Below are positions 1 through 64,000 of a DNA stretch of 64,000 bases, one piece after another; position 1 is the first letter of the stretch; each line of letters opens with the position of its first letter. The position numbers and the translations under genes are program-made. Source of the DNA: Pseudomonas rhizosphaerae (GTDB lineage Bacteria; Pseudomonadota; Gammaproteobacteria; Pseudomonadales; Pseudomonadaceae); the NCBI RefSeq assembly GCF_000761155.1, contig NZ_CP009533.1, positions 1,674,001-1,738,000 on the forward strand, given 5' to 3'. The notes beneath the pieces are model-generated. The model had not been told where the DNA came from and ran no database searches. It saw only the letters and a list, made by a program, of their open reading frames with translations.

Positions 1-176
1 AGGCCGCTTGTTGCGACCGCCTGCAATAGCTCGTAGCTTTAGTCGCTCAGCGTCATGGCGCTCACTGGCCAAGATTTGAATGCGGTCCACTTCTGCTGGC
101 GAAACACAGAGAAAACCATCTTCGTCGCCAACGATCAGAGCACTTGGTTCGATCACCATGCCGTTAATAGCAATTG
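1..176 (-). pseudogene. C-terminal fragment of an RraA-like (HMG/CHA aldolase family) protein
   Basis: Read on the minus strand, this stretch gives an open frame containing the segments PIAINGMVIEP and LIVGDEDGF. These match the C-terminal beta-strand region of RraA / 4-hydroxy-4-methyl-2-oxoglutarate aldolase-family proteins, where a 'P-I-x-x-G-x-V-V-x-P-G-D' strand is followed by 'V-G-D-D/E-D-G'. The frame runs off the window's left edge, so the C-terminus may be complete outside it. On the right the open frame continues into the tRNA-like segment, where no family sequence remains, so the N-terminal two thirds are missing at the junction. It therefore looks like the truncated end of a gene cut at an integration boundary. 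The family call rests on motif resemblance only. Confidence 0.5.
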
Positions 177-187
177 GTAGTGCAAGG

Positions 188-219
188 GGTCGAGTGTTCG
201 AATCACTCCGTCCCGACCA
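188..219 (+). other. 3' end of a tRNA-Pro gene (probable attachment site of an integrated element)
   Basis: The segment has a five-base-pair T stem (GAGTG 192-196, CACTC 204-208) around a TTCGAAT loop, then a seven-base acceptor strand CGTCCCG, discriminator A and an encoded CCA (217-219). The 'AAGGGGTCG' lead-in and the ACCA end match bacterial tRNA-Pro, which begins with C. Upstream of about 187 the tRNA sequence is lost, so only the 3' part is present. Such partial tRNA ends are typical att copies left where a genomic island entered a tRNA gene. Since the terminator is on the right, the chromosome probably continues rightward and the element lies to the left. Confidence 0.65.
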
Positions 220-246
220 TTTATTCCTAAGTGAAATCGGACAGTT

Positions 247-273
247 AAGCCACTTCTCATAAGTGGCTTTTTT
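247..273 (+). terminator. Rho-independent terminator downstream of the tRNA-Pro remnant
   Basis: A perfect nine-base inverted repeat (AAGCCACTT 247-255, AAGTGGCTT 261-269) with a five-base loop is followed by a run of six T. Its position some 30 bases after the CCA end suggests it is the native terminator of the tRNA-Pro gene. Confidence 0.8.
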
Positions 274-340
274 GAGCCCGCGCAAAACTATCTGGTGATT
301 TCTCTGATATCCAAGTCAGCGTCAACCTCTGACCAGACCG

Positions 341-374
341 GCCCAGCCCAGCCCAGCCCAGCCCAGCCCAGCCC
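341..374. repeat. Tandem GCCCA pentanucleotide repeat (about 6.8 copies)
   Basis: Six perfect GCCCA units span 341-370 and a partial one follows. The tract lies just beyond the stop codon of the minus-strand MBL-fold gene, in DNA with no convincing gene. It is a simple-sequence tract prone to slippage. The rest of the 274-385 interval holds nothing else I can identify. Confidence 0.9.
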
Positions 375-385
375 CCCAGACATCC

Positions 386-1249
386 TCAAAACCTGTTCAC
401 CGGAATCTTCAAGCTGCACAACCCGCTCTCATCCGCAGGTGGCAGGTTTCCGGCCCGGATATTCACCTGTAGTGCCGGCAGCAACAGCGCAGGGACCGAC
501 AGGCTGACATCCCGAGTGGTGCGCATGCGCACGAACGACGCCAGATCCGAAGCATCACTGACGTGAATGTTCTTCTCGCGCTGCTCGGCGACAGTGCTTA
601 TCCAACACGCTTCCCTACCAGCGGGAGGGTAGTCATGACACATGTACAGTCGGGTGTGCGAGGGCAGGTTCAGTAGCCGCTTGATCGATCCATACATCTG
701 CTCGGCATCCCCGCCTGGAAAATCGCACCGGGCGGTGCCAACGTCTGGCATGAACAGCGTATCGCCGACGAAGACATGTAAGTCGTCGACCAGATAGGCG
801 ATGTCTGCCGGCGTGTGTCCAGGTACATGCAGAACTTTCACCGGGATCGCGCCGATGTGAAACGCCTCGTCCGCGTCGAACAGTCTGTCGAACTGCGAAC
901 CATCGGGCAGGAAACTGGGTTCGAGGTTGTAGATGTCGCGAAACACCTTCTGTACCGCTGTGATCTGCGCACCGATGCCGATCTGGCCGCCGAGTTTGTC
1001 CCTGAGGTAGGCGCTGGCGGACAGGTGGTCCGCATGCGCGTGGGTTTCCAGTAACCACTGCACCTGTAGCCGGTGCTCATTCACGAACGCGATGATACGG
1101 TCTGCACTATCGGTGTGGATGCGTCCGGCTTTGGCATCGTAGTCCAGCACGGGATCCACGATCGCGCAGGGGCCTCCCGAGGCCTCGAAAATGACATAGC
1201 TCACGGTTGCCGTGGCGGTGTCGTAGAAGCCTTCAATCTGCGCGGTCAT
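386..1249 (-). CDS. MBL-fold persulfide dioxygenase-like protein (Blh/ETHE1 type)
   Basis: A 287-residue metallo-beta-lactamase-fold protein. The metal-binding motif THAHADH is at about residues 68-74, with further ligands in HVPGHTP, the VGDTLF strand and the YMCHDY segment, as in ETHE1-type persulfide dioxygenases, which oxidise glutathione persulfide to sulfite. It is divergent from the BigR-like regulator, with about 90 bases between the starts, and shares a putative operator with it. The context (sulfide:quinone oxidoreductase, sulfite exporter) fits the second step of sulfide oxidation. In Xylella and Agrobacterium Blh the MBL domain is fused to DUF442; here that domain is instead joined to the SQR gene across the regulator. 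Substrate is inferred from family and neighbours. Confidence 0.85.
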   Translation of the reverse strand: MTAQIEGFYDTATATVSYVIFEASGGPCAIVDPVLDYDAKAGRIHTDSADRIIAFVNEHRLQVQWLLETHAHADHLSASAYLRDKLGGQIGIGAQITAVQKVFRDIYNLEPSFLPDGSQFDRLFDADEAFHIGAIPVKVLHVPGHTPADIAYLVDDLHVFVGDTLFMPDVGTARCDFPGGDAEQMYGSIKRLLNLPSHTRLYMCHDYPPAGREACWISTVAEQREKNIHVSDASDLASFVRMRTTRDVSLSVPALLLPALQVNIRAGNLPPADESGLCSLKIPVNRF

Positions 1250-1273
1250 TGCCAGCCCCCTTGCTTAACGTCA

Positions 1274-1302
1274 TTACACTATATTGAAAGATATACTATC
1301 CA
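1274..1302. promoter_or_regulatory. Putative BigR-type operator in the divergent promoter region
   Basis: The AT-rich stretch between the divergent MBL and regulator genes contains an imperfect inverted repeat, ACTATATTGAAAGATATACT (1277-1296). BigR and SqrR repressors bind AT-rich palindromes of this type between such divergent genes. Assignment rests on position, AT content and symmetry; no half-site was confirmed by comparison. Confidence 0.5.
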
Positions 1303-1339
1303 ATCGTAGACTGTCGATCTTCCACTGTCGGGGCTTGCC

Positions 1340-1669
1340 ATGTCTGCTCAATTGTCCGCCGAGGAAATCGGTCTGCTGCGCGATTCAGCCGCCAAGGCGT
1401 GTGCCCTGCTGAAAGCGCTGGCCAACGAAGACCGTCTGTTGCTGCTGTGCCAATTGACCCAAGGCGAGCGCAACGTGGGCGAGCTGGAGGCATTGTCCGG
1501 GATCAGGCAGCCGACGTTGTCTCAGCAGTTGGGCGTCCTGCGTGAGGAGGGCATGGTCAACACCCGCAGAATGGGTAAGTACATCTACTACTCGCTGGCC
1601 AGTTTCGAAGTGGTCTCTCTGATGCAGACGCTATCGGGCCTGTACTGCGGCCAGGCGCTCAAGAAGTAA
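1340..1669 (+). CDS. bigR: ArsR-family sulfide/persulfide-responsive repressor (BigR/SqrR-like)
   Basis: A 109-residue winged-helix repressor with an ArsR core; the recognition helix is around RQPTLSQQLGVLRE (56-69) and the wing around RRMGKYIYYSL. Two cysteines, C37 in the helix-2 region and C103 near the C-terminus, are 66 residues apart. That is the same spacing as the redox pair of BigR (C42/C108), which forms a di- or tetrasulfide with reactive sulfur and releases DNA. A third cysteine (C21) is extra. No CXC metal site is present, which argues against a metal sensor. It heads the downstream SQR-TauE gene set, and likely represses that set and the divergent MBL gene. Confidence 0.8.
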   Translation: MSAQLSAEEIGLLRDSAAKACALLKALANEDRLLLLCQLTQGERNVGELEALSGIRQPTLSQQLGVLREEGMVNTRRMGKYIYYSLASFEVVSLMQTLSGLYCGQALKK

Positions 1670-1710
1670 GCCTCAGCACTATCACACAGCGTACATGCCT
1701 GGAGTTTGCA

Positions 1711-3276
1711 ATGGAGCAAGTGGTAAAGCGTATAGACGCAGGGTTCTCGGTGGCTGGCCAGCTCGATCCGGGCAATTTGTCTGAAGTGCGGGCCATGAGC
1801 TTCGCCAGCGTGATCTGCAACCGTCCGGATCATGAGGGTGGAGTGGATCAACCCGATCATCTGGCGATGGAGCGAGCGGCTATCGCGGTAGGGCTGGAGT
1901 TCCGCTACCTGCCTGTAGCGAGCGCGGGTGCCACGGCTGCGCAGGGGCAAGCGCTGAAGGCGCTTCTGGAGCAACTGCCCGCGCCTGTCCTTGCCTACTG
2001 CCGTACCGGCAATCGATCCGCCAAGCTCTACGAGCTGGCGACCCAGGGTAGCCCTGAAACCCGGCTGTACGATGTGGTGGTCATGGGCGGTGGTTCAGCC
2101 GGCATTGCGGTGGCGGCCAGTCTGCTCAAGCGAGATTCGTCGTTACGCGTCGCGATCGTCGAGCCGGCCAGCGAGCATTACTACCAACCCGCCTGGACGC
2201 TCGTGGGCGGGGGTGCCTACAACATCGATGACACCCTGCGCCCAATGGCCAGCGTCATTCCTCAAGGCGCGCACTGGATCAAGGCGTCGGTATCGGCCTT
2301 CGCGCCTGGCCGTCAGCGTGTGTTGCTCAGCGATGGTACCGAGCTGGGTTACCAGCAGCTCATCGTCTGCCCCGGCCTGCAGCTGGCCTGGGAGAAAATC
2401 GAGGGTCTCGAAGACACGCTTGGCAAGCATGGGGTGACCTCGAACTACCGACACGACCTGGCGCCCTACACCTGGGAGCTGGTGCGCTCGTTGCGCAGTG
2501 GGAGGGTCTTGTTCAGCCAGCCGGCGATGCCGATCAAATGCGCAGGCGCTCCGCAGAAGGCGATGTACCTGTCCTGCGATCACTGGCGCAAGGAGGGCGT
2601 GCTGAAGTCGATTTGCGTGGAATTCAACCTTGCAGGTCCGGTGTTGTTCGGGGTTGTTGCATTCGTCGCCCCGCTGATGAAGTACGTCGAAACGTACGGC
2701 GCAGCACTGGCCTTTCAGTCCAATCTGGTCAAGGTCGACGGTCCCGGCAAGACCGCCTGGTTCGATGTAACGGACGCGGACGGCAATGTGACCCGTGTGC
2801 AGAAGTGTTTCGATGTGCTGCACGTCGTGCCACCTCAGCAAGCGCCGGATGTGATTCGTCGCAGCGAATTGGCCGACAAGGCGGGCTGGTTCGAAATCGA
2901 TCCGGCGACCTTGCAGCATCCTCGCTACCCGGAAATCTTCGCCGCGGGCGATGTCTGCGGCACCGGCAATGCCAAGACCGCTGCGGCTGCGCGCAAGCAG
3001 GTCGTGGTGGTCGCCGAGAACCTCATGGCATTGCGCAAGGGCCGGGAACTGCCTCGCCGTTATGACGGCTACGGCTCGTGTCCGCTCACTGTCGAGAAGG
3101 GCAAAGTCATATTGGCCGAGTTCGGCTATGGCGGGAAATTGCTGCCGACGTTCCCGATGGACCCAACCATACCGCGCCGGTCGGCGTGGTTCCTCAAGGC
3201 GCGCTTTCTGCCGTGGTTCTATTGGAACGGCATGCTCAAGGGGCGCGAGTGGTTCACCGACTGCGCCTCGAAGTGA
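1711..3276 (+). CDS. DUF442 (PTP/rhodanese-like)-sulfide:quinone oxidoreductase fusion
   Basis: A 521-residue two-domain protein. Residues 1-115 are a DUF442/TIGR01244 domain ending in the phosphatase/rhodanese-type loop YCRTGNRS (catalytic-type C97). Residues 118-521 are an FAD-dependent oxidoreductase with the dinucleotide motif GGGSAG (126-131). They resemble type II (mitochondrial-type) sulfide:quinone oxidoreductase: PIKCAGAPQK with C277, LHVVPP, LQHPRYP, KTAAAARKQ, YDGYGSCPL with C458, and FYWNGML near the end. C277 and C458 probably form the redox-active pair that takes up sulfide as persulfide before passing electrons to quinone. Fusion suggests the DUF442 domain receives or processes the persulfide. 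The gene follows the regulator by 41 bases and precedes the exporter by four, implying one operon. Confidence 0.88.
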   Translation: MEQVVKRIDAGFSVAGQLDPGNLSEVRAMSFASVICNRPDHEGGVDQPDHLAMERAAIAVGLEFRYLPVASAGATAAQGQALKALLEQLPAPVLAYCRTGNRSAKLYELATQGSPETRLYDVVVMGGGSAGIAVAASLLKRDSSLRVAIVEPASEHYYQPAWTLVGGGAYNIDDTLRPMASVIPQGAHWIKASVSAFAPGRQRVLLSDGTELGYQQLIVCPGLQLAWEKIEGLEDTLGKHGVTSNYRHDLAPYTWELVRSLRSGRVLFSQPAMPIKCAGAPQKAMYLSCDHWRKEGVLKSICVEFNLAGPVLFGVVAFVAPLMKYVETYGAALAFQSNLVKVDGPGKTAWFDVTDADGNVTRVQKCFDVLHVVPPQQAPDVIRRSELADKAGWFEIDPATLQHPRYPEIFAAGDVCGTGNAKTAAAARKQVVVVAENLMALRKGRELPRRYDGYGSCPLTVEKGKVILAEFGYGGKLLPTFPMDPTIPRRSAWFLKARFLPWFYWNGMLKGREWFTDCASK

Positions 3277-3280
3277 TCGG

Positions 3281-4078
3281 ATGCTGACCTTCCTGCTGGG
3301 GGCCTGCGTGGGCCTGGTCCTGGGGCTCACCGGCGCAGGGGGTGGCATCCTGGCGATTCCGGCGCTGACTCTGGGGCTGGGTTGGTCGGTGACCCAGGCC
3401 ACGCCTGTCGCCTTGCTCGCGGTAGGCAGCGCTGCCCTGATCGGCGCGATGCAGGGGTTGCGCCAAGGCCTGGTGCGCTACAAGGCGGCAGCGACGATGG
3501 CTGCGGTAGGCTGGCTGGTTGCGCCGCTGGGACTTTACATCGCCACGCGGGTCCCCGGCACAGCGCTGATGACCCTGTTCGCTGCCGTCATGCTGGTGGT
3601 GGCGGGCCGTATGTACCTGCAGGCCAGGGCTGACAACGAAGCGCAAGGCACGTTACAGCGCAACTGCATGCTCGATCCTGCCACGGGCCGGCTCGACTGG
3701 AACGCCCGATGCCTGGCTACCCTGGCCTCGATTGGCGCAGCGTCCGGATTCTTGACCGGCTTGTTGGGCGTGGGGGGAGGGTTTCTCATCGTCCCCGCCT
3801 TTCGAAAATTCAGCGATGTGCGCATGCACGGTGTGGTGGCCACCTCGTTGATGGTTGTCACACTGGTCTCGCTGGGCACCTTGTGCCATTTGTTCAGCCA
3901 GGGGGTCAGGTTTTCTTCAGCAGGCGCTTTGTTCACCTTTTCGGCACTGGTCGGGATGGTCTGCGGTCGCCTTGCAGCGCCGAACGTACCTGAGCGGCTT
4001 TTGCAGCGAATGTTTTCTGTTCTTTGTGCAGGTGTGAGCCTGCTGATGCTGGGCAAGGTTTTCTATGGCATGGGTTGA
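3281..4078 (+). CDS. TauE/SafE-family sulfite/organosulfur exporter
   Basis: A 265-residue integral membrane protein with about eight hydrophobic segments in two repeats. Each repeat starts with a glycine-rich motif (GLTGAGGGILAIPAL near the N-terminus, GLLGVGGGFLIVPAF near residue 160), the hallmark of the TauE/SafE family. I chose the ATG at 3281, four bases after the SQR stop, because the open frame upstream is inside the SQR gene. In this operon it most likely exports sulfite or thiosulfate made by the MBL and SQR enzymes. Substrate is inferred from context. Confidence 0.85.
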   Translation: MLTFLLGACVGLVLGLTGAGGGILAIPALTLGLGWSVTQATPVALLAVGSAALIGAMQGLRQGLVRYKAAATMAAVGWLVAPLGLYIATRVPGTALMTLFAAVMLVVAGRMYLQARADNEAQGTLQRNCMLDPATGRLDWNARCLATLASIGAASGFLTGLLGVGGGFLIVPAFRKFSDVRMHGVVATSLMVVTLVSLGTLCHLFSQGVRFSSAGALFTFSALVGMVCGRLAAPNVPERLLQRMFSVLCAGVSLLMLGKVFYGMG

Positions 4079-4319
4079 AAGGTCGAGGAGTCAGTGTTCA
4101 GGACTAAACTCACCTTCGCACGCTGAATGTCGATGCTGCGATTACGCTGGAATCCATATCCCGCCTCCGCACCTCGCTGCTCAGCGGCGCACCGTTACCA
4201 AATCAACATTCGCGTTCAAGAATCTTTATCCAATCCAGCGGTCAGTTACTCCCGATGTACCCTATGTGTTGCCATTTGCGGCAGACCAACCGAAGAACTG
4301 AATTGGGAGCTGCTGAGGC

Positions 4320-5159
4320 ATGAGTGAACTGAGTATCTGGCTGGAAGCGATAATCCTGGGGCTGGTGCAGGGTTTGACGGAGTTTTTACCGGTGTCTTCC
4401 AGCGCGCACCTGCGCATTATCGGGCCATTGCTGCCCTCGGGTGGCGACCCAGGCGCAGCCTTCACTGCCATCACCCAACTGGGCACCGAGGCCGCGGTGC
4501 TGCTGTATTTTCGCAAAGACATCCTGCGCATCGCCTTGGCCTGGATCAGGTCGCTCGGCGACGCCGCGTCCCGCAGTAACCCCGACGCCAGAATGGGCTG
4601 GTTGATCATCATCGGCACCTTGCCTATCTCGATCCTGGGCTTGGTGTTCAAGGATTACATCGAAGGAAGCCTGCGTAACCTTTACCTGACGGCGACCATG
4701 CTGATCGTGTTCGCACTGATCCTGGCGGCGGCCGATAAACTGGGACGCAAGGAGCGCAAGCTCGATCAACTGACCTGGACCCAGGGCCTGATATTCGGCT
4801 GCGCCCAAGCGCTGGCCTTGATTCCCGGCGTATCACGCTCGGGCGGCACCATCACCGCCGGGCTGATCATGGGCTACACGCGTGAGGCAGCAGCTCGCTA
4901 TTCGTTCCTGCTGGCGGTACCGGCGGTGATCGCTTCGGGTTTCTATCAGCTGTACCGCAGCTGGGGCGAGCCTGGCGTGTTCTCCGGCGGCCCCACGTTG
5001 CTGGCCACGGTCATTGCATTCGTGGTCGGTTACGGGGTGATCGTGGTGTTCCTCAAACTGGTTTCGACCAAGAGCTACATGCCATTCGTGTACTACCGCA
5101 TCGCCCTGGGGCTGGGCGTGATGGCGCTTCTGGGCATGGGCGCTCTCAGCGCTGTGTGA
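4320..5159 (+). CDS. uppP: Undecaprenyl-diphosphatase (UppP/BacA)
   Basis: A 279-residue membrane phosphatase that recycles undecaprenyl pyrophosphate to the monophosphate for peptidoglycan and other envelope polymers. The two family motifs are present: [11 protein letters not shown] (residues 21-31) and [10 protein letters not shown] (about 169-178), which hold the catalytic glutamate, serine and arginine. Length and number of hydrophobic segments are normal. The gene stands alone; the 240 bases upstream (4079-4319) hold no recognisable gene and probably its promoter. It may be one of two or more uppP copies in the genome. Confidence 0.93.
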
Positions 5160-5285
5160 CCGCTGCGGGAGTGTGTGGGGTGGCTTGACCAGCAATGCAG
5201 ACTGACGGCGACTACGTCATTTGCATTGTGCTGCCGGTGGCGGCAAGGGACCCCGGTCGCTCTTTCGTGGCTAAGCTCTCGTGAT

Positions 5286-6674
5286 TCAAGGACAGCCGGG
5301 TGTTTTCAAAACTTCTTTGGAAGCCTCCTGAAGCATGTCCTTGAGTTCGATGGCGTCACGGCTCGCGTAGATCCGTCCCCCCGTGTTTTCCGCCATGCAA
5401 TTGGAAAGCGCGTTTTTACCGATATTGACAACATTGACCTTCAGCTTCGGCTGGTCTTGGGCAATACGTCGGGATACCGCACAGGCATCCTGCTGGCAGT
5501 TATCCTGGCCGTCGATGAACATCACGATGTAGGCATCGCGATTGCGTCCGTCGACTGTCGAAGCAGCTTGCGCCAAGCTTTCCGCCAAGGGCGTTCCGTA
5601 GTCGGCCCTCAAACCGTTTATGCCTTTGATCAGCTGTGATCGCTGCGGTGTGGGAAACAACCCGTAATCTGCGACTCTCCCACAGCCTTCGAATGCCATG
5701 AAGCGCATGTCGATCTGGGGCAGTAGGTTGTCGATCATTTTGGCCAGTGAAACTTTGGCAACGTCCAGCCGCGTGGGTTGGGTCAGTAGTGGCGCGACGC
5801 GAGGATCGCGAGGGTCTAGTCGGGCGCCGACCTCTCCGTACCATTGATCGTCCCTGGGCGAGGTTTTGACGTTTAGGTTCATCGAGCCGGAGGTGTCCAG
5901 CACTACGACGAATTGTGGCGGTATCGCGGGGTCTGCTGGTTTAGGGCAAGCCTTGGTTTGCTTCGTGTTCTCGATAGGTTTGGATTTTGGTACCGGCACA
6001 GGCACAGGTAAAGCTGGTTCAGGTTCAGGTTCAGGGATCGGCTCGGGTACCCCTTCAGGTAGAAGTTCAGGATCAGGTAACGGAACCGCCACTTGAGGCT
6101 GAACCATGGCAGCGGGTGTGGCTGGCACCGGCTCTGTGACCGGTGCGCGCAAAAACCACCACACAAGAAAAGCCAGTAGCAGCAAGGCCAGCGCGAGCAA
6201 CAGCCAAGGCCATAAGCGCCTGCGAACGGGGCTAGAGGCGATAACGGTCGTTGTGGCGGGTAACACCGGAGTCACCGGCTTGGGCTTCAACATATGCCAG
6301 CAGATTACCAGCGGCTCGCCATTCAGGCTGTAGAGATTGCCTGGTAATGGCTCGCCGATAAGGCTACGTAAGCTGGCCGCCGTGTCCGACTGGCCTTTGC
6401 TTTGTTGTTCATCGGCCACCCGTTCAAGCGAATGCTGGCGCTGCTCAAAGGTATGCAGTAGTTGACGCTGCTGACCCTCGTTCAAGGCGTTGAACGCTAT
6501 CGCCTGACCGCCCAGCTCCGTCCACCACTCAAGCACGTCACCGCTGCCTGTACGTGGAATGGCATACAGGCTGGCAACGTTGGGGGCAGCGTATTTGCGG
6601 ACGATCTCGAGCTTGGCGTCGAGTGCGGTCATGTCGCGCGCAGATAGGCTGGCATCTCTGATGACCCGCTGCAT
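5286..6674 (-). CDS. Transmembrane VWA protein with SrfA-like cytoplasmic domain (last gene of srf operon)
   Basis: A 462-residue protein. Residues 1-130 form a cytoplasmic domain that lines up by eye with the N-terminus of SrfA from the same operon: an F/Y-A-x-P segment, a W-W/Y segment, a Q-rich helix, then a strand ending GEPLVICWHM in this protein and GKPVLTFWGF in SrfA. A single membrane helix (155-175) and a proline/glutamate-rich linker (178-230) follow. After them is a periplasmic von Willebrand A domain with an intact MIDAS start, D260-T-S262-G-S264. The order cytoplasmic domain-TM-periplasmic VWA resembles T6SS kinase PpkA, but no kinase motifs are present. It lies 53 bases after the lipoprotein gene. 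Predicted role: periplasmic sensing or partner binding relayed to the SrfABC proteins. Confidence 0.75.
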   Translation of the reverse strand: MQRVIRDASLSARDMTALDAKLEIVRKYAAPNVASLYAIPRTGSGDVLEWWTELGGQAIAFNALNEGQQRQLLHTFEQRQHSLERVADEQQSKGQSDTAASLRSLIGEPLPGNLYSLNGEPLVICWHMLKPKPVTPVLPATTTVIASSPVRRRLWPWLLLALALLLLAFLVWWFLRAPVTEPVPATPAAMVQPQVAVPLPDPELLPEGVPEPIPEPEPEPALPVPVPVPKSKPIENTKQTKACPKPADPAIPPQFVVVLDTSGSMNLNVKTSPRDDQWYGEVGARLDPRDPRVAPLLTQPTRLDVAKVSLAKMIDNLLPQIDMRFMAFEGCGRVADYGLFPTPQRSQLIKGINGLRADYGTPLAESLAQAASTVDGRNRDAYIVMFIDGQDNCQQDACAVSRRIAQDQPKLKVNVVNIGKNALSNCMAENTGGRIYASRDAIELKDMLQEASKEVLKTPGCP

Positions 6675-6727
6675 TATGCTATCTCTTGCAAAAATTCAGA
6701 CGTCCCAGGCGGGGCGCTGGTTTGATT

Positions 6728-7237
6728 TTATTGGTCGAAGCCAAGGCTAAGCTGCAACTTGCTGACTTTCTTCTGCAGGGCTTTGAGCTCTTCTTGCTTG
6801 GCTGCCAGCTGCTGCGGATTGCTGCTCTGCGGCTGACTCTGGGCAGTTTGCAATTGGCTTTGAAGCGAGCTGATCTGTTTTTGCACGGACGTTTTATTAG
6901 CGTGTCGACTCTTGAGTGCTGAAAGCAGCTGTCCCAATGACTGGTTCAGTGACGCCTGAGCCTGTTGCTGTGCTTGCAGATCCTTGCGTGTCGCGGCCTG
7001 TTCGGCAGCAATGCTGTCGTAGACCCGTTTGAACATCGCGTTTTCATGGCGCGCAGCGATCAGTTCGTTTTCTTTACTTTTGACTTGATCACTGTATCCG
7101 CCGGTGTAATCGCAGTTCATCTTGGTGATCATGCTCACGTCACGATTGGTGGCGTCGCATGAGCCGGGAGCTGTAGCGCAACCGGAAAGCGCCCAGGCAC
7201 CTCCCAGGCAGACAAGCAAGCTAACGGTCGTATTCAT
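6728..7237 (-). CDS. Coiled-coil outer-membrane lipoprotein (srf operon)
   Basis: A 169-residue protein starting at the ATG at 7237, four bases after the previous gene's stop; the longer frame would overlap that gene and lose the signal peptide. The signal peptide ends in a lipobox, LSGC, with the lipidated cysteine at position 20 and alanine next, so it should go to the outer membrane. From residue 60 on it is almost entirely charged helix with Q- and S-rich heptads. I recognise no family. In position it corresponds to TagQ of the T6SS TagQRST module, but no sequence relation can be claimed. Confidence 0.65.
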   Translation of the reverse strand: MNTTVSLLVCLGGAWALSGCATAPGSCDATNRDVSMITKMNCDYTGGYSDQVKSKENELIAARHENAMFKRVYDSIAAEQAATRKDLQAQQQAQASLNQSLGQLLSALKSRHANKTSVQKQISSLQSQLQTAQSQPQSSNPQQLAAKQEELKALQKKVSKLQLSLGFDQ

Positions 7238-7241
7238 GAGG

Positions 7242-7967
7242 TCAACCCAGGGTGATAGCAGAACGTTGGCTGTACAGACCGTCGACTTCTTTCTGCAGCG
7301 CGGCGACCTTTTCATTCATTTTCAGAATGTTGATATCAACAGCCTTGAGCTCGGCACTGCTACCTTGCGCTCGCTCGGCATCGGCGACCTTGGTGTACTC
7401 AGTGACCTTGCCGCGCATGTTGCCCACCTCCTTACGCAGGTAAGTGATGTTCTCGTCAATGCTAGCGATGTCAGATTGCGCCTTGGCCTTGTCCAGCTTC
7501 TTCGCAATTATGTCGCGCTTGATCTGGGCGATACTCTGCTGGTCATCGCTGATGACCTGCTGTGCCACGGCCGTTCGAGCAACGACTTTGTCGGTATCAG
7601 CCTGAACATCCCGGGTGATAACCTGCAGCCGTTCAGTGGTATTGGCATACTGGCTGCGACGTTGGTCCAGGTAGTAGTTGGCGCCCATTGCTACGCCGCA
7701 CGCCGCTATACCGGCAACGACGGCACAGGCGGCCTTATTGCCTGAGTTGGACAGGGCGCAAGCCAGCACGCCAGCGCCAGCGGCGACTGCACAGGCCTGA
7801 TAGCCTGACTTGGTGAAGAATTCAGCGGTCGCTCCTTGCGTCAGACGCGGGTCTGGCGAATTGCCTATAAGGCTACTGCCTGTAGATGCACACCCGGTCA
7901 GCAGAATGCTGCCTGCCACGACAAAGCTGATCATCAGCTTGGAATGGAAACGCAGGCCTTGAGTCAT
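7242..7967 (-). CDS. Lipoprotein with glycine-zipper segment and coiled coil (srf operon)
   Basis: A 241-residue protein with a signal peptide and lipobox LLTGC (cysteine 26). A small-residue hydrophobic region (about 57-97, rich in Gly, Ala and Cys) looks like a glycine-zipper membrane or pore-type segment. Residues 105-235 are a long charged coiled coil. It lies 29 bases after the FGE-like gene and four before the second lipoprotein. Two consecutive lipoproteins with coiled coils suggest paired outer-membrane components that reach into the periplasm. Family not recognised. Confidence 0.65.
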   Translation of the reverse strand: MTQGLRFHSKLMISFVVAGSILLTGCASTGSSLIGNSPDPRLTQGATAEFFTKSGYQACAVAAGAGVLACALSNSGNKAACAVVAGIAACGVAMGANYYLDQRRSQYANTTERLQVITRDVQADTDKVVARTAVAQQVISDDQQSIAQIKRDIIAKKLDKAKAQSDIASIDENITYLRKEVGNMRGKVTEYTKVADAERAQGSSAELKAVDINILKMNEKVAALQKEVDGLYSQRSAITLG

Positions 7968-7996
7968 GGTGTAGCTCCTTGATGTGTGCTGATAGA

Positions 7997-9544
7997 TTAT
8001 TGCTTCACGGCTTTGCAGGCTGTTAGCCAGGCATCGGCATCGATTTTCTGTTTTTGCAGGAAGGTTTTCTGATTGCTCCAGTGGGCCTTCAGATAAGGCT
8101 TGAGCGCTTGCAGCTGCTTATTGCGATCCATGATTTCGTCCATGACCGGCACCTGTTTTTCCAGCAGCGGCTGGCCGTACAGAGACGCGGACTCCACCAG
8201 GCTGCTGGCATAATAGAGCCCGAGCTTGTGGACGCGGCTCTTCTGCTCGTCGAGCTTGGCTTTACGCATATCGCAAGTAGGATCTTTCTCGGAACCTTCA
8301 CAATTGAGCGCGTAATTTTTCTGCGTGAAGTCCAAGTACTGGCCATCATCGAGCATCTTGGTGCACAGGAATGCGCCAAGATTCAGGCTGGCACGTATAG
8401 CCTGATCACGATTTTCCTCCTGTAGAAGATTCGTCGCACGTAACTGATTTTCCAGTGCCTGAAGTTTTTCCTTGAGCGCTTTGTCATCGACGCTGGAAGC
8501 CAAACTGTTGAGCGCTTGAACGGTGCCTTTACCTTCCCCTTGAGCCGGCTCCTCGCTGCCCGTACCGAGGGTTTTCCAGCTGCTTTCTATTGCTTTGACA
8601 CGATCGCGAGAAGTCAGGGTTTGCGAAACCATGGCCAGTCTGAAACCTGTTGTCTTGCTTTTCATCTGGCCATCGGCGTTGTAGTACGGATCTTCCTGGC
8701 GCAACGAGGTGCGAATGTCGGCAGATGCGGTCAGGTAATTGCCGCCACGCACTACATAGCCGCCAGCCTGGCCGTGCTGACGATCCAGTTTGTTCAACCT
8801 GAACGGCTCGAACATCATCTCATCGGCATTGCCCAGCATGTCATGAAGGCCCAAAGGGTTTGGCTTGAGCAAACCTGTGAGCTGCAACTGACCATTCGAT
8901 GATTGAGACCCGGCGAACCACTCGTAAGCATTCATGTTTTCGGGCATCGGGTAGCGAGTGTCACGAAATTCTGCGGCGCTGACATCGACGCCACCTCGGG
9001 CAGCGAACTCCCATTCTATTTCGGTGGGCAGGCGCAGGAAACCTGCCGAGCCGTCCTCTTTGGGTAACTTGTCTACTGCATTCTTGCGCAGCCAGAGGTT
9101 ATATTTATCTGCTGCCTGCATCGCGTCGAGCCAGCTCACATTGACTTGCGGCAGGCGTAGCTTGTTGGAGGGTTCAGGGCACTTTTCATCCGTCAGCGCG
9201 CGGTATTGCAGCTGAGTCAGTTCGTACTTGGCCATCAAGTAGTAACGAGACTTGTCGGTTTTGGCACCGGTGAAACTGCCTGCGATGAACGCTGGGCGGG
9301 TCTGTTCCACGTAGCCATATTCAGCACCGTCCTGACCCACCTTGACCGGAAAGTCGTCCAGCGGTCCGGCAAGCGGGATATACGCCTTGCGAAACACCAT
9401 AGCTCCCTCGCATGGCATGGGTAAAATGACGTCTTCGTTGTCCGGCATGGGGTTGAATTGCTTTTCTTCCCAGGAAACCGCTGAGGCGTCGAGCCAGGGA
9501 ACCACTGTCAAAGGCAGCAGCAGGGCGATACGTCTAAAGTTCAC
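7997..9544 (-). CDS. Periplasmic formylglycine-enzyme-like (SUMF1/TagR-like) protein
   Basis: A 515-residue protein. I place the start at a GTG (9544) that overlaps the permease stop by 11 bases and gives a signal peptide; the longer frame is out-of-frame permease sequence. Residues 95-310 are an FGE-sulfatase/SUMF1 domain: the segments RLPTEIEWEFAARGG, NPLGLHDMLGN, RGGNY and GFRLA. Active FGEs have a cysteine in the 'GFRCA' motif; here it is leucine, so enzyme activity is unlikely. The C-terminal 200 residues are helical and not recognised. In T6SS loci the FGE-like TagR sits beside TagS/TagT and activates PpkA through its periplasmic part; the same gene neighbourhood is seen here. Confidence 0.75.
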   Translation of the reverse strand: MNFRRIALLLPLTVVPWLDASAVSWEEKQFNPMPDNEDVILPMPCEGAMVFRKAYIPLAGPLDDFPVKVGQDGAEYGYVEQTRPAFIAGSFTGAKTDKSRYYLMAKYELTQLQYRALTDEKCPEPSNKLRLPQVNVSWLDAMQAADKYNLWLRKNAVDKLPKEDGSAGFLRLPTEIEWEFAARGGVDVSAAEFRDTRYPMPENMNAYEWFAGSQSSNGQLQLTGLLKPNPLGLHDMLGNADEMMFEPFRLNKLDRQHGQAGGYVVRGGNYLTASADIRTSLRQEDPYYNADGQMKSKTTGFRLAMVSQTLTSRDRVKAIESSWKTLGTGSEEPAQGEGKGTVQALNSLASSVDDKALKEKLQALENQLRATNLLQEENRDQAIRASLNLGAFLCTKMLDDGQYLDFTQKNYALNCEGSEKDPTCDMRKAKLDEQKSRVHKLGLYYASSLVESASLYGQPLLEKQVPVMDEIMDRNKQLQALKPYLKAHWSNQKTFLQKQKIDADAWLTACKAVKQ

Positions 9545-10775
9545 GCAGACTCTCCGCAGGTTGAATGCCGATAGCGCGGACGGCACCGATGAGGGCGACC
9601 AAGACGGCCACCAGTAGGGACAGGAGCAATGCGGCAAAGCCGTGCCAAGGGGTAATATGGCAGGCGAAGGCCCCTGTGCTCTGACTGCTGCCGAGCACAT
9701 GGTCGAACAATCGACTGCCCACCAGATAGAACGCCAGTCCGCCAATGTAGCCGATCAGGCTCAGCACGATGGCCTGCAGGACCACGAACCCGGCCACCGC
9801 CGGGCTGCTGAACCCCAGCAGACGCAGGACAGCCAGGCTTTTGCGCTTGCGGTCGATATTGGCCAGAAATGCGCCGACCAGCGAGGCAATACAGCCGGTC
9901 AGCGCGGCGGCTGCGATCACTCCGAAAATCAGACTTAGCACATGGTTGATGGCTTTAACGTTCTCGATGTCGGCCAGTCGGCTCGATGTCTGAATATTCT
10001 GCGCCATCAGCCAGTGCTCGAGCGCGGCTACGCTGTCGATATTTCGCGCATACACCCTTGCCCGCGCGTACAGCGGTTGCAGGTTGTCCAAAGGCTTACC
10101 GGATTCCAGGCCGAATGCCGGGACCCGATAACCGTCTCGAAAGTGCTCGAGCGACAGCAGCAGAGAAGGTGCGATGAAACCTGCCGCGCGACCGAAACGC
10201 GAGGCATCCAGGATTGCGACGACGTTGAGGTTGATTTCACCCAGCTCGCTGATGCCGTCCAGGCGGCGCGCTGCCCGTAGTCGAACACTGCTGCCGACCT
10301 CGGCCTGCAGGCGCTGTGCGGCGGACGCGCTGAGGATCAAATCATTACCCTGCAAGGCGCTGGCTGGCATGTTCAGCAGAGGGTCGCCAGCCTGAGTTGG
10401 CAGAATCTCTGCATTTTCGACAAAACGTTGCAGGCCGATCAGCAGGTCAGCCTGGGTGTTGAGCGAACGGGTCTGGCCAATGGCGAAACCTGTCTCGGGC
10501 ACCTGTTGCAAGCGCGTGATCCAGGTGTCGTCGAAGCTGCCGCTGCTCAGCATTTTCACTTCCAGATTGCGCGGGTCGCGCAGGAGGTCATCCTGCAACT
10601 GGCTCACCACGCCGTGTTTGAGCCCGAACAAGAGCAGTAACGGTGCAATAACCGCGACCAGAGACGCTGCGATGCAGAGCGAAACCTTGCGGTCGTGCCA
10701 TAAATCCTCGACCGCAAGCTTGCAGAGCAGCCGCAGCCGATCAATCCAGCGGTTCAAAACGCGTCTCTCCTGCAT
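9534..10775 (-). CDS. FtsX/MacB-type ABC transporter permease (TagS-like)
   Basis: About 413 residues from the ATG at 10775 (a GTG at 10760 is also possible). One N-terminal membrane helix precedes a large periplasmic loop, and three helices form a C-terminal FtsX-like domain. This is the four-helix layout of LolC/MacB-class permeases that act on periplasmic or outer-membrane substrates. Its start overlaps the ATPase gene by about 35 bases, so the two are probably translationally coupled. It resembles TagS by layout and by lying between TagT-like and TagR-like genes. Confidence 0.8.
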   Translation of the reverse strand: MQERRVLNRWIDRLRLLCKLAVEDLWHDRKVSLCIAASLVAVIAPLLLLFGLKHGVVSQLQDDLLRDPRNLEVKMLSSGSFDDTWITRLQQVPETGFAIGQTRSLNTQADLLIGLQRFVENAEILPTQAGDPLLNMPASALQGNDLILSASAAQRLQAEVGSSVRLRAARRLDGISELGEINLNVVAILDASRFGRAAGFIAPSLLLSLEHFRDGYRVPAFGLESGKPLDNLQPLYARARVYARNIDSVAALEHWLMAQNIQTSSRLADIENVKAINHVLSLIFGVIAAAALTGCIASLVGAFLANIDRKRKSLAVLRLLGFSSPAVAGFVVLQAIVLSLIGYIGGLAFYLVGSRLFDHVLGSSQSTGAFACHITPWHGFAALLLSLLVAVLVALIGAVRAIGIQPAESLREL

Positions 10776-11439
10776 GGCTGACGGCGTCAATACGCCTGAG
10801 GCCGAAATCCCTGACCAGTGCCCAGTCATGGGACACCACCAAGGCGCTCAGGCCCAGTTCTGCTACCAGACTCAACAGCAGCTCGAACAAACGCTGGGCA
10901 CTGTACGGGTCAAGCGCCGCAGTCGGCTCATCGGCCAATAGCAACTGTGGCTCATGCGCGATGGCCCGTACGCAGGCTACCCGCTGTCGCTCGCCGATGG
11001 ATAGGGCATGTGGAAGTTTGTCCAGCAAAGCATCGAGTCGTAGCGCGGCGATTGCCCGTTCCACGTGAGTGCTGTCTGCATTCATGCCCAGCAGGCGGCG
11101 CGGCAGACTGATGTTGTCGCGCACTTTCAGAAACGGCAGCAGGCCGCCGCTTTGCAGAATGAAGCCCAGATCCCGAGAACGGACCTGTGTCAGGGCGGCC
11201 TGATCATCGGTTGCAAGCATTTGTCCGACGTCCAATCCATCGCGCCCAAGACGAAAGCGGCCCAGCTGCGAAGGCATTAACAGCAAGCCGATCGCTTCCA
11301 GCAAGGTACTTTTGCCGCAGCCGCTTTCTCCGGTGATAGCAAAGATTTCACCCTTGCCGATCTGCAGGCTGGGCAGGTGTACGCGGTGCGCTTGTGCGCC
11401 GTCTCCACGTTGCACAAGCAAATTTTGGATTTCGAGCAT
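10741..11439 (-). CDS. ABC transporter ATP-binding protein (LolD/TagT-like)
   Basis: A 232-residue nucleotide-binding domain: Walker A GESGCGKST (about 37-45), a signature LSIGERQRV that deviates from LSGGQ, Walker B LLLADEPT and the H-loop VVSHDW. Size and sequence are typical of the LolD/MacB/TagT group, which power mechanotransmission rather than import. It overlaps the permease gene. Likely role: ATPase of a cytoplasm-to-periplasm signalling or lipoprotein-handling unit in the srf operon. Confidence 0.85.
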   Translation of the reverse strand: MLEIQNLLVQRGDGAQAHRVHLPSLQIGKGEIFAITGESGCGKSTLLEAIGLLLMPSQLGRFRLGRDGLDVGQMLATDDQAALTQVRSRDLGFILQSGGLLPFLKVRDNISLPRRLLGMNADSTHVERAIAALRLDALLDKLPHALSIGERQRVACVRAIAHEPQLLLADEPTAALDPYSAQRLFELLLSLVAELGLSALVVSHDWALVRDFGLRRIDAVSHAGETRFEPLD

Positions 11440-11455
11440 GGGCTGAACGGTCTCG

Positions 11456-13450
11456 CTACGGCATCATTTCAAGAGGCACGGGATAAACGTTATCTCTTGC
11501 ATCGCTATCCTTGGCCAGCGCGACCCAACGGTCGACGTCGGCGTTGTAGCGCTGGTAGTGCCGAAGCTTGGTGCTTAAAGTACGGATAAATTTTTCCTGC
11601 GCGAGTCCGTCCCAGCTTTTCCATGTGTCCTCATCCAGATTGAGTACTTCACTGTGATAGGGCAGGTCTTCGAGGTATTCACCCAAAACGCCCAAGTCTG
11701 CGACTTTGGTGTTGTTGTTCTGCTTAAGCTGGTTGGGATCGGTGCCCATGGTCGCGGCCACTGATCGCAGCTTTTCGAACATGTCGGTGGGCGAAATCAG
11801 CCCTTCATTGGCGGCGTCCAGAATCTGCTTCATGACGTCGCTGAGGTCACTGAGCTGGGATTTGGTCAGCAATACGCGTACGTCGGTGGCGGGAATGTTC
11901 TGCTTGATCAGATCGCGGTCGGTGATCCATGCCTTGAACACCGGCGGCGCCTGGGATTGGTTCTTCTCACCCAGGTAGGCCAGCTGCATGGCGTAGCCTA
12001 TAAGGGCGGCGTCTTCCAGCATCTTCTTGTCGTCAGGGTCTTGCTTGGCATTCGCCGCGCTGCCAATCGCCTCGTCGCCCATGTAGGCAGCTTTGACTTG
12101 CGAGGTAATGGCAGTCGCCAAAGAGTCCACTTTGCGCCCAAACTCTTGGACGTCGCCTGCGTTTACCGGGTAATACAGCGAGGTGTTGGTGCCAGGGTAG
12201 GTCGATAGATTACGGTATTGCGCTTCCGCCCGGGCATGATCCTTGATACCGGCCGGAGTCTTGAGGTGCAGCGTGTAAACGGCAACCCCGGGGTTGGCTG
12301 CCTCGAGGCGCACCTGATCTGCGCTCAGACCCGTATTGGAAAGTTTGTCGGTACCTTCTAGCGCGCCTGCATCTGTGATCAGTACCACATAGCGTGCACC
12401 GAACTGGCTCCAGTCCACTTTGTCGATGCTGTGCATGACGCCTGCGTAAGCGTCTTCATCGAACGCCCCGCTCGAGACCTTCGCCTGCTTAAGATCAGCA
12501 ACCTTAGCCAAGAAATCTGCGCTGTCCTGCACTTTGTTAGGGTCTGCATACATTTTGCTTACGTATTCAAGGCCCGGAACCGCTTTGGTGCTGGAGCGGA
12601 ACGCGACCAAACCAAATTTCACCTGCTTGCCGAGATTTTCTTTTTCGATCTGTTTATAGACTTTGCTAATGGCTTCACGAGTCCGGTCAATGTACGGATC
12701 CATCGAGATGGTGGAGTCGATGACAAATACCACAGCCGCGCTGAATTCCTTCAGCTGGCTCGGGGCAGGGGAGTTGGTAGTTCCCGTTGCGCCAGTAGCA
12801 GTTCCTGGACCAGCGCCAGCGGCCGCTGATTGTTCATCGGTCTTGCTGACGGAGGCAACGTTAAGGATGCGTGTGCGAAAACCCGCTTCGGTCATCACCT
12901 CCTCACCACTCAATACCGGCAGCAAGTAGAACTGCTTTTGCATATCGACGAAATATTCGGGTTCCTGCGCCAGTACGCCCGGCGCTTGCACGCCTTGTTT
13001 GAGCTTGGCACGCAAGGGCGCCACTTTACTCACCGGATCCGGCGCATCAAGTATGCCTTCCAGCGTTGGCCGCTCTTTGAAGAACAGAAGACGATCACGA
13101 TTGGCCGGGTTGGTGAAGGCCAGGGTCAGTTGCATTTTCCATTCGACGGTACATGTCGAGGGAAGCCAGCCAACTGTTTTACCGAAGCTGTCAGCCCCGA
13201 CCTTGAGCCACTGCGCATTAGCCGCCTGCGCTCGCTCGTAGACATAAAAACGGCTAAAGGTCGGTTGCACGATGCCATCGCTGGTACCCGCCGCAGCGCT
13301 TAGCTGACAGCCCGGCGTGGTCAGCACCCGTTGGAACAGGGTTTTCTTGCCCTCTTGAATCAGCGGTTTGTCGGCAGCATGGGCCCATGGGTCGATAGCG
13401 CATAGGGTCAACAGCGCTACGCTGCCCAGCGTACGTCGAAATCCACTCAT
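11456..13450 (-). CDS. Periplasmic SH3-like/VWA-domain protein (srf operon)
   Basis: A 664-residue secreted protein with a signal peptide ending at AHA (about residue 25). Residues 50-105 resemble a bacterial SH3-like domain (the W-L-K-V-G...G-W-L-P pattern). Residues 238-460 form a VWA domain with the MIDAS-type start D245-S-T247-I-S249 and the strand YVVLITDAG. The remaining 200 residues are helical and unassigned. Its start overlaps the stop of the preceding membrane protein by four bases (ATGA), so translation is coupled. It probably works in the periplasm as a scaffold or ligand-binding partner. It is the second VWA protein of the operon and has no membrane anchor. Confidence 0.72.
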   Translation of the reverse strand: MSGFRRTLGSVALLTLCAIDPWAHAADKPLIQEGKKTLFQRVLTTPGCQLSAAAGTSDGIVQPTFSRFYVYERAQAANAQWLKVGADSFGKTVGWLPSTCTVEWKMQLTLAFTNPANRDRLLFFKERPTLEGILDAPDPVSKVAPLRAKLKQGVQAPGVLAQEPEYFVDMQKQFYLLPVLSGEEVMTEAGFRTRILNVASVSKTDEQSAAAGAGPGTATGATGTTNSPAPSQLKEFSAAVVFVIDSTISMDPYIDRTREAISKVYKQIEKENLGKQVKFGLVAFRSSTKAVPGLEYVSKMYADPNKVQDSADFLAKVADLKQAKVSSGAFDEDAYAGVMHSIDKVDWSQFGARYVVLITDAGALEGTDKLSNTGLSADQVRLEAANPGVAVYTLHLKTPAGIKDHARAEAQYRNLSTYPGTNTSLYYPVNAGDVQEFGRKVDSLATAITSQVKAAYMGDEAIGSAANAKQDPDDKKMLEDAALIGYAMQLAYLGEKNQSQAPPVFKAWITDRDLIKQNIPATDVRVLLTKSQLSDLSDVMKQILDAANEGLISPTDMFEKLRSVAATMGTDPNQLKQNNNTKVADLGVLGEYLEDLPYHSEVLNLDEDTWKSWDGLAQEKFIRTLSTKLRHYQRYNADVDRWVALAKDSDARDNVYPVPLEMMP

Positions 13451-14484
13451 GGCTTGAGTTCCTCGAAACGTTGCTTGGCATCTGCATTGTTCGGGTCAAG
13501 CCCCAGGATGGTCTCGTACCAATAGGCAGCGGTGGCTTTATCAGGCTCGGCGAAGCACTCGCTTGGCTGATGATATTTGGGGTCGTATTCGTGGGCGTAG
13601 GCCGTTGCGATCATCAGGTCGCCTGCCTGTGAACGGTTGGCATACAGCCGCTGTGCGACTCCGCAGTGCTTGCTCGCCTTTGCGGTCTCGATGATCTTCA
13701 GCAATTCGGCACTGGCTGGCGACTGCTTGATGCATGCCTGAACGAATGCCAGCTCAGGTTGGGTGTTCATGCTTTCCAGTGTGCACGCAGCGCCCGCCGT
13801 TGGAGTCCCGGGCTCGACAGCGGCTGCTGGCACTAAAGGCACGGGCGTATCGGCTTTTTTATGGAAGAAAAACCAGGCGCCTGCAGCCGCGAGTATCAAT
13901 ACCAGCAGACCAAGGATGATCGGCAGCAATTGGCTCTTCTTTGGCGGTACCGGCCCGGCAGCTCGCTCCAACGGTTCGCTATGAATCGGTTCGTGCTGCA
14001 GCTCGACTTCTGGTGCGTTGGATGCGTCGAGCCCTGGCACAGCAGAGATATCCAGCGGCTCGCCTGGCACCGTAGGGATAACCAGATCGGTGCCGCCGTA
14101 GATGCCTCGGGTTTGGCCACCGGCGCTGGATGCCAGCAATCCAATGCCGGGACGGATCACGCCACGGTCACTGAACCCTGGTCCCTGTTCGCGCAGCTCG
14201 ATCTGGAAGTTGGAGTTGGCACCGCCTTCGAGCAACGGATCGACTACGTCGGGGCCGACCAGGGTTTCCAGCGATTCACCGCTGGCGCCTTCGCTGAAAT
14301 GTGGCACCTTGAACCAGAATGGATTGCTGCTCCACTGCTTGTGTTCCTGCAGGTAAAACCTGTCCTGGTTGCGCTGGATGGAAAACTCCAGACGCTCGTG
14401 GACGCCTTGCCATTTCTTCACCGTCAGGCAGGCTTGTCCTGGCACGCCAGGTTCCAGGCCCAGTAGATCAACTCGAATCGGCAT
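13447..14484 (-). CDS. Single-pass inner-membrane protein with Sel1/TPR-like periplasmic tail (srf operon)
   Basis: A 345-residue protein. Residues 1-125 form a folded cytoplasmic domain that I do not recognise. A linker follows, then one membrane helix (185-207) and a periplasmic C-terminus (about 235-345) with helix pairs such as 'AYWYETILGLDPNNADAKQRF', which resembles TPR/Sel1 repeats and has four or five cysteines. It starts three bases after srfC and overlaps the next gene by four. Together with SrfA and the terminal VWA protein it makes three bitopic proteins of the same orientation, which could link cytoplasmic SrfB/SrfC to the periplasm. Confidence 0.65.
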   Translation of the reverse strand: MPIRVDLLGLEPGVPGQACLTVKKWQGVHERLEFSIQRNQDRFYLQEHKQWSSNPFWFKVPHFSEGASGESLETLVGPDVVDPLLEGGANSNFQIELREQGPGFSDRGVIRPGIGLLASSAGGQTRGIYGGTDLVIPTVPGEPLDISAVPGLDASNAPEVELQHEPIHSEPLERAAGPVPPKKSQLLPIILGLLVLILAAAGAWFFFHKKADTPVPLVPAAAVEPGTPTAGAACTLESMNTQPELAFVQACIKQSPASAELLKIIETAKASKHCGVAQRLYANRSQAGDLMIATAYAHEYDPKYHQPSECFAEPDKATAAYWYETILGLDPNNADAKQRFEELKP

Positions 14485-14487
14485 CGC

Positions 14488-17202
14488 TTATCTCGCTTTC
14501 AACGCGGCGAGCACGTGGCCCAGCCGTTCATTTTGTTCGGAAGTGATTTCCCGGCCTGCGCTGTGACCGGCATTGCCCAAGGTGAGCGCTGCCAGACCTG
14601 ATAGCCAGTCGCCGACGAACAATTTGGCCTGGTTGGCTGGCTGCGCGGGCAGAATCGGCAGTCGGCCCTGCTCCACATCGGCATAAAATGCATAGAGGTG
14701 GTCTTTGCTGCCCACCAGACTTTTCGGACGCTGTGCCAGGGGCGTCTGAATAAAGCCGAACCACGACACGAAATCACCCAGCACCAGTTGAACCTCAAGG
14801 ACCTGGCGTTCCACCAGTTGATCGCGGCGTGCCCCGCTCTGGGCGCGCTTCAATACGGCTTTGGCCAGTTGTCCTGGAACATCCTGTCGGTAAGCGGCAG
14901 TGATCAGTTCGTCGGCCACCGCTTCGATGATTGGTTTGGTCAGACCCAGCAGGTTCAGCAGGCTCTGCCGATTGGCCAATTCGCGCAGATGAGCGATCCA
15001 GGCGTTGAACACAGCCTTGGCGAAGCGGTGATCGGTGCCTTCCGATTCCGGTGCGACCGACGACGACTGTGGAGCGGCAGCCGTATCTTCCGGTGCATCG
15101 AAAGCGGCGCTGAAATCGGCGAAGTCGAACCCGCCACTGTTGCCGTAGAGGCTGGCCGGCGGGGTGTCGAGTGCGACGTTCTGGGTGATGGGTGCGCTGT
15201 GTTCCTCATAAATGCCGCTGAGATAAAGATCACGCACGCCGTCGCCAGGCAATTGCAGGTTGTCGATCAACTCGCCGACGATTGCCTGATTCCTGCCCAC
15301 GTGTTGCAGGATCGACTGGGCCTGGCTGCGTTTTGCGGCCATGGCGCCGTGACCGTCGGATTGATACCAGCTGCTCAGGCCGTGAGTGGTGAGGTCTTCC
15401 AGGCACTCAGTCAGCTGGTCGCGAATGCGTGACAGCTTGAACTCGGTATTAGCGACATCCTTGAAGCTTTCGCTGAAGCGCTTGATGCCGCCATCGTTGA
15501 TTTGCAGCAGCGCCGCCCACGCCTGCGCGGGCTGGTAGATGTGCTTGCCGACCAACGTATTTGCACTAAAGGTCTGACCCAGCAGATCGATGCGCTCACG
15601 GGAGCGTTCGAGGATGTGCAACTCGTCGCCCGTTTGGGCATGCAGCTCGATGAAGGGTGTTTCCATGCGCGGCTTGCGCACCAGATACGTATTCTGGAAG
15701 GGCATTCCAGCCCAGTCGGTCATCCAGGAGAAGCTGCCAAAGCGCTCGATCATGGTCAGCTTGACCATACCTTCCCAGCCCGCATCGAGCATATTTGCTG
15801 GCGTGTTCAGTGCGCCGGAGATACGTTTGTCGAGCATCGTCAGGGCCCAGATCAGGCCAATGCCGGAGCGCTTGCCGCGATCCTGAGCGTTCACGCCCTG
15901 GGTCTTCTCGATCCAGCGGGTCAGCACAGGGCCGACATCCGGCACGTCGCTCTGTTTGTCCGATGCAGTGCACACCACCAGGGCGTTCATTTCCTGGCAA
16001 TCGGTGTAGCGCTCGAACAGGTAAGCGACTTTGCCGCGCAACAACAGTTGAGACACCACATTGTCGTCGGCGCCGGTCGAGTCCTTGAGTTCGCGCAGTT
16101 TCATCCGACCGCGATAACCTGGGAAGTCGAGCAAATCGACGGTGTTGACCACCGCATCCTTGGGCTCATTGATCAGGCAGAACGTCATCTCGGTCGTCAA
16201 CGCAGCCAACTGCGCTACGGTGACCGACGCGCTGGCGCCCAGTTGTCCGTCGCGCTGAGGCCTGACGTCAATCGACAGGTCGGCGCTGGTGTCGAACCGG
16301 TTGAGTATATCGACGTTCATGATGCTGTCGGTCTGGCTGTACTCGCCGTACCCGTCACGACTGACCAATGCAGCAAGCGGCGCGAACACAGCATGTGGGT
16401 GACCCAGTTTGGCCAGGGCCGCGCTGAGTTTTTCGTACACGCGGGTCAACGCGGGCTGTTCGCCCCACAAGATCGAGAACAGCTCGGCACGCTGCTGAAT
16501 GCTCAAGCGTGGTGCCAGCCGCAGCACATGCGGCCAGTACAGGTGCTGCAGTTTCTTCACCGAGCCTTTGAAGTTGTCGTTGAGGTAGTCCCACAGCGAA
16601 ACCACGTTGTCGGCGCTGACACCAGGCACATCTACGGGGCTTTCCCGGCCTTCGACGGCCTTGAGGATCCGCTGGATGCGCGCTTCGTCGATTTCGTATT
16701 CGATCTGCTCAAGGTCGAAATCCTTGAACCACGCATTGGCCAGGATCTTGGCGATTTCAATCTCGCTGAACAGCTTGAGCTCTACCGGAAACGCCGGATC
16801 GGGGCTCGGCAACGCCGCGCGGCTGAAACGCGTGACCAGGCCGGTGGCCTCCTTGCCACCGCCCACCGGATTGATATGGGCGATGAAGTCCAGGGTCTCG
16901 GCACCGAAGCGCGTTTCCAATTTACCGCTCTCGCCAGCAGCCAACGCTGAAATCAGGTACGACTTGCCCGCCTGAGACAGACCGAAAAAGCCGATGGTCA
17001 TGGGGGTACAGGCTACCCGCTCCAGATTGCGGGCTAGGTTGCGGGCGCGATGCAGACGCACGTTCAGGTTGTCCGCTTCACCGTCCAGACGCGGTGCATC
17101 AGGGCGCGTCTGCTCGATCCACTGCAACGCCTGGCCTGCACCGTGATGCACTGCAGCCCAGCTGGCCGCCAGCTCGGATTGTTGTTTGCTCAGGTCGCTC
17201 AT
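14488..17202 (-). CDS. srfC: SrfC-family dynamin-like GTPase
   Basis: A 904-residue protein of the 'putative virulence factor SrfC' family. The ATG at 17202 overlaps the srfB stop by four bases. A P-loop GLSQAGKS (74-81) and a G3-type DFPG (359-362) preceded by a hydrophobic strand are the signature of a dynamin-superfamily GTPase; long helical regions follow, as in membrane-remodelling dynamin-like proteins. There is no signal peptide or clear membrane helix, so it should be cytoplasmic. srfABC were named in Salmonella as SsrB-regulated factors, and toxin roles have been proposed for them. GTPase activity and membrane binding here are inferred. Confidence 0.87.
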   Translation of the reverse strand: MSDLSKQQSELAASWAAVHHGAGQALQWIEQTRPDAPRLDGEADNLNVRLHRARNLARNLERVACTPMTIGFFGLSQAGKSYLISALAAGESGKLETRFGAETLDFIAHINPVGGGKEATGLVTRFSRAALPSPDPAFPVELKLFSEIEIAKILANAWFKDFDLEQIEYEIDEARIQRILKAVEGRESPVDVPGVSADNVVSLWDYLNDNFKGSVKKLQHLYWPHVLRLAPRLSIQQRAELFSILWGEQPALTRVYEKLSAALAKLGHPHAVFAPLAALVSRDGYGEYSQTDSIMNVDILNRFDTSADLSIDVRPQRDGQLGASASVTVAQLAALTTEMTFCLINEPKDAVVNTVDLLDFPGYRGRMKLRELKDSTGADDNVVSQLLLRGKVAYLFERYTDCQEMNALVVCTASDKQSDVPDVGPVLTRWIEKTQGVNAQDRGKRSGIGLIWALTMLDKRISGALNTPANMLDAGWEGMVKLTMIERFGSFSWMTDWAGMPFQNTYLVRKPRMETPFIELHAQTGDELHILERSRERIDLLGQTFSANTLVGKHIYQPAQAWAALLQINDGGIKRFSESFKDVANTEFKLSRIRDQLTECLEDLTTHGLSSWYQSDGHGAMAAKRSQAQSILQHVGRNQAIVGELIDNLQLPGDGVRDLYLSGIYEEHSAPITQNVALDTPPASLYGNSGGFDFADFSAAFDAPEDTAAAPQSSSVAPESEGTDHRFAKAVFNAWIAHLRELANRQSLLNLLGLTKPIIEAVADELITAAYRQDVPGQLAKAVLKRAQSGARRDQLVERQVLEVQLVLGDFVSWFGFIQTPLAQRPKSLVGSKDHLYAFYADVEQGRLPILPAQPANQAKLFVGDWLSGLAALTLGNAGHSAGREITSEQNERLGHVLAALKAR

Positions 17203-20200
17203 TTGCGTTTCACACTTCCACTGTCGAGCCAATACTTGGTCTCGCTCAGGCCTGCGTCGAGCATGGTGTTGAGTTCCAGCTCCAGGTCGCTGCGCGGGTT
17301 GAAGTTGACGTTGTTGCTGTTGGATTCAATGCCCGCCACCGACAATCGGTCACTGACCAGCCCGTGCTTGCGGGTGTGCTTGTCGGGGGCTTTGACTTCG
17401 AACCGCACCTTGAGCAGAGGCGCCTGGTTGTCGGTCCCAACGGCCCTGGAAAACTTGTCGCGACCTGCCGCGGTGAAACGCAGTGTGTACAGCGGCGATG
17501 CAGACCAGCGCTCGGTGGCGAGCTGGCGAAAGCCCAGGCGCAGATCGCCACGCATTTCAAGCTGTGGACTGTCGGCGTCGTCACCGATGCCCACCAGTGG
17601 CAGTTGTATCTTGCCGTCCTGGGACTGAATATCGCGGTACAGCACATCGGCGTCTTTGATGACGTTGTTCAAGTCGATCACGCCAATATGCTTGACCGTC
17701 GAGTACGGCTTGAGCGCCGAAGACCGGAAATAGAAATTCGGCAGGCTGTGGTTGGCACATAGCAGGCACAGCATTGCCCCTACCGAAGCCGTACTTTTCG
17801 GATCGTCGATCAGGCCGCTCTTGTGAAACGGATACCAGCCGCCGGTCCGGTAGTTCTGCAGTGGCAAGATGCGTCCGGGAGGTAGCGGAAGCATTTTGCG
17901 TATGAACGCTTGCACACCAGGCAACCGCGACGGTCGACCGGTCAGCAGTAGCACGTCACAGGGATAGTGAAAAATCACTTCGCACAGCGCGCCAAGTGTT
18001 TTGGTGATGTTGATCTGTTCGTTGAGAAATGCCGCGTGCAGTTTCTGCAAGTCGAAGCTGATTGGCGCGTCGAACAGCTCGAATGGACTCTGTACACCGA
18101 CTTCCCGGCGCACGGCACTGTGCACGTATTCAAGTACGGTCTGGCTAATAGCCGTCTCGCCTAAAAGCTCACGATAGCTATATACGCGAACCTCCAGCGG
18201 CGTTTCCGGATCGTACTGCTCGTATGCCTTGAGCAGCGCCAGGCCCAGGGGCGTGAAGACTTGCAGATTCAATTGCTGGCGCAGAATCATGTCTTGCGCG
18301 CTGACCGATTCATCGCCGCACAGACGTGACATCAACGAGCGAGGAGATTTAACCCCGGCGCTGAGCAGAGCCTTTTCGAAGCTGGGCAGCACGAAATCCT
18401 GGATCACATCGAGCAAGATATCGTCGCCTGCCACTTTGAAGCCGTCCCGAAAGCGCTGTTCCGGCACAATGTGGACATTGCTGCCGCTGCCCGAGCTACC
18501 GGCACGGTCCAGATGGTAGTCGGTTATCACCAGGTCGGTGGTGCCACCGCCGATGTCGATAGTGGCTACGGTAATGCGTTCGCGATCGGTTTTGTCTGGA
18601 CGGGCGAGGGTGTCGAAAAACTCTTCAGGGTGTCCCGCAAAATTCTCGTTGATCTCGGTGTACAGGTACACGAGTTGACCGCACGACGCTTCGTCCCACT
18701 CTACGCGGACACTAGGTACCGGTGTGCGCGGAGGGGTGAGCTCATCGGTCTGCGGATCTTCTTCGCCGCTGTGCCAGCCCATGCTTTTCCAGACCAGACC
18801 AATGGCTTGTTGCACGCGCTCGTTGAGAATGCTGCGCTCTGCCTGAGGCATGCCTGGCGGCACGGTCAGGGTAATGCTGTTGAGCTGACGCGGCATACGG
18901 GTATTGCCTTGACGCGAACGCTGCGCGGGGCTGTTGATCTGCGACAGTGCCTGCGCAAGGACCTCGGCGAGCATGAACGTCATCAACGAACTGCGCGAGT
19001 AACGTGGCATGAACACCGGCAAGCGATCGTCTTCATCCAGCGTGTACAAGGCCTCGCCGGTTTCGTTGATCAGATGCGAAAACGGTGCGGCGGTGGCATA
19101 GGGCTCGTTGTCGGTCTTGATGTACGAGCAGTTGAAGCGCCAGCCATGGCCGTACGGATTTTCGTCCCAGAGGTAGCGTTTCGGGCTGGAAAGCCCGGTC
19201 GACCCTTCGGTTCCGCGGCGGCGACTGGCCAGGCGACTGGCTTCACTGCCCACACGGGCAATCGTTGCCCATTGGAACGCATCGTGGCGTCCGCTTTTGA
19301 CCGAACAGTGGTCTTTGCCGAAGTACGCCTGAGAGAACTCGACGCGACTCTCGAACGGCTGGTTGTAGGTGTGCTCCGGCGTGATGAGGTCTCGCAGCTC
19401 AAGCACGTAATTCTGCTTGAGCCCGGAACCGGCCTGACCGTGGTTCTCGATCAGGATGCCGCAGGTACGCGAGTTGCCGACATCCAGCACCAGATCCACC
19501 TGGATCGGCTTGACCTGACCCCTGCTGTCGTTGGCGACCACTTTCAGCTCGGGAATCTCCACGCGGGCCTTGTTTTGGTGACGTGCATGCGTCGCGCTAC
19601 CGAGCAGGCTCAGCACGTTCAGGTAATGCGCGAGGTGATGACCGGCGCGAATGTCGATGTCCAGTTCTTCGCGGGAGCGCTGCGTGTTGCCCTCGTTGAA
19701 GACCTCCAGCAGCCATTCGTTGACCCAACCCTGCGCCAGGAACCATCGCGTTTCGCGCGCTTTGGTTGCCAGCTTGAAAGAGACCCCGGAGCTAACGTCC
19801 TCTTCGTTCGGGGCCAGATAGGCGGTGCCGTCGCGTTTAGGCATCACGCGGCTGTCGAACGCCAGGGTCAGACGGTGACTGTGGCCGTCGATGTCGGGTG
19901 CCGGCAGCTTGACGACACGCATCCTGGCCCAGTTGGTAGGGCCTTCATCGAAGCGGTGTGGTTGCATGAAGCGAAAGAAAGGCAGCGGCAACCACAGACC
20001 GTTCAGCAATTCCAGACTGCTGCGCATGTCGATGCTGAACACCGGTTTGGTCTTCTCGATTCTCTCGGGTTCTGGTTCGTAGAAGAAAAAGTCCTTTTCT
20101 TCGTCGTAGACCAATCGACAGATGAGCCCGTCGGCCATTGGCGCGAATTCGCCGGCCTGCTCTTTGCGCACGTCGAGGCGCAACGCGAAATCCAGGAACT

Positions 20201-20261
20201 GAACACCCGTGTCGCTGACCAGTGAAACGGTATCTTCGAATTGTGTAACTTCAGGCAACAT
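17199..20261 (-). CDS. srfB: SrfB-family protein with Hsp70/actin-type ATPase fold
   Basis: A 1020-residue protein of the SrfB family. Three nucleotide-binding motifs of the Hsp70/actin/StbA superfamily can be seen in order: phosphate-1 LVLDVGNSRTCG (257-268), phosphate-2 TIDIGGGTTD (567-576) and an adenosine-type LLLTGRPSRLPGV (771-783). An N-terminal 240-residue domain and a C-terminal beta-rich part flank them. It is cytoplasmic by prediction. The gene is 16 bases after srfA and overlaps srfC. A coupled actin-like ATPase and dynamin-like GTPase suggest a filament- or chaperone-assisted assembly. The family is established; the mechanism is inference. Confidence 0.87.
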   Translation of the reverse strand: MLPEVTQFEDTVSLVSDTGVQFLDFALRLDVRKEQAGEFAPMADGLICRLVYDEEKDFFFYEPEPERIEKTKPVFSIDMRSSLELLNGLWLPLPFFRFMQPHRFDEGPTNWARMRVVKLPAPDIDGHSHRLTLAFDSRVMPKRDGTAYLAPNEEDVSSGVSFKLATKARETRWFLAQGWVNEWLLEVFNEGNTQRSREELDIDIRAGHHLAHYLNVLSLLGSATHARHQNKARVEIPELKVVANDSRGQVKPIQVDLVLDVGNSRTCGILIENHGQAGSGLKQNYVLELRDLITPEHTYNQPFESRVEFSQAYFGKDHCSVKSGRHDAFQWATIARVGSEASRLASRRRGTEGSTGLSSPKRYLWDENPYGHGWRFNCSYIKTDNEPYATAAPFSHLINETGEALYTLDEDDRLPVFMPRYSRSSLMTFMLAEVLAQALSQINSPAQRSRQGNTRMPRQLNSITLTVPPGMPQAERSILNERVQQAIGLVWKSMGWHSGEEDPQTDELTPPRTPVPSVRVEWDEASCGQLVYLYTEINENFAGHPEEFFDTLARPDKTDRERITVATIDIGGGTTDLVITDYHLDRAGSSGSGSNVHIVPEQRFRDGFKVAGDDILLDVIQDFVLPSFEKALLSAGVKSPRSLMSRLCGDESVSAQDMILRQQLNLQVFTPLGLALLKAYEQYDPETPLEVRVYSYRELLGETAISQTVLEYVHSAVRREVGVQSPFELFDAPISFDLQKLHAAFLNEQINITKTLGALCEVIFHYPCDVLLLTGRPSRLPGVQAFIRKMLPLPPGRILPLQNYRTGGWYPFHKSGLIDDPKSTASVGAMLCLLCANHSLPNFYFRSSALKPYSTVKHIGVIDLNNVIKDADVLYRDIQSQDGKIQLPLVGIGDDADSPQLEMRGDLRLGFRQLATERWSASPLYTLRFTAAGRDKFSRAVGTDNQAPLLKVRFEVKAPDKHTRKHGLVSDRLSVAGIESNSNNVNFNPRSDLELELNTMLDAGLSETKYWLDSGSVKRK

Positions 20262-20277
20262 GTCAGTTCTTCCAGTC

Positions 20278-21621
20278 TTATTCGGTCAACTGCCGCATGG
20301 ACATGGGGAATTTCTCCGCGCCATAACCGCCGGTGCAATCAGCGATGTTCTGGGCACCTTTCCCACATTCGATCTTAGGCATGTCATAGGTGCTGCCGTC
20401 GCCACAGGTGGCCTGGGCGCTGCTGTTGATGGACAAGTTTCCGCCACTCATCGCCGCGTTGACCGGCCCGGAACAACTGATGCCGTTTGCTTGGCGCACA
20501 GTGACTTCACCTTTGCCGTCTTCGAACTTGTATTCCAGTCGCAACGGTCGACCAGTGCGCCGATCTTGAATACCGGCGCCGGCACGGTAGTGGCCGTCGA
20601 GGAAGTCTGCAGTACCGTCTTTCACGTGCTCAGGGATGCTCAAGGAGGCAGCCGGCTTTTCGGCTGACGTTTCCCCTGGCTGGCGTTCGGGCTTGCCGGC
20701 GGGCTCGTCGGCTGGCGTCGGTTGCGTTGGCGTTTGCGCGGCCGCATCTTGCGGGGCTACCGACGCCGGCACCTGGGGCTCGATGCCGGCGTCTTTTTGC
20801 GGATCAGGCGTAGCAAGGCTGGCGTTATCGCCCGCGGCGCCGCTACTGCCGAGTACGGGTGCGCTCATCCCGCTATCGGTGTTGAGCGTTGCCGTGGGCA
20901 GGCCGGAAGGGGAGGACACCTCTGGCAACGCAGCGGCGGGCACCCCTGGAATTGCCAACGTCGGCACGCAGCTGCGCAACCCAAAAAGCAACAGCAGCAA
21001 CAGCAGCAGTAGAAGTGGTAGCAGCCACCACCAGCGCCGCCACCAGGATCGGCGAACCTGTACGGGCGGCTCCGCCTCGACGACAGGCGCGACCGGAGGG
21101 GAAGGTGCCACGGCTGGCGTCACGGTTTCTTCAGGCGGGTACAGGCAACGAAGCGGGCTACGATCAGGGTCGGCGTTGGCGTGTTGAAAGCCCCAGAACG
21201 TCAAGACTGGCTTGCCTGCGACCAGGTAGACGAAGTGTTGATCCGGAAAATGGATGACGCGTTTGAGCAGTTTGCCAAATACGGCTTTATCGCCCTGTTG
21301 CTCAACCGGGTCTGGCCCCAAAAAACGTTCGCTCAGTTGCATGAGCGCTACGTTGAGCTTCTCCAGCTGCGACCTGGCAGGCGCGCGTTCATCTTCAGTT
21401 GCAGCACTCCAGGGAATGACATCGCCTTCGATGCTGCTGTACCAGTCGATTTTGTTGCCCACCTCATCGCTTTGAGGGACTGCGAAGTGGTCGACCAGCT
21501 CGGGGTTCTTTCGCCGAATCGCTTCAAGTAATTGCAGTGCAGCCCGGTACACGGGCCGGCCCGTTTCGCCAAGCGCAGTGAATGACTCGCTCTTGCCACT
21601 ACGTAATAGTGCGCCTTGCAT
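20278..21621 (-). CDS. srfA: SrfA-family bitopic membrane protein
   Basis: A 447-residue protein, first gene of the operon, with a good ribosome binding site (GGAGCAAGG) before the ATG. Residues 1-150 are a cytoplasmic domain like that of the operon's last protein. One membrane helix (196-216), built around a run of leucines encoded by repeated CAG/GTT-type triplets, is followed by a low-complexity Pro/Ala linker. The C-terminal domain (about 345-447) is periplasmic, rich in glycine and cysteine, and matches the conserved SrfA C-terminus in general appearance. It likely recruits SrfB or SrfC to the membrane. Start and operon order fit the known srfABC arrangement. Confidence 0.8.
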   Translation of the reverse strand: MQGALLRSGKSESFTALGETGRPVYRAALQLLEAIRRKNPELVDHFAVPQSDEVGNKIDWYSSIEGDVIPWSAATEDERAPARSQLEKLNVALMQLSERFLGPDPVEQQGDKAVFGKLLKRVIHFPDQHFVYLVAGKPVLTFWGFQHANADPDRSPLRCLYPPEETVTPAVAPSPPVAPVVEAEPPVQVRRSWWRRWWWLLPLLLLLLLLLLFGLRSCVPTLAIPGVPAAALPEVSSPSGLPTATLNTDSGMSAPVLGSSGAAGDNASLATPDPQKDAGIEPQVPASVAPQDAAAQTPTQPTPADEPAGKPERQPGETSAEKPAASLSIPEHVKDGTADFLDGHYRAGAGIQDRRTGRPLRLEYKFEDGKGEVTVRQANGISCSGPVNAAMSGGNLSINSSAQATCGDGSTYDMPKIECGKGAQNIADCTGGYGAEKFPMSMRQLTE

Positions 21622-21699
21622 CCTTGCTCCAAACCAGAGTTATGACGGGTAAGCGCTATCGAGAAGCTCCATGCTACCCCTGTGAGGCGGGACAGTACC

Positions 21700-22587
21700 T
21701 CACACCTGCACCAGACTCAACACCGCCTCCGCGAATTCAGCCGGTGCTTCTTGCGGCACGTTGTGCCCCACGCCCTCCAGAATCGATCGATGAACAGCCC
21801 CTGTGAACGGGCGCAGCGCCTGCTGCTCATCCTGAGCCGGTGTCACCCCATCGTCTGCGCCGGCCAATATGACCGTAGGTACGGCGATGCTGGGCTGCTC
21901 GGCCAGTCTGCGTTCGATGGCCGCGTACTGCGGATCGCCATCGACCAGTCCGAAGCGATGGCGATAGGAGTGCGTGACCACGTCCACAAAGTCGGGGTTG
22001 TGGAATGACTGCGCCGAGGCCGAAAACAGCGCGTCACTGAACGTCCACGTGGGCGACCACTGTTGCCATAGCAACTTGCAGAACGACTCGCGATTGGCTT
22101 CAAGGCCAGCTCGGCCGCGGGCGCCGTGCAGGTAATACTGATACCACAGGCGGTGTTCGGCCTCCGGGGTCGCGGGGTGTGTGGCGCGGGCGATGTTCTG
22201 GATGTTGTAGCCAGGCTCGCAGCTGACCAGTCCGATCACGCGCTCGGGCCACAGGGCCGCCACCACGCAAGCTGCGCGGCCGCCCCAGTCGTAGCCGGCC
22301 AGCACGGCTCGCTCAATCTTCAATGCGTCCAGCAGGGCCAACAGGTCAGCACCCAGGGCCGCCTGCTCACCTGAACGAAGCGTGCCGGCGTCGGTGAAGT
22401 GGGTACTGCCGTAGCCACGCAGGTAGGGGATGATGCATCGGCAGCCGGCGTTGGTAAGCCGTTCGGCCACCGAGTCGTAGGCATGGACATCGTATGGGAA
22501 GCCATGAAGCAGCACGACGGCTGGGCCATCGGCCGGACCGATGTCCTGGTACGTAACGTCAAGCACGCCTGCTTGAATCTGTTTCAT
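21700..22587 (-). CDS. Alpha/beta hydrolase, epoxide hydrolase/haloalkane dehalogenase-like
   Basis: A 295-residue hydrolase from the ATG at 22587 (the longer frame has no ribosome site). It has the oxyanion motif HGFP (28-31). The nucleophile elbow is AGYDWGG, with aspartate (D100) in place of serine, the pattern of soluble epoxide hydrolases and haloalkane dehalogenases. A late GVGH segment supplies the histidine. A cap domain lies between about 125 and 210. Substrate is unknown. It is transcribed in the same direction as the srf operon, 78 bases upstream of it, but the function looks unrelated. Confidence 0.8.
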   Translation of the reverse strand: MKQIQAGVLDVTYQDIGPADGPAVVLLHGFPYDVHAYDSVAERLTNAGCRCIIPYLRGYGSTHFTDAGTLRSGEQAALGADLLALLDALKIERAVLAGYDWGGRAACVVAALWPERVIGLVSCEPGYNIQNIARATHPATPEAEHRLWYQYYLHGARGRAGLEANRESFCKLLWQQWSPTWTFSDALFSASAQSFHNPDFVDVVTHSYRHRFGLVDGDPQYAAIERRLAEQPSIAVPTVILAGADDGVTPAQDEQQALRPFTGAVHRSILEGVGHNVPQEAPAEFAEAVLSLVQV

Positions 22588-22667
22588 AGGCTTATCCCTC
22601 TGTAGGTGATGAGGGTGTGACAACGGTGAAACGCGCACATCACCACGACATAAGGATTCAGAAAAGA

Positions 22668-22699
22668 GATGTTATACTGTATCGATTCTATCAATCGAT
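22668..22699 (+). promoter_or_regulatory. Possible Zur-like operator and palindrome upstream of the DUF1826 gene
   Basis: GTTATACTGTATC (22671-22683) matches the Zur core GTTATA-N-TATAAC in its left half and partly in the right. It overlaps a perfect palindrome, ATCGATT-CTATC-AATCGAT (22681-22699). It lies 13-44 bases before the start of the DUF1826 gene. Weaker than the site at 24191. Confidence 0.4.
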
Positions 22700-22711
22700 G
22701 CGACATTTTTC

Positions 22712-23332
22712 ATGCTCACGACCCAGCACCATGCCCAGTCATCCGAACCCGACGTGCTCGCGGAGATCCTTCGTGACGACATCAATCTGGCCGTCTGGGC
22801 GCGACCTCTACCACCTGGGATAGCCCTGTTCAGCGAAACACTGTTAGCTCGCGGCGATCCACTGTCCGAGTCGCGGGTGATCGAATTGCAGGGCGACGAT
22901 CTCCCTCGGTTGCCTGGCTTGGCTGCGGCCTTCGCTCGATGCGAGGGTCATGCCGAGTTCGTCGAGGACGTCGCCTGGCTTACCCAGGCCTACGGGTGCT
23001 TGCTGGGCGCAGAGCGCATTGGCCTGCGCCTGCGGATTTTGGACAAAGCCATGTGTCCGCGTTACCACGTCGATTGGGTCTCCGTACGCCTGATCACGAC
23101 GTACGCCGGCCGTGGCAGCGAATGGCTCGAAGAGGGCGCGATGGCCAGAGAGGGGCTGGGTAATGCAGCGTGCGAGCCAACTGGCGAACCGGGTCGATTG
23201 CAGGCCGGTGACGTCGCCTTGTTCAAGGGCGAGCGCTGGGAGGGTAACGAGGGATGCGGAATCATCCATCGCTCGCCCCAAGTGGAGAGCGGCGAGCGCC
23301 GCCTGATCATGACGCTGGATTGGCTGAAATGA
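22712..23332 (+). CDS. DUF1826-domain protein (zinc-regulon associated)
   Basis: A 206-residue protein of the DUF1826 family, with the conserved stretch CPRYHVDWVSVRLITTYAG in the middle and the C-terminal HRSP segment. The biochemical function is not known. Its C-P-R-Y-H-x-D motif and the fold suggested by 'H-x-D...H-R-S' recall metal-binding oxygenase-like proteins. DUF1826 genes commonly lie in Zur-regulated neighbourhoods in Pseudomonas, and the flanking Zur-like sites fit that. Translation likely starts at the ATG at 22712. Confidence 0.75.
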   Translation: MLTTQHHAQSSEPDVLAEILRDDINLAVWARPLPPGIALFSETLLARGDPLSESRVIELQGDDLPRLPGLAAAFARCEGHAEFVEDVAWLTQAYGCLLGAERIGLRLRILDKAMCPRYHVDWVSVRLITTYAGRGSEWLEEGAMAREGLGNAACEPTGEPGRLQAGDVALFKGERWEGNEGCGIIHRSPQVESGERRLIMTLDWLK

Positions 23333-23349
23333 CCGGGCGGCGCGTGAAC

Positions 23350-24072
23350 TCAGTGTTGATGCGCCTTGCCGACGAAGGTCAGGGACGTGAAGAGGCTGCG
23401 CTCCGAAATGTCCTTGCGGTCGACTGCCGGTACCTTGGCTTGTGCGGCGATGACGTTGAGCCCGGCATTGCGCACGGTGACGCTGGCGCGGCCTTGTGCA
23501 TCGGTGACGACGCTGCTGGCGTCCGACAAGCCTCGATAGTCATCGAGCAGGGCAATCCCGGCAGCCGGCTTGCCGTCGATGGTCACTTCAACCGGTAACC
23601 GATTGCCGACGCCGACGTCGCTGGGGTCTTTCAATGGCCGAATGACCATGGCCAGTTTCAACGCGGCGGGGACCTGGGCGTGTGCATCGAGGATCGCCAG
23701 GCTGTACTTGTAGCTGTGACTGGCGCTGACGGCGCCGGGCACGTCGGCCATGGCCTTGTTCACCGATTCGCCCTGGGCGTTCTTGCTCCAGACACCGTTG
23801 TCCAAGGCAACGGCCAGCACGGCAGGCGGCTTCTCAGGATGCAGCCGCGCGTGGTCGCCAAGTTTCTCCACCGTCACCGGGATCATTTGCCCGCGCGCGT
23901 CGTAAGCCCACGCGCCTTTGACCTTATCTGCCGCGTAGGCCAGGTCTTCTGCGCCGTGTCCATACACGACCTCCAACTGGCCGTAGCGCTGTTCCGTCCA
24001 GATGCCATGGGCATACGCGCCGTGGGCACTGAGAAGGGCTACCGCTGCAAACACTGGCAATGCAATTTTCAT
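23350..24072 (-). CDS. DUF4198 periplasmic protein
   Basis: A 240-residue protein with a signal peptide ending AYA (about residue 22). The mature N-terminus HGIWTEQRYG and a late Ig-like part (DAQGRASVTV) are those of DUF4198 proteins, which are often linked to nickel, cobalt or zinc uptake. Histidines at the mature N-terminus and the C-terminal HQH could bind metal. It is divergent from the TonB receptor, and the Zur-like palindrome lies between the two starts. Likely role: periplasmic handling of metal delivered by that receptor. Confidence 0.78.
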   Translation of the reverse strand: MKIALPVFAAVALLSAHGAYAHGIWTEQRYGQLEVVYGHGAEDLAYAADKVKGAWAYDARGQMIPVTVEKLGDHARLHPEKPPAVLAVALDNGVWSKNAQGESVNKAMADVPGAVSASHSYKYSLAILDAHAQVPAALKLAMVIRPLKDPSDVGVGNRLPVEVTIDGKPAAGIALLDDYRGLSDASSVVTDAQGRASVTVRNAGLNVIAAQAKVPAVDRKDISERSLFTSLTFVGKAHQH

Positions 24073-24190
24073 GGGGCTTCCTGATGGCTCTGAAAGGAGG
24101 GTGAAACGATGCCGAGGGGCATCACACGTTCAGCGTGGCGAACGTGCAGATGGCTTGTGGTCAAGGATCTCACTCGAAGGTATTATCGAC

Positions 24191-24207
24191 ACGTTATATC
24201 ATAACGT
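24191..24207. promoter_or_regulatory. Zur-like operator
   Basis: A perfect inverted repeat, ACGTTAT-ATC-ATAACGT, whose core GTTATATCATAAC matches the Zur box GTTATA-N-TATAAC at all but one position. It sits 13 bases before the TonB receptor start and 119 bases before the divergent DUF4198 start, so it can control both. Confidence 0.75.
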
Positions 24208-24219
24208 AAAGGATGATTC

Positions 24220-26328
24220 ATGTACGGACAAGGGAATCGTATCAGGCGTCTGACGATGGCCAGTGCAGCGCTGACGGGAAGTTTTGGCTTGTGCATGCCG
24301 TTGGCGGCGCAGGAGTCGGGAACGGCAGGGTCCACTGAGCTGGGGCCGATCGAAATTTCGGGCGGCAGGCAAGGCTCGGGAGCAGCGCAGCCGCTGATGC
24401 GTGGCAAGATCGGTAGCACTGCGCAAAGCCTGCCGACCGCTGTCACGACGATCACCGAGGAGGAGATTCGAACCCTTAACGTGGATCGCGATATTTCCAA
24501 TATCTACCGGCGGGTACCGGGCGTGGTGGCCAACAATATCGATCAGGGTGACACCGGCAACGGTTTTCGCATGCGTGGGTTCGCCACCAATGGCACTCAC
24601 GGTGCAGATGTGGCGGTGTCCGTGGACGGCGTGCCGCAGAACATTCCTTCAAGCCAGGGTGGGGCGGGGCATGGTCCGGTATTTCTGGAGTGGCTCACGC
24701 CGCAGATGATCAAACGCGTTGACGTCATCAAGGGCCCGGTGTCGGCCCTGTACGGTGATCAGAACCGTGCGGGCGCGGTGAACATCGAAACCCTCGACGG
24801 CGGCGATGTCGCGTCGAGCGTCGGGGTGGATGTGGCCAGCTTCGATGGCCGGCGGACCAATCTGGTGCTCGGTGGTGAGCACGAAGGGTTGCAGTCACTG
24901 TTGGTGACCGACATCTACCGGACCAATGGCTATCGCAAGGCGGCCGAGACCGAGCGCGACAATTACTTCTGGAAACTTTCCAAGGTCATTGGCGAGGCCA
25001 AATATTCGGTACGGTTCAGCCACTACGAATCGGACTTCAAGAATGACGGCTACCTGAACCTGCCTGCCCTGAAGGCAGGCACAATCGGCCGCCGCGACAC
25101 CGATAACCTGTACGGCTTCGGTAACGCCAACCGCAACACCTACGTTTTCAATCGGGCGCCGGCCGACGGAGACGCGGGCCTGTACTACACCGCCTATTAC
25201 GAAGACTTCAGGCGCGTGCGCGGCATCTCCAACGGTACGAACACGCATAACTATGGCAAGGACGACCGAGACATCTATGGCGGTCGCCTGACCTACAACT
25301 TCGTGCATGAAGATACGGCATCGCTCATGGTGGGTACGGATGTGCGCCGCGACAAGGGCGATGCGTTCAGGCGGCAGTACCGAAATTTTGCGCCTACGCA
25401 GAACTTCTACCACGACTTCGACATGGACCTGATCACCTATGGGGTGTTTGCCCAAGGTCAGTACAAGCCAATCGATTCACTCAAGTTGCTCGCCGGCGTT
25501 CGCCATGATCGGTTCGATTACGCTATCGACAACCTGAAGTTCCGCAATGCCAGTACCGGCTACAACAGTTCGGTGACCACGCCCAAGTTCGGCCTGGTGT
25601 GGACGCCGTTCGAGCCGCTCGAGCTCTTCACCAACGTGGCCCAGGGTTTCCGTTCTCCGGCGGCGGAGTACATCAGCTCCGGCAGTGGCAGTGCGCTCCC
25701 GCTCAGGGACACGGGCGGGCAGATCAACGACAGCGTGCGGCCGAGCAAGGTCAAGTCCTATGACATCGGGTTCACCCTGCGTCCCAGCGATCGGCTGTCC
25801 ACGACCACTGAGTTCTATTACATCCAGAACGACAGCGAGACGGTGCAGACCTCGCCTGGGGTGTACGAGCAAGTGGGCGATACGACGCGCAAAGGCGTGG
25901 AGACCAGCTTCAACTATCAAGCCACTTCCACCCTCAGCACCTATGCCAGTTACGGCCGTATCATCGATGCGTTGATCACCAACCCTGCGCCGGGTATCGG
26001 TGCGCGACTGGTCGTGCCGGAACACACCTACAAGGCAGGTGTTCAGTACCGGGATGGGTTCATGGGCGGGCAAATTACCCTGAACGCCGATGCCTATCAC
26101 CTGGGCGGCATTCCCTACTATGTGGGCACCGATAAAAGGACCATGCCGGCCTACACGCGCTATGACCTGCGCGCCAGTTACGACTACAGCGATTACCAGT
26201 TCAGCGTCTATGGCACCTTTCGGCCCCACCGGTACGGCACTGAAGTGGCCTATGGCACCAATAGCGGTCTGGTGATCGTGCCGCAGCCGTCCACGACCCT
26301 GGGTGCTTCGGTCAGGTATTTCTTCTGA
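24220..26328 (+). CDS. TonB-dependent receptor, probably zinc or zincophore uptake
   Basis: A 702-residue outer-membrane receptor. A signal peptide (cleavage near residue 30, AAQ) is followed by a plug domain with the segments VDVIKGPVSALYG and RAGAVNIETL, and a 22-strand-type barrel that ends in an aromatic residue (RYFF). No N-terminal signalling domain is present. It has no typical siderophore context. Instead the Zur-like operator immediately upstream and the divergent DUF4198 gene point to zinc or a zinc-chelate. Ligand is inferred. Confidence 0.85.
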   Translation: MYGQGNRIRRLTMASAALTGSFGLCMPLAAQESGTAGSTELGPIEISGGRQGSGAAQPLMRGKIGSTAQSLPTAVTTITEEEIRTLNVDRDISNIYRRVPGVVANNIDQGDTGNGFRMRGFATNGTHGADVAVSVDGVPQNIPSSQGGAGHGPVFLEWLTPQMIKRVDVIKGPVSALYGDQNRAGAVNIETLDGGDVASSVGVDVASFDGRRTNLVLGGEHEGLQSLLVTDIYRTNGYRKAAETERDNYFWKLSKVIGEAKYSVRFSHYESDFKNDGYLNLPALKAGTIGRRDTDNLYGFGNANRNTYVFNRAPADGDAGLYYTAYYEDFRRVRGISNGTNTHNYGKDDRDIYGGRLTYNFVHEDTASLMVGTDVRRDKGDAFRRQYRNFAPTQNFYHDFDMDLITYGVFAQGQYKPIDSLKLLAGVRHDRFDYAIDNLKFRNASTGYNSSVTTPKFGLVWTPFEPLELFTNVAQGFRSPAAEYISSGSGSALPLRDTGGQINDSVRPSKVKSYDIGFTLRPSDRLSTTTEFYYIQNDSETVQTSPGVYEQVGDTTRKGVETSFNYQATSTLSTYASYGRIIDALITNPAPGIGARLVVPEHTYKAGVQYRDGFMGGQITLNADAYHLGGIPYYVGTDKRTMPAYTRYDLRASYDYSDYQFSVYGTFRPHRYGTEVAYGTNSGLVIVPQPSTTLGASVRYFF

Positions 26329-26343
26329 CGGTCGAGGGTGCGC

Positions 26344-27135
26344 TCACCATAGCGCTTGCTGGGTGATCACCTGGCGAGCGGCATCTCGATAGCCGAGCAA
26401 GACGTTGTAATCCTCCAGCGCCGTTTCCTGCACGGTCACGATGCCTGTTACAGCCGCAACCTGGGGCAGGTTGGCCAACGCCGCATTCATCGCTTGCCGC
26501 AATGACTCCGGGGCCGGCCCTCTACGGCTGGTGATGTACGGCAGGGTGGGGGCATGGGCGGTACGACCCAGCACGCGGACGCCGTCCAGTTCACTGGGCG
26601 CATACTGGGTCAGATAGGCGAACGTGACACTGTCGACGGCGGCCAGGTCGGCGTGATGGTCGGACACCTGCGCGATGCTCTGGCGATGGCTGCCGGTCGC
26701 CTGGACACTCTTGAAGAACCGACCCTGCCGCGCATGGGGAATAAGGGCATGGCGCAACAGGTTCATGCCGCTGTTGGAATCGAGGCTGTTATAGGCACCC
26801 CGGCAATCGAAGAACTCGGGCAGTGTTTGCCGCGCATCATCGCGCCGCGCGATCAAGAGACTGCAGTGCTGTCCGGCCTGGGCATCGGGCAGGGCGAAAC
26901 AGGGGCGGCCGACCACACGGACCTGGTGCTTGAGTTCGGTGATCAGAGGGAAGCCACAGGTTTGCGCCAGCAGCAGTTGCGGGTGCAACCAGAGTTCCAG
27001 CAGTGAGCCGTGCCAAGCACTCGCCTGCTGAATGCCTAGCAGTTTCAGGGTTTCGTGCAACCAGCGTCGGTAAGCCTCACCGACGACGGCGGGCGCCGGG
27101 TACATGGGCAGGTCGGCGATCACTTCGGTGCTCAT
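26344..27135 (-). CDS. PhnD-like substrate-binding protein without signal peptide
   Basis: A 263-residue protein starting at the ATG at 27135, inside the end of the desaturase gene (59-base overlap). It has the type-2 periplasmic-binding fold of the PhnD/phosphonate-binding family: the pattern YNSLDSNSGMNLLRH in the centre and 'DLAAVDSVTFAYL' after it. Homologues are normally exported, yet the N-terminus (STEVIADLPMY) goes straight into the first strand with no signal peptide, and no ABC permease or ATPase gene is adjacent. It may be a cytoplasmic ligand sensor or use another route. Ligand unknown. Confidence 0.7.
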   Translation of the reverse strand: MSTEVIADLPMYPAPAVVGEAYRRWLHETLKLLGIQQASAWHGSLLELWLHPQLLLAQTCGFPLITELKHQVRVVGRPCFALPDAQAGQHCSLLIARRDDARQTLPEFFDCRGAYNSLDSNSGMNLLRHALIPHARQGRFFKSVQATGSHRQSIAQVSDHHADLAAVDSVTFAYLTQYAPSELDGVRVLGRTAHAPTLPYITSRRGPAPESLRQAMNAALANLPQVAAVTGIVTVQETALEDYNVLLGYRDAARQVITQQALW

Positions 27136-28099
27136 GGCTGCTCGGTGCTCGTGGTTGCGTAGTCCCACCTCGAGGGTGCAAGGGGCTGTCTACCGGGCAG
27201 ACGGCGTACTGGCGAAACAGCTCGCTGTAACCATTGACCAGGAAATGCCCGCTGCGTTGCAGCCAGTCGGCCCGTCGCTCGCGGTAGACACGCGGCAGGT
27301 AGTACCAGGGCAGCCCGGGCAGGTCGTGATGGACCAGATGCAGGTTGAGGTTGAGAAACAGCCAGCGCCAGGGCCAGCCCGCCTCGTTGAGTACCGAACG
27401 CTGTTCGGGCGCGGCAGCAGGGCGATGCTCGTAGTAGGAACGCACCATGGACAAGGCCAGCGCCAGGACGCTGGCCAGCACGTAATCGATCACCGGCACC
27501 CCGTGGTGGGCGATGAACCAGAACAGCGTCAGCACGCAGGCCAGATGAGTCGTCCACATCAGCCAGGCCTGCGCCTCGCCACGAATCAAGCGCCCAGACT
27601 GTTCCCTGATCAGACCCGCAAGCGCCAGCGCCGGGCCGACGCACAGGCGCCCGAGCATCGTCTTGTTCAGCCAATGCAGCGCCTGGCCCGGCGCCGTGCT
27701 GCCGGACCAGCCCTGGGCATCGAGGTAGCGACTTTCAGGGTCGTGGCGTGGCACGGTGATGGTTTCGTCGCGGTGATGGGCCAGGTGGCTGTCGCGATAA
27801 AGGGTGTAGGGGTACCAGACGGCGAATGGCGCATAGCCCAGCACTTTGTTGACAGCGCGCCAGCGGGTGGGGTGGCCGTGGAGCAACTCATGCTGCAGTG
27901 ACATCCAGAAGGTCAGCAGCGGCACCAGCAGCAATACGGTAAGCGGGCGCCCGAGGTGTGAGCCCGCTTCGATGAGCACCCACCAGCCGCCATAGGTACC
28001 GAGCAACAGCAACCAGGTGGGCCAGTCGCTACGGGCGGTCCAGCTGCTCTGCAAGTGAAGGATCGACTGACGGTGACGAGAATCGAGATAATTGGGCAT
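27077..28099 (-). CDS. Membrane fatty acid desaturase-family protein
   Basis: A 340-residue membrane di-iron enzyme with the three histidine boxes HELLHGH (about 90-96), HLAHH (about 127-131) and HLVHH (about 264-268), and four or so membrane helices. Desaturases, hydroxylases and ketolases share these boxes, so the exact reaction is open. The last 40 residues are basic and overlap the next gene; this tail looks like an extension by read-through rather than a conserved part. The stable overlap with the PhnD-like gene suggests coupled expression. Confidence 0.82.
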   Translation of the reverse strand: MPNYLDSRHRQSILHLQSSWTARSDWPTWLLLLGTYGGWWVLIEAGSHLGRPLTVLLLVPLLTFWMSLQHELLHGHPTRWRAVNKVLGYAPFAVWYPYTLYRDSHLAHHRDETITVPRHDPESRYLDAQGWSGSTAPGQALHWLNKTMLGRLCVGPALALAGLIREQSGRLIRGEAQAWLMWTTHLACVLTLFWFIAHHGVPVIDYVLASVLALALSMVRSYYEHRPAAAPEQRSVLNEAGWPWRWLFLNLNLHLVHHDLPGLPWYYLPRVYRERRADWLQRSGHFLVNGYSELFRQYAVCPVDSPLHPRGGTTQPRAPSSHEHRSDRRPAHVPGARRRR

Positions 28100-28226
28100 A
28101 AGGGCGACATGACGGCTGATCGGTAGAGACCGACACTAGCACTGTCACTTATGTCTGGATAATCACCAAACGCTTATAGGTAATGCCTGTCTGGAATAAC
28201 GCACGGCGTCTTGAAGCATTGAAAAC

Positions 28227-28517
28227 TCAGGCTGCCTTTTCCATTCTCAGCGCGGTGCCTTTCAGGTCCTCAATGGTCAGCGCCAGCGAGCCCGCCTGGT
28301 TTTCGACAAGCAGCACGTCATCGATCAAGTGGTCGATGTTTCTGCTGCGCAGGAACAGGGCATGGCCGCGCAGCATCTGGTAGATCATCTCCAGCTGGCG
28401 GGCGGCGTCATGGACGTCTTGCTGCATTTCCTGGATATGAGTGGTGGGCAAGGTATGCTCCATAGGCTCGATCGTTCTTCTGGCGTCCCTGGCCACTGGA
28501 TGAGCGCTGCTATTCAT
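28227..28517 (-). CDS. Small helical hypothetical protein
   Basis: A 96-residue protein (or 78 from an internal ATG at 28463). It is almost wholly helical, acidic, with no cysteine, no signal peptide and no membrane helix. It has a loose likeness to small DUF6124-type Pseudomonas proteins (acidic helices, a late GxAL-x-E pattern), which I cannot confirm. It is flanked by a 127-base gap before the desaturase start, with nothing recognisable in it, and by the divergent aldo/keto reductase. Confidence 0.5.
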   Translation of the reverse strand: MNSSAHPVARDARRTIEPMEHTLPTTHIQEMQQDVHDAARQLEMIYQMLRGHALFLRSRNIDHLIDDVLLVENQAGSLALTIEDLKGTALRMEKAA

Positions 28518-28677
28518 GTGGGTGTGATCAGACTATCGGCTGAGGCGGGCAGAGCTTAAATAGTCTTTTTCGATAAAGGCTATAGGCCATCATGTTGCTG
28601 GATCGGCATGGATGGGCCAGCATCGCGGGGCTGGCCGTGCATGACCGGCATTCTTTCGCCAAAAAGAGGGTTTTTCG

Positions 28678-29700
28678 ATGAGCGACGTCAGATACCGCCG
28701 CCTGGGCCGTCACGGTCTTCAGGTTTCCGAAATCACCTTGGGTACGATGATGTTCGGCGGCCAGACCGACGACGCCACGGCCAAGCGCATCGTCGACGAT
28801 GCCTTGGAGCAGGGCATCAATGCCATCGATACGGCGAACAACTACAACGATGGCGCTTCGGAAATCGCAGTGGGCAAGTTGATCGCCGGGCAGCGTTCGC
28901 GGTGGGTGCTGTCGAGCAAGTTCGTCAACCCCAACCCCGGTGTTCAGGGCCCAAACGGGCGTGGCGCGTCGCGGCACAGTGTCGTCGAGTCGATCGAAGG
29001 CAGTCTGCGCCGCCTGCAAACCGATTATCTGGATCTGTATTACGTCCACCGCGAAGACCCGTTCACGCCTGTTGAAGAGACCGTCCGCGCCCTGACCGAT
29101 CTGATTCGCGCGGGCAAGATCCGTGGTTACGGGCTGTCGAACCACAGTAGCTGGAAGCTGGCGGAGTTCTGCCGCGTCGCTGACTTGCTGGGCGTCGAGC
29201 GGCCGACCGTCAGCCAGCCGCTGTACAACCTGGCCAACCGGCAGATCGAGAGCGAGCATCTGCCGGCGGCCGAGCACTACGGCATTGGTGTGGTTTCCTA
29301 TAGCCCGCTGGCGCGCGGCGTGCTGACTGCCAAATACCAGCCTGGGGCCGAGCCCGGCAGCGACACGCGAGCCGGCCGCAGCGATCCGCGACTGCACCAG
29401 ACCGAGTGGCGTCCGGAGTCGCTCGACCTGGCCCAGCGAATCAAGGATCACGCCCAGGCGCGGGGCATCACATCGGGGCAGTTTGCATTGGCGTGGGTGC
29501 TGAACAATCGGTTGATCAGCTCGACGATTGCCGGCCCGCGCACCGAGGAGCAGTGGCGGGACTATGTGCCGGCATTGCGGTACAGGTTCACCGAGGAAGA
29601 CGAGGCGTTCGTCGACGCTCTGGTCGTGGCCGGCCACAGCTCGACGCCTGGGTACACCGATCCGAGCTATCCAGTCACGGGCCGCTGCGTTCAGTTCTGA
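28678..29700 (+). CDS. Aldo/keto reductase
   Basis: A 340-residue NADPH-dependent reductase of the Tas/YajO/voltage-gated K-channel beta-subunit-like group. Visible features are the N-terminal GLQVSEITLGTM strand, the catalytic D-A-A-N-N-Y type segment IDTANNYNDG (tyrosine about residue 59), K about 82 in LSSKF, and H about 123 in YYVHRED. The end holds the NADPH-binding GPRTEEQW. AGAGGG seven bases before the ATG is a good ribosome site. The substrate is unknown. It converges on the following minus-strand gene with a 10-base overlap of the ends. Confidence 0.88.
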   Translation: MSDVRYRRLGRHGLQVSEITLGTMMFGGQTDDATAKRIVDDALEQGINAIDTANNYNDGASEIAVGKLIAGQRSRWVLSSKFVNPNPGVQGPNGRGASRHSVVESIEGSLRRLQTDYLDLYYVHREDPFTPVEETVRALTDLIRAGKIRGYGLSNHSSWKLAEFCRVADLLGVERPTVSQPLYNLANRQIESEHLPAAEHYGIGVVSYSPLARGVLTAKYQPGAEPGSDTRAGRSDPRLHQTEWRPESLDLAQRIKDHAQARGITSGQFALAWVLNNRLISSTIAGPRTEEQWRDYVPALRYRFTEEDEAFVDALVVAGHSSTPGYTDPSYPVTGRCVQF

Positions 29701-31283
29701 GCTGCGCCACAAACGACCACGGGTGCCTGAATGGCCGTGGCGATCGTGCTGCCTGCCTGGGGCGATCCATAGAGATAACCCTGCGCGTAGTGGCAGCCGT
29801 TCTCTGCGAGCCACTTGGGCAGGTAGGGGTGGTGAAAGTCTTCGATGCCTTCGGCCGTCACCTTCATTTTCAGGCTTCGCGCCATCCCCAGGATGGCCTC
29901 GACCATGGGCAGGTGGTCGATGTTGCCGGCTTCGAAGAATGAGCGGTCGATCTTGATCTTGTCGATGGACAGCCGCGTCAGGTGGTAAAGGCCTGAATAG
30001 CCGATGCCGAAGTCGTCCAGCGCCACGCTGATGCCATACCCATGCAGTTTGCTGAGGTTGCGTTGGGCCGCTTCCAGATTGCCGACCAGCGCTTCTTCGG
30101 TGATCTCGACTTCGAACCGTTCGAACGGGAAGTCCTCGTGCCTGAGTTGCTCGACCAGGCGATCCGGAAACAGCTCATCGGTGATCATCGTGGCGCTGAC
30201 GTTCAACGAAAGATGAAGGTCGTCGTCCCACAGGCTAGCGGCCCGGCAGGCCTGCCTGACCAGCGAACGGGTCATCGCCGGTATCAGGCCCATGCGCTCC
30301 AGAAGGGGAATGAAATCGGTCGGCATTCCGGTGCTGCCATCGGGCTTGAGCCAGCGGGCAAGGATCTCGAAGCCGACGACCTGCTGTGACGGCAGGGTCA
30401 CGATGGGCTGGAAGAACGGCACGATTTCTTCCCGATCCACGGCATGCCTGAGGGCAAGATCCAGATCGGCTTGGGCCCGCAGCTGCCGTTCGTATTCGTT
30501 GTCGTAGAAATTGAAGGTCGAGCGACCGGTGTTCTTCCCTCGGTACATGGCAGTGTCCGCGCAATGCAGCAGGGACGATGCATCCTGCGCATCCACCCAC
30601 GACCGGGAAATGCCGATGGTTGCGCCCAGTCGCGCGCACAGGGTGGTTTCGAGCACCGGTTCGCTCAGCCAGCGGACCGCCAGCTCGGCTATTTCGGCAA
30701 GCTCGCTCTCTTCCCTGTGGTCGAGGAACAGCAGGCAGAATTCGTCTCCGCCCAGGCGCGCGGCCGTTCCCGCGTGGATGGCGGCGATGCCCTGCAGCCT
30801 GTGCGAAACCTCTACCAGCACGCTGTCTCCCGCCGAATGGCCATGCTGATCGTTGATGGCTTTGAAATGGTCCAGATCGATCAGCAAGATGGCCAGGGGC
30901 CGCTGCAGGTCGAGCTTTTTGCGCAGCACGTCCATGAACACGCGCCGGTTGATCAGCCCACTGAGCGAATCGTATTTGGCCAGGGTCTCGGTCTGCGACT
31001 GGATGCGTTGTAGGCGTCGATAGCTCGATTGCGTATTGGCGACCAGGCGCGTGAGCACCACCGTCGGGATGATCAGCGACAGCATCGAGAAGCCCGAAGC
31101 CGTCAAGACGAATCTCCAGCGTTCGGCATCTTCGAAATCGCCGTCATAAGGCAGATTCAGCCAGTGCATGACAAAGGCTTCGAGGTGGAATTCCCAGAGT
31201 ATGGAGAGACCAACCACAGTGAGCAGACTCAGCAGCAGAAGCGTGGGCAGGCGGCACGGATTTCGGCGGTGTAGATCGGTCAT
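29691..31283 (-). CDS. Membrane-bound GGDEF/EAL cyclic-di-GMP protein
   Basis: A 530-residue protein. Two membrane helices (about 15-36 and 58-80) enclose a short periplasmic loop. A GGDEF domain follows with an intact GGDEF motif (178-182), then an EAL domain. The EAL signature reads EIL (306-308), while other catalytic features (N in LSLNVSA, E in EITEEAL, DDFGIGYS, K in DKIKIDRS, TAEGIED) are kept. It could both make and break c-di-GMP; the EIL variant does not abolish activity in principle because the glutamate is kept. No obvious partner gene is adjacent. Confidence 0.88.
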   Translation of the reverse strand: MTDLHRRNPCRLPTLLLLSLLTVVGLSILWEFHLEAFVMHWLNLPYDGDFEDAERWRFVLTASGFSMLSLIIPTVVLTRLVANTQSSYRRLQRIQSQTETLAKYDSLSGLINRRVFMDVLRKKLDLQRPLAILLIDLDHFKAINDQHGHSAGDSVLVEVSHRLQGIAAIHAGTAARLGGDEFCLLFLDHREESELAEIAELAVRWLSEPVLETTLCARLGATIGISRSWVDAQDASSLLHCADTAMYRGKNTGRSTFNFYDNEYERQLRAQADLDLALRHAVDREEIVPFFQPIVTLPSQQVVGFEILARWLKPDGSTGMPTDFIPLLERMGLIPAMTRSLVRQACRAASLWDDDLHLSLNVSATMITDELFPDRLVEQLRHEDFPFERFEVEITEEALVGNLEAAQRNLSKLHGYGISVALDDFGIGYSGLYHLTRLSIDKIKIDRSFFEAGNIDHLPMVEAILGMARSLKMKVTAEGIEDFHHPYLPKWLAENGCHYAQGYLYGSPQAGSTIATAIQAPVVVCGAAQN

Positions 31284-31419
31284 GGTTGGCCTCGCAGGGC
31301 CATGTAGGGGAAGAGTGATGTCAGACCGCCATTATTCCACAAGCGTTCCTACCGCTGATCGGCATCTGTGTGCATCTGGTCGCCATGCAGCAGGCCGGAC
31401 GTATGGCAAGCCACGTTAT

Positions 31420-31446
31420 TCAAGCTTCCATGGCGGGTGCCGATAG
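31420..31446 (+). promoter_or_regulatory. FliA (sigma-28) promoter of the chemoreceptor gene
   Basis: TCAAGCTT (31420-31427), an 11-base spacer and GCCGATAG (31439-31446) fit the sigma-28 consensus TAAAGTTT-N11-GCCGATAA. It lies 80 bases upstream of the MCP start, as expected for a motility-regulon gene. Confidence 0.72.
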
Positions 31447-31525
31447 AGGGCTCATACCACCCTAGACCCTGATGCGAAGTACCCGACGCCGCGGTGCTTT
31501 TCGGTCGACCTGACAGGACATCCGT

Positions 31526-33166
31526 ATGACATGGCTCCGCGATGCAAAGTTATCCTCCAAATTGATCGCAGCCTTCGGGTTGTGCGCACTCATTACCCTG
31601 GCCGTTGGTGTACTGGGCAGTCGCGGTGTGAGCCAGATGTCGGACAGTCTCAAACTGGTGTTTTCCAATAACCTGATCTCGGTTTCCAAGACGGCCGAAG
31701 CCAAGAGCAAGGCCATCGCCCAGCTCAAGGATCTGTACGCCCTGATCGCCGCTCATGCGGAGAATGATTCGCAGAGTGTCAAAGACACCATTCGCCAAAG
31801 CATGAATGCCAACCTTGCCGACAGCGAGAAGGCCTTTTCGATCTACCGCAAGACTCCACTGGCGGACGACGAGCGAGCTGCCGGTGACAGGATGGAACGT
31901 GATTGGCCGGTCTACCAGGCGCAGATCCAGAAAGTGCTGTCGGTGCTGGACGCTGGCAATGTACAGGGTGCACGTTCACTTATGTCCGGCGAGATCCAGC
32001 AAGCCTATCGTACCGTGATGGATGAGTTGACCATCATGGTAGAGTCGAACAACCGGCAAATCGGCGAGGGCGCCCTTGACGCTGAAGCGCAGGAGCAGGC
32101 AGCGATCAGGGTGCTTTATATAGGTATCGCGTTGGCATTCCTCGCGGCGTTGGCACTGGGGCTGTTCATCAGCCGTTTGATCAGCCGCCCCATCGCAACA
32201 GCAGTGGCCAGCGCCCAGCTGATCGCCAAAGGTGACCTGACCCATACCATCGGTAGCTCGGCACGCGACGAGACCGGGCAGTTGCTCACGGCCCTGGGTG
32301 AAATGCAGGAAGGCCTCAAGGCCACCATTCACCAGATCGCCGATGCATCGAACCAGCTCGCTTCGGCCGCGGAAGAGCTCAATGCCGTCACCGAGGACGG
32401 CAGCCGCGGGCTGCTGCGCCAGAACGACGAGATTCAGCAGGCGGCCACGGCCGTCACCCAGATGACCTCGGCGGTGGAAGAGGTCGCACGCAATGCCCTT
32501 TCTACTTCGGAAGCCTCGCAGACCGCCAGCAGTCAGGCCACCGACGGCCTGACCCAGGCGCGCAATGCGGTGGACGCGGTGAACAATGCCACGGTTGAAA
32601 TCCAGTCCTCGACCACCATCGTCGAAGACCTGGCCGTGCAAGTACGCGATATCGGCAAGGTGCTCGACGTCATCCGCGGTATCGCCGAACAGACCAACCT
32701 GCTGGCGCTCAACGCGGCCATCGAAGCGGCCCGTGCTGGCGAGCAGGGGCGTGGTTTCGCGGTGGTCGCCGATGAGGTCAGGGCCTTGGCGGCACGGACC
32801 CAGTCGTCCACGGGCGAGATCGAAAGCATGATTGGCGCTGTACGCTCGCGAGCGGATCAGGCGGTGACGGCCATGGGCAAGAGCCAAGGCCTGGTGGGCG
32901 ATACTCAAGTGTTGGCCAAAGCCACCGGCGATGCGCTGCAATCCATCGCCACCGGGATCGCCCAGATCAACGACCGCAACCTGGTCATCGCCAGTGCGTG
33001 CGAGGAGCAGGCCCATGTCGCACGTGAAGTGGACCGCAACCTGATCAACATCCAGGACCTGTCCACGCAGACCGCGGCAGGCGCTCACCAGACCAGCGCA
33101 TCGACTCAGGATCTGTCGCGCCTGGCCACTTCGTTCAATGATCTGGTGAGCCGCTTCCGTCTGTAA
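31526..33166 (+). CDS. Methyl-accepting chemotaxis protein
   Basis: A 546-residue chemoreceptor. Membrane helices at about 11-31 and 192-212 flank a helical periplasmic sensor of the four-helix-bundle type. A HAMP domain and a signalling domain follow, with the conserved hairpin tip [19 protein letters not shown] and an adjoining '[12 protein letters not shown]'. The ligand is unknown. It follows a FliA-type promoter, so it belongs to the motility regulon. It is monocistronic. Confidence 0.92.
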
Positions 33167-33228
33167 AATGTTCGGAATGGTTCAACGGGCTCGGCAAACG
33201 ATCGTGACAACCCGTACAATACAGATGG

Positions 33229-33246
33229 GACGCATTCGCGTCTTTT
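33229..33246 (+). terminator. Possible weak terminator after the MCP gene
   Basis: A five-base-pair hairpin (GACGC-ATTC-GCGTC) followed by four T lies between the MCP stop and the siderophore receptor start. It is short and ends 22 bases before the receptor GTG, so it could instead act on the receptor leader. Confidence 0.3.
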
Positions 33247-33267
33247 ATCCAGTACGGAGTTACATGT

Positions 33268-35385
33268 GTGGTCAAGTCGTTGAATCGGGCCCCTTCGTGG
33301 GTGCTGTTGTGCTCAGTCCTGCCTGGCTTGGCCATCGCAGCCACAGAGTTGCCGTCCAGTGTCATCCAGGCCACCGGTGAAGGTGACGGCGCTGACAGCT
33401 ACACCCAGGCCCGCGGGGAAACGGCGAGCAAGAGTGCCACGCAGAACCGCGACGAAGCACAAACCGTCAATGCGGTGACGGCGCGCACGCTCGACGATTA
33501 CCAGGTCAAGGACCTCAACGACGCGATGCGCTTCGTCAGCGGCGTGACCCAGACCAACACCCTGGGCGGCACCAAGGATGCGCTGATCAAGCGCGGCTTC
33601 GGCAGCAACGACGACAACTCCATCCTGCGCGACGGTATCCGCTCGGCCATTGGCCGCAACCTGGGCGCGACCACCGATCATGTCGAAGTACTCAAGGGAC
33701 CAGCCTCGCTGATGTATGGCGCGCTGGAGCCGGGTGGCGTCATCAACGTGGTCAGCAAGCAGCCGCAGTTCACTCGCAGCACCACCTTGAGCGCATCGGG
33801 CTTCAGCGAGGGCGGCGGCTCGCTGTCCGTGGACACGACGGGTCCGCTGGGCGATACCGATCTGGCCTACCGACTGGTCGCCGAGCGCAGCCATGAAGAC
33901 TACTGGCGCAACTATGGGACGGACGAACACACCCTGATCGCACCCTCGATCGCCTGGGTGGGCGAGCGCGCCAGTGCCTCGCTGGCCTACACCTATAACG
34001 ACTACGCCAGCCCGTTCGACCGCGGCACCGTGTTCGTCGGCGGACGACCGGCCGATATCAGCTACCGCGACCGCCTCGACGAGCGTTGGGCCAAGACCGT
34101 GGGCATCAGCCAGAGCACCACGGCAAAATTCGAGTACCAGTTGGGTGACGCCTGGCGCAGCCGCCTGACCTACGGCTGGACCCAGGACCGCTACAGCCTG
34201 GCCATCGCCCAGCCCAATACACTCAACGGCAACACCCTGCGACGCATCGCCAACGGCGGTCATTACGATTACGAAAGCCGCTACACGGCGCTGGATCTGA
34301 TTGGCGATCAACAACTGTTCGGCCAGCGGCATGAAATCGTCGTGGGCCTCGACAACGAGTCGCTGGACAAATACCGCGGCAAGACCTACCGCAACGTCAA
34401 CACTGCCGCCGGCAACATCGACATTCGCAACCCGGTGTATGGTCGCCTGGCCGAACCGAGCACGGTCAGTGCGACCCAAAGCAACGCCGAGAACAACCTG
34501 GTTACCACCTCGTTGTATTTCAAGGACAACTGGCACCTCAACGATCGCTGGATCCTGGTGTTCGGTGGCCGTCAGGCGCATTGGGACCAGTACAGCGACC
34601 AGGGGCTGGGCCGCTCGTACGCCCCCGGTGCGGATTCCAACGGCGACGAGTTCATCCCTTTCGGCGGGATCGTCTACCAGCCCAGTGAGACCGTGGCGCT
34701 GTATGCCAACTACAGCCGATCCTTCGTGCCCAACGACGCCGACGATGCGGGCAACAGCTTCAAACCGACCGAGGGTCGCAGCTACGAAGCCGGCATCAAG
34801 TACACGCCGACTGCCGCGTTGAACGTGAACCTGGCGGTCTATGACATCGAGAAGAAAAATCTGGTCAACAGCGTTTTGCAGAGCAATGGCGACAGCCTCG
34901 ACGAGGCGGTCGGCAAGGCGCGGTCACGGGGTATCGAGCTGGATGTCACCGGTGAAATTGCCCAGAACTGGAGCGTGATCGGCACCTACGCCTACAGCCA
35001 TACCGAGGTACTGAAAAACGCCGAAGCACCCGAACAGGAAGGCAATCGCCTACCCAATGCACCGATGCACACGGCCAGCCTGTACCTGACTCACCATCTG
35101 GCTTTGCCGGCGCAGACCGGCCGGTGGCACGTGGGCGCAGGTGCACGCTATGTGGGCGAGCGGCCGGGCGACAACGCCAACAGCTTCTGGATGGACAGCT
35201 ACACCCTGGCCGATGCCTTCGTGCGCTGGGACCTGCCCACCCAAGGCTATGAGACGCGCCTGCAGTTGAACATCGACAATCTGTTCAACAAGCAGTATTA
35301 CCCGTCCACCACCGGCAGCAGCACGCTGCAGGTGGAAGAGGGCGCGCTGCGCACGGCGCGTCTCACGGCTAGCGTCAAATTCTAA
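33268..35385 (+). CDS. TonB-dependent siderophore receptor (hydroxamate type likely)
   Basis: A 705-residue outer-membrane receptor with a GTG start supported by ACGGAG eight bases upstream. Signal peptide (to about residue 26), plug domain with DHVEVLKGPASLMYG and PGGVINVVSKQP, and a barrel that ends in aromatic phenylalanine (SVKF). It resembles the FhuA/ferrioxamine-type receptors in 'LNVNLAVYDIEKKN' and 'YVGERPGD' segments. No N-terminal signalling extension or sigma/anti-sigma pair is present. No convincing Fur box was seen in the 100 bases upstream. Confidence 0.85.
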   Translation: MVKSLNRAPSWVLLCSVLPGLAIAATELPSSVIQATGEGDGADSYTQARGETASKSATQNRDEAQTVNAVTARTLDDYQVKDLNDAMRFVSGVTQTNTLGGTKDALIKRGFGSNDDNSILRDGIRSAIGRNLGATTDHVEVLKGPASLMYGALEPGGVINVVSKQPQFTRSTTLSASGFSEGGGSLSVDTTGPLGDTDLAYRLVAERSHEDYWRNYGTDEHTLIAPSIAWVGERASASLAYTYNDYASPFDRGTVFVGGRPADISYRDRLDERWAKTVGISQSTTAKFEYQLGDAWRSRLTYGWTQDRYSLAIAQPNTLNGNTLRRIANGGHYDYESRYTALDLIGDQQLFGQRHEIVVGLDNESLDKYRGKTYRNVNTAAGNIDIRNPVYGRLAEPSTVSATQSNAENNLVTTSLYFKDNWHLNDRWILVFGGRQAHWDQYSDQGLGRSYAPGADSNGDEFIPFGGIVYQPSETVALYANYSRSFVPNDADDAGNSFKPTEGRSYEAGIKYTPTAALNVNLAVYDIEKKNLVNSVLQSNGDSLDEAVGKARSRGIELDVTGEIAQNWSVIGTYAYSHTEVLKNAEAPEQEGNRLPNAPMHTASLYLTHHLALPAQTGRWHVGAGARYVGERPGDNANSFWMDSYTLADAFVRWDLPTQGYETRLQLNIDNLFNKQYYPSTTGSSTLQVEEGALRTARLTASVKF

Positions 35386-35406
35386 GCCGCACTTCGCCGA
35401 CGACGC

Positions 35407-36633
35407 CTACAGCAGCCACAACGCGGCAATCAGGGCAGGGGGCATGACCACGGCGCCGAGCTTGAGGAACCTCCAGGCGCTGATCTGCACACCCTCGCGG
35501 CGTACCGCGATCAACCACAGCAAGGTCGCCAGGGAGCCGGTGACCGACAGGTTAGGGCCCAGGTCCACGCCGACCACCAGCGCGCCGGTGACGTTGGGCG
35601 GCAGATGGCCCAGTTCGTTGATCGAGCCGCTGAGCAGGCCGACCGGCAGGTTGTTGCCGATGTTGCAGGCCACGGCGACCAGAATTCCAGCCCACCAATG
35701 GGCCTGCGCCGGCGCGTCTCGGGCGGCCTGCTCCAGCCACGAGGCCAGCTGCGCGGTCACGCCAGTCTGACCGATGCCTTCCACCAGCACGAACAGCCCC
35801 GCCACCAAGGGCAACACGCCCCAGGCGACTTCCTTGCACACCGGCCAGGGGTTGCTGCGTTTATACAAGTGCACCACCGCAAGGGTGGCGAAGGCGGCCA
35901 GGAAGGTCGGCAATCCCAGTGCTTCGTCCAGGGCCGACACGGTCAGCAGCAAGACGGCTGTCACACCCAGACCGGCAGCCGTGAGCCGTGCGCCGGTGCT
36001 CAGGCGGGGCAGCTGCTCGACGAGTTCAAGGCGCTGCCGCAAGTGCCGACGCTGGGTCAGGCGCAGCACCAGGTAGGTCATGGCGATGGCTGCCAGCGAC
36101 GGCAGGCTGAACATGGCCAGCCAATCCAGCAGTGGTGGCATGTGCTTGCCGAATATCACCAGGTTGGCCGGGTTGGAAATCGGCAGGACGAAGCTGGCAG
36201 CGTTGGCGATGAACGCGCAGACGAACAGGTAGGGCAGCGGGTCGACCCGGGCAGCCCGCGTGGCTGCGTACACCGCAGGCGTCAGCACCACTGCCGTGGC
36301 ATCGTTTGAAAGAAAGATGGTCACCAGCGTGCCGACCGCAAACACCAGATCGAACAGGCGCTGCGCGCTGCCACGGGCCTGGCGAGCGGCAACGGTTGCC
36401 AGCCAGTCGAACAGCCCTTCGCGTCGGGCCAGTTCGGCGAGCAGCATCATGCCCACCAGAAACAGGTAGACGTCGACGCCCTTGAGCACTGCAGCCAAAG
36501 CCGCCGACCAGGCGATCAAACCACCGGCGACCAGCCCGATTGCTGCCGCCAGTGCCCATACGTATTCGGGAATCCGCAGTGGCCTGGTGATGATGCCCAA
36601 CGTCGCAAGGAGGCTTACGCCCCAGATGATCAA
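35407..36633 (-). CDS. ArsB/NhaD-family (ion transporter superfamily) membrane protein
   Basis: About 408 residues. I place the start at a TTG (36633) whose first bases overlap the MFS stop (TTGA), giving MIIWGVSLL..., the usual N-terminus; the longer frame is inside the MFS gene. There are about eleven hydrophobic segments. The conserved motifs are ISNPANL and SNDATAVVLTP near the middle and 'CNIGNNLPVGL...SGS' late, as in ArsB arsenite permeases. No arsR, arsC or arsH gene is next to it, so arsenite as substrate is only one option. Translation is coupled to the upstream MFS gene. Confidence 0.75.
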   Translation of the reverse strand: MIIWGVSLLATLGIITRPLRIPEYVWALAAAIGLVAGGLIAWSAALAAVLKGVDVYLFLVGMMLLAELARREGLFDWLATVAARQARGSAQRLFDLVFAVGTLVTIFLSNDATAVVLTPAVYAATRAARVDPLPYLFVCAFIANAASFVLPISNPANLVIFGKHMPPLLDWLAMFSLPSLAAIAMTYLVLRLTQRRHLRQRLELVEQLPRLSTGARLTAAGLGVTAVLLLTVSALDEALGLPTFLAAFATLAVVHLYKRSNPWPVCKEVAWGVLPLVAGLFVLVEGIGQTGVTAQLASWLEQAARDAPAQAHWWAGILVAVACNIGNNLPVGLLSGSINELGHLPPNVTGALVVGVDLGPNLSVTGSLATLLWLIAVRREGVQISAWRFLKLGAVVMPPALIAALWLL

Positions 36634-37949
36634 GCTGGCGTGGGGCAAGGTGCGGCTTCCTGTTCGGTGTCGTTGCGCAGGGTTTCGGGCATGGCGGTAA
36701 GCAGCAGCAGGAAGGCCGCCGCGGCAACCCCGGCCAGGGTCAGGAAGGCTGCGCTGTAACCGGCTGCCTGGACGACGAAGCCGGCCAGGCCGTTGCTCAA
36801 CGCGGCGCCCAGGCCGAAGGCCGTGGTCAGCGCGCCCAGGCTGACGTTGAAGCGTCCGGTGCCGTGGGTGAGGTCCTTGACCACCAGCGGAAACAGGGCC
36901 CCGAACAAGCCAGCGCCGATGCCGTCGAGCAGTTGCACACCGACCAGCCAATAAGGGTCATTGGAAAACGTATAGAGCACGCCGCGAATCGGCAGGATGA
37001 GGAAGCCGGCCAGCAGCAATGGCTTGCGCCCCCATTGGTCGGCACGCGCGCCTACCAGCAGGGCGGCAGGCACCATCACCAGCTGGGCGGCGACGATGCA
37101 GGCCGAGGTCAGGGGGGTGGCCATGCTCAAGTCGATCTGCGAAAGCTTCTGGCTGACCAGCGGCAGCATGGCCGCGTTGGCCAGGTGGAACAGCGCGCAA
37201 CACACGGCGAACACCAGCAGAGCGCGGTTGCTCAGCAGCACCTTGAAACCGGAGGGCTGTTCATGCTCATGCTGGTGATGCGCTTCCAGCCCACGGGCGA
37301 CGTCGTGGTCGATGGCGTCTGCGCTTACGCAGCTCACGGCCAGTACGCTGGCCAGGGCCATGGCCGCCATGAGATAGAACACCGCTACCGGCCCGAATAA
37401 GTAGGCGAAACCACCCGCCAGCAAGGCAGCGAAGGCATTGCCGGCGTGGTTGTAGGTTTCGTTGCGGCCCGTACGCCGAGTGAACGCTTTGGGGCCGGTG
37501 ATACCCAGGGAAATCGCAGCGATGGCCGGTGCGAACACTGAACCTGCGATGGCGCCCAGCGCTTGCGTGGCGGCGACCAGGCCGAACGAAGTGATGAAGG
37601 GCAGCACCACGCAACTGGCGGTGACCAGCAGGGCAGCCACAACCACCACCGCGCGCTTGTGCCGGGTCTTGTCGATCAGGGCGCCGGCAGGCGTCTGGGT
37701 CAGCAACGCCGCCAGCCCCGCCAGGGTCATCACCAGGCCAATGCTGCCGGGGTCCCACTTGTGCACGGCCAGCAGGTAGATCGCCAGGTACGGCCCGAGT
37801 CCGTCACGGACATCGGCCAGGAAGAAATTCAGGCCGTCGAGAGACAGCGCGTTACGCCGCGAAGTGGCAGATGTGGCCAAGGCAGTAGTCTCGGATGAGG
37901 GCAGGCAGGTACAGAACTGAGTGGGCGAATCGGGCTTAAGTTCCAGCAT
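36630..37949 (-). CDS. MFS transporter
   Basis: A 439-residue major facilitator with twelve hydrophobic segments, a loop rich in histidine and acidic residues (EAHHQHEHEQ, about 222-231) and MFS motif-A-like sequences (GALIDKTRHKRAV; GARADQWGRKPLLL). The first part, before residue 35, may not be translated, since later starts are possible. The substrate is unknown; the histidine-rich cytoplasmic loop hints at metal handling, and the gene is translationally coupled to the ArsB-like gene. Confidence 0.8.
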   Translation of the reverse strand: MLELKPDSPTQFCTCLPSSETTALATSATSRRNALSLDGLNFFLADVRDGLGPYLAIYLLAVHKWDPGSIGLVMTLAGLAALLTQTPAGALIDKTRHKRAVVVVAALLVTASCVVLPFITSFGLVAATQALGAIAGSVFAPAIAAISLGITGPKAFTRRTGRNETYNHAGNAFAALLAGGFAYLFGPVAVFYLMAAMALASVLAVSCVSADAIDHDVARGLEAHHQHEHEQPSGFKVLLSNRALLVFAVCCALFHLANAAMLPLVSQKLSQIDLSMATPLTSACIVAAQLVMVPAALLVGARADQWGRKPLLLAGFLILPIRGVLYTFSNDPYWLVGVQLLDGIGAGLFGALFPLVVKDLTHGTGRFNVSLGALTTAFGLGAALSNGLAGFVVQAAGYSAAFLTLAGVAAAAFLLLLTAMPETLRNDTEQEAAPCPTPA

Positions 37950-37976
37950 CGACGGTGGGTTCGAGTGAAGATTTTG

Positions 37977-39104
37977 CTACCTGTGCCGGGACCTCGGAAA
38001 GATCGCCAGAAAGGCCGGTAGGGCGAAGGTGAACAGGGCGCCAGTCACGCCCATGACGCCCATGGCTGCACCGAACAGCGGCGCTCCGGCAGTTTGCCCG
38101 AGGGCCAGGCACAGGAACGGAAAACCGAGCCCCAGGTCGGGCCGATCCGGCAGCAGCGCGATGCCCTGGATCAGGTAGGTGCCCGAGGACATGATGTAGG
38201 CGGCGCCGAACAGGCTCATCGCCACGAAGCCGAAGGCGGCGTTGAACCCGCTTGCGGCCAGGGCCAGGATTGCCACGACGATGGCTGACAATGCCCCGGT
38301 ATGCATTCGTGCGGTGCCGAAGCGGTCGATCAGCACACCGGTGGCCGCGCCGCTGGCGCCGGCAGTCCCCAGTGCGATCCAGGCCCAGGCGATGCCGGTG
38401 TCGCTCACGCCGAATGCCCCGCGCAGTATGTCCGCGCCGAAGGTCCAGATGGCCGTGCTCGACAAGCCCATGGCAAAGGCGCTGAAACAAAGCGTGGCCA
38501 CGCCGGGGCGGCGCAGAAGGTCGAGGGAGATGCCAGCGGTGGCTTCGTTGCTGCGCGCCTTGGGCACGGCGCACCACAACCACAGCGTCACCGCCGCACC
38601 GATCAGCGCGAACAGTCCATACAGTTCACGCCAAGCGCCGAAGGTCAGGGCCGCCGCCATGCCCGAGAACACGATGCCAACGGCCGTACCGGCATTGATC
38701 ACCGCGTTCGCCCTGGCCCGGCCGTCGGCAACGATGTGCGCTGCGACGGCGCTCGCCAGCGGCGGCGAGGTCAGCCCGGTGCTCAGTCCGGCAAGCGCAA
38801 CACCCGCACCCAGCACCCAGCCGGTCGAGGCAACCATGATGCAGGCCATTCCTGCCGTGGCGGCCAGGCCGGCGAACGCGGCAAGGGCGCGGGGCGTCAA
38901 CCTGCCACCGCAGACGAAGGTCAGGACGATGCCGACGCAATAGGCCGCAAAGGCGCTGCTGCCGATCCAGCCTGCGGCGGTGGCATCCAGGAACAGCTCC
39001 GCGCGGATCTGTGGCAGCAGCAGGCCATAGGCAAAGCGCGCCAGCCCGTACGACAGCGCGGTGAGGGCGAACGCGGCGGCAACCAGGTTGAGGCCGCGCT
39101 TCAC
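37977..39104 (-). CDS. YbfB/YjiJ-family MFS transporter
   Basis: A 375-residue transporter of twelve membrane segments with the YbfB/YjiJ N-terminus 'ALSYGLARFAYGLLLP'. It starts inside the TetR gene's stop (four-base overlap), so the two genes form a unit in which the regulator probably controls the transporter. The natural substrate is not known; aromatic compounds or drugs are common for related pumps. Confidence 0.82.
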   Translation of the reverse strand: MKRGLNLVAAAFALTALSYGLARFAYGLLLPQIRAELFLDATAAGWIGSSAFAAYCVGIVLTFVCGGRLTPRALAAFAGLAATAGMACIMVASTGWVLGAGVALAGLSTGLTSPPLASAVAAHIVADGRARANAVINAGTAVGIVFSGMAAALTFGAWRELYGLFALIGAAVTLWLWCAVPKARSNEATAGISLDLLRRPGVATLCFSAFAMGLSSTAIWTFGADILRGAFGVSDTGIAWAWIALGTAGASGAATGVLIDRFGTARMHTGALSAIVVAILALAASGFNAAFGFVAMSLFGAAYIMSSGTYLIQGIALLPDRPDLGLGFPFLCLALGQTAGAPLFGAAMGVMGVTGALFTFALPAFLAIFPRSRHR

Positions 39105-39649
39105 GACTTTTCGGCCCTGGCGCAGGCCGTCAGAGTCAGCGCCGCCTGTTTCGCCCCGTCGATCACCGCCGCGCCGGCCACGCTGGCGGCGGCTGTGGCA
39201 CCTTCGAACAGCAGCCAGACCTGCAAGGCCAGTGCAGGATGTTCACGGCCCAGGGTGGCCTGCACCCGGCGTGCGATCTCGGCGTGGAACTGCTCTTTCT
39301 GCTGCTGCACCAGCGCCACGATGGCCTCGTTGGCTTCGGCGTATTCACCGCGTGCGCGCAGCAGCATGCAGCCACAGGTGCCCCTGACGTCTACCCATGC
39401 CGCAAGCGTATCGAACAGCGCGGCGATCGGTTCGCTGCCTGCCGCTTCGTTGCCCAGCTGCGCCATGAACTGCTGATGGCGGTCTTCGAGCACGGCAAGC
39501 ACCAGGCCGTCACGGGAACCGAAATGTTTGTAGAGGGTACGTGTCGAGGCGCCGGAGGCGGCCAGTACCTGATCGATGCCAACGCCACGCAGGCCCTGGG
39601 TTTCGAAGGTGCGGGCAGCACCAATGAGAATTTCCGTACGTTTGTCCAT
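39101..39649 (-). CDS. TetR-family transcriptional regulator
   Basis: A 182-residue repressor. Residues 1-50 have the TetR helix-turn-helix pattern (ILIGAARTFETQG ... STRTLYKHFGSRDGLV). The C-terminal ligand domain is helical and variable. It is co-transcribed with the YbfB-type transporter gene, probably autoregulated; no clear operator was pinned down in the 200 bases upstream (39650-39857). Confidence 0.88.
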   Translation of the reverse strand: MDKRTEILIGAARTFETQGLRGVGIDQVLAASGASTRTLYKHFGSRDGLVLAVLEDRHQQFMAQLGNEAAGSEPIAALFDTLAAWVDVRGTCGCMLLRARGEYAEANEAIVALVQQQKEQFHAEIARRVQATLGREHPALALQVWLLFEGATAAASVAGAAVIDGAKQAALTLTACARAEKS

Positions 39650-39857
39650 GGGTCGAGTGTAAAGCGATCGTTTTACATGTCAACCTGGCGATACAGTTGA
39701 CTCGCGCATTAGTTTGATAGCATTTCGCTATTATTCCCGCCTGCATTACCAATTGGATTGTTCGTGGGCGGCGCTTTAAGGTCCGCCACTTCGGCGCGAC
39801 CGCACTCCTGCAGCGCGCCCCTATTCAGTCCTTGCCGTGCCTACTGCCGAGCCTCCC

Positions 39858-41498
39858 ATGAAAAGACCCTTGTCCCTGGCCACGCGCATAGCCCTGAGCT
39901 TCGCAGCCATTCTCGCGTTACTGGTGATGATCACTGCCATCGGCATCCAGCGTGTCGCGTTCATCGACTCGACCTTGAGCGACGTGAGCGAAAACGCCGC
40001 GAAGATCCAGCGCTACGCGATCAATTTCCGCGGCAGCGTGCACAACCGTGCCATCGCCATACGTGATGCGGTGCTGGTGGACAACGATCGCGACCTTGCC
40101 AAGCACCTGGCGGAAGTGGCCACGCTGGAGAAGGCTTACATCGATTCGGCAGCGCCCATGGACCAGCTGTTCACCAACGCCGATGTCACCGCTCAGGAAC
40201 GCGAGCTGCTGGACGCCATCAAGGGCATCGAGCGGCAGACCCTGGCGTCGAGCCGCACCCTCATCGACCTGCGTCGCGGCGGTGACATCCAGGGTGCCCA
40301 GGCCCTGCTGCTGCGGCAGACCTCGGACGACTACAGCGAATGGCTCAAGCGGATCAACGCGCTGATCGATTATGAGGAAGCTTCGATCAAGGCCAAGCTG
40401 GGCGCCGTGCAGGCCACCGCCAGCCAGTTCAGCACGTTGATGCTGGTGGCCACCGCTATCGCGCTGTTGCTGAGCATTGTGCTGTCGATCGTGATCATCC
40501 GTTTCGTCAAGTCGACCCTGGGCGCAGAGCCGTCCGAAGTGGCTTTGGCGATCGAGCAGCTGGCTGTCGGCAATCTGAACCAGACGATCGTCACCGATCA
40601 CCCCGGCAGCGTGATGGGGGTGCTGAAAACCGCCCTTGGCCATCTGGCCGACACCATCGAGCAGGTGCGCAGCGCCGCGCGGGAGGTCAACCACTCCTCT
40701 GCGCAATTGTCCGCAACCTCGACGTCCAACGACGCGCACATCCGCTTGCAGACCCGCGAGGCCGAACAGGTGGCCACGGCCATCACGCAGATGGCGGCAA
40801 CCGTAGGCGAAGTCTCCGGGTACGCCGCTCAGGCGGCGGATGCCTCGCGCCTGGCGGACATTGAAGTGGAGAGCGGTAACCGTCTGGTGGCCAGCACCAC
40901 CCGGGCCATCGAACAGTTGGCCTTGACCCTGGCACAGACCACCGAGACGGTTGATCAGGTATCGCGCCACAGCGAAAAGATCGAATCCGTCATCGATGTG
41001 ATCAATTCGATTGCCGCACAAACCAATCTGCTGGCCCTGAATGCCGCCATCGAGGCCGCCCGCGCCGGCGAGCACGGCCGTGGCTTTGCCGTGGTCGCCG
41101 ACGAAGTGCGCTCCCTGGCCAACCGCACCCAGCGCTCCACCGAAGAGATCCGCGACATGATCAGCACCCTGCAATCGGGCACCGACGCGGCCGCGCAGAC
41201 CATGCGCAGCAGCTGCGAACTGGTGGGGCAGACCGTCACTCAGACGCGCAGTGCGCAAGACGCCCTGGCCAAGATCAGCGAGCAGGTCGGTGCGATCAAT
41301 TCGATGAACGCGCAGATCGCCAGCGCGTCCGTACAGCAGAGCGCAGTGGCCGACGACGTGTCGCAGAACATCACGCGCATCCATGGCTCGACGGTACAGT
41401 CGGCGAGCGGCTCGCAACAGGTCGCCACCGCCAGCACCGAGCTGGCGCGCCTCGCGGATCGGCTTTCGCAGAAGGTCGCTTTCTTCGGCGCTGTCTAG
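39858..41498 (+). CDS. Methyl-accepting chemotaxis protein
   Basis: A 546-residue chemoreceptor (start at the ATG 39858; a GTG at 39837 is less likely). Helices at about 9-29 and 189-211 enclose a helical four-helix-bundle sensor (MCP_4HB type with the '[21 protein letters not shown]' start). A HAMP region and signalling domain follow with [20 protein letters not shown] at the tip. A different sensor from the receptor at 31.5 kb. Unlike that gene, no FliA-type promoter was found upstream. Confidence 0.9.
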
Positions 41499-41615
41499 AC
41501 GGACGAAGGGCAGTGGTAGGGTCCGGGCAAAGGTCGCTACAGTTACAGGCAGGGCTGCCGATACAATGATGCAGCCTTGTCTTGAGTGACTCCCCTTGCG
41601 ACCGACCATCGGGCA

Positions 41616-43439
41616 ATGAATACCGTGATGACCCATTCTGTCCCACCCTTCCCCGACAACGAGCAGGAGCGCGTTCTGCGAGTCGCCGAACTGTGCTACC
41701 GCGACGCGGTCGACGATGAAGTGCTGGACCGGATCGTCGCGCTGGCCGTGGAGATCTTCGGCGCGCCGATATCGATCATTTCCATTCTCGAAGAACAGCA
41801 GCAATGGTTTCGCGCCAAGGTCGGTATCACCGTTTCATCGACGCCACGGGACGTGTCCTTTTGTGGCCACACCATCCTGGTCGATGAGTTCTTCGAAATT
41901 CCGGATACCCACCTCGACCCACGGTTCAGGCACAACGTGCTGGTCACCGGCGCGCCGGGCATCCGCTATTACGCCGGTGTGCCGTTGCTGACCGACGACG
42001 GTATCGCCCTGGGCAGTCTGTGCGTCATCGACAAGCAACCGCGCGCGCCGATGTCCGCCGGCCAGTTGGCGAGCCTGAAGCATCTTTCGCGGCTGGTGGT
42101 GCATCGGTTGCATGACCTGCGCACCGCTTCGTTCGTTGATCGGCCCACCCGCCTGATGAACCGCATTCGCCTGGAAGACGACATTCATCGCCACCTGAGC
42201 CAAGGCGAGGAGCCGTTGCTGATCGCGGTCGATTTCCTCTCTCCCAGCTTCGTCAACGATATCGTCAAGGCGCTGGGCTATTCATTTTCTCAGTACCTGG
42301 TCAGTGAAATCAGCCGTCGCGTGGCGGGCTTGATCGGCCATGATTGCGTGCTCTATCGCATCGGTCTCACGCGTTTCGCGTTCATCAAGCCGCGCGACGA
42401 GTGCCTGACCACCTTGCACGAGAAATTTTCCACAGCCTTCGCCGCACCCGTCGAACACGACGGCATTCCCATTCGTACGCAGATCGGCATGGGCGCGCTG
42501 GAACTGGATCGCCAGACCATCAACGACCGCGACTGGGTGCGTCTTGTAGTCAGCGCCGCCGATTACGCGCGCGACCGCGGAATCGGCTGGGCGCGATACC
42601 AGGCCGAGCTGGACATCGCCCAGCAGCGGGCCTTCGTGCTGCTCAGTTCACTGTCCTACGCCCTGGAAGAATCCGCACAACTGGGCCTGGTGTTCCAGCC
42701 GCGCATCGACTTCGCCAGCGGGCGCTGCTGCGCGGTGGAGGCGTTGTTGCGCTGGACTCATCCGACCCTGGGGCCCATAGGGCCAGATGAGTTCGTGCCG
42801 CTGGCGGAAAAGACCGACCTGATCCGTCTGTTGAGCGTCTGGGTGGTCGAGGCGGCCATCGAGCAGACCCGGCAATGGCGGGACGCAGGCTACGACTTCA
42901 AGGTCGCGATCAACATCAGCCCCTGCGATCTCGAAGGGCCGGCCTTCACCGACCGGCTGATCCAGACCCTGGCACGGCACGGCGTCGATGCCGCGACCCT
43001 GGAAATCGAGTTCACCGAGGGAGCCTTGATCAGAAATCCTGCCGAGTGCCGCCGCCAATTGACGCGCCTGCGCGCGCTGGGCATCGACATCTCCATCGAT
43101 GACTTCGGCACCGGTTACAGCAACTGGACTTACCTGCGCGAGCTGCCGGCCACGTCGGTGAAGCTCGACCGTTCGCTGATCAAGGACATCGAGAACCAGG
43201 AAAAGGATCGACGCCTGGTCACCACGCTCATCGATCTGGCACAGCGCCTGGGCTACAAGGTGGTGGTCGAAGGCATTGAAAGCCAGGCCAGCTACGACGC
43301 GGTGAAAAGCTGGGGATGCGATGAGGGGCAGGGTTATTTCATTGCCATGCCGATGCACGGCGAACAGCTGATCGAATGGTTCGAATGCCAGGCCGGGGCG
43401 GTGTCCATCGATCAGGCCGTGGACAAGGTTTCCTGCTGA
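41616..43439 (+). CDS. GAF-degenerate GGDEF-EAL cyclic-di-GMP phosphodiesterase
   Basis: A 607-residue soluble protein (start ATG 41616). An N-terminal GAF domain (about 25-165; 'VSFCGHTIL', 'APGIRYYAGVPL') precedes a GGDEF-fold domain that has lost its active site: the motif position reads RIGLTRF. A complete EAL domain follows, with VEALLRW, NISP, E in EIEFTEG, DDFGTGYS, KLDRS and VVVEGIES. So it should degrade c-di-GMP under control of the GAF ligand. No membrane helix is present. It follows the MCP gene by 118 bases. Confidence 0.87.
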   Translation: MNTVMTHSVPPFPDNEQERVLRVAELCYRDAVDDEVLDRIVALAVEIFGAPISIISILEEQQQWFRAKVGITVSSTPRDVSFCGHTILVDEFFEIPDTHLDPRFRHNVLVTGAPGIRYYAGVPLLTDDGIALGSLCVIDKQPRAPMSAGQLASLKHLSRLVVHRLHDLRTASFVDRPTRLMNRIRLEDDIHRHLSQGEEPLLIAVDFLSPSFVNDIVKALGYSFSQYLVSEISRRVAGLIGHDCVLYRIGLTRFAFIKPRDECLTTLHEKFSTAFAAPVEHDGIPIRTQIGMGALELDRQTINDRDWVRLVVSAADYARDRGIGWARYQAELDIAQQRAFVLLSSLSYALEESAQLGLVFQPRIDFASGRCCAVEALLRWTHPTLGPIGPDEFVPLAEKTDLIRLLSVWVVEAAIEQTRQWRDAGYDFKVAINISPCDLEGPAFTDRLIQTLARHGVDAATLEIEFTEGALIRNPAECRRQLTRLRALGIDISIDDFGTGYSNWTYLRELPATSVKLDRSLIKDIENQEKDRRLVTTLIDLAQRLGYKVVVEGIESQASYDAVKSWGCDEGQGYFIAMPMHGEQLIEWFECQAGAVSIDQAVDKVSC

Positions 43440-43548
43440 GACCCGGCACGCCCGCGCCACGCCATTGTCGACAAAACTGGACATGGCGACCCACGAAGCC
43501 ATCGTTAAGTGGCAGAATCTGCGCCACTTGATTCCAATGGAGACCCCC

Positions 43549-45408
43549 ATGCTTCGTGCATTCGAACGAAGGCTCGACCCTTTTCCACCTGACGAAGTAC
43601 CCCCACCGCCTGCCGGCCTTGTGCGTTTTCTGTGGGCCTGCACGCGGGGTGCGCGTGGCTATATCCTGGCGTTCGCGCTGCTCAGCGCCGCCGTTTCGGT
43701 GTATGAGGCCTGGCTGTTTTCATTTCTCGGCCAGGTCGTCGACCTGCTCACCACCTGGCAGCAGGGCGGTGATGCCGCCGCCCAGGAAAGCCGCGTGTTG
43801 TGGGGCATGGGCCTGGTCATGGTCGGCAGCATTGCACTGGTCGCCTTGCGCACCATGGTCCAGCACCAGATTCTGGCGATCAACCTGCCGCTCAGGCTGC
43901 GTTGGGATTTCCATCGGCTGATGCTGCGGCAAAGCCTGTCGTTCTTCTCCGACGAGTTTTCCGGCCGGGTCACCACCAAGGTCATGCAGACCGCCCTGGC
44001 CGTGCGCGACGTGCTGTTCACCCTGATCGAGATCCTGCCGGGGATCGGCGTGTATTTCATCGCCATCATCGCCCTGGCCGGCGGCTTCGCGGCCAAGCTG
44101 ATGCTGCCGTTCGTGGGCTGGCTCATTCTGTTCGGGCTGGCGATGTGGTATTTCGTGCCGCGCCTGGGCCAGGTCGGGCAGGAGCAGGCCCACGCGCGCT
44201 CGTCGATGACCGGGCGCATTTCCGATGCCTACACCAACATCGCCACGGTCAAGCTGTTCTCCCATTCCAACCGCGAGGCGCACTTTGCCCGCGCGGCCAT
44301 GGAAGACTTCAAGAACACCGGCTTTCGCCAGATGCGTCTGGTCAGCCAGTTCGAGATCGTCAACCAGGCGCTGGTGGTGGGCCTGCTCATGGCAGCCGGT
44401 GGCTATGCCTTGTGGCTGTGGCACTTGGGCGAGATCGGCACCGGCGCCGTGGCGGCGATCACGGCCATGGCGCTGCGCATCAACGGCATGTCGCACTGGA
44501 TCATGTGGCAGATGACCTCGCTGTTCGAAAACATCGGCACCCTTGAGGACGGCATGGGCACCCTGACCCGCGGGGCGAAGGTGCAGGACGCCCCCGACGC
44601 CGGTGCATTGACCACTTCCGGCGGCGCGGTGACGTTCGACAACGTCAGTTTCAACTATAACGGCGAACGCCAGGTGCTCGATGGTCTGAGCCTGGACATC
44701 CGTGCGGGCGAGAAGATTGGCCTGGTGGGGCGTTCGGGGGCCGGCAAGTCGACGCTGATCAACCTGCTGCTGCGCTTCTACGATGTGGATAGCGGCGAGA
44801 TCCGCATCGACGGGCAGAACATCGCCCACGTGACCCAGGACAGCCTGCGCAGCGCTATCGGCATGGTGACCCAGGACACCTCGCTGCTGCACCGTTCCAT
44901 CCGCGACAACATCGCCTATGGCCGCCCCGATGCCACCGACGAGCAGGTACGCGCCGCTGCGGCCAGCGCCCAGGCCCATGAGTTCATCGACCAACTCAGC
45001 GACCGCCAGGGCCACAGTGGCTACGACACCCTGGTGGGCGAGCGCGGTATCAAGCTGTCCGGCGGCCAGCGTCAGCGCGTGGCGATCGCGCGGGTGATGC
45101 TCAAGAATGCGCCGATCCTGCTGCTCGACGAAGCCACCAGCGCGCTGGATTCGGAAGTCGAGGTGGCCATTCAGGAAAGCCTGGATCACATGATGCAAGG
45201 CAAGACCGTGATCGCCATCGCCCACCGCCTGTCGACCATCGCTGCCATGGACCGGCTCATCGTCATGGACCAGGGGCGCATTCTGGAGCAGGGCACCCAC
45301 GCCCAGTTGCTGGCTAAAAATGGTATCTACGCGCGGCTGTGGCAGCACCAGAGCGGTGGGTTCCTCGGCGAGGATCAATTGCTGACAGAGGGCGTGAACC
45401 AGGGCTGA
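43549..45408 (+). CDS. MsbA-like ABC transporter, fused membrane and ATPase domains
   Basis: A 619-residue half-transporter. The ATG at 43549 is preceded by GGAG at seven bases; in-frame ATGs further upstream are less well placed. Residues 30-330 form a six-helix exporter domain. The ATPase domain (about 370-600) has Walker A GRSGAGKST, signature LSGGQRQRVA, Walker B ILLLDEATS and the H-loop AHRLS. The class exports lipids, drugs or peptides; the substrate cannot be told. Monocistronic. Confidence 0.88.
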   Translation: MLRAFERRLDPFPPDEVPPPPAGLVRFLWACTRGARGYILAFALLSAAVSVYEAWLFSFLGQVVDLLTTWQQGGDAAAQESRVLWGMGLVMVGSIALVALRTMVQHQILAINLPLRLRWDFHRLMLRQSLSFFSDEFSGRVTTKVMQTALAVRDVLFTLIEILPGIGVYFIAIIALAGGFAAKLMLPFVGWLILFGLAMWYFVPRLGQVGQEQAHARSSMTGRISDAYTNIATVKLFSHSNREAHFARAAMEDFKNTGFRQMRLVSQFEIVNQALVVGLLMAAGGYALWLWHLGEIGTGAVAAITAMALRINGMSHWIMWQMTSLFENIGTLEDGMGTLTRGAKVQDAPDAGALTTSGGAVTFDNVSFNYNGERQVLDGLSLDIRAGEKIGLVGRSGAGKSTLINLLLRFYDVDSGEIRIDGQNIAHVTQDSLRSAIGMVTQDTSLLHRSIRDNIAYGRPDATDEQVRAAAASAQAHEFIDQLSDRQGHSGYDTLVGERGIKLSGGQRQRVAIARVMLKNAPILLLDEATSALDSEVEVAIQESLDHMMQGKTVIAIAHRLSTIAAMDRLIVMDQGRILEQGTHAQLLAKNGIYARLWQHQSGGFLGEDQLLTEGVNQG

Positions 45409-45508
45409 GTGGCACTGGATGTACACCGACCGGTGACCCGCGGCTGGTAATTGCCGCGGGTATGCCTCTAGTCTTGGTGCAAATTCCAAGGCATATCGAG
45501 GCTGCCCC

Positions 45509-46699
45509 ATGACTGCTCTGAGCGGAATCCGCGTCATCGAAATCGGAACCCTGATCGCCGCCCCCTTTGCCGCGCGCATGCTGGGCGAGTTCGGTGCCGA
45601 GGTCATCAAGATCGAAAGCCTGGGGCAGGGCGATCCCCTTCGCAAATGGCGCAAACTCCACGAAGGCACCTCGTTGTGGTGGTACCTGCAATCGCGCAAC
45701 AAGAAGTCTCTGGCCTTGAACCTTAAGTCGACCGAAGGCATCGAGATCGTCAAGCAACTGGCCGAAAGCGCCGACGTGCTGATCGAGAACCTGCGCCCTG
45801 GCGCCTTGGAAAAGCTTGGGCTGGGCTGGGATGTGCTGCACGCGCTCAATCCTAAGCTGACCCTGGTGCGTATCTCCGGCTATGGCCAGTCCGGCCCGTA
45901 TCGCGATCGGCCCGGTTTTGGTGCGATCGGCGAGGCCATGGGCGGTATCCGCTACACCACTGGCCACCCGGATTCGCCACCGGCGCGGGTGGGGGTGAGC
46001 CTGGGCGATTCGCTGGCGTCCATGCATGCGGTGATGGGCGCGCTGATGTCGCTGCTGCGGGTCAAGACCGGTCAGGGGGACGGGCAGGTGGTCGATGTTT
46101 CCCTGGCCGAAAGCGTCTTCAATGTGATGGAAAGCCTGGTGCCCGAGTACGCCATGCTGGGCCACGTGCGCGAGCGCAGTGGCGGCGCATTGCCCGGCAT
46201 TGCCCCGTCCAATACCTACCCCACGGCCGATGGCGGTTATGTAGTGATTGCGGGCAACAGCGATCCCATTTTCAAGCGCCTGATGAACGCCATCGGTCGA
46301 GCCGATCTGGGCGATGACCCCGCGTTTGCCCACAACGACGGGCGTGCCGCGCAAAGCGACCTGCTCGATGGCGCTATCAGCACCTGGAGTGCCCAGCGTT
46401 CGATCGAGGACGTCTTGCAGGCATTGGAAAACGCCGAGGTGCCTGCCGGGCGCATCTACTCGGTCGCCGACATCGTCGCCGATCCGCACTATCAGGCTCG
46501 CGGCATGATTCTCGACGCGCAGCTGCCCGGTGGGGTGGAAACGAAAATGCCGGGCATCGTGCCCAAACTTTCCGCCACCCCGGGTGTGGTCAATTGGCAG
46601 GGGCCGAGCCTGGGGCAACACACCCGGGACGTGCTGACCGAGCTGGGTTTGAGCGAGAGCGCTATCCAGCGCCTGAAAGATAAGGGGATCGTGCAATGA
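45509..46699 (+). CDS. Family III CoA-transferase (CaiB/BaiF)
   Basis: A 396-residue enzyme that moves CoA from one acyl donor to a carboxylate. The N-terminal GIRVIEIGTLIAAPFAARML and IKIES segments, the catalytic-type aspartate in GDSLASMHAV, and GRIYSV late are family features. It overlaps the HMG-CoA-lyase gene by four bases (ATGA), so the two probably act in one pathway, activating an acid to the CoA ester which the lyase then cleaves. The acid is unknown. Confidence 0.88.
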   Translation: MTALSGIRVIEIGTLIAAPFAARMLGEFGAEVIKIESLGQGDPLRKWRKLHEGTSLWWYLQSRNKKSLALNLKSTEGIEIVKQLAESADVLIENLRPGALEKLGLGWDVLHALNPKLTLVRISGYGQSGPYRDRPGFGAIGEAMGGIRYTTGHPDSPPARVGVSLGDSLASMHAVMGALMSLLRVKTGQGDGQVVDVSLAESVFNVMESLVPEYAMLGHVRERSGGALPGIAPSNTYPTADGGYVVIAGNSDPIFKRLMNAIGRADLGDDPAFAHNDGRAAQSDLLDGAISTWSAQRSIEDVLQALENAEVPAGRIYSVADIVADPHYQARGMILDAQLPGGVETKMPGIVPKLSATPGVVNWQGPSLGQHTRDVLTELGLSESAIQRLKDKGIVQ

Positions 46700-47649
46700 T
46701 CAGCGACTACTCGCACCGTCTCATCGTCCAGGAAGTGGCGCCGCGCGACGGCTTGCAGATCGAACCGATGTGGGTCGCCACCGAAGACAAGATCAAGCTC
46801 ATCGACCAGCTCTCGCTCGCCGGCTTTAGCCGTATCGAAGCGGGCTCCTTCGTTTCGCCCAAGGCCATTCCGGCACTGCGTGATGGCGAAGAGGTGTTCC
46901 GAGGTATCACGCGTTGCCCTGGTGTGGTCTATGTCGCGCTGATCCCCAATGTGAAGGGCGCCCAGCGGGCGCTGGCGGCAAGGGCTGACGAGCTCAACCT
47001 GGTGCTGTCAGCCAGCCAGAGCCATAACCTCGCCAACATGCGCATGAGTCGGGAGCAGTCGCTGGCAGGCTTTGCCGAGGTGGTCGAGCTGGCTCGCGGC
47101 ATGTCGGTCAGCCTTAACGGAACCGTCGCCACCACCTTTGGCTGCCCGTTCGAAGGGCGTATCGATGAAAAGGTTGTCCTGGGCCTGGTCGAGGCCTACC
47201 AGCGCCTGGGCCTGCAAGGGGTGACCCTGGCCGACACCACCGGCATGGCTAATCCGCGCCAGGTGTATGGGCTGGTGCGACAAGTATTGGAGCAGCTGCC
47301 CGCCGACGCGCTGACGCTGCATTTTCACAACACCCGTGGGCTGGGGCTGAGCAATGTGCTGGCGGCCTATGAAGCGGGTGCTCGAAGGTTCGATGCATCG
47401 CTGGGTGGCTTGGGCGGATGCCCGTTCGCGCCGGGCACCTCGGGCAACATCTGCACCGAGGACCTGGTGAACCTGTGCGAGGAAATGGGCATTCCCACCG
47501 GTATCGATCTGCCTCGTCTGCTCGAGCTGTCCCGCACCTTGCCGGCACTGTTGGGGCATGAGATGCCGGGGCAGGTGGCGAAGGCGGGGCGTAATCAGGA
47601 CCTTCATCCGTTGCCGCCGGGGCTCGACGGTCGACTGGCGCCTTGCTGA
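46696..47649 (+). CDS. Hydroxymethylglutaryl-CoA lyase family protein
   Basis: A 317-residue TIM-barrel lyase. The EVAPRDGLQIE start, 'FHNTRGLGLSN' with the metal-binding HxH-type histidine and the GLGGCPFAPGTSGN signature (catalytic cysteine) are those of HMG-CoA lyase-type enzymes. Related lyases cleave citramalyl-CoA or similar 3-hydroxyacyl-CoA, which fits a CoA-transferase partner. The exact substrate is not determined. Confidence 0.85.
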   Translation: MISDYSHRLIVQEVAPRDGLQIEPMWVATEDKIKLIDQLSLAGFSRIEAGSFVSPKAIPALRDGEEVFRGITRCPGVVYVALIPNVKGAQRALAARADELNLVLSASQSHNLANMRMSREQSLAGFAEVVELARGMSVSLNGTVATTFGCPFEGRIDEKVVLGLVEAYQRLGLQGVTLADTTGMANPRQVYGLVRQVLEQLPADALTLHFHNTRGLGLSNVLAAYEAGARRFDASLGGLGGCPFAPGTSGNICTEDLVNLCEEMGIPTGIDLPRLLELSRTLPALLGHEMPGQVAKAGRNQDLHPLPPGLDGRLAPC

Positions 47650-47655
47650 TGTGAG

Positions 47656-47687
47656 GCTCCTACGGATACCGCACATTCCGTAGGAGC
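47656..47687. repeat. CTCCTACGGA palindrome (REP-like / terminator hairpin)
   Basis: An eleven-base perfect inverted repeat, GCTCCTACGGA (47656-47666) and TCCGTAGGAGC (47677-47687), with a ten-base loop, lies seven bases after the lyase stop. The 'CTACGG...CGTAGGAGCGCAG' layout is that of Pseudomonas REP-type elements. It separates the convergent lyase and HrpK-like genes and may end transcription of both. Confidence 0.7.
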
Positions 47688-47716
47688 GCAGCGTGGTCGC
47701 GCAGGGCCCGCTGTGG

Positions 47717-50350
47717 TCAGCCAACGCGTTCCAGGCTGGTGTCCAGGTTTTCGCCGTCGCCTTTGTAGTCATCATGCTTGACGTCGTCGAAGCCGGCTTC
47801 GGGCAGATGGCCTTCCTCAGCGTAGAACTCATACTCGCCGTCGCGATACTCGAAGATGCTTTGGTCGTCGGGCGCGTCGCGTTGGCCATAGTTGTACATG
47901 TAGGCATCGAGGAATTCGAAGCGCTTGTCGCCGTCTTCGGTCAACAGGCCCTGTTCGGACAGCTCGGCGAACAGATCCTGCAGGTCGTCGCGATGGGCGT
48001 CCATGCGGTTGTTGTGCTTGATGTCCTCGACGATCAGGAACGGCGTCAGTGCCAGGGTCAGGGCCGCGCCCGCCCACAGCAGTGGACCGGTCAGCGCGCG
48101 GGCGACGTTGGAGCCGACCAGCGCCGCTATCTGCGCACCGCCACCGGCCAGGTTGAAGGCCCCCGCAGCCACGGTGATCGCGCCCTGGGCCACCACCGTC
48201 TGGTCGTTGCTGTTGAGCCCGGACTTGATCTTCAAGCCGCCCAGCACCAGGTCTGCCACACCGGCGAAGGTGTTGGCGCCTGCGTCCATGATCCGCAGAA
48301 ATGCCGAGACCGCGCGGGTGCTCGGCGTGCTGCCATTGAGGCCGGGGTTCTTGGCGAAGCCGTCGCGAAAGCCCTCGGTCAAGGTCTTCATGTTGTCTTC
48401 GGACAGGTCGAGCTTTTCGGCCAGCTTCTTCTTGTCGTCTATCGGTGCAGCGTCGATAGCCGCGTTGAAGTCTTCGAGCAACTTCTTCAGGTCGCCTTCC
48501 ATGATACTGAACGGGCGACCACCGCCCTGGGGCTTGTCGTTGCCGAAGATCTGCGGCAGCGACTTGTCCAGGCCGAGCATCTGGTTGACCTGGGTGCCGC
48601 GCACGCTGTCGACGATGTTGGAGCCCAGGTTGACGAAATGCTGGCCGGCACCGAGCACGCTGACCATGTCCTTGGCGATGGCCAGGCGCTCTTCCGGCGT
48701 GTCGGCCAGGCTGCCGCCCTTGCCGACCAACTGGTAGATACCCGACGCCAGCGAGATCAGGCCGCCGGCCGAACCCAGCACGCCGTTGCCGTTGAGCTCG
48801 CTGAGGGTGCGCAGCATGCTGCCATGTGCGCCTTCACCCAGGGTCTTGTAGACGTCCTTGCCCATGACCTTTTCAATGTCGGCCTGGCTCACCGTACCGT
48901 TTTGGCTGAAGGTGGCACCCAGCTCCTTCAAGGCACTGGCGAAGGTTTTGGCAGTCTGCTTGTTGCCAAGAAACTCCTGAACGAAGCGCTCGGTTTCCAC
49001 GGTCCGCCGGGGGATGTCGACGCCGCCTTTCTTCAAGGCCGCCAACAATGTCTTGATCGTGTCCTGGGTGGCTAGCACCGTGTTCTGGTCATTGATGCCG
49101 GAGGGATCGGCCAGCAGTTTGTCCAGGTCCATGGTGGTCGCATCGATCATCATGTGCTGGGAAAACTGCGCGGCCTTTTCCGGATCGAAAGCGGCGAGGG
49201 CGGCGTAGGTCTTGCCGATGTCGGCCTCGGCCAGGCCATCCTTGCCGTCCTTCTTGAGTTCGGCGATGTAGCGCGAGTAATCCTCGGAGAAGGCCATCTC
49301 CTCGAGTTTCTCGCGCACCGCGGTCTTGTCCGGCAAGGCATCGATGGCCTTGGCCTGCTGCGCCTGGAAGTCTTTCTGAACACTCTCGGCACCGAACAGT
49401 TCGGCGGTCCGCTCGTCGACCTTGACCCGATCGATGATCGAGGACAGGTCATCGCCACTGACATTGGCCGTGTTCTGGCCCATGGACATGTCCAGCACCA
49501 CCATGTCCAGGCCACCGTCGCTGGCCGCCTGGGCGCGCAGGGCGTTGTAGAGCTTGGCGCGGTCGTCGTCCTTGGCGATGCTGCCGTTGTCGACGCCGGT
49601 CTTCCATTCGGCTATCAGGTTCTGCCAGGTCAGTTCGCTGACCGTGAGTTTGCGATTGGCGTCATTGGGGTCGACCGTGCCGGTTTCCAGGTTGCCGGCG
49701 TCCAGCTCGGTCATGCTGGGCAGGTCGGCTTCCTTGCGCGCATCGTCGATCTTGCCGTCGTCGTTGCGTCGGCCCTCGTCCACAGCCACGAAACGCTCGT
49801 ACAACTGCGCATTGGTCTCCTTGGACACGATGACCTTGCGGCTGCCACCGTCGGCATCGAACACCTCGGCGCGGACCAAACCTGGACCGACCTCGTCCTT
49901 GACGCCAATGGTGGCGCCGTCGATATCCGCGTCGGTGAAGGGGTTGTCGTCGACGCGTTCGTAGCCGTCTTGCTCGCTGCTCTTGATGCCGTCCAGGGTC
50001 TTGGCCATGTCGTCCAGGGTATCGAAGGCTTCCGGGGTCAACTCGCGGGTCACCACCACCACGCTGTCGTCCTGCTTGTAGACCATCAGCACATCGGGGT
50101 TGCTGGGGTCTCGCTCGATCGTGCGGACCTGGTCGAGGCTCGGCGCGTCCTCGCTGCGCAACACGCTGGCGTCGTGAAGCTTTTCCTGCAGCTCGATCAT
50201 TTCCCGCGTGTCGGGGTTCTCGATAGGCAGGGGCTGGGCCTGTTTTGCGATGCTCTTGGCGATCGCGATCAGGGCGTCGAAAGTCAGCTCGGGATTGGTT
50301 TGCGGGACGACCGGATCGGTCGACGTGGCAGGCTGAAGGGTATCGGTCAT
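47717..50350 (-). CDS. Large HrpK-like type III secretion translocator/effector candidate
   Basis: An 877-residue acidic protein starting at the ATG at 50350, with AAGGAAG eight bases upstream. It has no signal peptide. The first 250 residues are polar and acidic, the middle is helical, and hydrophobic segments lie at about 720-790 in the C-terminal part, followed by an acidic tail; that is the layout of type III translocators such as HrpK. It is the last gene after hrcU (100 bases away) on the same strand. HrpK-like genes have been noted in rhizobial-type systems of Pseudomonas syringae. I infer it is secreted through the system; the family name is tentative. Confidence 0.5.
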   Translation of the reverse strand: MTDTLQPATSTDPVVPQTNPELTFDALIAIAKSIAKQAQPLPIENPDTREMIELQEKLHDASVLRSEDAPSLDQVRTIERDPSNPDVLMVYKQDDSVVVVTRELTPEAFDTLDDMAKTLDGIKSSEQDGYERVDDNPFTDADIDGATIGVKDEVGPGLVRAEVFDADGGSRKVIVSKETNAQLYERFVAVDEGRRNDDGKIDDARKEADLPSMTELDAGNLETGTVDPNDANRKLTVSELTWQNLIAEWKTGVDNGSIAKDDDRAKLYNALRAQAASDGGLDMVVLDMSMGQNTANVSGDDLSSIIDRVKVDERTAELFGAESVQKDFQAQQAKAIDALPDKTAVREKLEEMAFSEDYSRYIAELKKDGKDGLAEADIGKTYAALAAFDPEKAAQFSQHMMIDATTMDLDKLLADPSGINDQNTVLATQDTIKTLLAALKKGGVDIPRRTVETERFVQEFLGNKQTAKTFASALKELGATFSQNGTVSQADIEKVMGKDVYKTLGEGAHGSMLRTLSELNGNGVLGSAGGLISLASGIYQLVGKGGSLADTPEERLAIAKDMVSVLGAGQHFVNLGSNIVDSVRGTQVNQMLGLDKSLPQIFGNDKPQGGGRPFSIMEGDLKKLLEDFNAAIDAAPIDDKKKLAEKLDLSEDNMKTLTEGFRDGFAKNPGLNGSTPSTRAVSAFLRIMDAGANTFAGVADLVLGGLKIKSGLNSNDQTVVAQGAITVAAGAFNLAGGGAQIAALVGSNVARALTGPLLWAGAALTLALTPFLIVEDIKHNNRMDAHRDDLQDLFAELSEQGLLTEDGDKRFEFLDAYMYNYGQRDAPDDQSIFEYRDGEYEFYAEEGHLPEAGFDDVKHDDYKGDGENLDTSLERVG

Positions 50351-50448
50351 CGGCTTGCTTCCTTTTGGGAGGGTGCGAATGGCGAGCGCGCGGGACAAGC
50401 GCCGAATGCCTACCGTACAGCCCGAGTGTTTAACTTTTGGGTCACCGA

Positions 50449-51495
50449 TCAGATCAGGCGCGCGCCAACCAGAATGTCGGCCACTTCCTGGAACGTCGCG
50501 TCGGGCACGGCGTCGCCGGCCGCGCGCACGGCAATGCGGCGCGCCAGCGGCCCATTCACGGCATGGGCGATGCCCAGAACCCGGGCCTGCTCGAGCATCG
50601 CCGCCGATTCGTCCTCGCTGGCGCGACTGACGATCACTGGCACCGGCGTTTCGCCACGCACGTAGCGCAGGCCAACCGCCCACTGGCCAGCCTCGCCGAT
50701 CACCAGCGTGGCGTTGTGCAGCCCCCGCTTGGTGGCCAGTGCGTGCATCTGCTTGCGCTGGCGTTGACGCGCCTGGCGGATCAAGGGATCACCGTCGGTG
50801 TCCTTGGTCTCGCGCTTGCGATCGCTCTTGGTCATGCGCATTTCCCGCCCGAACAGCCAGCGTTGCATCAGCACGTCCAGAGCGCCCACCAGCAGGAAGG
50901 CGATGATCAGCGTGACCAGCAGCGGCCGGAACACCTGCAGGAATGAAGCCCGCACGCACTCGGCGCCACAGCCCGAAGATTGCATCAGGCTCTGCATCCC
51001 GGTGCGGTAGACCAGCACGAACGCCGTAGCCAGCGCGCCGAGCTTGAACAGCCCCTTGAGCAACTCGATGAGGCTGCGCACCGAGAAGATTCGCTTGAAC
51101 CCCGCCACCGGGCTGATGCGTTCGAACTCGGGTTTGATCGGATCGGCACTGAACACCGGCCCACCCATGGTCACCAGATTGCTCAGCACCACGGTGACCA
51201 CCGTCACGGCCAGCAGCGGCAGGGTGACGCTCAGCAGCAAGTCTACAGCCGTGCTCTGCACCCTGGGCCAGAGGCTTGCAAAGGGTTGGCTCCAGACCTG
51301 GGCTACCAGATCGACGAATGCCATGCAGCGCTGTTGCAGCTCGTCGACGACGCTGATCAGGTACAGGCTGCAGGTCAGGATGACCATGGCCGTGACCATG
51401 TCCTGGCTCTTGGGCAACTGACCTTTGCGGCGGGCATCGCGCAACTTCTTCTGCGACGCGGGCAGCGACTTCTCTTCGCTGGGCTGATCGCTCAC
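50449..51495 (-). CDS. hrcU: Type III secretion export-gate switch protein HrcU (SctU), NPTH motif absent
   Basis: A 348-residue FlhB/SctU-family protein with four membrane helices (about 35-50, 88-108, 145-165, 188-210) and a cytoplasmic domain. The GTG start at 51495 overlaps the hrcT stop. In every standard member the cytoplasmic domain cleaves itself at NPTH before a segment like IAV-x-L-x-Y. Here the nucleotides give EAGQ (268-271) directly before WAVGLRY, while the following GETPVPV is kept. So the usual cleavage site is replaced. It is in the export apparatus operon; other residues seem normal. Confidence 0.88.
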   Translation of the reverse strand: MSDQPSEEKSLPASQKKLRDARRKGQLPKSQDMVTAMVILTCSLYLISVVDELQQRCMAFVDLVAQVWSQPFASLWPRVQSTAVDLLLSVTLPLLAVTVVTVVLSNLVTMGGPVFSADPIKPEFERISPVAGFKRIFSVRSLIELLKGLFKLGALATAFVLVYRTGMQSLMQSSGCGAECVRASFLQVFRPLLVTLIIAFLLVGALDVLMQRWLFGREMRMTKSDRKRETKDTDGDPLIRQARQRQRKQMHALATKRGLHNATLVIGEAGQWAVGLRYVRGETPVPVIVSRASEDESAAMLEQARVLGIAHAVNGPLARRIAVRAAGDAVPDATFQEVADILVGARLI

Positions 51496-52310
51496 GTCGC
51501 ACCGGCCTGCACCGTGGCCTTGACCACGTCGAACGCGCCGCGCATCGCCCCCAGCTGGTTGAGCATGTAGGGGATCATGAAGCTGACGTACACGACCATC
51601 AGGAACGAGAACAGCAGGTTTTTCACCGACAGCGACAGGTCGAACACGTGCAGCTGCGGTGCCATGCGTGCCAGGTAGGCCAGCAGCAGGTCGGCGGTGA
51701 GGATGGCGATCACGATCGGAGCGATCATCAGCACGCCGGTCTGCATCACCTTGTCCAACACCCCCACGATTTCCATCACGGTACCTGCGCCCAAGGTGGG
51801 TGCTGCAGCCAGCACTGGCCACAGCTGGTAGCTGCGGTACAGCCCGTCGAGCATCAGGGTGAACCCTCCGGACATGAAGAACAGGGTGATCAAGGTGATG
51901 CTCAGCAGCGTCGAGGTGACGCTCGATTCGCCCGAGCTCAAGGGGTCGAGCAACTGCGCCATGGTCGAGCCCCGTTGCAGGTCGATCAGCTCCCCGGCGA
52001 CCTCGGCGGCCCAGAAGGGGATGCCGAAAATCAGTCCGATGACCACGCCAATCACCATTTCCTTGATCAGCAGCGCCATCAACATCAGGGTCGAGGGAGA
52101 CTGCTCGCCGGCCAGGGCCACGAAGATGTCCGGCGCGATTGGAATCGACACGACCACCGCGACGGCGCTGCGGATCATGCCGGTGAGCCCCAGCCGGTTG
52201 AACGCCGGGGTGATGATGATCATCCCCAGGGCGCGTGCCACGGCCATGCCGAAGGCGCTGAGCAGGGGGTAGGCCAGGTCGAGGAAACCTGCCAGATGCT
52301 CACCGAGCAT
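51492..52310 (-). CDS. hrcT: Type III secretion export apparatus protein HrcT (SctT)
   Basis: A 272-residue membrane protein of the SctT/FliR family with about six helices and the conserved 'FGIPFWAAEVAGELIDLQRGS' region followed by SSVTSTLL. It is one subunit of the export gate core with HrcR and HrcS. Its start is nine bases after hrcS, and its stop overlaps hrcU. Confidence 0.93.
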   Translation of the reverse strand: MLGEHLAGFLDLAYPLLSAFGMAVARALGMIIITPAFNRLGLTGMIRSAVAVVVSIPIAPDIFVALAGEQSPSTLMLMALLIKEMVIGVVIGLIFGIPFWAAEVAGELIDLQRGSTMAQLLDPLSSGESSVTSTLLSITLITLFFMSGGFTLMLDGLYRSYQLWPVLAAAPTLGAGTVMEIVGVLDKVMQTGVLMIAPIVIAILTADLLLAYLARMAPQLHVFDLSLSVKNLLFSFLMVVYVSFMIPYMLNQLGAMRGAFDVVKATVQAGAT

Positions 52311-52319
52311 GGGCCACCG

Positions 52320-52589
52320 TCACCGTGTCCATGCGGGAAAGTTGTCGAGCATCTGTCCGGCCAGGTTGACCACCTGACTGGCCAGCAGCGGACCGAGTAC
52401 CAGCAACACCAGCATGACGGCGACCAGTTTGATGGCCTGGGGCAGTGTCTGGTCCTGGATCTGCGTCAGCGCCTGGACCAGACCGACGCCGAAGCCCACC
52501 ACGATGGCAACCAACAGGGCTGGGGCCGACAGCAACAGTACGGTCATCAGCGCGTCTTTCATTACGCTCAGGAAGATGTCCTGGCCCAT
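52320..52589 (-). CDS. hrcS: Type III secretion export apparatus protein HrcS (SctS)
   Basis: An 89-residue protein with two membrane helices (residues 13-35 and 52-70) and the loop 'TQIQDQTLPQAIKL', which is typical of SctS/FliQ. Length is standard. It follows hrcR by 34 bases. Confidence 0.93.
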   Translation of the reverse strand: MGQDIFLSVMKDALMTVLLLSAPALLVAIVVGFGVGLVQALTQIQDQTLPQAIKLVAVMLVLLVLGPLLASQVVNLAGQMLDNFPAWTR

Positions 52590-52623
52590 CAGGGCTACCT
52601 CGCGAGCAATGGGAGAACGGCGT

Positions 52624-53280
52624 TCATGTGCCGTAGCTCATGATCAATCCGTGCATCAGGCGCGACCAACCGCTCACGGCCACGAACAGGAAGATCTTCA
52701 AGGGAATCGAGATCAGTGTCGGTGAGACCATCATCATGCCCATCGCCATGAGGATGTTGGAGACGATCAGGTCGATCACCAGGAACGGGATGTACAGCAG
52801 AAAGCCGATCTCGAAGGCACGAGTCAGCTCGGAGCTGACGAACGCCGGGATCAAGACCACCAGATCGTCGTCGCGCAGGTCGGCGCGGGCTTCCGGCGAC
52901 CAGATGCTTTCGGTCGCCTGCAGGAAGAACGCCCTTTCATCGGGATTGGCGTAGCGTGACAAATGCGCCTGCAACGGCGCGCGCAGCACGTCGCCCGCTT
53001 CGCGCAGGCCGTCCACGCTTTGCAGGCTGATGGGCTGTGCTTCGAGCCGGTGAAGCATTTCCCCCACCAGCGGCGTGGTGATGTAAACGGTCAGGATCAA
53101 CGCGATGCCGTACAGCACCAGATTGGGCGGGGTCTGCTGCACGCCCAGTGCGTTGCGGATGAGAAACAGCACCACGGAAATCTTCAGGAATCCGGTCATG
53201 GTGACGACCACCAACGGCACCAGGCCGATGGTGGAAACCACGATGATTATTTCGATCAGGTTGGGTTGTAGCTCATTCAT
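52624..53280 (-). CDS. hrcR: Type III secretion export apparatus protein HrcR (SctR)
   Basis: A 218-residue SctR/FliP protein. The N-terminal 'LVPLVVVTMTGFLKISVVL' with the following QTPPN, and the C-terminal ILMAMGMMMVSP, are family motifs. It has four membrane helices and a periplasmic loop. The ATG at 53280 lies inside the end of hrcQ (eight-base overlap); an upstream GTG at 53289 is possible. Confidence 0.95.
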   Translation of the reverse strand: MNELQPNLIEIIIVVSTIGLVPLVVVTMTGFLKISVVLFLIRNALGVQQTPPNLVLYGIALILTVYITTPLVGEMLHRLEAQPISLQSVDGLREAGDVLRAPLQAHLSRYANPDERAFFLQATESIWSPEARADLRDDDLVVLIPAFVSSELTRAFEIGFLLYIPFLVIDLIVSNILMAMGMMMVSPTLISIPLKIFLFVAVSGWSRLMHGLIMSYGT

Positions 53281-54316
53281 GGGCGACACGGCTCGTCAGG
53301 CGCACGCCCAGGCCTTCGCCCAGGGTGACCAGTTCGCCGTGGCCGAAGGCTTTGCCATTGGCGTGCAGCATGACCTGCTGACCCTCTCGATCAGGCAGGG
53401 GCAGGATGCTGCCCGAGACCAGCTCACCCAGCGCCTGCACGGTCAGCTCCAGGTGTCCAACCTCGCAGATCAGCGTGACCGGCAGGTGCGCCACGGGGTT
53501 GTCGGGGGATTGCGCCATGCTCAATGCTCCAGGCAAGGAAGAGGTAGGGGACAGGTACGGTGGATCGTCCAGGCGCAGGCCGCCGGGAATGAGCGTGGCG
53601 AAGGCGTGCAGGCGGTCGGCGATGCGCACCAGCACGCCGTGCGTGGGCCGATCGAGCATGACCACATCGCCGTGCTTCAGGCTGTGCAGCTCGGCCATGG
53701 ACAGCTGCTGCCAGCCGCAGGCGACCGACACTGGCAACGCTAGCCCGTCGAGGCGATCAGGCACGCATGGAGCCTGTGTGTTCAGGAGGGTCAGCAGACG
53801 TTCGGCAGCGCCCAGGTCGAGTGCCAGGCCCAGCGTTGCCTGCCAGGATTCGCTGCCCACGCTCAACCCCAGGCGCACCGGAAGCGGATGCTGCGCCGGC
53901 GGCTCGGGGATGCACTGCAAGGGCTGTGCGGTCGCCTGCTCCAGGGCTTCGACGAGATCGAGCAACAGGTACTCGAGCAGCAGGCAGCGCTGCTCGGGGT
54001 TGGCCCCTTGCAGGCTGGTGCTCGTTGGGGCGCCAAGCGCCTCGGCCAGCCAGGCCATGGGCAGGTGCAAGGTGCCCGTGTCTTGCCCGAGCTTGAAGGT
54101 GACGTCCACGCTGTCGCCGAGCGCCTCGGGCCAGGCTTGCACCTTGACCTGGCAGGCCTGGCCGCCCCAGGAAAAGTCGAGGGCGGTGCGTGGGCGCAAC
54201 CACTGATTGATCGGCTCGACCGCGTGGACATCGACCGACGGGAACCGCGCCGGCCGGATCGGCAGCACGGGCGGTGGCGACGTTTTTGCAACGCGGATCG
54301 GGCGGACCTCACCCAT
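53273..54316 (-). CDS. hrcQ: Type III secretion cytoplasmic ring protein HrcQ (SctQ)
   Basis: A 347-residue sorting-platform protein. The ATG at 54316 sits at the very end of sctO; the longer open frame is out-of-frame sctO DNA. The C-terminal 75 residues form a SpoA domain (VTLICEVGHLELTV... GSILPL) as in FliN/HrcQb, while the first two thirds are divergent as usual. The gene is single, not split into hrcQa and hrcQb as in Pseudomonas syringae Hrp1 systems. This fits a rhizobial-type system. Confidence 0.85.
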   Translation of the reverse strand: MGEVRPIRVAKTSPPPVLPIRPARFPSVDVHAVEPINQWLRPRTALDFSWGGQACQVKVQAWPEALGDSVDVTFKLGQDTGTLHLPMAWLAEALGAPTSTSLQGANPEQRCLLLEYLLLDLVEALEQATAQPLQCIPEPPAQHPLPVRLGLSVGSESWQATLGLALDLGAAERLLTLLNTQAPCVPDRLDGLALPVSVACGWQQLSMAELHSLKHGDVVMLDRPTHGVLVRIADRLHAFATLIPGGLRLDDPPYLSPTSSLPGALSMAQSPDNPVAHLPVTLICEVGHLELTVQALGELVSGSILPLPDREGQQVMLHANGKAFGHGELVTLGEGLGVRLTSRVAHE

Positions 54317-54788
54317 GGCGCGAGCCGCTCGGCCGGTCTTCGGCTTCCCATTCGGCGTGCCACTGCGCTCGTAGCTGGACCTGGCGCAGCGCTCGTCCCA
54401 ACACCTGCGCCATGGCCTCGCTCCGGGCCTGGTGCTGTTGATGGTGTCGGCGCAGGGTGTCCAGTCGAGCAAGCACTTGGGTCCGTTCATTGGCGAGCGC
54501 TTGCAACTGCCGTGTGAACTGCTCATCCAGCCGGACGCGTTCGCCGGCCTGCTCCTGGTAATGCTGGACCTGCCAATGATCGACGATTTCACCCAGCAGC
54601 GCTGCGCCATTTCGCGCGTCACGATGGGCCAGGTCCTCGCTGTGTCGGCGGTGTGCCTGAGTCAGGGCGTCCAGGCGCTGCTCCAGCTCGTCGCGGCTGC
54701 GCACCTGATGGGCGAGCGCCATGCGGGCTTTGCGTTCGCGCAGCTCGCGCAATCGCACCAGTGCCTGCAAGCGCTCGGCAGCGGTCAT
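54309..54788 (-). CDS. sctO: Type III secretion stalk protein SctO (HrpO/YscO-like)
   Basis: A 159-residue, almost entirely coiled-coil protein rich in Arg, Gln and Glu, between the ATPase and HrcQ genes. SctO proteins at this position sit in the ATPase ring like FliJ. It overlaps hrcN by four bases and hrcQ by eight. The family is called from position, size and coiled coil, since sequences of this family are poorly conserved. No sctP (needle length ruler) gene is found between it and hrcQ. Confidence 0.78.
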
Positions 54789-56110
54789 TGGAGCAACTCG
54801 AGCAGGGCGCGCACTGTGTGTTCATAGTCGCTGCAGCTGTTCGCGTCCTGGCGCAGGAACCCTTCGATCGACCCTTGCCGAGCGATTGCAGCGTCGGTCT
54901 GCGGGTCGCTGCCGGCACTGTACTCGCCCACTTGCAGCAACAGCTGGACATCGGCGTACAGCGCCATGGACTGTCGGATCTGCGCTGCGCCCTGGCGTTG
55001 CAGCGGCCGCACTACGTTGTCCATCAAGCGGCTGCGGCTGCGCAATACGTCGATGGCCGGGAAATGATTCTTTTGCGCCAGGGCGGCGCTCAGCACGATG
55101 TGGCCATCGAGAATCGAGGTGACTTCTTCGGCGACCGGGTCCTGGCTGCCGTCGCCCTCGGTCAGCACCGTATACAGACCGGTGATGCTGCCGCGCGCGG
55201 CCGGCCCTGCACGTTCCAGCAGGCGCGGCAGCGCGGCGAAGAACGATGGCGGAAACCCGCGCCGGGTCGGCGGCTCGCCCGCAGCCAGGCCGACCTCGCG
55301 CTGGGCCCGGGCGAAGCGGGTGACGCTGTCCATCAACAGTAGGACGTGCAGGCCTTGATCGCGGAAGTATTCGGCGATGCTGGTGGCCACGTGGGCAGCC
55401 TGGACCCGCTCCATCGCCGGACGGTCCGAGGTGGCGACCACCGCTACCGTGCGGGCACGGGCCTGCGCACCAAGCTGGACGTCGAGCAGTTCACGGACCT
55501 CGCGGCCACGCTCGCCAATCAGCCCCAGCACGATGACGTCGGCGGCGGTGCCGCGCACGATGCTGGTCAGCAGGGAAGATTTGCCCACGCCAGGCTCGCC
55601 GAAGATACCCACTCGCTGTCCGCGGGCAATGGTCAGTAGCCCGTCGATCGCGCGGATGCCCAGCGTCAGCGGGTGCTCGATCAGGCTGCGCGAGAAAGCG
55701 GCCGGAGGCTCGCCGTGCACCGGGTAGTGGCGCGTAGGGCCGGACGCCGGCGCCGGGCCGTCGAGAAAGTGGCCCAGGGGGTCAATGACCCGGCCGAGCA
55801 GATGATCGCCCACGCTCACGGTCAGGGGCGCGCCGGTCGGAATGACCTCGCAGCGCGTCGACATGCCTTGCAGGTCGCCGATTGGCGTAAGCAAGGCTTC
55901 ATCGCCCTCGAAGCCGATCACCTGGGCGGCGATCCGACGCTGGTCCAGAGGGTCGCGCAAGTAGCACAGCTCGCCAATGCGAGCCATGGGCAAGCTGGCG
56001 TAGACCATGATTCCGCGAATCCGGCGGACCTTGCCGCGCATCGGTCGCGGTATGGCGCTCCTCGCCCGTGCGAGCAGGTCGGGCAGCAGCTCGTCGAACA
56101 CCGCGTTCAC
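54785..56110 (-). CDS. hrcN: Type III secretion ATPase HrcN (SctN)
   Basis: A 441-residue ATPase. It has the P-loop GEPGVGKS (171-178), IGERGREV, the Walker [13 protein letters not shown], and C-terminal [11 protein letters not shown]. The GTG at 56110 overlaps the sctL stop; the longer frame upstream is shadow sequence of sctL. It unfolds and detaches chaperones from substrates at the base of the injectisome. Confidence 0.95.
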
Positions 56111-56709
56111 GGCGCCGCTTCCAGGTTGGCAGGCGTCTCCGGCAGGCCGAGCGCCGCGCGCAGTCCTTGCAGCTGCTCGTCGATGTCGAGATCGACCAGC
56201 GCTGCCGGGCTCGACAGCGTGGCCTGGCGCGGGCCCAGGCTGGCGTCGCCGTGGACTTCGACAACGCCCAGCAGCGCCTGCAGCAATGTGGTAACCGGCT
56301 CCAATTGAGCCGTCGGGACGCGCAAGATCAAGTGCTGCTGGTCGCGGAAGTCGCGCAGGGCGCGCTGGCAGAGGTGGGCGATCAAGGGCGCTGCATCGAA
56401 GTCGTCCAGCACCTGGCGGACCAGTGTCAGGCTCAGCTCGGCCAGTTGCACCGGCACCGTGGCCAGATAGCGGTCGAGCGCAGTGCCGGTTTCGACCAAC
56501 CGTCGACCCGCCGCTGCCTGCCCCTCGGCCAGCCCTTCGGCGTACCCGGCCGCACGTGCATCCTGCGCCTGCCGGTCGGCTTGTTCGAGCATCTGGCGAG
56601 CCTGCTCTCGGGCGTCTTCCAGGAACTGTTGGCCGTCGATCCACTGTGCAGCCTCATGGGCTCGCACGATGCGCTTGGCAGGGGTCGGCAACGGGCTCGC
56701 TTCACTCAT
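56107..56709 (-). CDS. sctL: Type III secretion ATPase stator SctL (HrpE/RhcL-like)
   Basis: A 200-residue protein with a long charged helical N-terminus, including AxxxGxxxG-type repeats ([15 protein letters not shown]), and a C-terminal domain like FliH/SctL ([18 protein letters not shown]). It links the ATPase to the HrcQ ring. It overlaps both neighbours, sctK by eight bases and hrcN by four. Confidence 0.88.
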
Positions 56710-57376
56710 CCGGCGCCCCCTGGATCGGCGAATCGCTTCGTACCACCCGGCGCACGATGGCGGGCCCGTACTGTTCGATGCGTGCAGTGATGGGGGCGGC
56801 AGCAGCCGGATCGTCGATCTTCAATCGGTACCAGGCGGCCAGGGCGCGAGGCTGTTCGGCCAGCCAGGCGTTGACGCAGGCCTGGCCGTCACGCTCGACC
56901 GCGGTGTCGAGTTCATCGAGCGACGCCGGCAGTTCGCCGGGTGCCAGTGGGCAGGCCAGGGCCTGTTCGGCCAGGGCCAGCTCAAGCAGCGCGTCGCCAA
57001 ACCGCTCGCGCAGGGCGCGGACCGCCGGCGCGCGAATTTCCCGAACCAGCGCTTCGGCCCAGAACACCACCCCACAGCGCCGCGCCAATCGCTTCGATTG
57101 CGCGATGTCCAAGGTGGCTATGGGCACATCCTCACACTGTGGCGGTTGCAAGGCTTCAAGGGGTTGCAGGGCAAAACGTTGTTCCAGCATGCGGGTCAGC
57201 CGCTCCTGCAGGCGCGGCTGGGCGAGCATGGCATCCAGGGTGGCGGCGGGCAGGTCGAGGTTGTCGAAGCAGGCCTGCAGGCGCGCTCGGTGCACGCTCT
57301 GCAGGGGTTGGGCGGTGAAGGCTTGCCAGCGCTGCTCATGCTCGGCTGCGGCGAGGGTGCGTTGCTCCGCGCTCAT
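56702..57376 (-). CDS. sctK: Type III secretion accessory protein SctK (HrpD/RhcK-like)
   Basis: A 224-residue helical protein without known motifs, between hrcJ and sctL, the normal place for SctK (sorting-platform adaptor). The start ATG at 57376 overlaps the hrcJ stop by four bases. Weak internal features such as 'KRLARRCGVVFWAEALVREI' resemble the OrgA/SctK middle region. The call is mostly by position. Confidence 0.75.
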   Translation of the reverse strand: MSAEQRTLAAAEHEQRWQAFTAQPLQSVHRARLQACFDNLDLPAATLDAMLAQPRLQERLTRMLEQRFALQPLEALQPPQCEDVPIATLDIAQSKRLARRCGVVFWAEALVREIRAPAVRALRERFGDALLELALAEQALACPLAPGELPASLDELDTAVERDGQACVNAWLAEQPRALAAWYRLKIDDPAAAAPITARIEQYGPAIVRRVVRSDSPIQGAPDE

Positions 57377-58170
57377 GTGGCATCCACCAGGGCATAGCTG
57401 CGGGGCTGACGGGCCTGCCACAGCACATAGCCCAGTGCGCCCGCGAGGGCCACGATGCTCAGCAGCATCACGCCGAACAGGACTTTGGCTTGGGTCTGGC
57501 TGGCGTCCAGCACCCAGATGCCCATGACCGATGAGAACGCGGGAGCCTGGCGGGCCTGTTCACGGGCCGCGGCCTGGACGGGAATGACCGAAACACCGTC
57601 GTAGCCCAATCCGGCAATACCGTTGGCGACCAGGGTCTTGATCTGCGGGATCAGTGCGTTGATGTCCAGCCCGGCTTCGTAGCGAACGAACACCGAGGCG
57701 GACGAGGGGGTGATGTTGCGCTTGAGCAGGTCGTTGTCCGGCAGCACCACATGGACCCGGGCCGAGACCACGCCGTCGACCTGCGATACGGTGTGTGCCA
57801 GTTCTTCGCTCAATGCGTAGATCAACTGGGCGCGCTCCTGAGTCGGCGACGACACCAGACCGTTGCTCTTGAACACCTCGCCCATGCTGGCGAAGGTCTG
57901 CTCCGGCAGGCCGGCCTGCTCCAGGATCGCCATGGCCTGGGCAAAGCGCTCCTGCGCCACGTTGACGGTCAGGCGTCCGTCTTTCTGCACCACCCGTTCG
58001 GCGGGGATGCCCTCGTGCAACAGGGCGGCGACCATGGTGTTGGCCTCGCGCTCGCTGAGGTTGGTGTACAGCTGGGTCTTGCAACCCTGCACCAGGCAGG
58101 CGAGCAGCACGATGGCGAGCAGACGGCGCGCCGCGCGGTGCAGGGTCGTCGGTGGTGAAAGGTTCATCAT
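57373..58170 (-). CDS. hrcJ: Type III secretion inner-ring lipoprotein HrcJ (SctJ)
   Basis: A 265-residue lipoprotein. Signal peptide and lipobox VQGC (cysteine about 30), then the YscJ/FliF ring-building motif (LYTNLSEREANTMVAALL and GIPAERV) and a late membrane helix (about 228-248). It forms the outer inner-membrane ring. It overlaps sctI and sctK. Confidence 0.93.
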   Translation of the reverse strand: MMNLSPPTTLHRAARRLLAIVLLACLVQGCKTQLYTNLSEREANTMVAALLHEGIPAERVVQKDGRLTVNVAQERFAQAMAILEQAGLPEQTFASMGEVFKSNGLVSSPTQERAQLIYALSEELAHTVSQVDGVVSARVHVVLPDNDLLKRNITPSSASVFVRYEAGLDINALIPQIKTLVANGIAGLGYDGVSVIPVQAAAREQARQAPAFSSVMGIWVLDASQTQAKVLFGVMLLSIVALAGALGYVLWQARQPRSYALVDAT

Positions 58171-58586
58171 TGACCCTTGAGCAAGGTGTTGGCAGCGCCG
58201 GACACCTGGGTGGCGCCACGCACCACCATCTGCGTTTCGATGGAGTGATCGAACATCAGGCTCAGCGACTCGACGACTTTCTGCAGTTGCGGATCGGCAG
58301 GGCCAGGGGATGGGGTCGAGTGGCCGACTGTCGGAGCGCCGGCGGGCCTATCGCTTGGCCTGGCGCCGAGGTCGGCGGCGCGCTCGGCGAAGCGCTGGGT
58401 GCGATTGAAGAAACCGTCGAGGTTGTCCAGAACGCCAGCCCCCAACTGTGCGGGGCTGGTGCCGGTGGGGGCGATGGCTGGTTGGCGGGCCATGTGTTCG
58501 AAAAGGTTCTGCGATACCTGGCCGGTGCCCACAGCATCGGCGACGGGTGGCTGTGCCGGTACGGCGTTGGCGGCAATGGGCAGCAT
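58167..58586 (-). CDS. sctI: Type III secretion inner rod protein SctI (HrpB/RhcI-like)
   Basis: A 139-residue protein with a low-complexity N-terminus and a helical C-terminus (VESLSLMFDHSIETQMV and a late LLKGQ), the usual form of SctI. It lies 44 bases after the needle candidate gene and overlaps hrcJ. The name is supported by position and helical C-terminus. Confidence 0.78.
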   Translation of the reverse strand: MLPIAANAVPAQPPVADAVGTGQVSQNLFEHMARQPAIAPTGTSPAQLGAGVLDNLDGFFNRTQRFAERAADLGARPSDRPAGAPTVGHSTPSPGPADPQLQKVVESLSLMFDHSIETQMVVRGATQVSGAANTLLKGQ

Positions 58587-58630
58587 GGTCAGGCTCCTGT
58601 TCGACGAGAGGACGGTTCAGCGTGCCGCGA

Positions 58631-58840
58631 TCACTCGTCGGACATCGCTTCGTTCAGCATTTCGTTGGCCTTGGGCATGATGATCATCTGGCCCGCCACG
58701 GTGACGGCGCCGCTGACCAGTTGATCGGTGAACTCGGCATCGGTCAGCTCCGTGGAGCTGTCCAGAGCGGCGTTGAACTGCGCTTCGCCGTCAGTGCCGA
58801 CAGAGGGGTCCAGGTTCGGATCGATAGCATTTGTAGCCAT
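58631..58840 (-). CDS. Needle/pilus subunit candidate (SctF/HrpA-like)
   Basis: A 69-residue acidic protein with a good ribosome site (AAGGAG eight bases before the ATG). The N-terminal half is polar and the C-terminal half is an amphipathic helix (TDQLVSGAVTVAGQMIIM). Its size, lack of cysteine, strong ribosome site and position before the rod gene fit the needle or pilus subunit, which should be made in high amounts. Needle sequences diverge quickly, so this is a candidate only. Confidence 0.6.
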   Translation of the reverse strand: MATNAIDPNLDPSVGTDGEAQFNAALDSSTELTDAEFTDQLVSGAVTVAGQMIIMPKANEMLNEAMSDE

Positions 58841-58882
58841 GGTCGTTCTCCTTGCTGTTGAGCCCGAAGGCAGGGGTAGAAC

Positions 58883-59539
58883 TCAGTTGAGGCCTGAAAC
58901 CACTTGAGTCTCGGCGCCGCCGCGAAAGACCCTCACGCTGGCAGGGCCGGGCCCGGTGCTGACCGTCCGGCGCACGGTTGGACGCAGGGCGGCGAGTTGC
59001 TCATCGATCAGGCTCAGATAACCGGGCAAGCCCACCGCGCGCACCTGGTGGCCGGTAGCGTCGACGGTCAGCCGGGCGCGCGGGCCGCCTGCCAGTAGCG
59101 GCGCCAGTGCGCCGTGCACCGCCGCGGTCGATAGCGTGCCGGTGTCGAAGGTGCGTGCCGCAGTGTCCTGGGTACTGTCGACGAACAGCGTGCTGCCATC
59201 GAAGTACCAGCCAAGCCCGTTGGCGATGCTGAGCGCGGCGAGAAAATCGGCGGCATTGTCGGCGCGCACCTTGCCGCGCACCTTGCCCTTGACGCTGTCG
59301 GCAAGCACCACGGCAAAGCCCAGGTTGCTGCCCATTTCCTGCAGGACGCCACGCACGTCCTGGTCGATGATCAGGTAGGGATAGGGCTGCGCGGTCCAGG
59401 CCAGTGAGGCGCCGGCGTTTGCCCAGGCTGCCTCGTGCGCGGCCAGCACGCCCAGCGTCAGCAGCAGGCACAGCCGCGACAGTGCGCTGCGTGGGCGCAG
59501 GCGTGACCTGCACATCGTTTCTGCGCCGTGTTGGCTCAT
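58883..59539 (-). CDS. hrcC1: N-terminal part of a split type III secretin (HrcC1)
   Basis: A 218-residue exported protein (start ATG 59539, AGGAG ten bases upstream). After a signal peptide it has the N0 domain (YPYLIIDQDVRGVLQEMG, 'VKGKVRGKVRADNAADFLAALS') and N1-like part (VHGALAPLLAGGPRARL) of SctC secretins. It stops before any secretin pore domain. Split secretins are described for rhizobial type III systems, with the second half in another gene; here that is hrcC2 at 60932. It is divergent from the TPR lipoprotein gene. Confidence 0.82.
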   Translation of the reverse strand: MSQHGAETMCRSRLRPRSALSRLCLLLTLGVLAAHEAAWANAGASLAWTAQPYPYLIIDQDVRGVLQEMGSNLGFAVVLADSVKGKVRGKVRADNAADFLAALSIANGLGWYFDGSTLFVDSTQDTAARTFDTGTLSTAAVHGALAPLLAGGPRARLTVDATGHQVRAVGLPGYLSLIDEQLAALRPTVRRTVSTGPGPASVRVFRGGAETQVVSGLN

Positions 59540-59715
59540 GCGCTGTGGGCTCCTGCCGGTTATTGGAACGGGCCGAGTGTAGCCGCGCACACTTTGCGGT
59601 TTTGTGACGATGAGGCATTCACACTGTTGCCTCGGATACGGGCTGTCGCTGTCACCGGACTGTCACCTGTTTAAGGTTCACTCAGCCCTTTGTCAGCCTT
59701 CAGGGGAGCGGTTCA

Positions 59716-60516
59716 GTGGGCGTTTCAAGACCCGGAAAGTCTCTGCCGATCTCGGCCCTGGCAGCAGTCAGCTTGTTGATGGGTGGCTGTGCAACGCAGG
59801 CTCCGCCCAGCGATGACGGCGCGCGATTGATGCAACTGGCCGCCGAGGTCGATCGCCGCGGCGACCCGTCATCGGCGGTGGCTCTTTACGAGCGTGCTGC
59901 GGTACTGTCCAAGGAGGCGCCCGAGGTCATGCTGCAGTTGGGCGAAGCGCGCTTGGCCAGCGGCGATCCGCAAGGTGCGGCACGGGCCTTCCGTGGCGTG
60001 TTGGTCAATCAGGCTCAAGAGCCGCGAGCACTGCTGGGTCTGGGCACGGCGTTGTTGCAGGCCGGCGAAGTCAGCCGGGCGAGTGAGACCCTGGCACAGG
60101 CGGCGCCCATGATCGGCACGGCCAGCGCCTACAATCGCCTGGGTACTGCCGCAATGCTCGCCGGCCGGCAGGCGCAAGGGCTCGCCGCGCTGCGACAGGC
60201 CCACGACCTGGCGCCGCAGAATCTGGATATCAGCACCAACCTGGCGCTGGCCTGCGCGCTTGGCAGTCAGTCCGGCGAGGCCGTCGAGCGCATGACCCAG
60301 GTGGTACGCTCGCCATTGGCACGCCCCAGTCACTTGCGCCAGCAACTGCTGGTACTGACCCTGGCCGGCCAGGAGCAGCGCATCGCCGCCGAATTGCCCG
60401 ATCTGGGCGCAAGCGAGCGAGTGGATCTGATCGGCAAGGCGCGAGCCATCAAGCTGCTGCTAGACCCGGCCGACCGCGCTCGCGCCTTGGGCATTCTCAC
60501 TCGCCAGGCGCGCTGA
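59716..60516 (+). CDS. TPR lipoprotein between split secretin genes
   Basis: A 266-residue lipoprotein, GTG start with AGGGGAG seven bases upstream. Lipobox LMGGC (cysteine about 25) and helical TPR-like repeats (ALYERAAVLSKEAPEVMLQLGEA etc.) throughout, as in TadD-like proteins of Tad pilus systems. A TPR gene in this same place and opposite orientation is known in Rhc-II-type systems. It may help assemble the split secretin at the outer membrane. It ends three bases before the convergent CpaD-like gene. Confidence 0.75.
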   Translation: MGVSRPGKSLPISALAAVSLLMGGCATQAPPSDDGARLMQLAAEVDRRGDPSSAVALYERAAVLSKEAPEVMLQLGEARLASGDPQGAARAFRGVLVNQAQEPRALLGLGTALLQAGEVSRASETLAQAAPMIGTASAYNRLGTAAMLAGRQAQGLAALRQAHDLAPQNLDISTNLALACALGSQSGEAVERMTQVVRSPLARPSHLRQQLLVLTLAGQEQRIAAELPDLGASERVDLIGKARAIKLLLDPADRARALGILTRQAR

Positions 60517-60519
60517 GGC

Positions 60520-60942
60520 TCAGGGCGGCGGCGCGGCGAGTCGTTCCCGCTCCAGTGCCCGCTTGCGTTCCACATCGGCGGTTTCGCCCAACAGATAATA
60601 CTGGGCGGCGCGTCCCACAGGCGCTGCCAGCGTCGGCCCCATGGTTTGCCCCTGGTGCACGTCATTGGGGTTCTGCACCATCCGTTGCAGGTTCAGGGCG
60701 TTGGCGCAGCCGACGGGCAAGCGCGCATGTCCCGCAGGGTTGTCGCCGCCGGTGCAAGCCATGGGCAAGGCGCGCGCAGCACCGGTCGATGGATCTTCGC
60801 GCAGCATCAGGTAGTCCAGGGAATCGTCCGGCGTGTCCAATTCGGTGGCGCATCCGCCGAGTATCAGCAGGGATACAGCGCAGGCCAGGGTTCTGCAACG
60901 GGCAATCCACACAGGGTCAGTCCACGTACGCTCAGTCCACAT
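60520..60942 (-). CDS. CpaD-like lipoprotein
   Basis: A 140-residue lipoprotein with lipobox LGGC (cysteine about 31). The pattern 'VGCANALNLQRMVQNPNDV' followed by a late R-x-x-x-Y segment resembles CpaD/RcpB-type outer-membrane lipoproteins of Tad pili, which help the CpaC-type secretin. It overlaps hrcC2 by 11 bases and so is co-expressed with it. Its presence supports a Tad-like outer-membrane unit. Confidence 0.65.
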   Translation of the reverse strand: MWTERTWTDPVWIARCRTLACAVSLLILGGCATELDTPDDSLDYLMLREDPSTGAARALPMACTGGDNPAGHARLPVGCANALNLQRMVQNPNDVHQGQTMGPTLAAPVGRAAQYYLLGETADVERKRALERERLAAPPP

Positions 60943-62281
60943 AAAAGCCGAACTCCCTGTGTGCGGTCAGCGCAACGTTGCCGTTGGCCAACCGCCAGGC
61001 CGGGTTGTCGCGGGCAGGGTCCAGTGGCGTGGCCAGGCTGCGGTCGGCGACGGGCTCGACGATGTAGGGCGTAATCAGGATGACCAGTTCGGTTTCACTG
61101 CGCTGGAAGCGTTTGGACCTGAAGAGGTTACCCAGCACCGGCACATCGCCCAGCAGCGGCAGCTTGTCGATGTCTTGCGAACTGCTGCGCTGGAACAGCC
61201 CAGCGATGGCAAAGGTCTGCCCGCTGCCGACTTCGACGCGGGTGTCGGCCCGACGCACTTGGAAGCTGGGTACGCTGAACCCGCTGATCTGCACCTGGCT
61301 GGTGGTGGAGAGGCTGCTGACTTCGGGCCGCACTTGCAGGCCGATGCGTTTGTTGGGCAGCAGAGTCGGGGTGAACTGCAGCGAAACGCCGAACGATTTG
61401 TAGTCGATGCCGATCAATTGGTTGCCGACCGGGACGGGCACCGGAATTTCACCACCGGCCAGGAAACTGGCGGTCTGGCCGCTCAGGGCCGTGATGTTCG
61501 GCTCGGCCAGGATCTCCAGGAAACCGTTGCTCTGCAGTGCGTCGAGCAGCACATCGACGCTGGCGCTGCTGGAGTTGAACCCGGCCGACAACAGGTTGGT
61601 GGCGCCGGCCACCGCCGAGCTGGCCAGTGGGCCGCCGGTGATCAGCCCGAACGAGAACGAGCCGCTGTTGATCAAGGCATTCCAGTTGACGCCGTAGCGC
61701 AGTAACTGCTCGCGGGAGACCTCGGCGAAGCGCACACGGATGTTCACCTGAGGCGAGCCTGGGTAGGTCGCTGCGTTGATCGGCGGCACGCCGGGCGGCG
61801 CACTGCTAACCAGCAGGGCGTTGAGTTCGATCGCGCTGTCGAGGTCGGCCACGGTGCCGCTGGCCAGCAGACGCTTGCCCTGGCTGTGTACCTGCACTTG
61901 ATTGTCCGAGTTGTGTTGTTGCAGCGCCGCGCCGATGGCCGGGCTGACGCTGACCCGCACCGCACCTTGTGACACTTGCCGGGCGTCGAGGGCAAGCAGG
62001 TTGGTCTGGCCGTCGGTCTTGCCGAATACATAGGCTACGCCGGGCGAGACGATACGAATGTCGGCTATCGCGTTGTCGGCGATGAACACCGATTCCACGG
62101 GTGCAGCGAAGCGCAGGATGCGCCCTTCGCCAACGCTCAACTGGACCGTAGTGCTGTCTGCCGGATCAAAGGTCATGCCCTGGGCCTGGCCCGCCAGCAC
62201 AAGCGCCAGGCATGCGCCGGCACGCATAACCGGTCTCAGCAGGCGGCTCAGCCTCCCCGCAGGCGCGAAATGCAGGCTCAT
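60932..62281 (-). CDS. hrcC2: C-terminal secretin half (HrcC2), CpaC/RcpA-like
   Basis: A 449-residue secretin with signal peptide (cleavage near 35). The N-terminus resembles the BON/T2SS-T3SS pilus N domain of CpaC (STTVQLSVGEGRILRF, SPGVAYVFGKTDGQTN). The secretin pore domain is at about 170-430, with VNIRVRFAEVSREQL, LEILAEPNITALSGQTASFL, and ETELVILITPYIVEP. The start overlaps hrcV by four bases. The likeness is to Tad pilus secretins more than to the usual SctC, which is why it needs a separate HrcC1 for the N0-N1 part. Confidence 0.85.
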   Translation of the reverse strand: MSLHFAPAGRLSRLLRPVMRAGACLALVLAGQAQGMTFDPADSTTVQLSVGEGRILRFAAPVESVFIADNAIADIRIVSPGVAYVFGKTDGQTNLLALDARQVSQGAVRVSVSPAIGAALQQHNSDNQVQVHSQGKRLLASGTVADLDSAIELNALLVSSAPPGVPPINAATYPGSPQVNIRVRFAEVSREQLLRYGVNWNALINSGSFSFGLITGGPLASSAVAGATNLLSAGFNSSSASVDVLLDALQSNGFLEILAEPNITALSGQTASFLAGGEIPVPVPVGNQLIGIDYKSFGVSLQFTPTLLPNKRIGLQVRPEVSSLSTTSQVQISGFSVPSFQVRRADTRVEVGSGQTFAIAGLFQRSSSQDIDKLPLLGDVPVLGNLFRSKRFQRSETELVILITPYIVEPVADRSLATPLDPARDNPAWRLANGNVALTAHREFGFYVD

Positions 62282-64000
62282 GCCGTGACTCCTGCATCGG
62301 GAGCGGCCAGTGCTGGAGCAGGGTTGCCGGGCAGGGCGATGGATCGCAATGTGTGCAAGGTGAACTCTCGGGTCAGGTCTTGATAGGACAGCACGGGGAC
62401 TTCCAGGTCGTGACGAACCAGCCATTGGCGCAGATAGCGGCGCAGGTCGGCCGATACCATCAATACCACCTGAAAATCGTCGGCCGTGCGGGTGAAGGCC
62501 TGGCGCAACTGCTCCAGCAGACTGTTTCCCAGCACTTCCGGCAGGCTCGCGCCGCGGCCCGATTCGGTTCGGCGCAAGGCCTGGCGGATCGCGTCTTCGG
62601 CAGGCCGGGCCAATACGAAGGCGGCGATGACCCGGTGCTCGTCGGCATAGCGGTGACAGATCTGGCGTGACAACGCACTGCGTGCGTGCTCGCTGAGGAC
62701 ATGCAGCTCGAGGTCGCGCGGCCCCCATTCCACCAACGCCTCGAGCAGGCCACGCAGGTTGCGCACCGCTATGCCCTCGTCGAGCAGGCGCCGGAGGATG
62801 TCGGCCAGGCGCTGCAGCGACGTGTGCCGCAGTGTTTCGCGCACCAGCTCCGGGTAGTCGGCTTCGATCCGGTCGAGCAGGCGACGGGTTTCCTGGATGC
62901 CGATGAAGTCTGCGGCGTAGCGGGTCAGCACGGTCTGCAGATGGGTCCCCAGCGCCAGCTCCAAGCCGTGAAAGCCGATGCCAGCCTGTTCCAGCGCCTC
63001 GCGATGGATATTATCGACCCACAGGGTTTCGCTGCGCCCGACCAGGGCCATGCCATGCTGTGGCTCCACGTCCAGCAATTGCAGGTGCATCGGGTCATCG
63101 CGCACCCACAGATGGGTAGCAGGCAACGGACCTGCGCTGATGGGAACGCCTTCGAGCAGGATCGCGAACTGGTCGGCCGCCATGCCGGTGTCGATTCGAG
63201 TGCCCACCTCGGGCAACTCGATACCCAGCTTGTGCATCACCGCCTGGCGGGCGTCCTCGGCGTGCGCGCGCAGTTCGTCCAGCGTGAGGTGCTGGGCCAG
63301 AGCCTGGCCGACGCGCAACATGATTCGGCGCTCCGGCTCCATCGGCGCCGGCAGGCTTTCATGGTGGGCAGCGGCAGCCGCTGCGTCCGGTGGTTGCATG
63401 GTCGTGGTAGGCAGGGCTTGTGTCAGTGCAGAGCGGGTTTGCCGTCGATGCAAGGCAAACGCTGCCGCACCCAGAATTGCCGAAATGGCCACGAACACGG
63501 CTGCGGGAAAACCGGGAATCAACGCTACGGCCAACAAAATCACGGCGGTCAGGGTCAACGCGCGCTGGTTCGAGCCCAGCTGACCCATGATCTCGCTGCC
63601 CAGATCCTGGTCGTCATCGCTGGCAACCCGCGTCACCACGATCCCGGCCGCCACTGCGATCAGCAGCGCCGGGATCTGTGCGATCAACCCGTCGCCGACG
63701 GTCAGCAGAGAGTAAGTGTGGCTGGCTTCGCTGAACGAAAGGCCGCGCTTGGCCATGCCGATCGCCATGCCGCCGAGCAGGTTGACGAACAGGATCACTA
63801 GGCTTGCGATCGCATCGCCTTTGACGAACTTCATCGCCCCGTCCATCGCCCCGTACATCTGGCTCTCGCGTTCCAGCAGGGCGCGGCGCTGCTTGGCCTG
63901 TGCCGGTTCTATGTCGCCATTGCGCAGGTCGTTGTCGATACTCATCTGCTTGCCGGGCATGGCGTCCAGGGTGAAGCGCGCCGCCACTTCGGCGACCCGT
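62278..64000 (-). CDS. hrcV: Type III secretion export gate HrcV (SctV), partial
   Basis: The last 574 residues or so of an FHIPEP-family export gate; the N-terminus lies beyond the window's right end. It begins in 'TLDAMPGKQMSIDNDLRNGDI', the conserved motif after the FHIPEP repeat. Four membrane helices follow, then the cytoplasmic nonameric ring domain from about residue 205. It overlaps hrcC2 by four bases. No unusual residue was seen in the visible part. Confidence 0.94.
   Translation of the reverse strand, partial: RVAEVAARFTLDAMPGKQMSIDNDLRNGDIEPAQAKQRRALLERESQMYGAMDGAMKFVKGDAIASLVILFVNLLGGMAIGMAKRGLSFSEASHTYSLLTVGDGLIAQIPALLIAVAAGIVVTRVASDDDQDLGSEIMGQLGSNQRALTLTAVILLAVALIPGFPAAVFVAISAILGAAAFALHRRQTRSALTQALPTTTMQPPDAAAAAAHHESLPAPMEPERRIMLRVGQALAQHLTLDELRAHAEDARQAVMHKLGIELPEVGTRIDTGMAADQFAILLEGVPISAGPLPATHLWVRDDPMHLQLLDVEPQHGMALVGRSETLWVDNIHREALEQAGIGFHGLELALGTHLQTVLTRYAADFIGIQETRRLLDRIEADYPELVRETLRHTSLQRLADILRRLLDEGIAVRNLRGLLEALVEWGPRDLELHVLSEHARSALSRQICHRYADEHRVIAAFVLARPAEDAIRQALRRTESGRGASLPEVLGNSLLEQLRQAFTRTADDFQVVLMVSADLRRYLRQWLVRHDLEVPVLSYQDLTREFTLHTLRSIALPGNPAPALAAPDAGVTA

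Follow-up and report, generated by a model that had tools for sequence, protein, structure and literature searches.

The eleven genes at positions 5286–21621 of the minus strand of the window, which is the whole 64,000-nt stretch analyzed here, combine srfABC with a T6SS-type sensor block in a genome where T6SS sheath genes were not found, and this combination suggests an envelope-damage response and not a secretion system. We tentatively favor a reading in which, in this complete form of SrfABC, a TagQRST-type sensor and a kinase-less PpkA periplasmic protein would signal through single-pass SrfA-type proteins to an Hsp70-like SrfB and a dynamin-like SrfC. Sequence or predicted fold shows what the parts are, that they are linked, and that they occur without T6SS sheath genes. 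For the homologous T6SS block, others have established the sensing of outer-membrane damage and the action of TagR on the C-terminal domain of PpkA; the later steps in the operon are inferred.

All eleven ORFs are co-oriented, and the operon was confirmed. The spacings between them, in operon order and with overlaps given as negative values, are 16, −34, 3, −4, 16, −89, −212, 29, −74, and 53 bp, in agreement with the one-strand layout with overlaps or gaps of at most 53 bp that the original prediction had described. The 212-bp overlap results from an over-long TTG ORF of the FGE-fold gene; when GTG at 9544 is taken as the start, the overlap with the permease gene is 11 bp. Scans for promoters and terminators gave nothing above shuffled expectation, so the ends of the operon are not fixed by them. 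NCBIfam profiles were run on 10 of the 11 proteins, all except the second lipoprotein. A known defence system was rejected as the identity of the operon because the PADLOC models, with 10 of its proteins scanned, matched the ABC ATPase only.

The first three genes encode adjacent members of the SrfA, SrfB, and SrfC families, in that order, as identified by profile matches. SrfA (20278–21621; NF040486, E 8.3e-125) comprises, by hydropathy, an N-domain, one TM-like segment (residues 201–219), and a C-domain; its charge indicates that it is probably oriented N-in with the C-domain periplasmic. A TM-like segment is found in 12 of the 13 SrfA ORFs at loci that consist of srfABC without the sensor block (plain loci) and in 179 of 185 SrfA-family ORFs at other loci. 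SrfB (17199–20261; PF07520, 1366.5 bits) is predicted to have an Hsp70-like fold of the Hsp70/actin ATPase superfamily and a putative ATPase activity, and no solved structure is related to it by sequence up to E 1. In SrfC (14488–17232; PF10139, 1032.3 bits), the alignment contains GLSQAGKS, DLLDFPG, and LTMLDK, which we take to be the G1, G3, and G4 motifs of a dynamin. The model of SrfC is predicted to be that of a dynamin-like, putative GTPase and matches the G domain and helical bundle of the bacterial dynamin-like proteins BDLP, SynDLP, IniA, and LeoA and of mitofusins; this likeness lies in the predicted fold, whereas by sequence the 10 solved chains matched up to E 10 include no dynamin. 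The next gene, at a conserved position after srfC, encodes a single-pass protein of 345 residues, D345 (13447–14484; TM-like segment 189–207), for which profile searches gave no family; its homologue at locus L051 ends in a Sel1 repeat.

The fifth gene (V664; 11456–13450) encodes a protein with a Sec-type N terminus that aligns with residues 428–1043 of PpkA with 39% identity over 642 aligned positions (E 2e-140). It covers only this periplasmic half of PpkA, without the Ser/Thr kinase domain, and Pkinase has no match among the eleven operon proteins. Its VWA domain, with DSTIS at residue 245, scores 23.0 bits against a cut-off of 23.8, and the search for solved relatives by sequence gave just a weak VWA match (E 0.42). 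This VWA protein had been overlooked in the original prediction, which assigned the role of PpkA to the last gene (5286–6674). That assignment did not hold: the counterpart of PpkA is gene 5, and the last gene was rejected as a PpkA homologue; it encodes a SrfA paralogue with a VWA domain of its own. The description of the last protein as ending in a VWA domain and lacking a kinase was correct. Hydropathy places a TM-like segment at residues 157–175, the VWA domain has a DTSGS motif and its best match (VWA_2, 1.8e-5), at 25.8 bits, narrowly misses the Pfam threshold of 27, and a profile search matched no kinase domain. The SrfA-family domain at its start (NF040486, E 1.4e-9, residues 23–127) had not been noticed earlier. 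We regard it as a SrfA paralogue because of this family profile and the locus profiles, the direct BLASTP comparison with SrfA being too weak by itself (E 0.20).

The genes between gene 5 and the last gene include counterparts of TagS and TagR and candidate counterparts of TagT and TagQ, in the same order as in T6SS loci. The TagT-like ABC ATPase (10741–11439; PF00005 (ABC_tran), 3e-24) lies where T6SS loci have TagT, and the profile match there in ten T6SS-type loci is 252–299 bits; as ABC ATPases are alike, the protein is a candidate TagT. TssC was searched in the genomes of five of these ten loci. When the FtsX-type permease (9534–10829; PF02687, 3.4e-12) was searched in six T6SS genomes, TagS was the best match in all six (E 6.6e-62 to 6.5e-54), with one other match at E 3e-4. 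The FGE-fold protein (7997–9544; 515 residues from the GTG start, with a Sec-type N terminus; PF03781 (FGE-sulfatase), 2.9e-32) gave matches exclusively inside the TagR gene in the same six genomes, with 35–39% identity in the main pieces, the TagR gene being assigned against the locus reading in five genomes and by position alone in G290. At what we assume to be the position of the catalytic cysteine pair in true FGE, the aligned segment contains no cysteine in any of 10 proteins, and the FGE profile recovers FGE-fold matches among solved proteins, the best being a Treponema variable protein and PorK/GldK. These checks bear out the proposal that the FGE-fold protein and permease are kin of TagR and TagS. 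A generic LolCDE identity was rejected on the TagS best hits and on scores far below the curated cut-offs (LolD, 129.1 bits against 307.75 for the ATPase; LolC, 15.5 against 473), and a sulfatase-modifying enzyme was rejected on the absence of the cysteine pair and the restriction of matches to TagR. The TagQ-like lipoprotein (7242–7967; lipobox LTGC followed by A) scores 22.5 bits with NF041250 against a cut-off of 300, and its srf-locus profile reaches TagQ at 31–58 bits at the right position in the ten T6SS-type loci. The second lipoprotein (6728–7315; lipobox LSGC followed by A) is conserved and gives weak coiled-coil-type matches only; its start is more likely the internal ATG at residue 27. 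On the TagR and TagS comparisons, together with the shared gene order, the resemblance to the Tag module is one of homology.

The operon resembles the TagQRST-PpkA system of the Pseudomonas aeruginosa H1-T6SS in its TagS and TagR homologues and probable TagT homologue, in a protein homologous to the entire periplasmic half of PpkA, in having a TagQ-like lipoprotein, and in gene order. It differs in lacking a kinase domain, in its linkage to srfABC, and in the additional SrfA-VWA protein, D345, and second lipoprotein. The two systems also differ in genomic setting: the original prediction had found no T6SS core gene in the window, and for TssB (PF05591) and TssC (PF05943) this extends to the whole host genome, whereas in the six T6SS genomes TssC lies within 15 kb of PpkA. 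TagQRST-PpkA is reported to sense outer-membrane damage in P. aeruginosa (PMC11881912), and TagR is reported to modulate PpkA through the C-terminal domain of the latter (PMC3224232). By extension, the lipoproteins and the FGE-fold protein would detect a disturbance of the outer membrane, assisted by the TagTS-type ABC pair; the gene 5 protein may then act as a periplasmic relay; SrfA, D345, and the SrfA-VWA protein would take the signal across the inner membrane; and SrfB and SrfC might gather where the damage is, there to reshape the inner membrane or seal it. This proposal is supported by the Tag homology in all six genomes, the conserved gene order and the identity of gene 5 to PpkA, by the predicted folds of SrfB and SrfC, the TM-like segments of SrfA, and the co-precipitation of SrfA, SrfB, and SrfC of Xenorhabdus (PMC6950479, section 2.5), and by the lack of TssB and TssC in the host genome together with the state of the SrfC motifs described below. 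The most likely function is a response to outer-membrane damage in which an Hsp70-dynamin pair provides the output, a step that is inferred.

The original prediction that the block travels with srfABC was right for many families of the class of the host and for one other class of the phylum, but the association is not constant. Among 27 srfB loci in the phylum sample, 12 have gene 5 with the ABC, permease, and FGE genes, and 13 are plain srfABC with none of the block. G168 was left out (PF07520, 21.1 bits, below the cut-off, its context being only that weak match), and the context of G290 and the two matches of G806 were not taken in. The 13 plain loci form one nested clade in the SrfB tree, which was built from 67 of 117 SrfB sequences and treats L048 and L051 as linked. 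At 9 of the 13 plain loci, SrfC has lost both of the GTPase motifs tested. This loss is seen at 0 of the 102 loci linked to the block, many of which are closely related and all of which have intact motifs (one on a loose reading; L223–L242 left out of the count). The named loci comprise the 80 best out of 382, which biases them to close relatives, and at least two are apparently contigs of the sampled genomes G376 and G023. The operon has srfA, srfB, and srfC in the same order as the srfABC operon of Enterobacteriaceae (Salmonella, Xenorhabdus); the 13 plain loci of the sample have no sensor block after srfC, and T6SS-control genes are reported near the Xenorhabdus operon. These data bear on the alternative that the block senses envelope state, with surface motility or the organization of the cell surface as its output and SrfB and SrfC as an envelope-remodeling ATPase/GTPase pair. 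A Salmonella srfC mutant is reported to swarm poorly, and loss of the FlhDC-controlled operon to affect swarming only (PMC4219756); the degenerate SrfC motifs of most plain loci in the sample, which includes neither the Salmonella locus nor its SrfC motifs, mean that this phenotype may not carry over, and we consider the alternative unlikely.

A role for SrfABC as a secreted toxin or set of effectors with three parts, released under the control of the Tag-like block, is also quite unlikely. Such a role would accord with the reported cytotoxicity of Xenorhabdus SrfABC to HeLa cells, whether expressed inside or added, and the T6SS-control genes that adjoin that operon (PMC6950479), with the listing of Salmonella SrfA as an effector and of SrfB and SrfC as putative effectors (PMC11942329), and with the suggestion that SrfC export is possibly triggered by PpkA (PMC3608642). 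It fits poorly with the Hsp70-type and dynamin-type folds predicted for SrfB and SrfC, the TM-like segment in most SrfA-family proteins, the lack of TssB and TssC matches in 7 of the 13 genomes in the phylum sample that carry the block, and family-profile searches that recognized no secretion channel among the eleven operon proteins. Elsewhere, the block adjoins TIR, tubulin-like, or separate kinase genes; at L238 and L239, whose T6SS status is outside the search, the order differs, with the ABC, permease, and FGE genes first, a kinase-like ORF next, and gene 5 last. We give little credence to an anti-phage or anti-competitor defence in which the module senses a phage or T6SS breach of the envelope and SrfBC respond locally, which would suit the TIR and tubulin-like partners, the scattered distribution of srfB, which is present in 2 of 14 genomes from the genus, and the G+C content of the operon (0.582, against 0.621 for the window), but not the PADLOC result. 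The module tree (81 rows, named loci thinned; L209, L212, and L236 unlabeled) does not show whether the block passed from T6SS to srf loci or the other way, with a support of 32 for the srf branch and 50 for the TIR branch under midpoint rooting. The original prediction of a T6SS module that was reused to drive SrfABC is a hypothesis.

The linkage of srf and tag genes is not new, having been described in 2013 for host-associated Deltaproteobacteria, where the same srfABC-tagQRST-ppkA association is reported with T6SS machinery in only one of those genomes and with an additional Hap-like gene and a LigA-like gene (PMC3608642). That paper's section on the neighborhood mentions neither the absence of the kinase nor the SrfA paralogue, the folds, or the other partners; what is added here is the corrected parts list, the predicted folds, the reduction, and the other partners of the block.

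Returning to the envelope-damage response, SrfABC has so far been named a virulence factor and toxin, with the mechanism missing. Its full form lies next to a sensor already known to respond to outer-membrane damage, and the likely effectors are an ATPase of chaperone type and a GTPase of dynamin type, which makes the question directly testable. The finding also suggests a wider signaling role for TagQRST, so far regarded as a "T6SS" sensor. It is possible, although this broader view is speculative, that the PpkA-periplasmic/TagTSRQ block is a general sensor of outer-membrane damage with exchangeable outputs, namely T6SS, by way of a kinase that is either fused or encoded separately, membrane repair by the SrfABC Hsp70-dynamin pair, a tubulin-like protein, or a TIR protein. 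On this view, the "virulence operon" formed by plain srfABC may be a reduced remnant of bacterial self-repair and not a dedicated toxin.

The operon comprises eleven minus-strand ORFs that run from 21621 to 5286 of the window, spaced by 53 bp or less or overlapping, and the ORF map bears out the original prediction of this layout. The gene order is srfA, srfB (predicted Hsp70-like fold), srfC (predicted dynamin-like), a gene for a single-pass protein of 345 residues (D345), a gene for a VWA protein of 664 residues (V664, gene 5), ABC ATPase, FtsX permease, FGE-fold protein, two lipoproteins, and SrfA-VWA (gene 11). Read from the listed TTG, the FGE-fold ORF is overlong; the GTG at 9544 gives 515 residues with a Sec-type start. 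Gene 11 encodes an SrfA-family N-domain, a transmembrane (TM) segment and a VWA domain, and gene 5 has neither a kinase match nor a TM segment.

By sequence comparison, the resemblance of this block to TagQRST-PpkA of the T6SS is real. The reference set consisted of six genomes of the same family that have a full-length PpkA homologue with TssC at most 15 kb from PpkA. Every match of the FGE-fold protein was the TagR gene (6/6 genomes), and TagS was the top match of the permease in all six (the single other match had E 3e-4), as had been predicted for both; TagR and TagS were assigned by position in one genome (G290) and from read loci in the other five. This best-hit comparison covered these two proteins, and the TagT-type ATPase was placed by gene order. 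The order PpkA-TagT-TagS-TagR-TagQ is uniform in ten T6SS-type loci (L096-L100, L104-L108) and is that of genes 5 to 9 of the operon; the TagQ-like lipoprotein matches weakly by the NCBI model and has the position of TagQ in these loci. A kinase signature is present in nine of the ten, and a contig end cuts the tenth. The last gene had been taken as the PpkA counterpart, but it is gene 5 that matches residues 428-1043 of PpkA, the whole periplasmic half (39% identity, 642 aligned positions). The assignment therefore moves from gene 11, with its SrfA-family domain, TM segment and VWA domain, to gene 5. Gene 5 lacks the kinase domain (PF00069, 7.4e-46) of the compared PpkA; the kinase-VWA layout of PpkA is described in the accessible part of PMC1262709. 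T6SS core genes had been reported absent from the window, and TssB and TssC are unmatched in the whole genome too. Matches to both are absent in 7 of 13 block-bearing genomes of the phylum sample (this genome and six others, G378 counted), and TssC is present in the other six; as a control, the TssB search found its target in 2/2 T6SS genomes.

SrfB (PF07520) was found in 27 of 397 phylum genomes, in 26 above the cut-off, and those 26 contain 27 srfB loci, this operon among them. The expectation that the block travels with srfABC holds at 12 of these loci, which have gene 5, ABC ATPase, permease and FGE-fold genes (including G114, split over two contigs), but not at 13 that are plain srfABC. 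Both lipoprotein genes were seen at nine of the 12 (exceptions G039, G373, G387). One further locus (G378) has gene 5, ABC ATPase and permease genes but no detected FGE-fold gene, and at another (G134) D345 is the only one of the accompanying genes; one genome (G345) holds one plain and one full locus. In the gene 5 search, srfB, srfC, D345, ABC ATPase, permease and FGE-fold genes are all present in 80/80 of the best 80 of 382 loci, with a TagQ-type gene in the fetched stretch of 64. Pseudomonas predominates among these 80, with Stutzerimonas, Halopseudomonas, Aeromonas, Vreelandella, Bordetella, Alcaligenes and several Enterobacterales; in 10 (L155, L157-L161 and others) a tandem pair of SrfA-VWA genes ends the operon. 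Gene 5 matches occur in 19 of 289 genomes of the class of G350, a sampled genome. The 17 newly fetched loci comprise ten that are srf-linked, two on short contigs (one, L209, without srfC within 2.8 kb before D345), two T6SS loci with a separate kinase gene, two that are tubulin-linked and one without an assigned partner. In the family of G350, 23 of 246 genomes have matches; srfB and srfC are present in 13 of 20 fetched loci, one is contig-cut with a srfC piece, in two gene 5 adjoins a kinase-like ORF, one has a TIR protein, two are unassigned, and L236 has a weak srfC piece only, srfB being absent. As read, unmended, the srf genes are possibly broken in L236, in L163 (two srfB ORFs) and in L048 (short srfC ORF).

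In the SrfB tree (67 rows, midpoint root, short search), a single branch (SH-aLRT 100) separates the 13 plain loci from all other rows, and their neighbours are block-bearing loci of the same family; the plain loci are one clade and therefore reflect one event. The P-loop and DxxDxPG motifs were scored in 117 SrfC sequences. Both are intact in 102/102 block-linked sequences, many of them near relatives (80 from the gene 5 search, 12 phylum-sample, 10 class-sample), or in 101 by strict pattern, L183 having GASQVGKS. Among the 13 plain SrfC sequences, three have both motifs, one the P-loop alone and nine neither; in the remaining two rows, L051 is intact and the second motif of the short L048 ORF was not read. 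These sequences suggest that loss of the SrfC GTPase came after loss of the sensor. In L051, the G134 locus, the genes after srfABC are those for D345, which carries a Sel1 repeat, and next a thiolase, with no sensor block in the stretch; it is possibly an intermediate or a separate loss.

The block also occurs with other partners. In L221 (5582-8620) and L222 (5496-8564), an approximately 1015-residue Tubulin_2 protein (PF13809, 1.9e-56 and 5.8e-57) and a protein with a start that is zinc-ribbon-like by eye lie upstream of gene 5 and the rest of the block, and the fetched stretches contain no srf genes. In L101 (12741-15585) and L241 (11124-14321), a TIR protein (TIR_2, 7.6e-15 in L101; a homologue at 376 bits in L241) and two small proteins lie directly upstream of the kinase-less block, and a trypsin-like protease lies downstream; the two loci come from different genera within one family. 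A separate kinase and a PP2C phosphatase occur in L218, and L219 has TssK. In L240, L242, L220 and L102, none of the srf, kinase, TIR and tubulin partners was recognised beside the block; the trypsin-like protease is kept in L240 and L242, and L102 has a peptidase S41. L238 and L239 are rearranged, with ABC ATPase, permease and FGE-fold genes leading, followed by a kinase-like ORF and the gene 5 homologue. On the module tree (81 rows, root not fixed), the six partner labels need five changes, the minimum possible, and the block's partners appear to be stable.

The core srf-tag linkage is already known, having been published in 2013 (PMC3608642). The accessible text of PMC6950479 (2019) places T6SS-control genes next to srfABC in Xenorhabdus. 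A literature search for at least three of srfB, srfC, TagQ and TagR together gave only the 2013 paper, which is also the only one to concern srf among the matches listed for srf with dynamin or Hsp70. SrfB and SrfC are given no function in the part of PMC11942329 available. The literature covered, mostly non-subscription, does not state that the PpkA homologue lacks a kinase, that a SrfA paralogue carries a VWA domain, which folds SrfB and SrfC have, that plain srfABC is reduced, or that the block has TIR and tubulin partners. What this analysis adds is the list of parts, the fold predictions, the reduction in evolution and the exchange of partners.

The operon is a real, well-conserved system, for which we infer a function from its homologue. 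In the accessible portions of the respective papers, the T6SS TagQRST-PpkA system detects outer-membrane damage (PMC11881912), baseplate assembly requires TagQ and TagR (PMC6657622), and TagR exerts its effect on PpkA through the C-terminal domain (PMC3224232), the domain retained here as gene 5. The input would be as in the T6SS, with outer-membrane damage sensed by the Tag-type block. Because gene 5 has neither kinase nor TM segment, the relay would have to use the single-pass proteins SrfA, D345 and SrfA-VWA, and SrfB and SrfC, judged by their predicted folds, would then remodel or seal the membrane.
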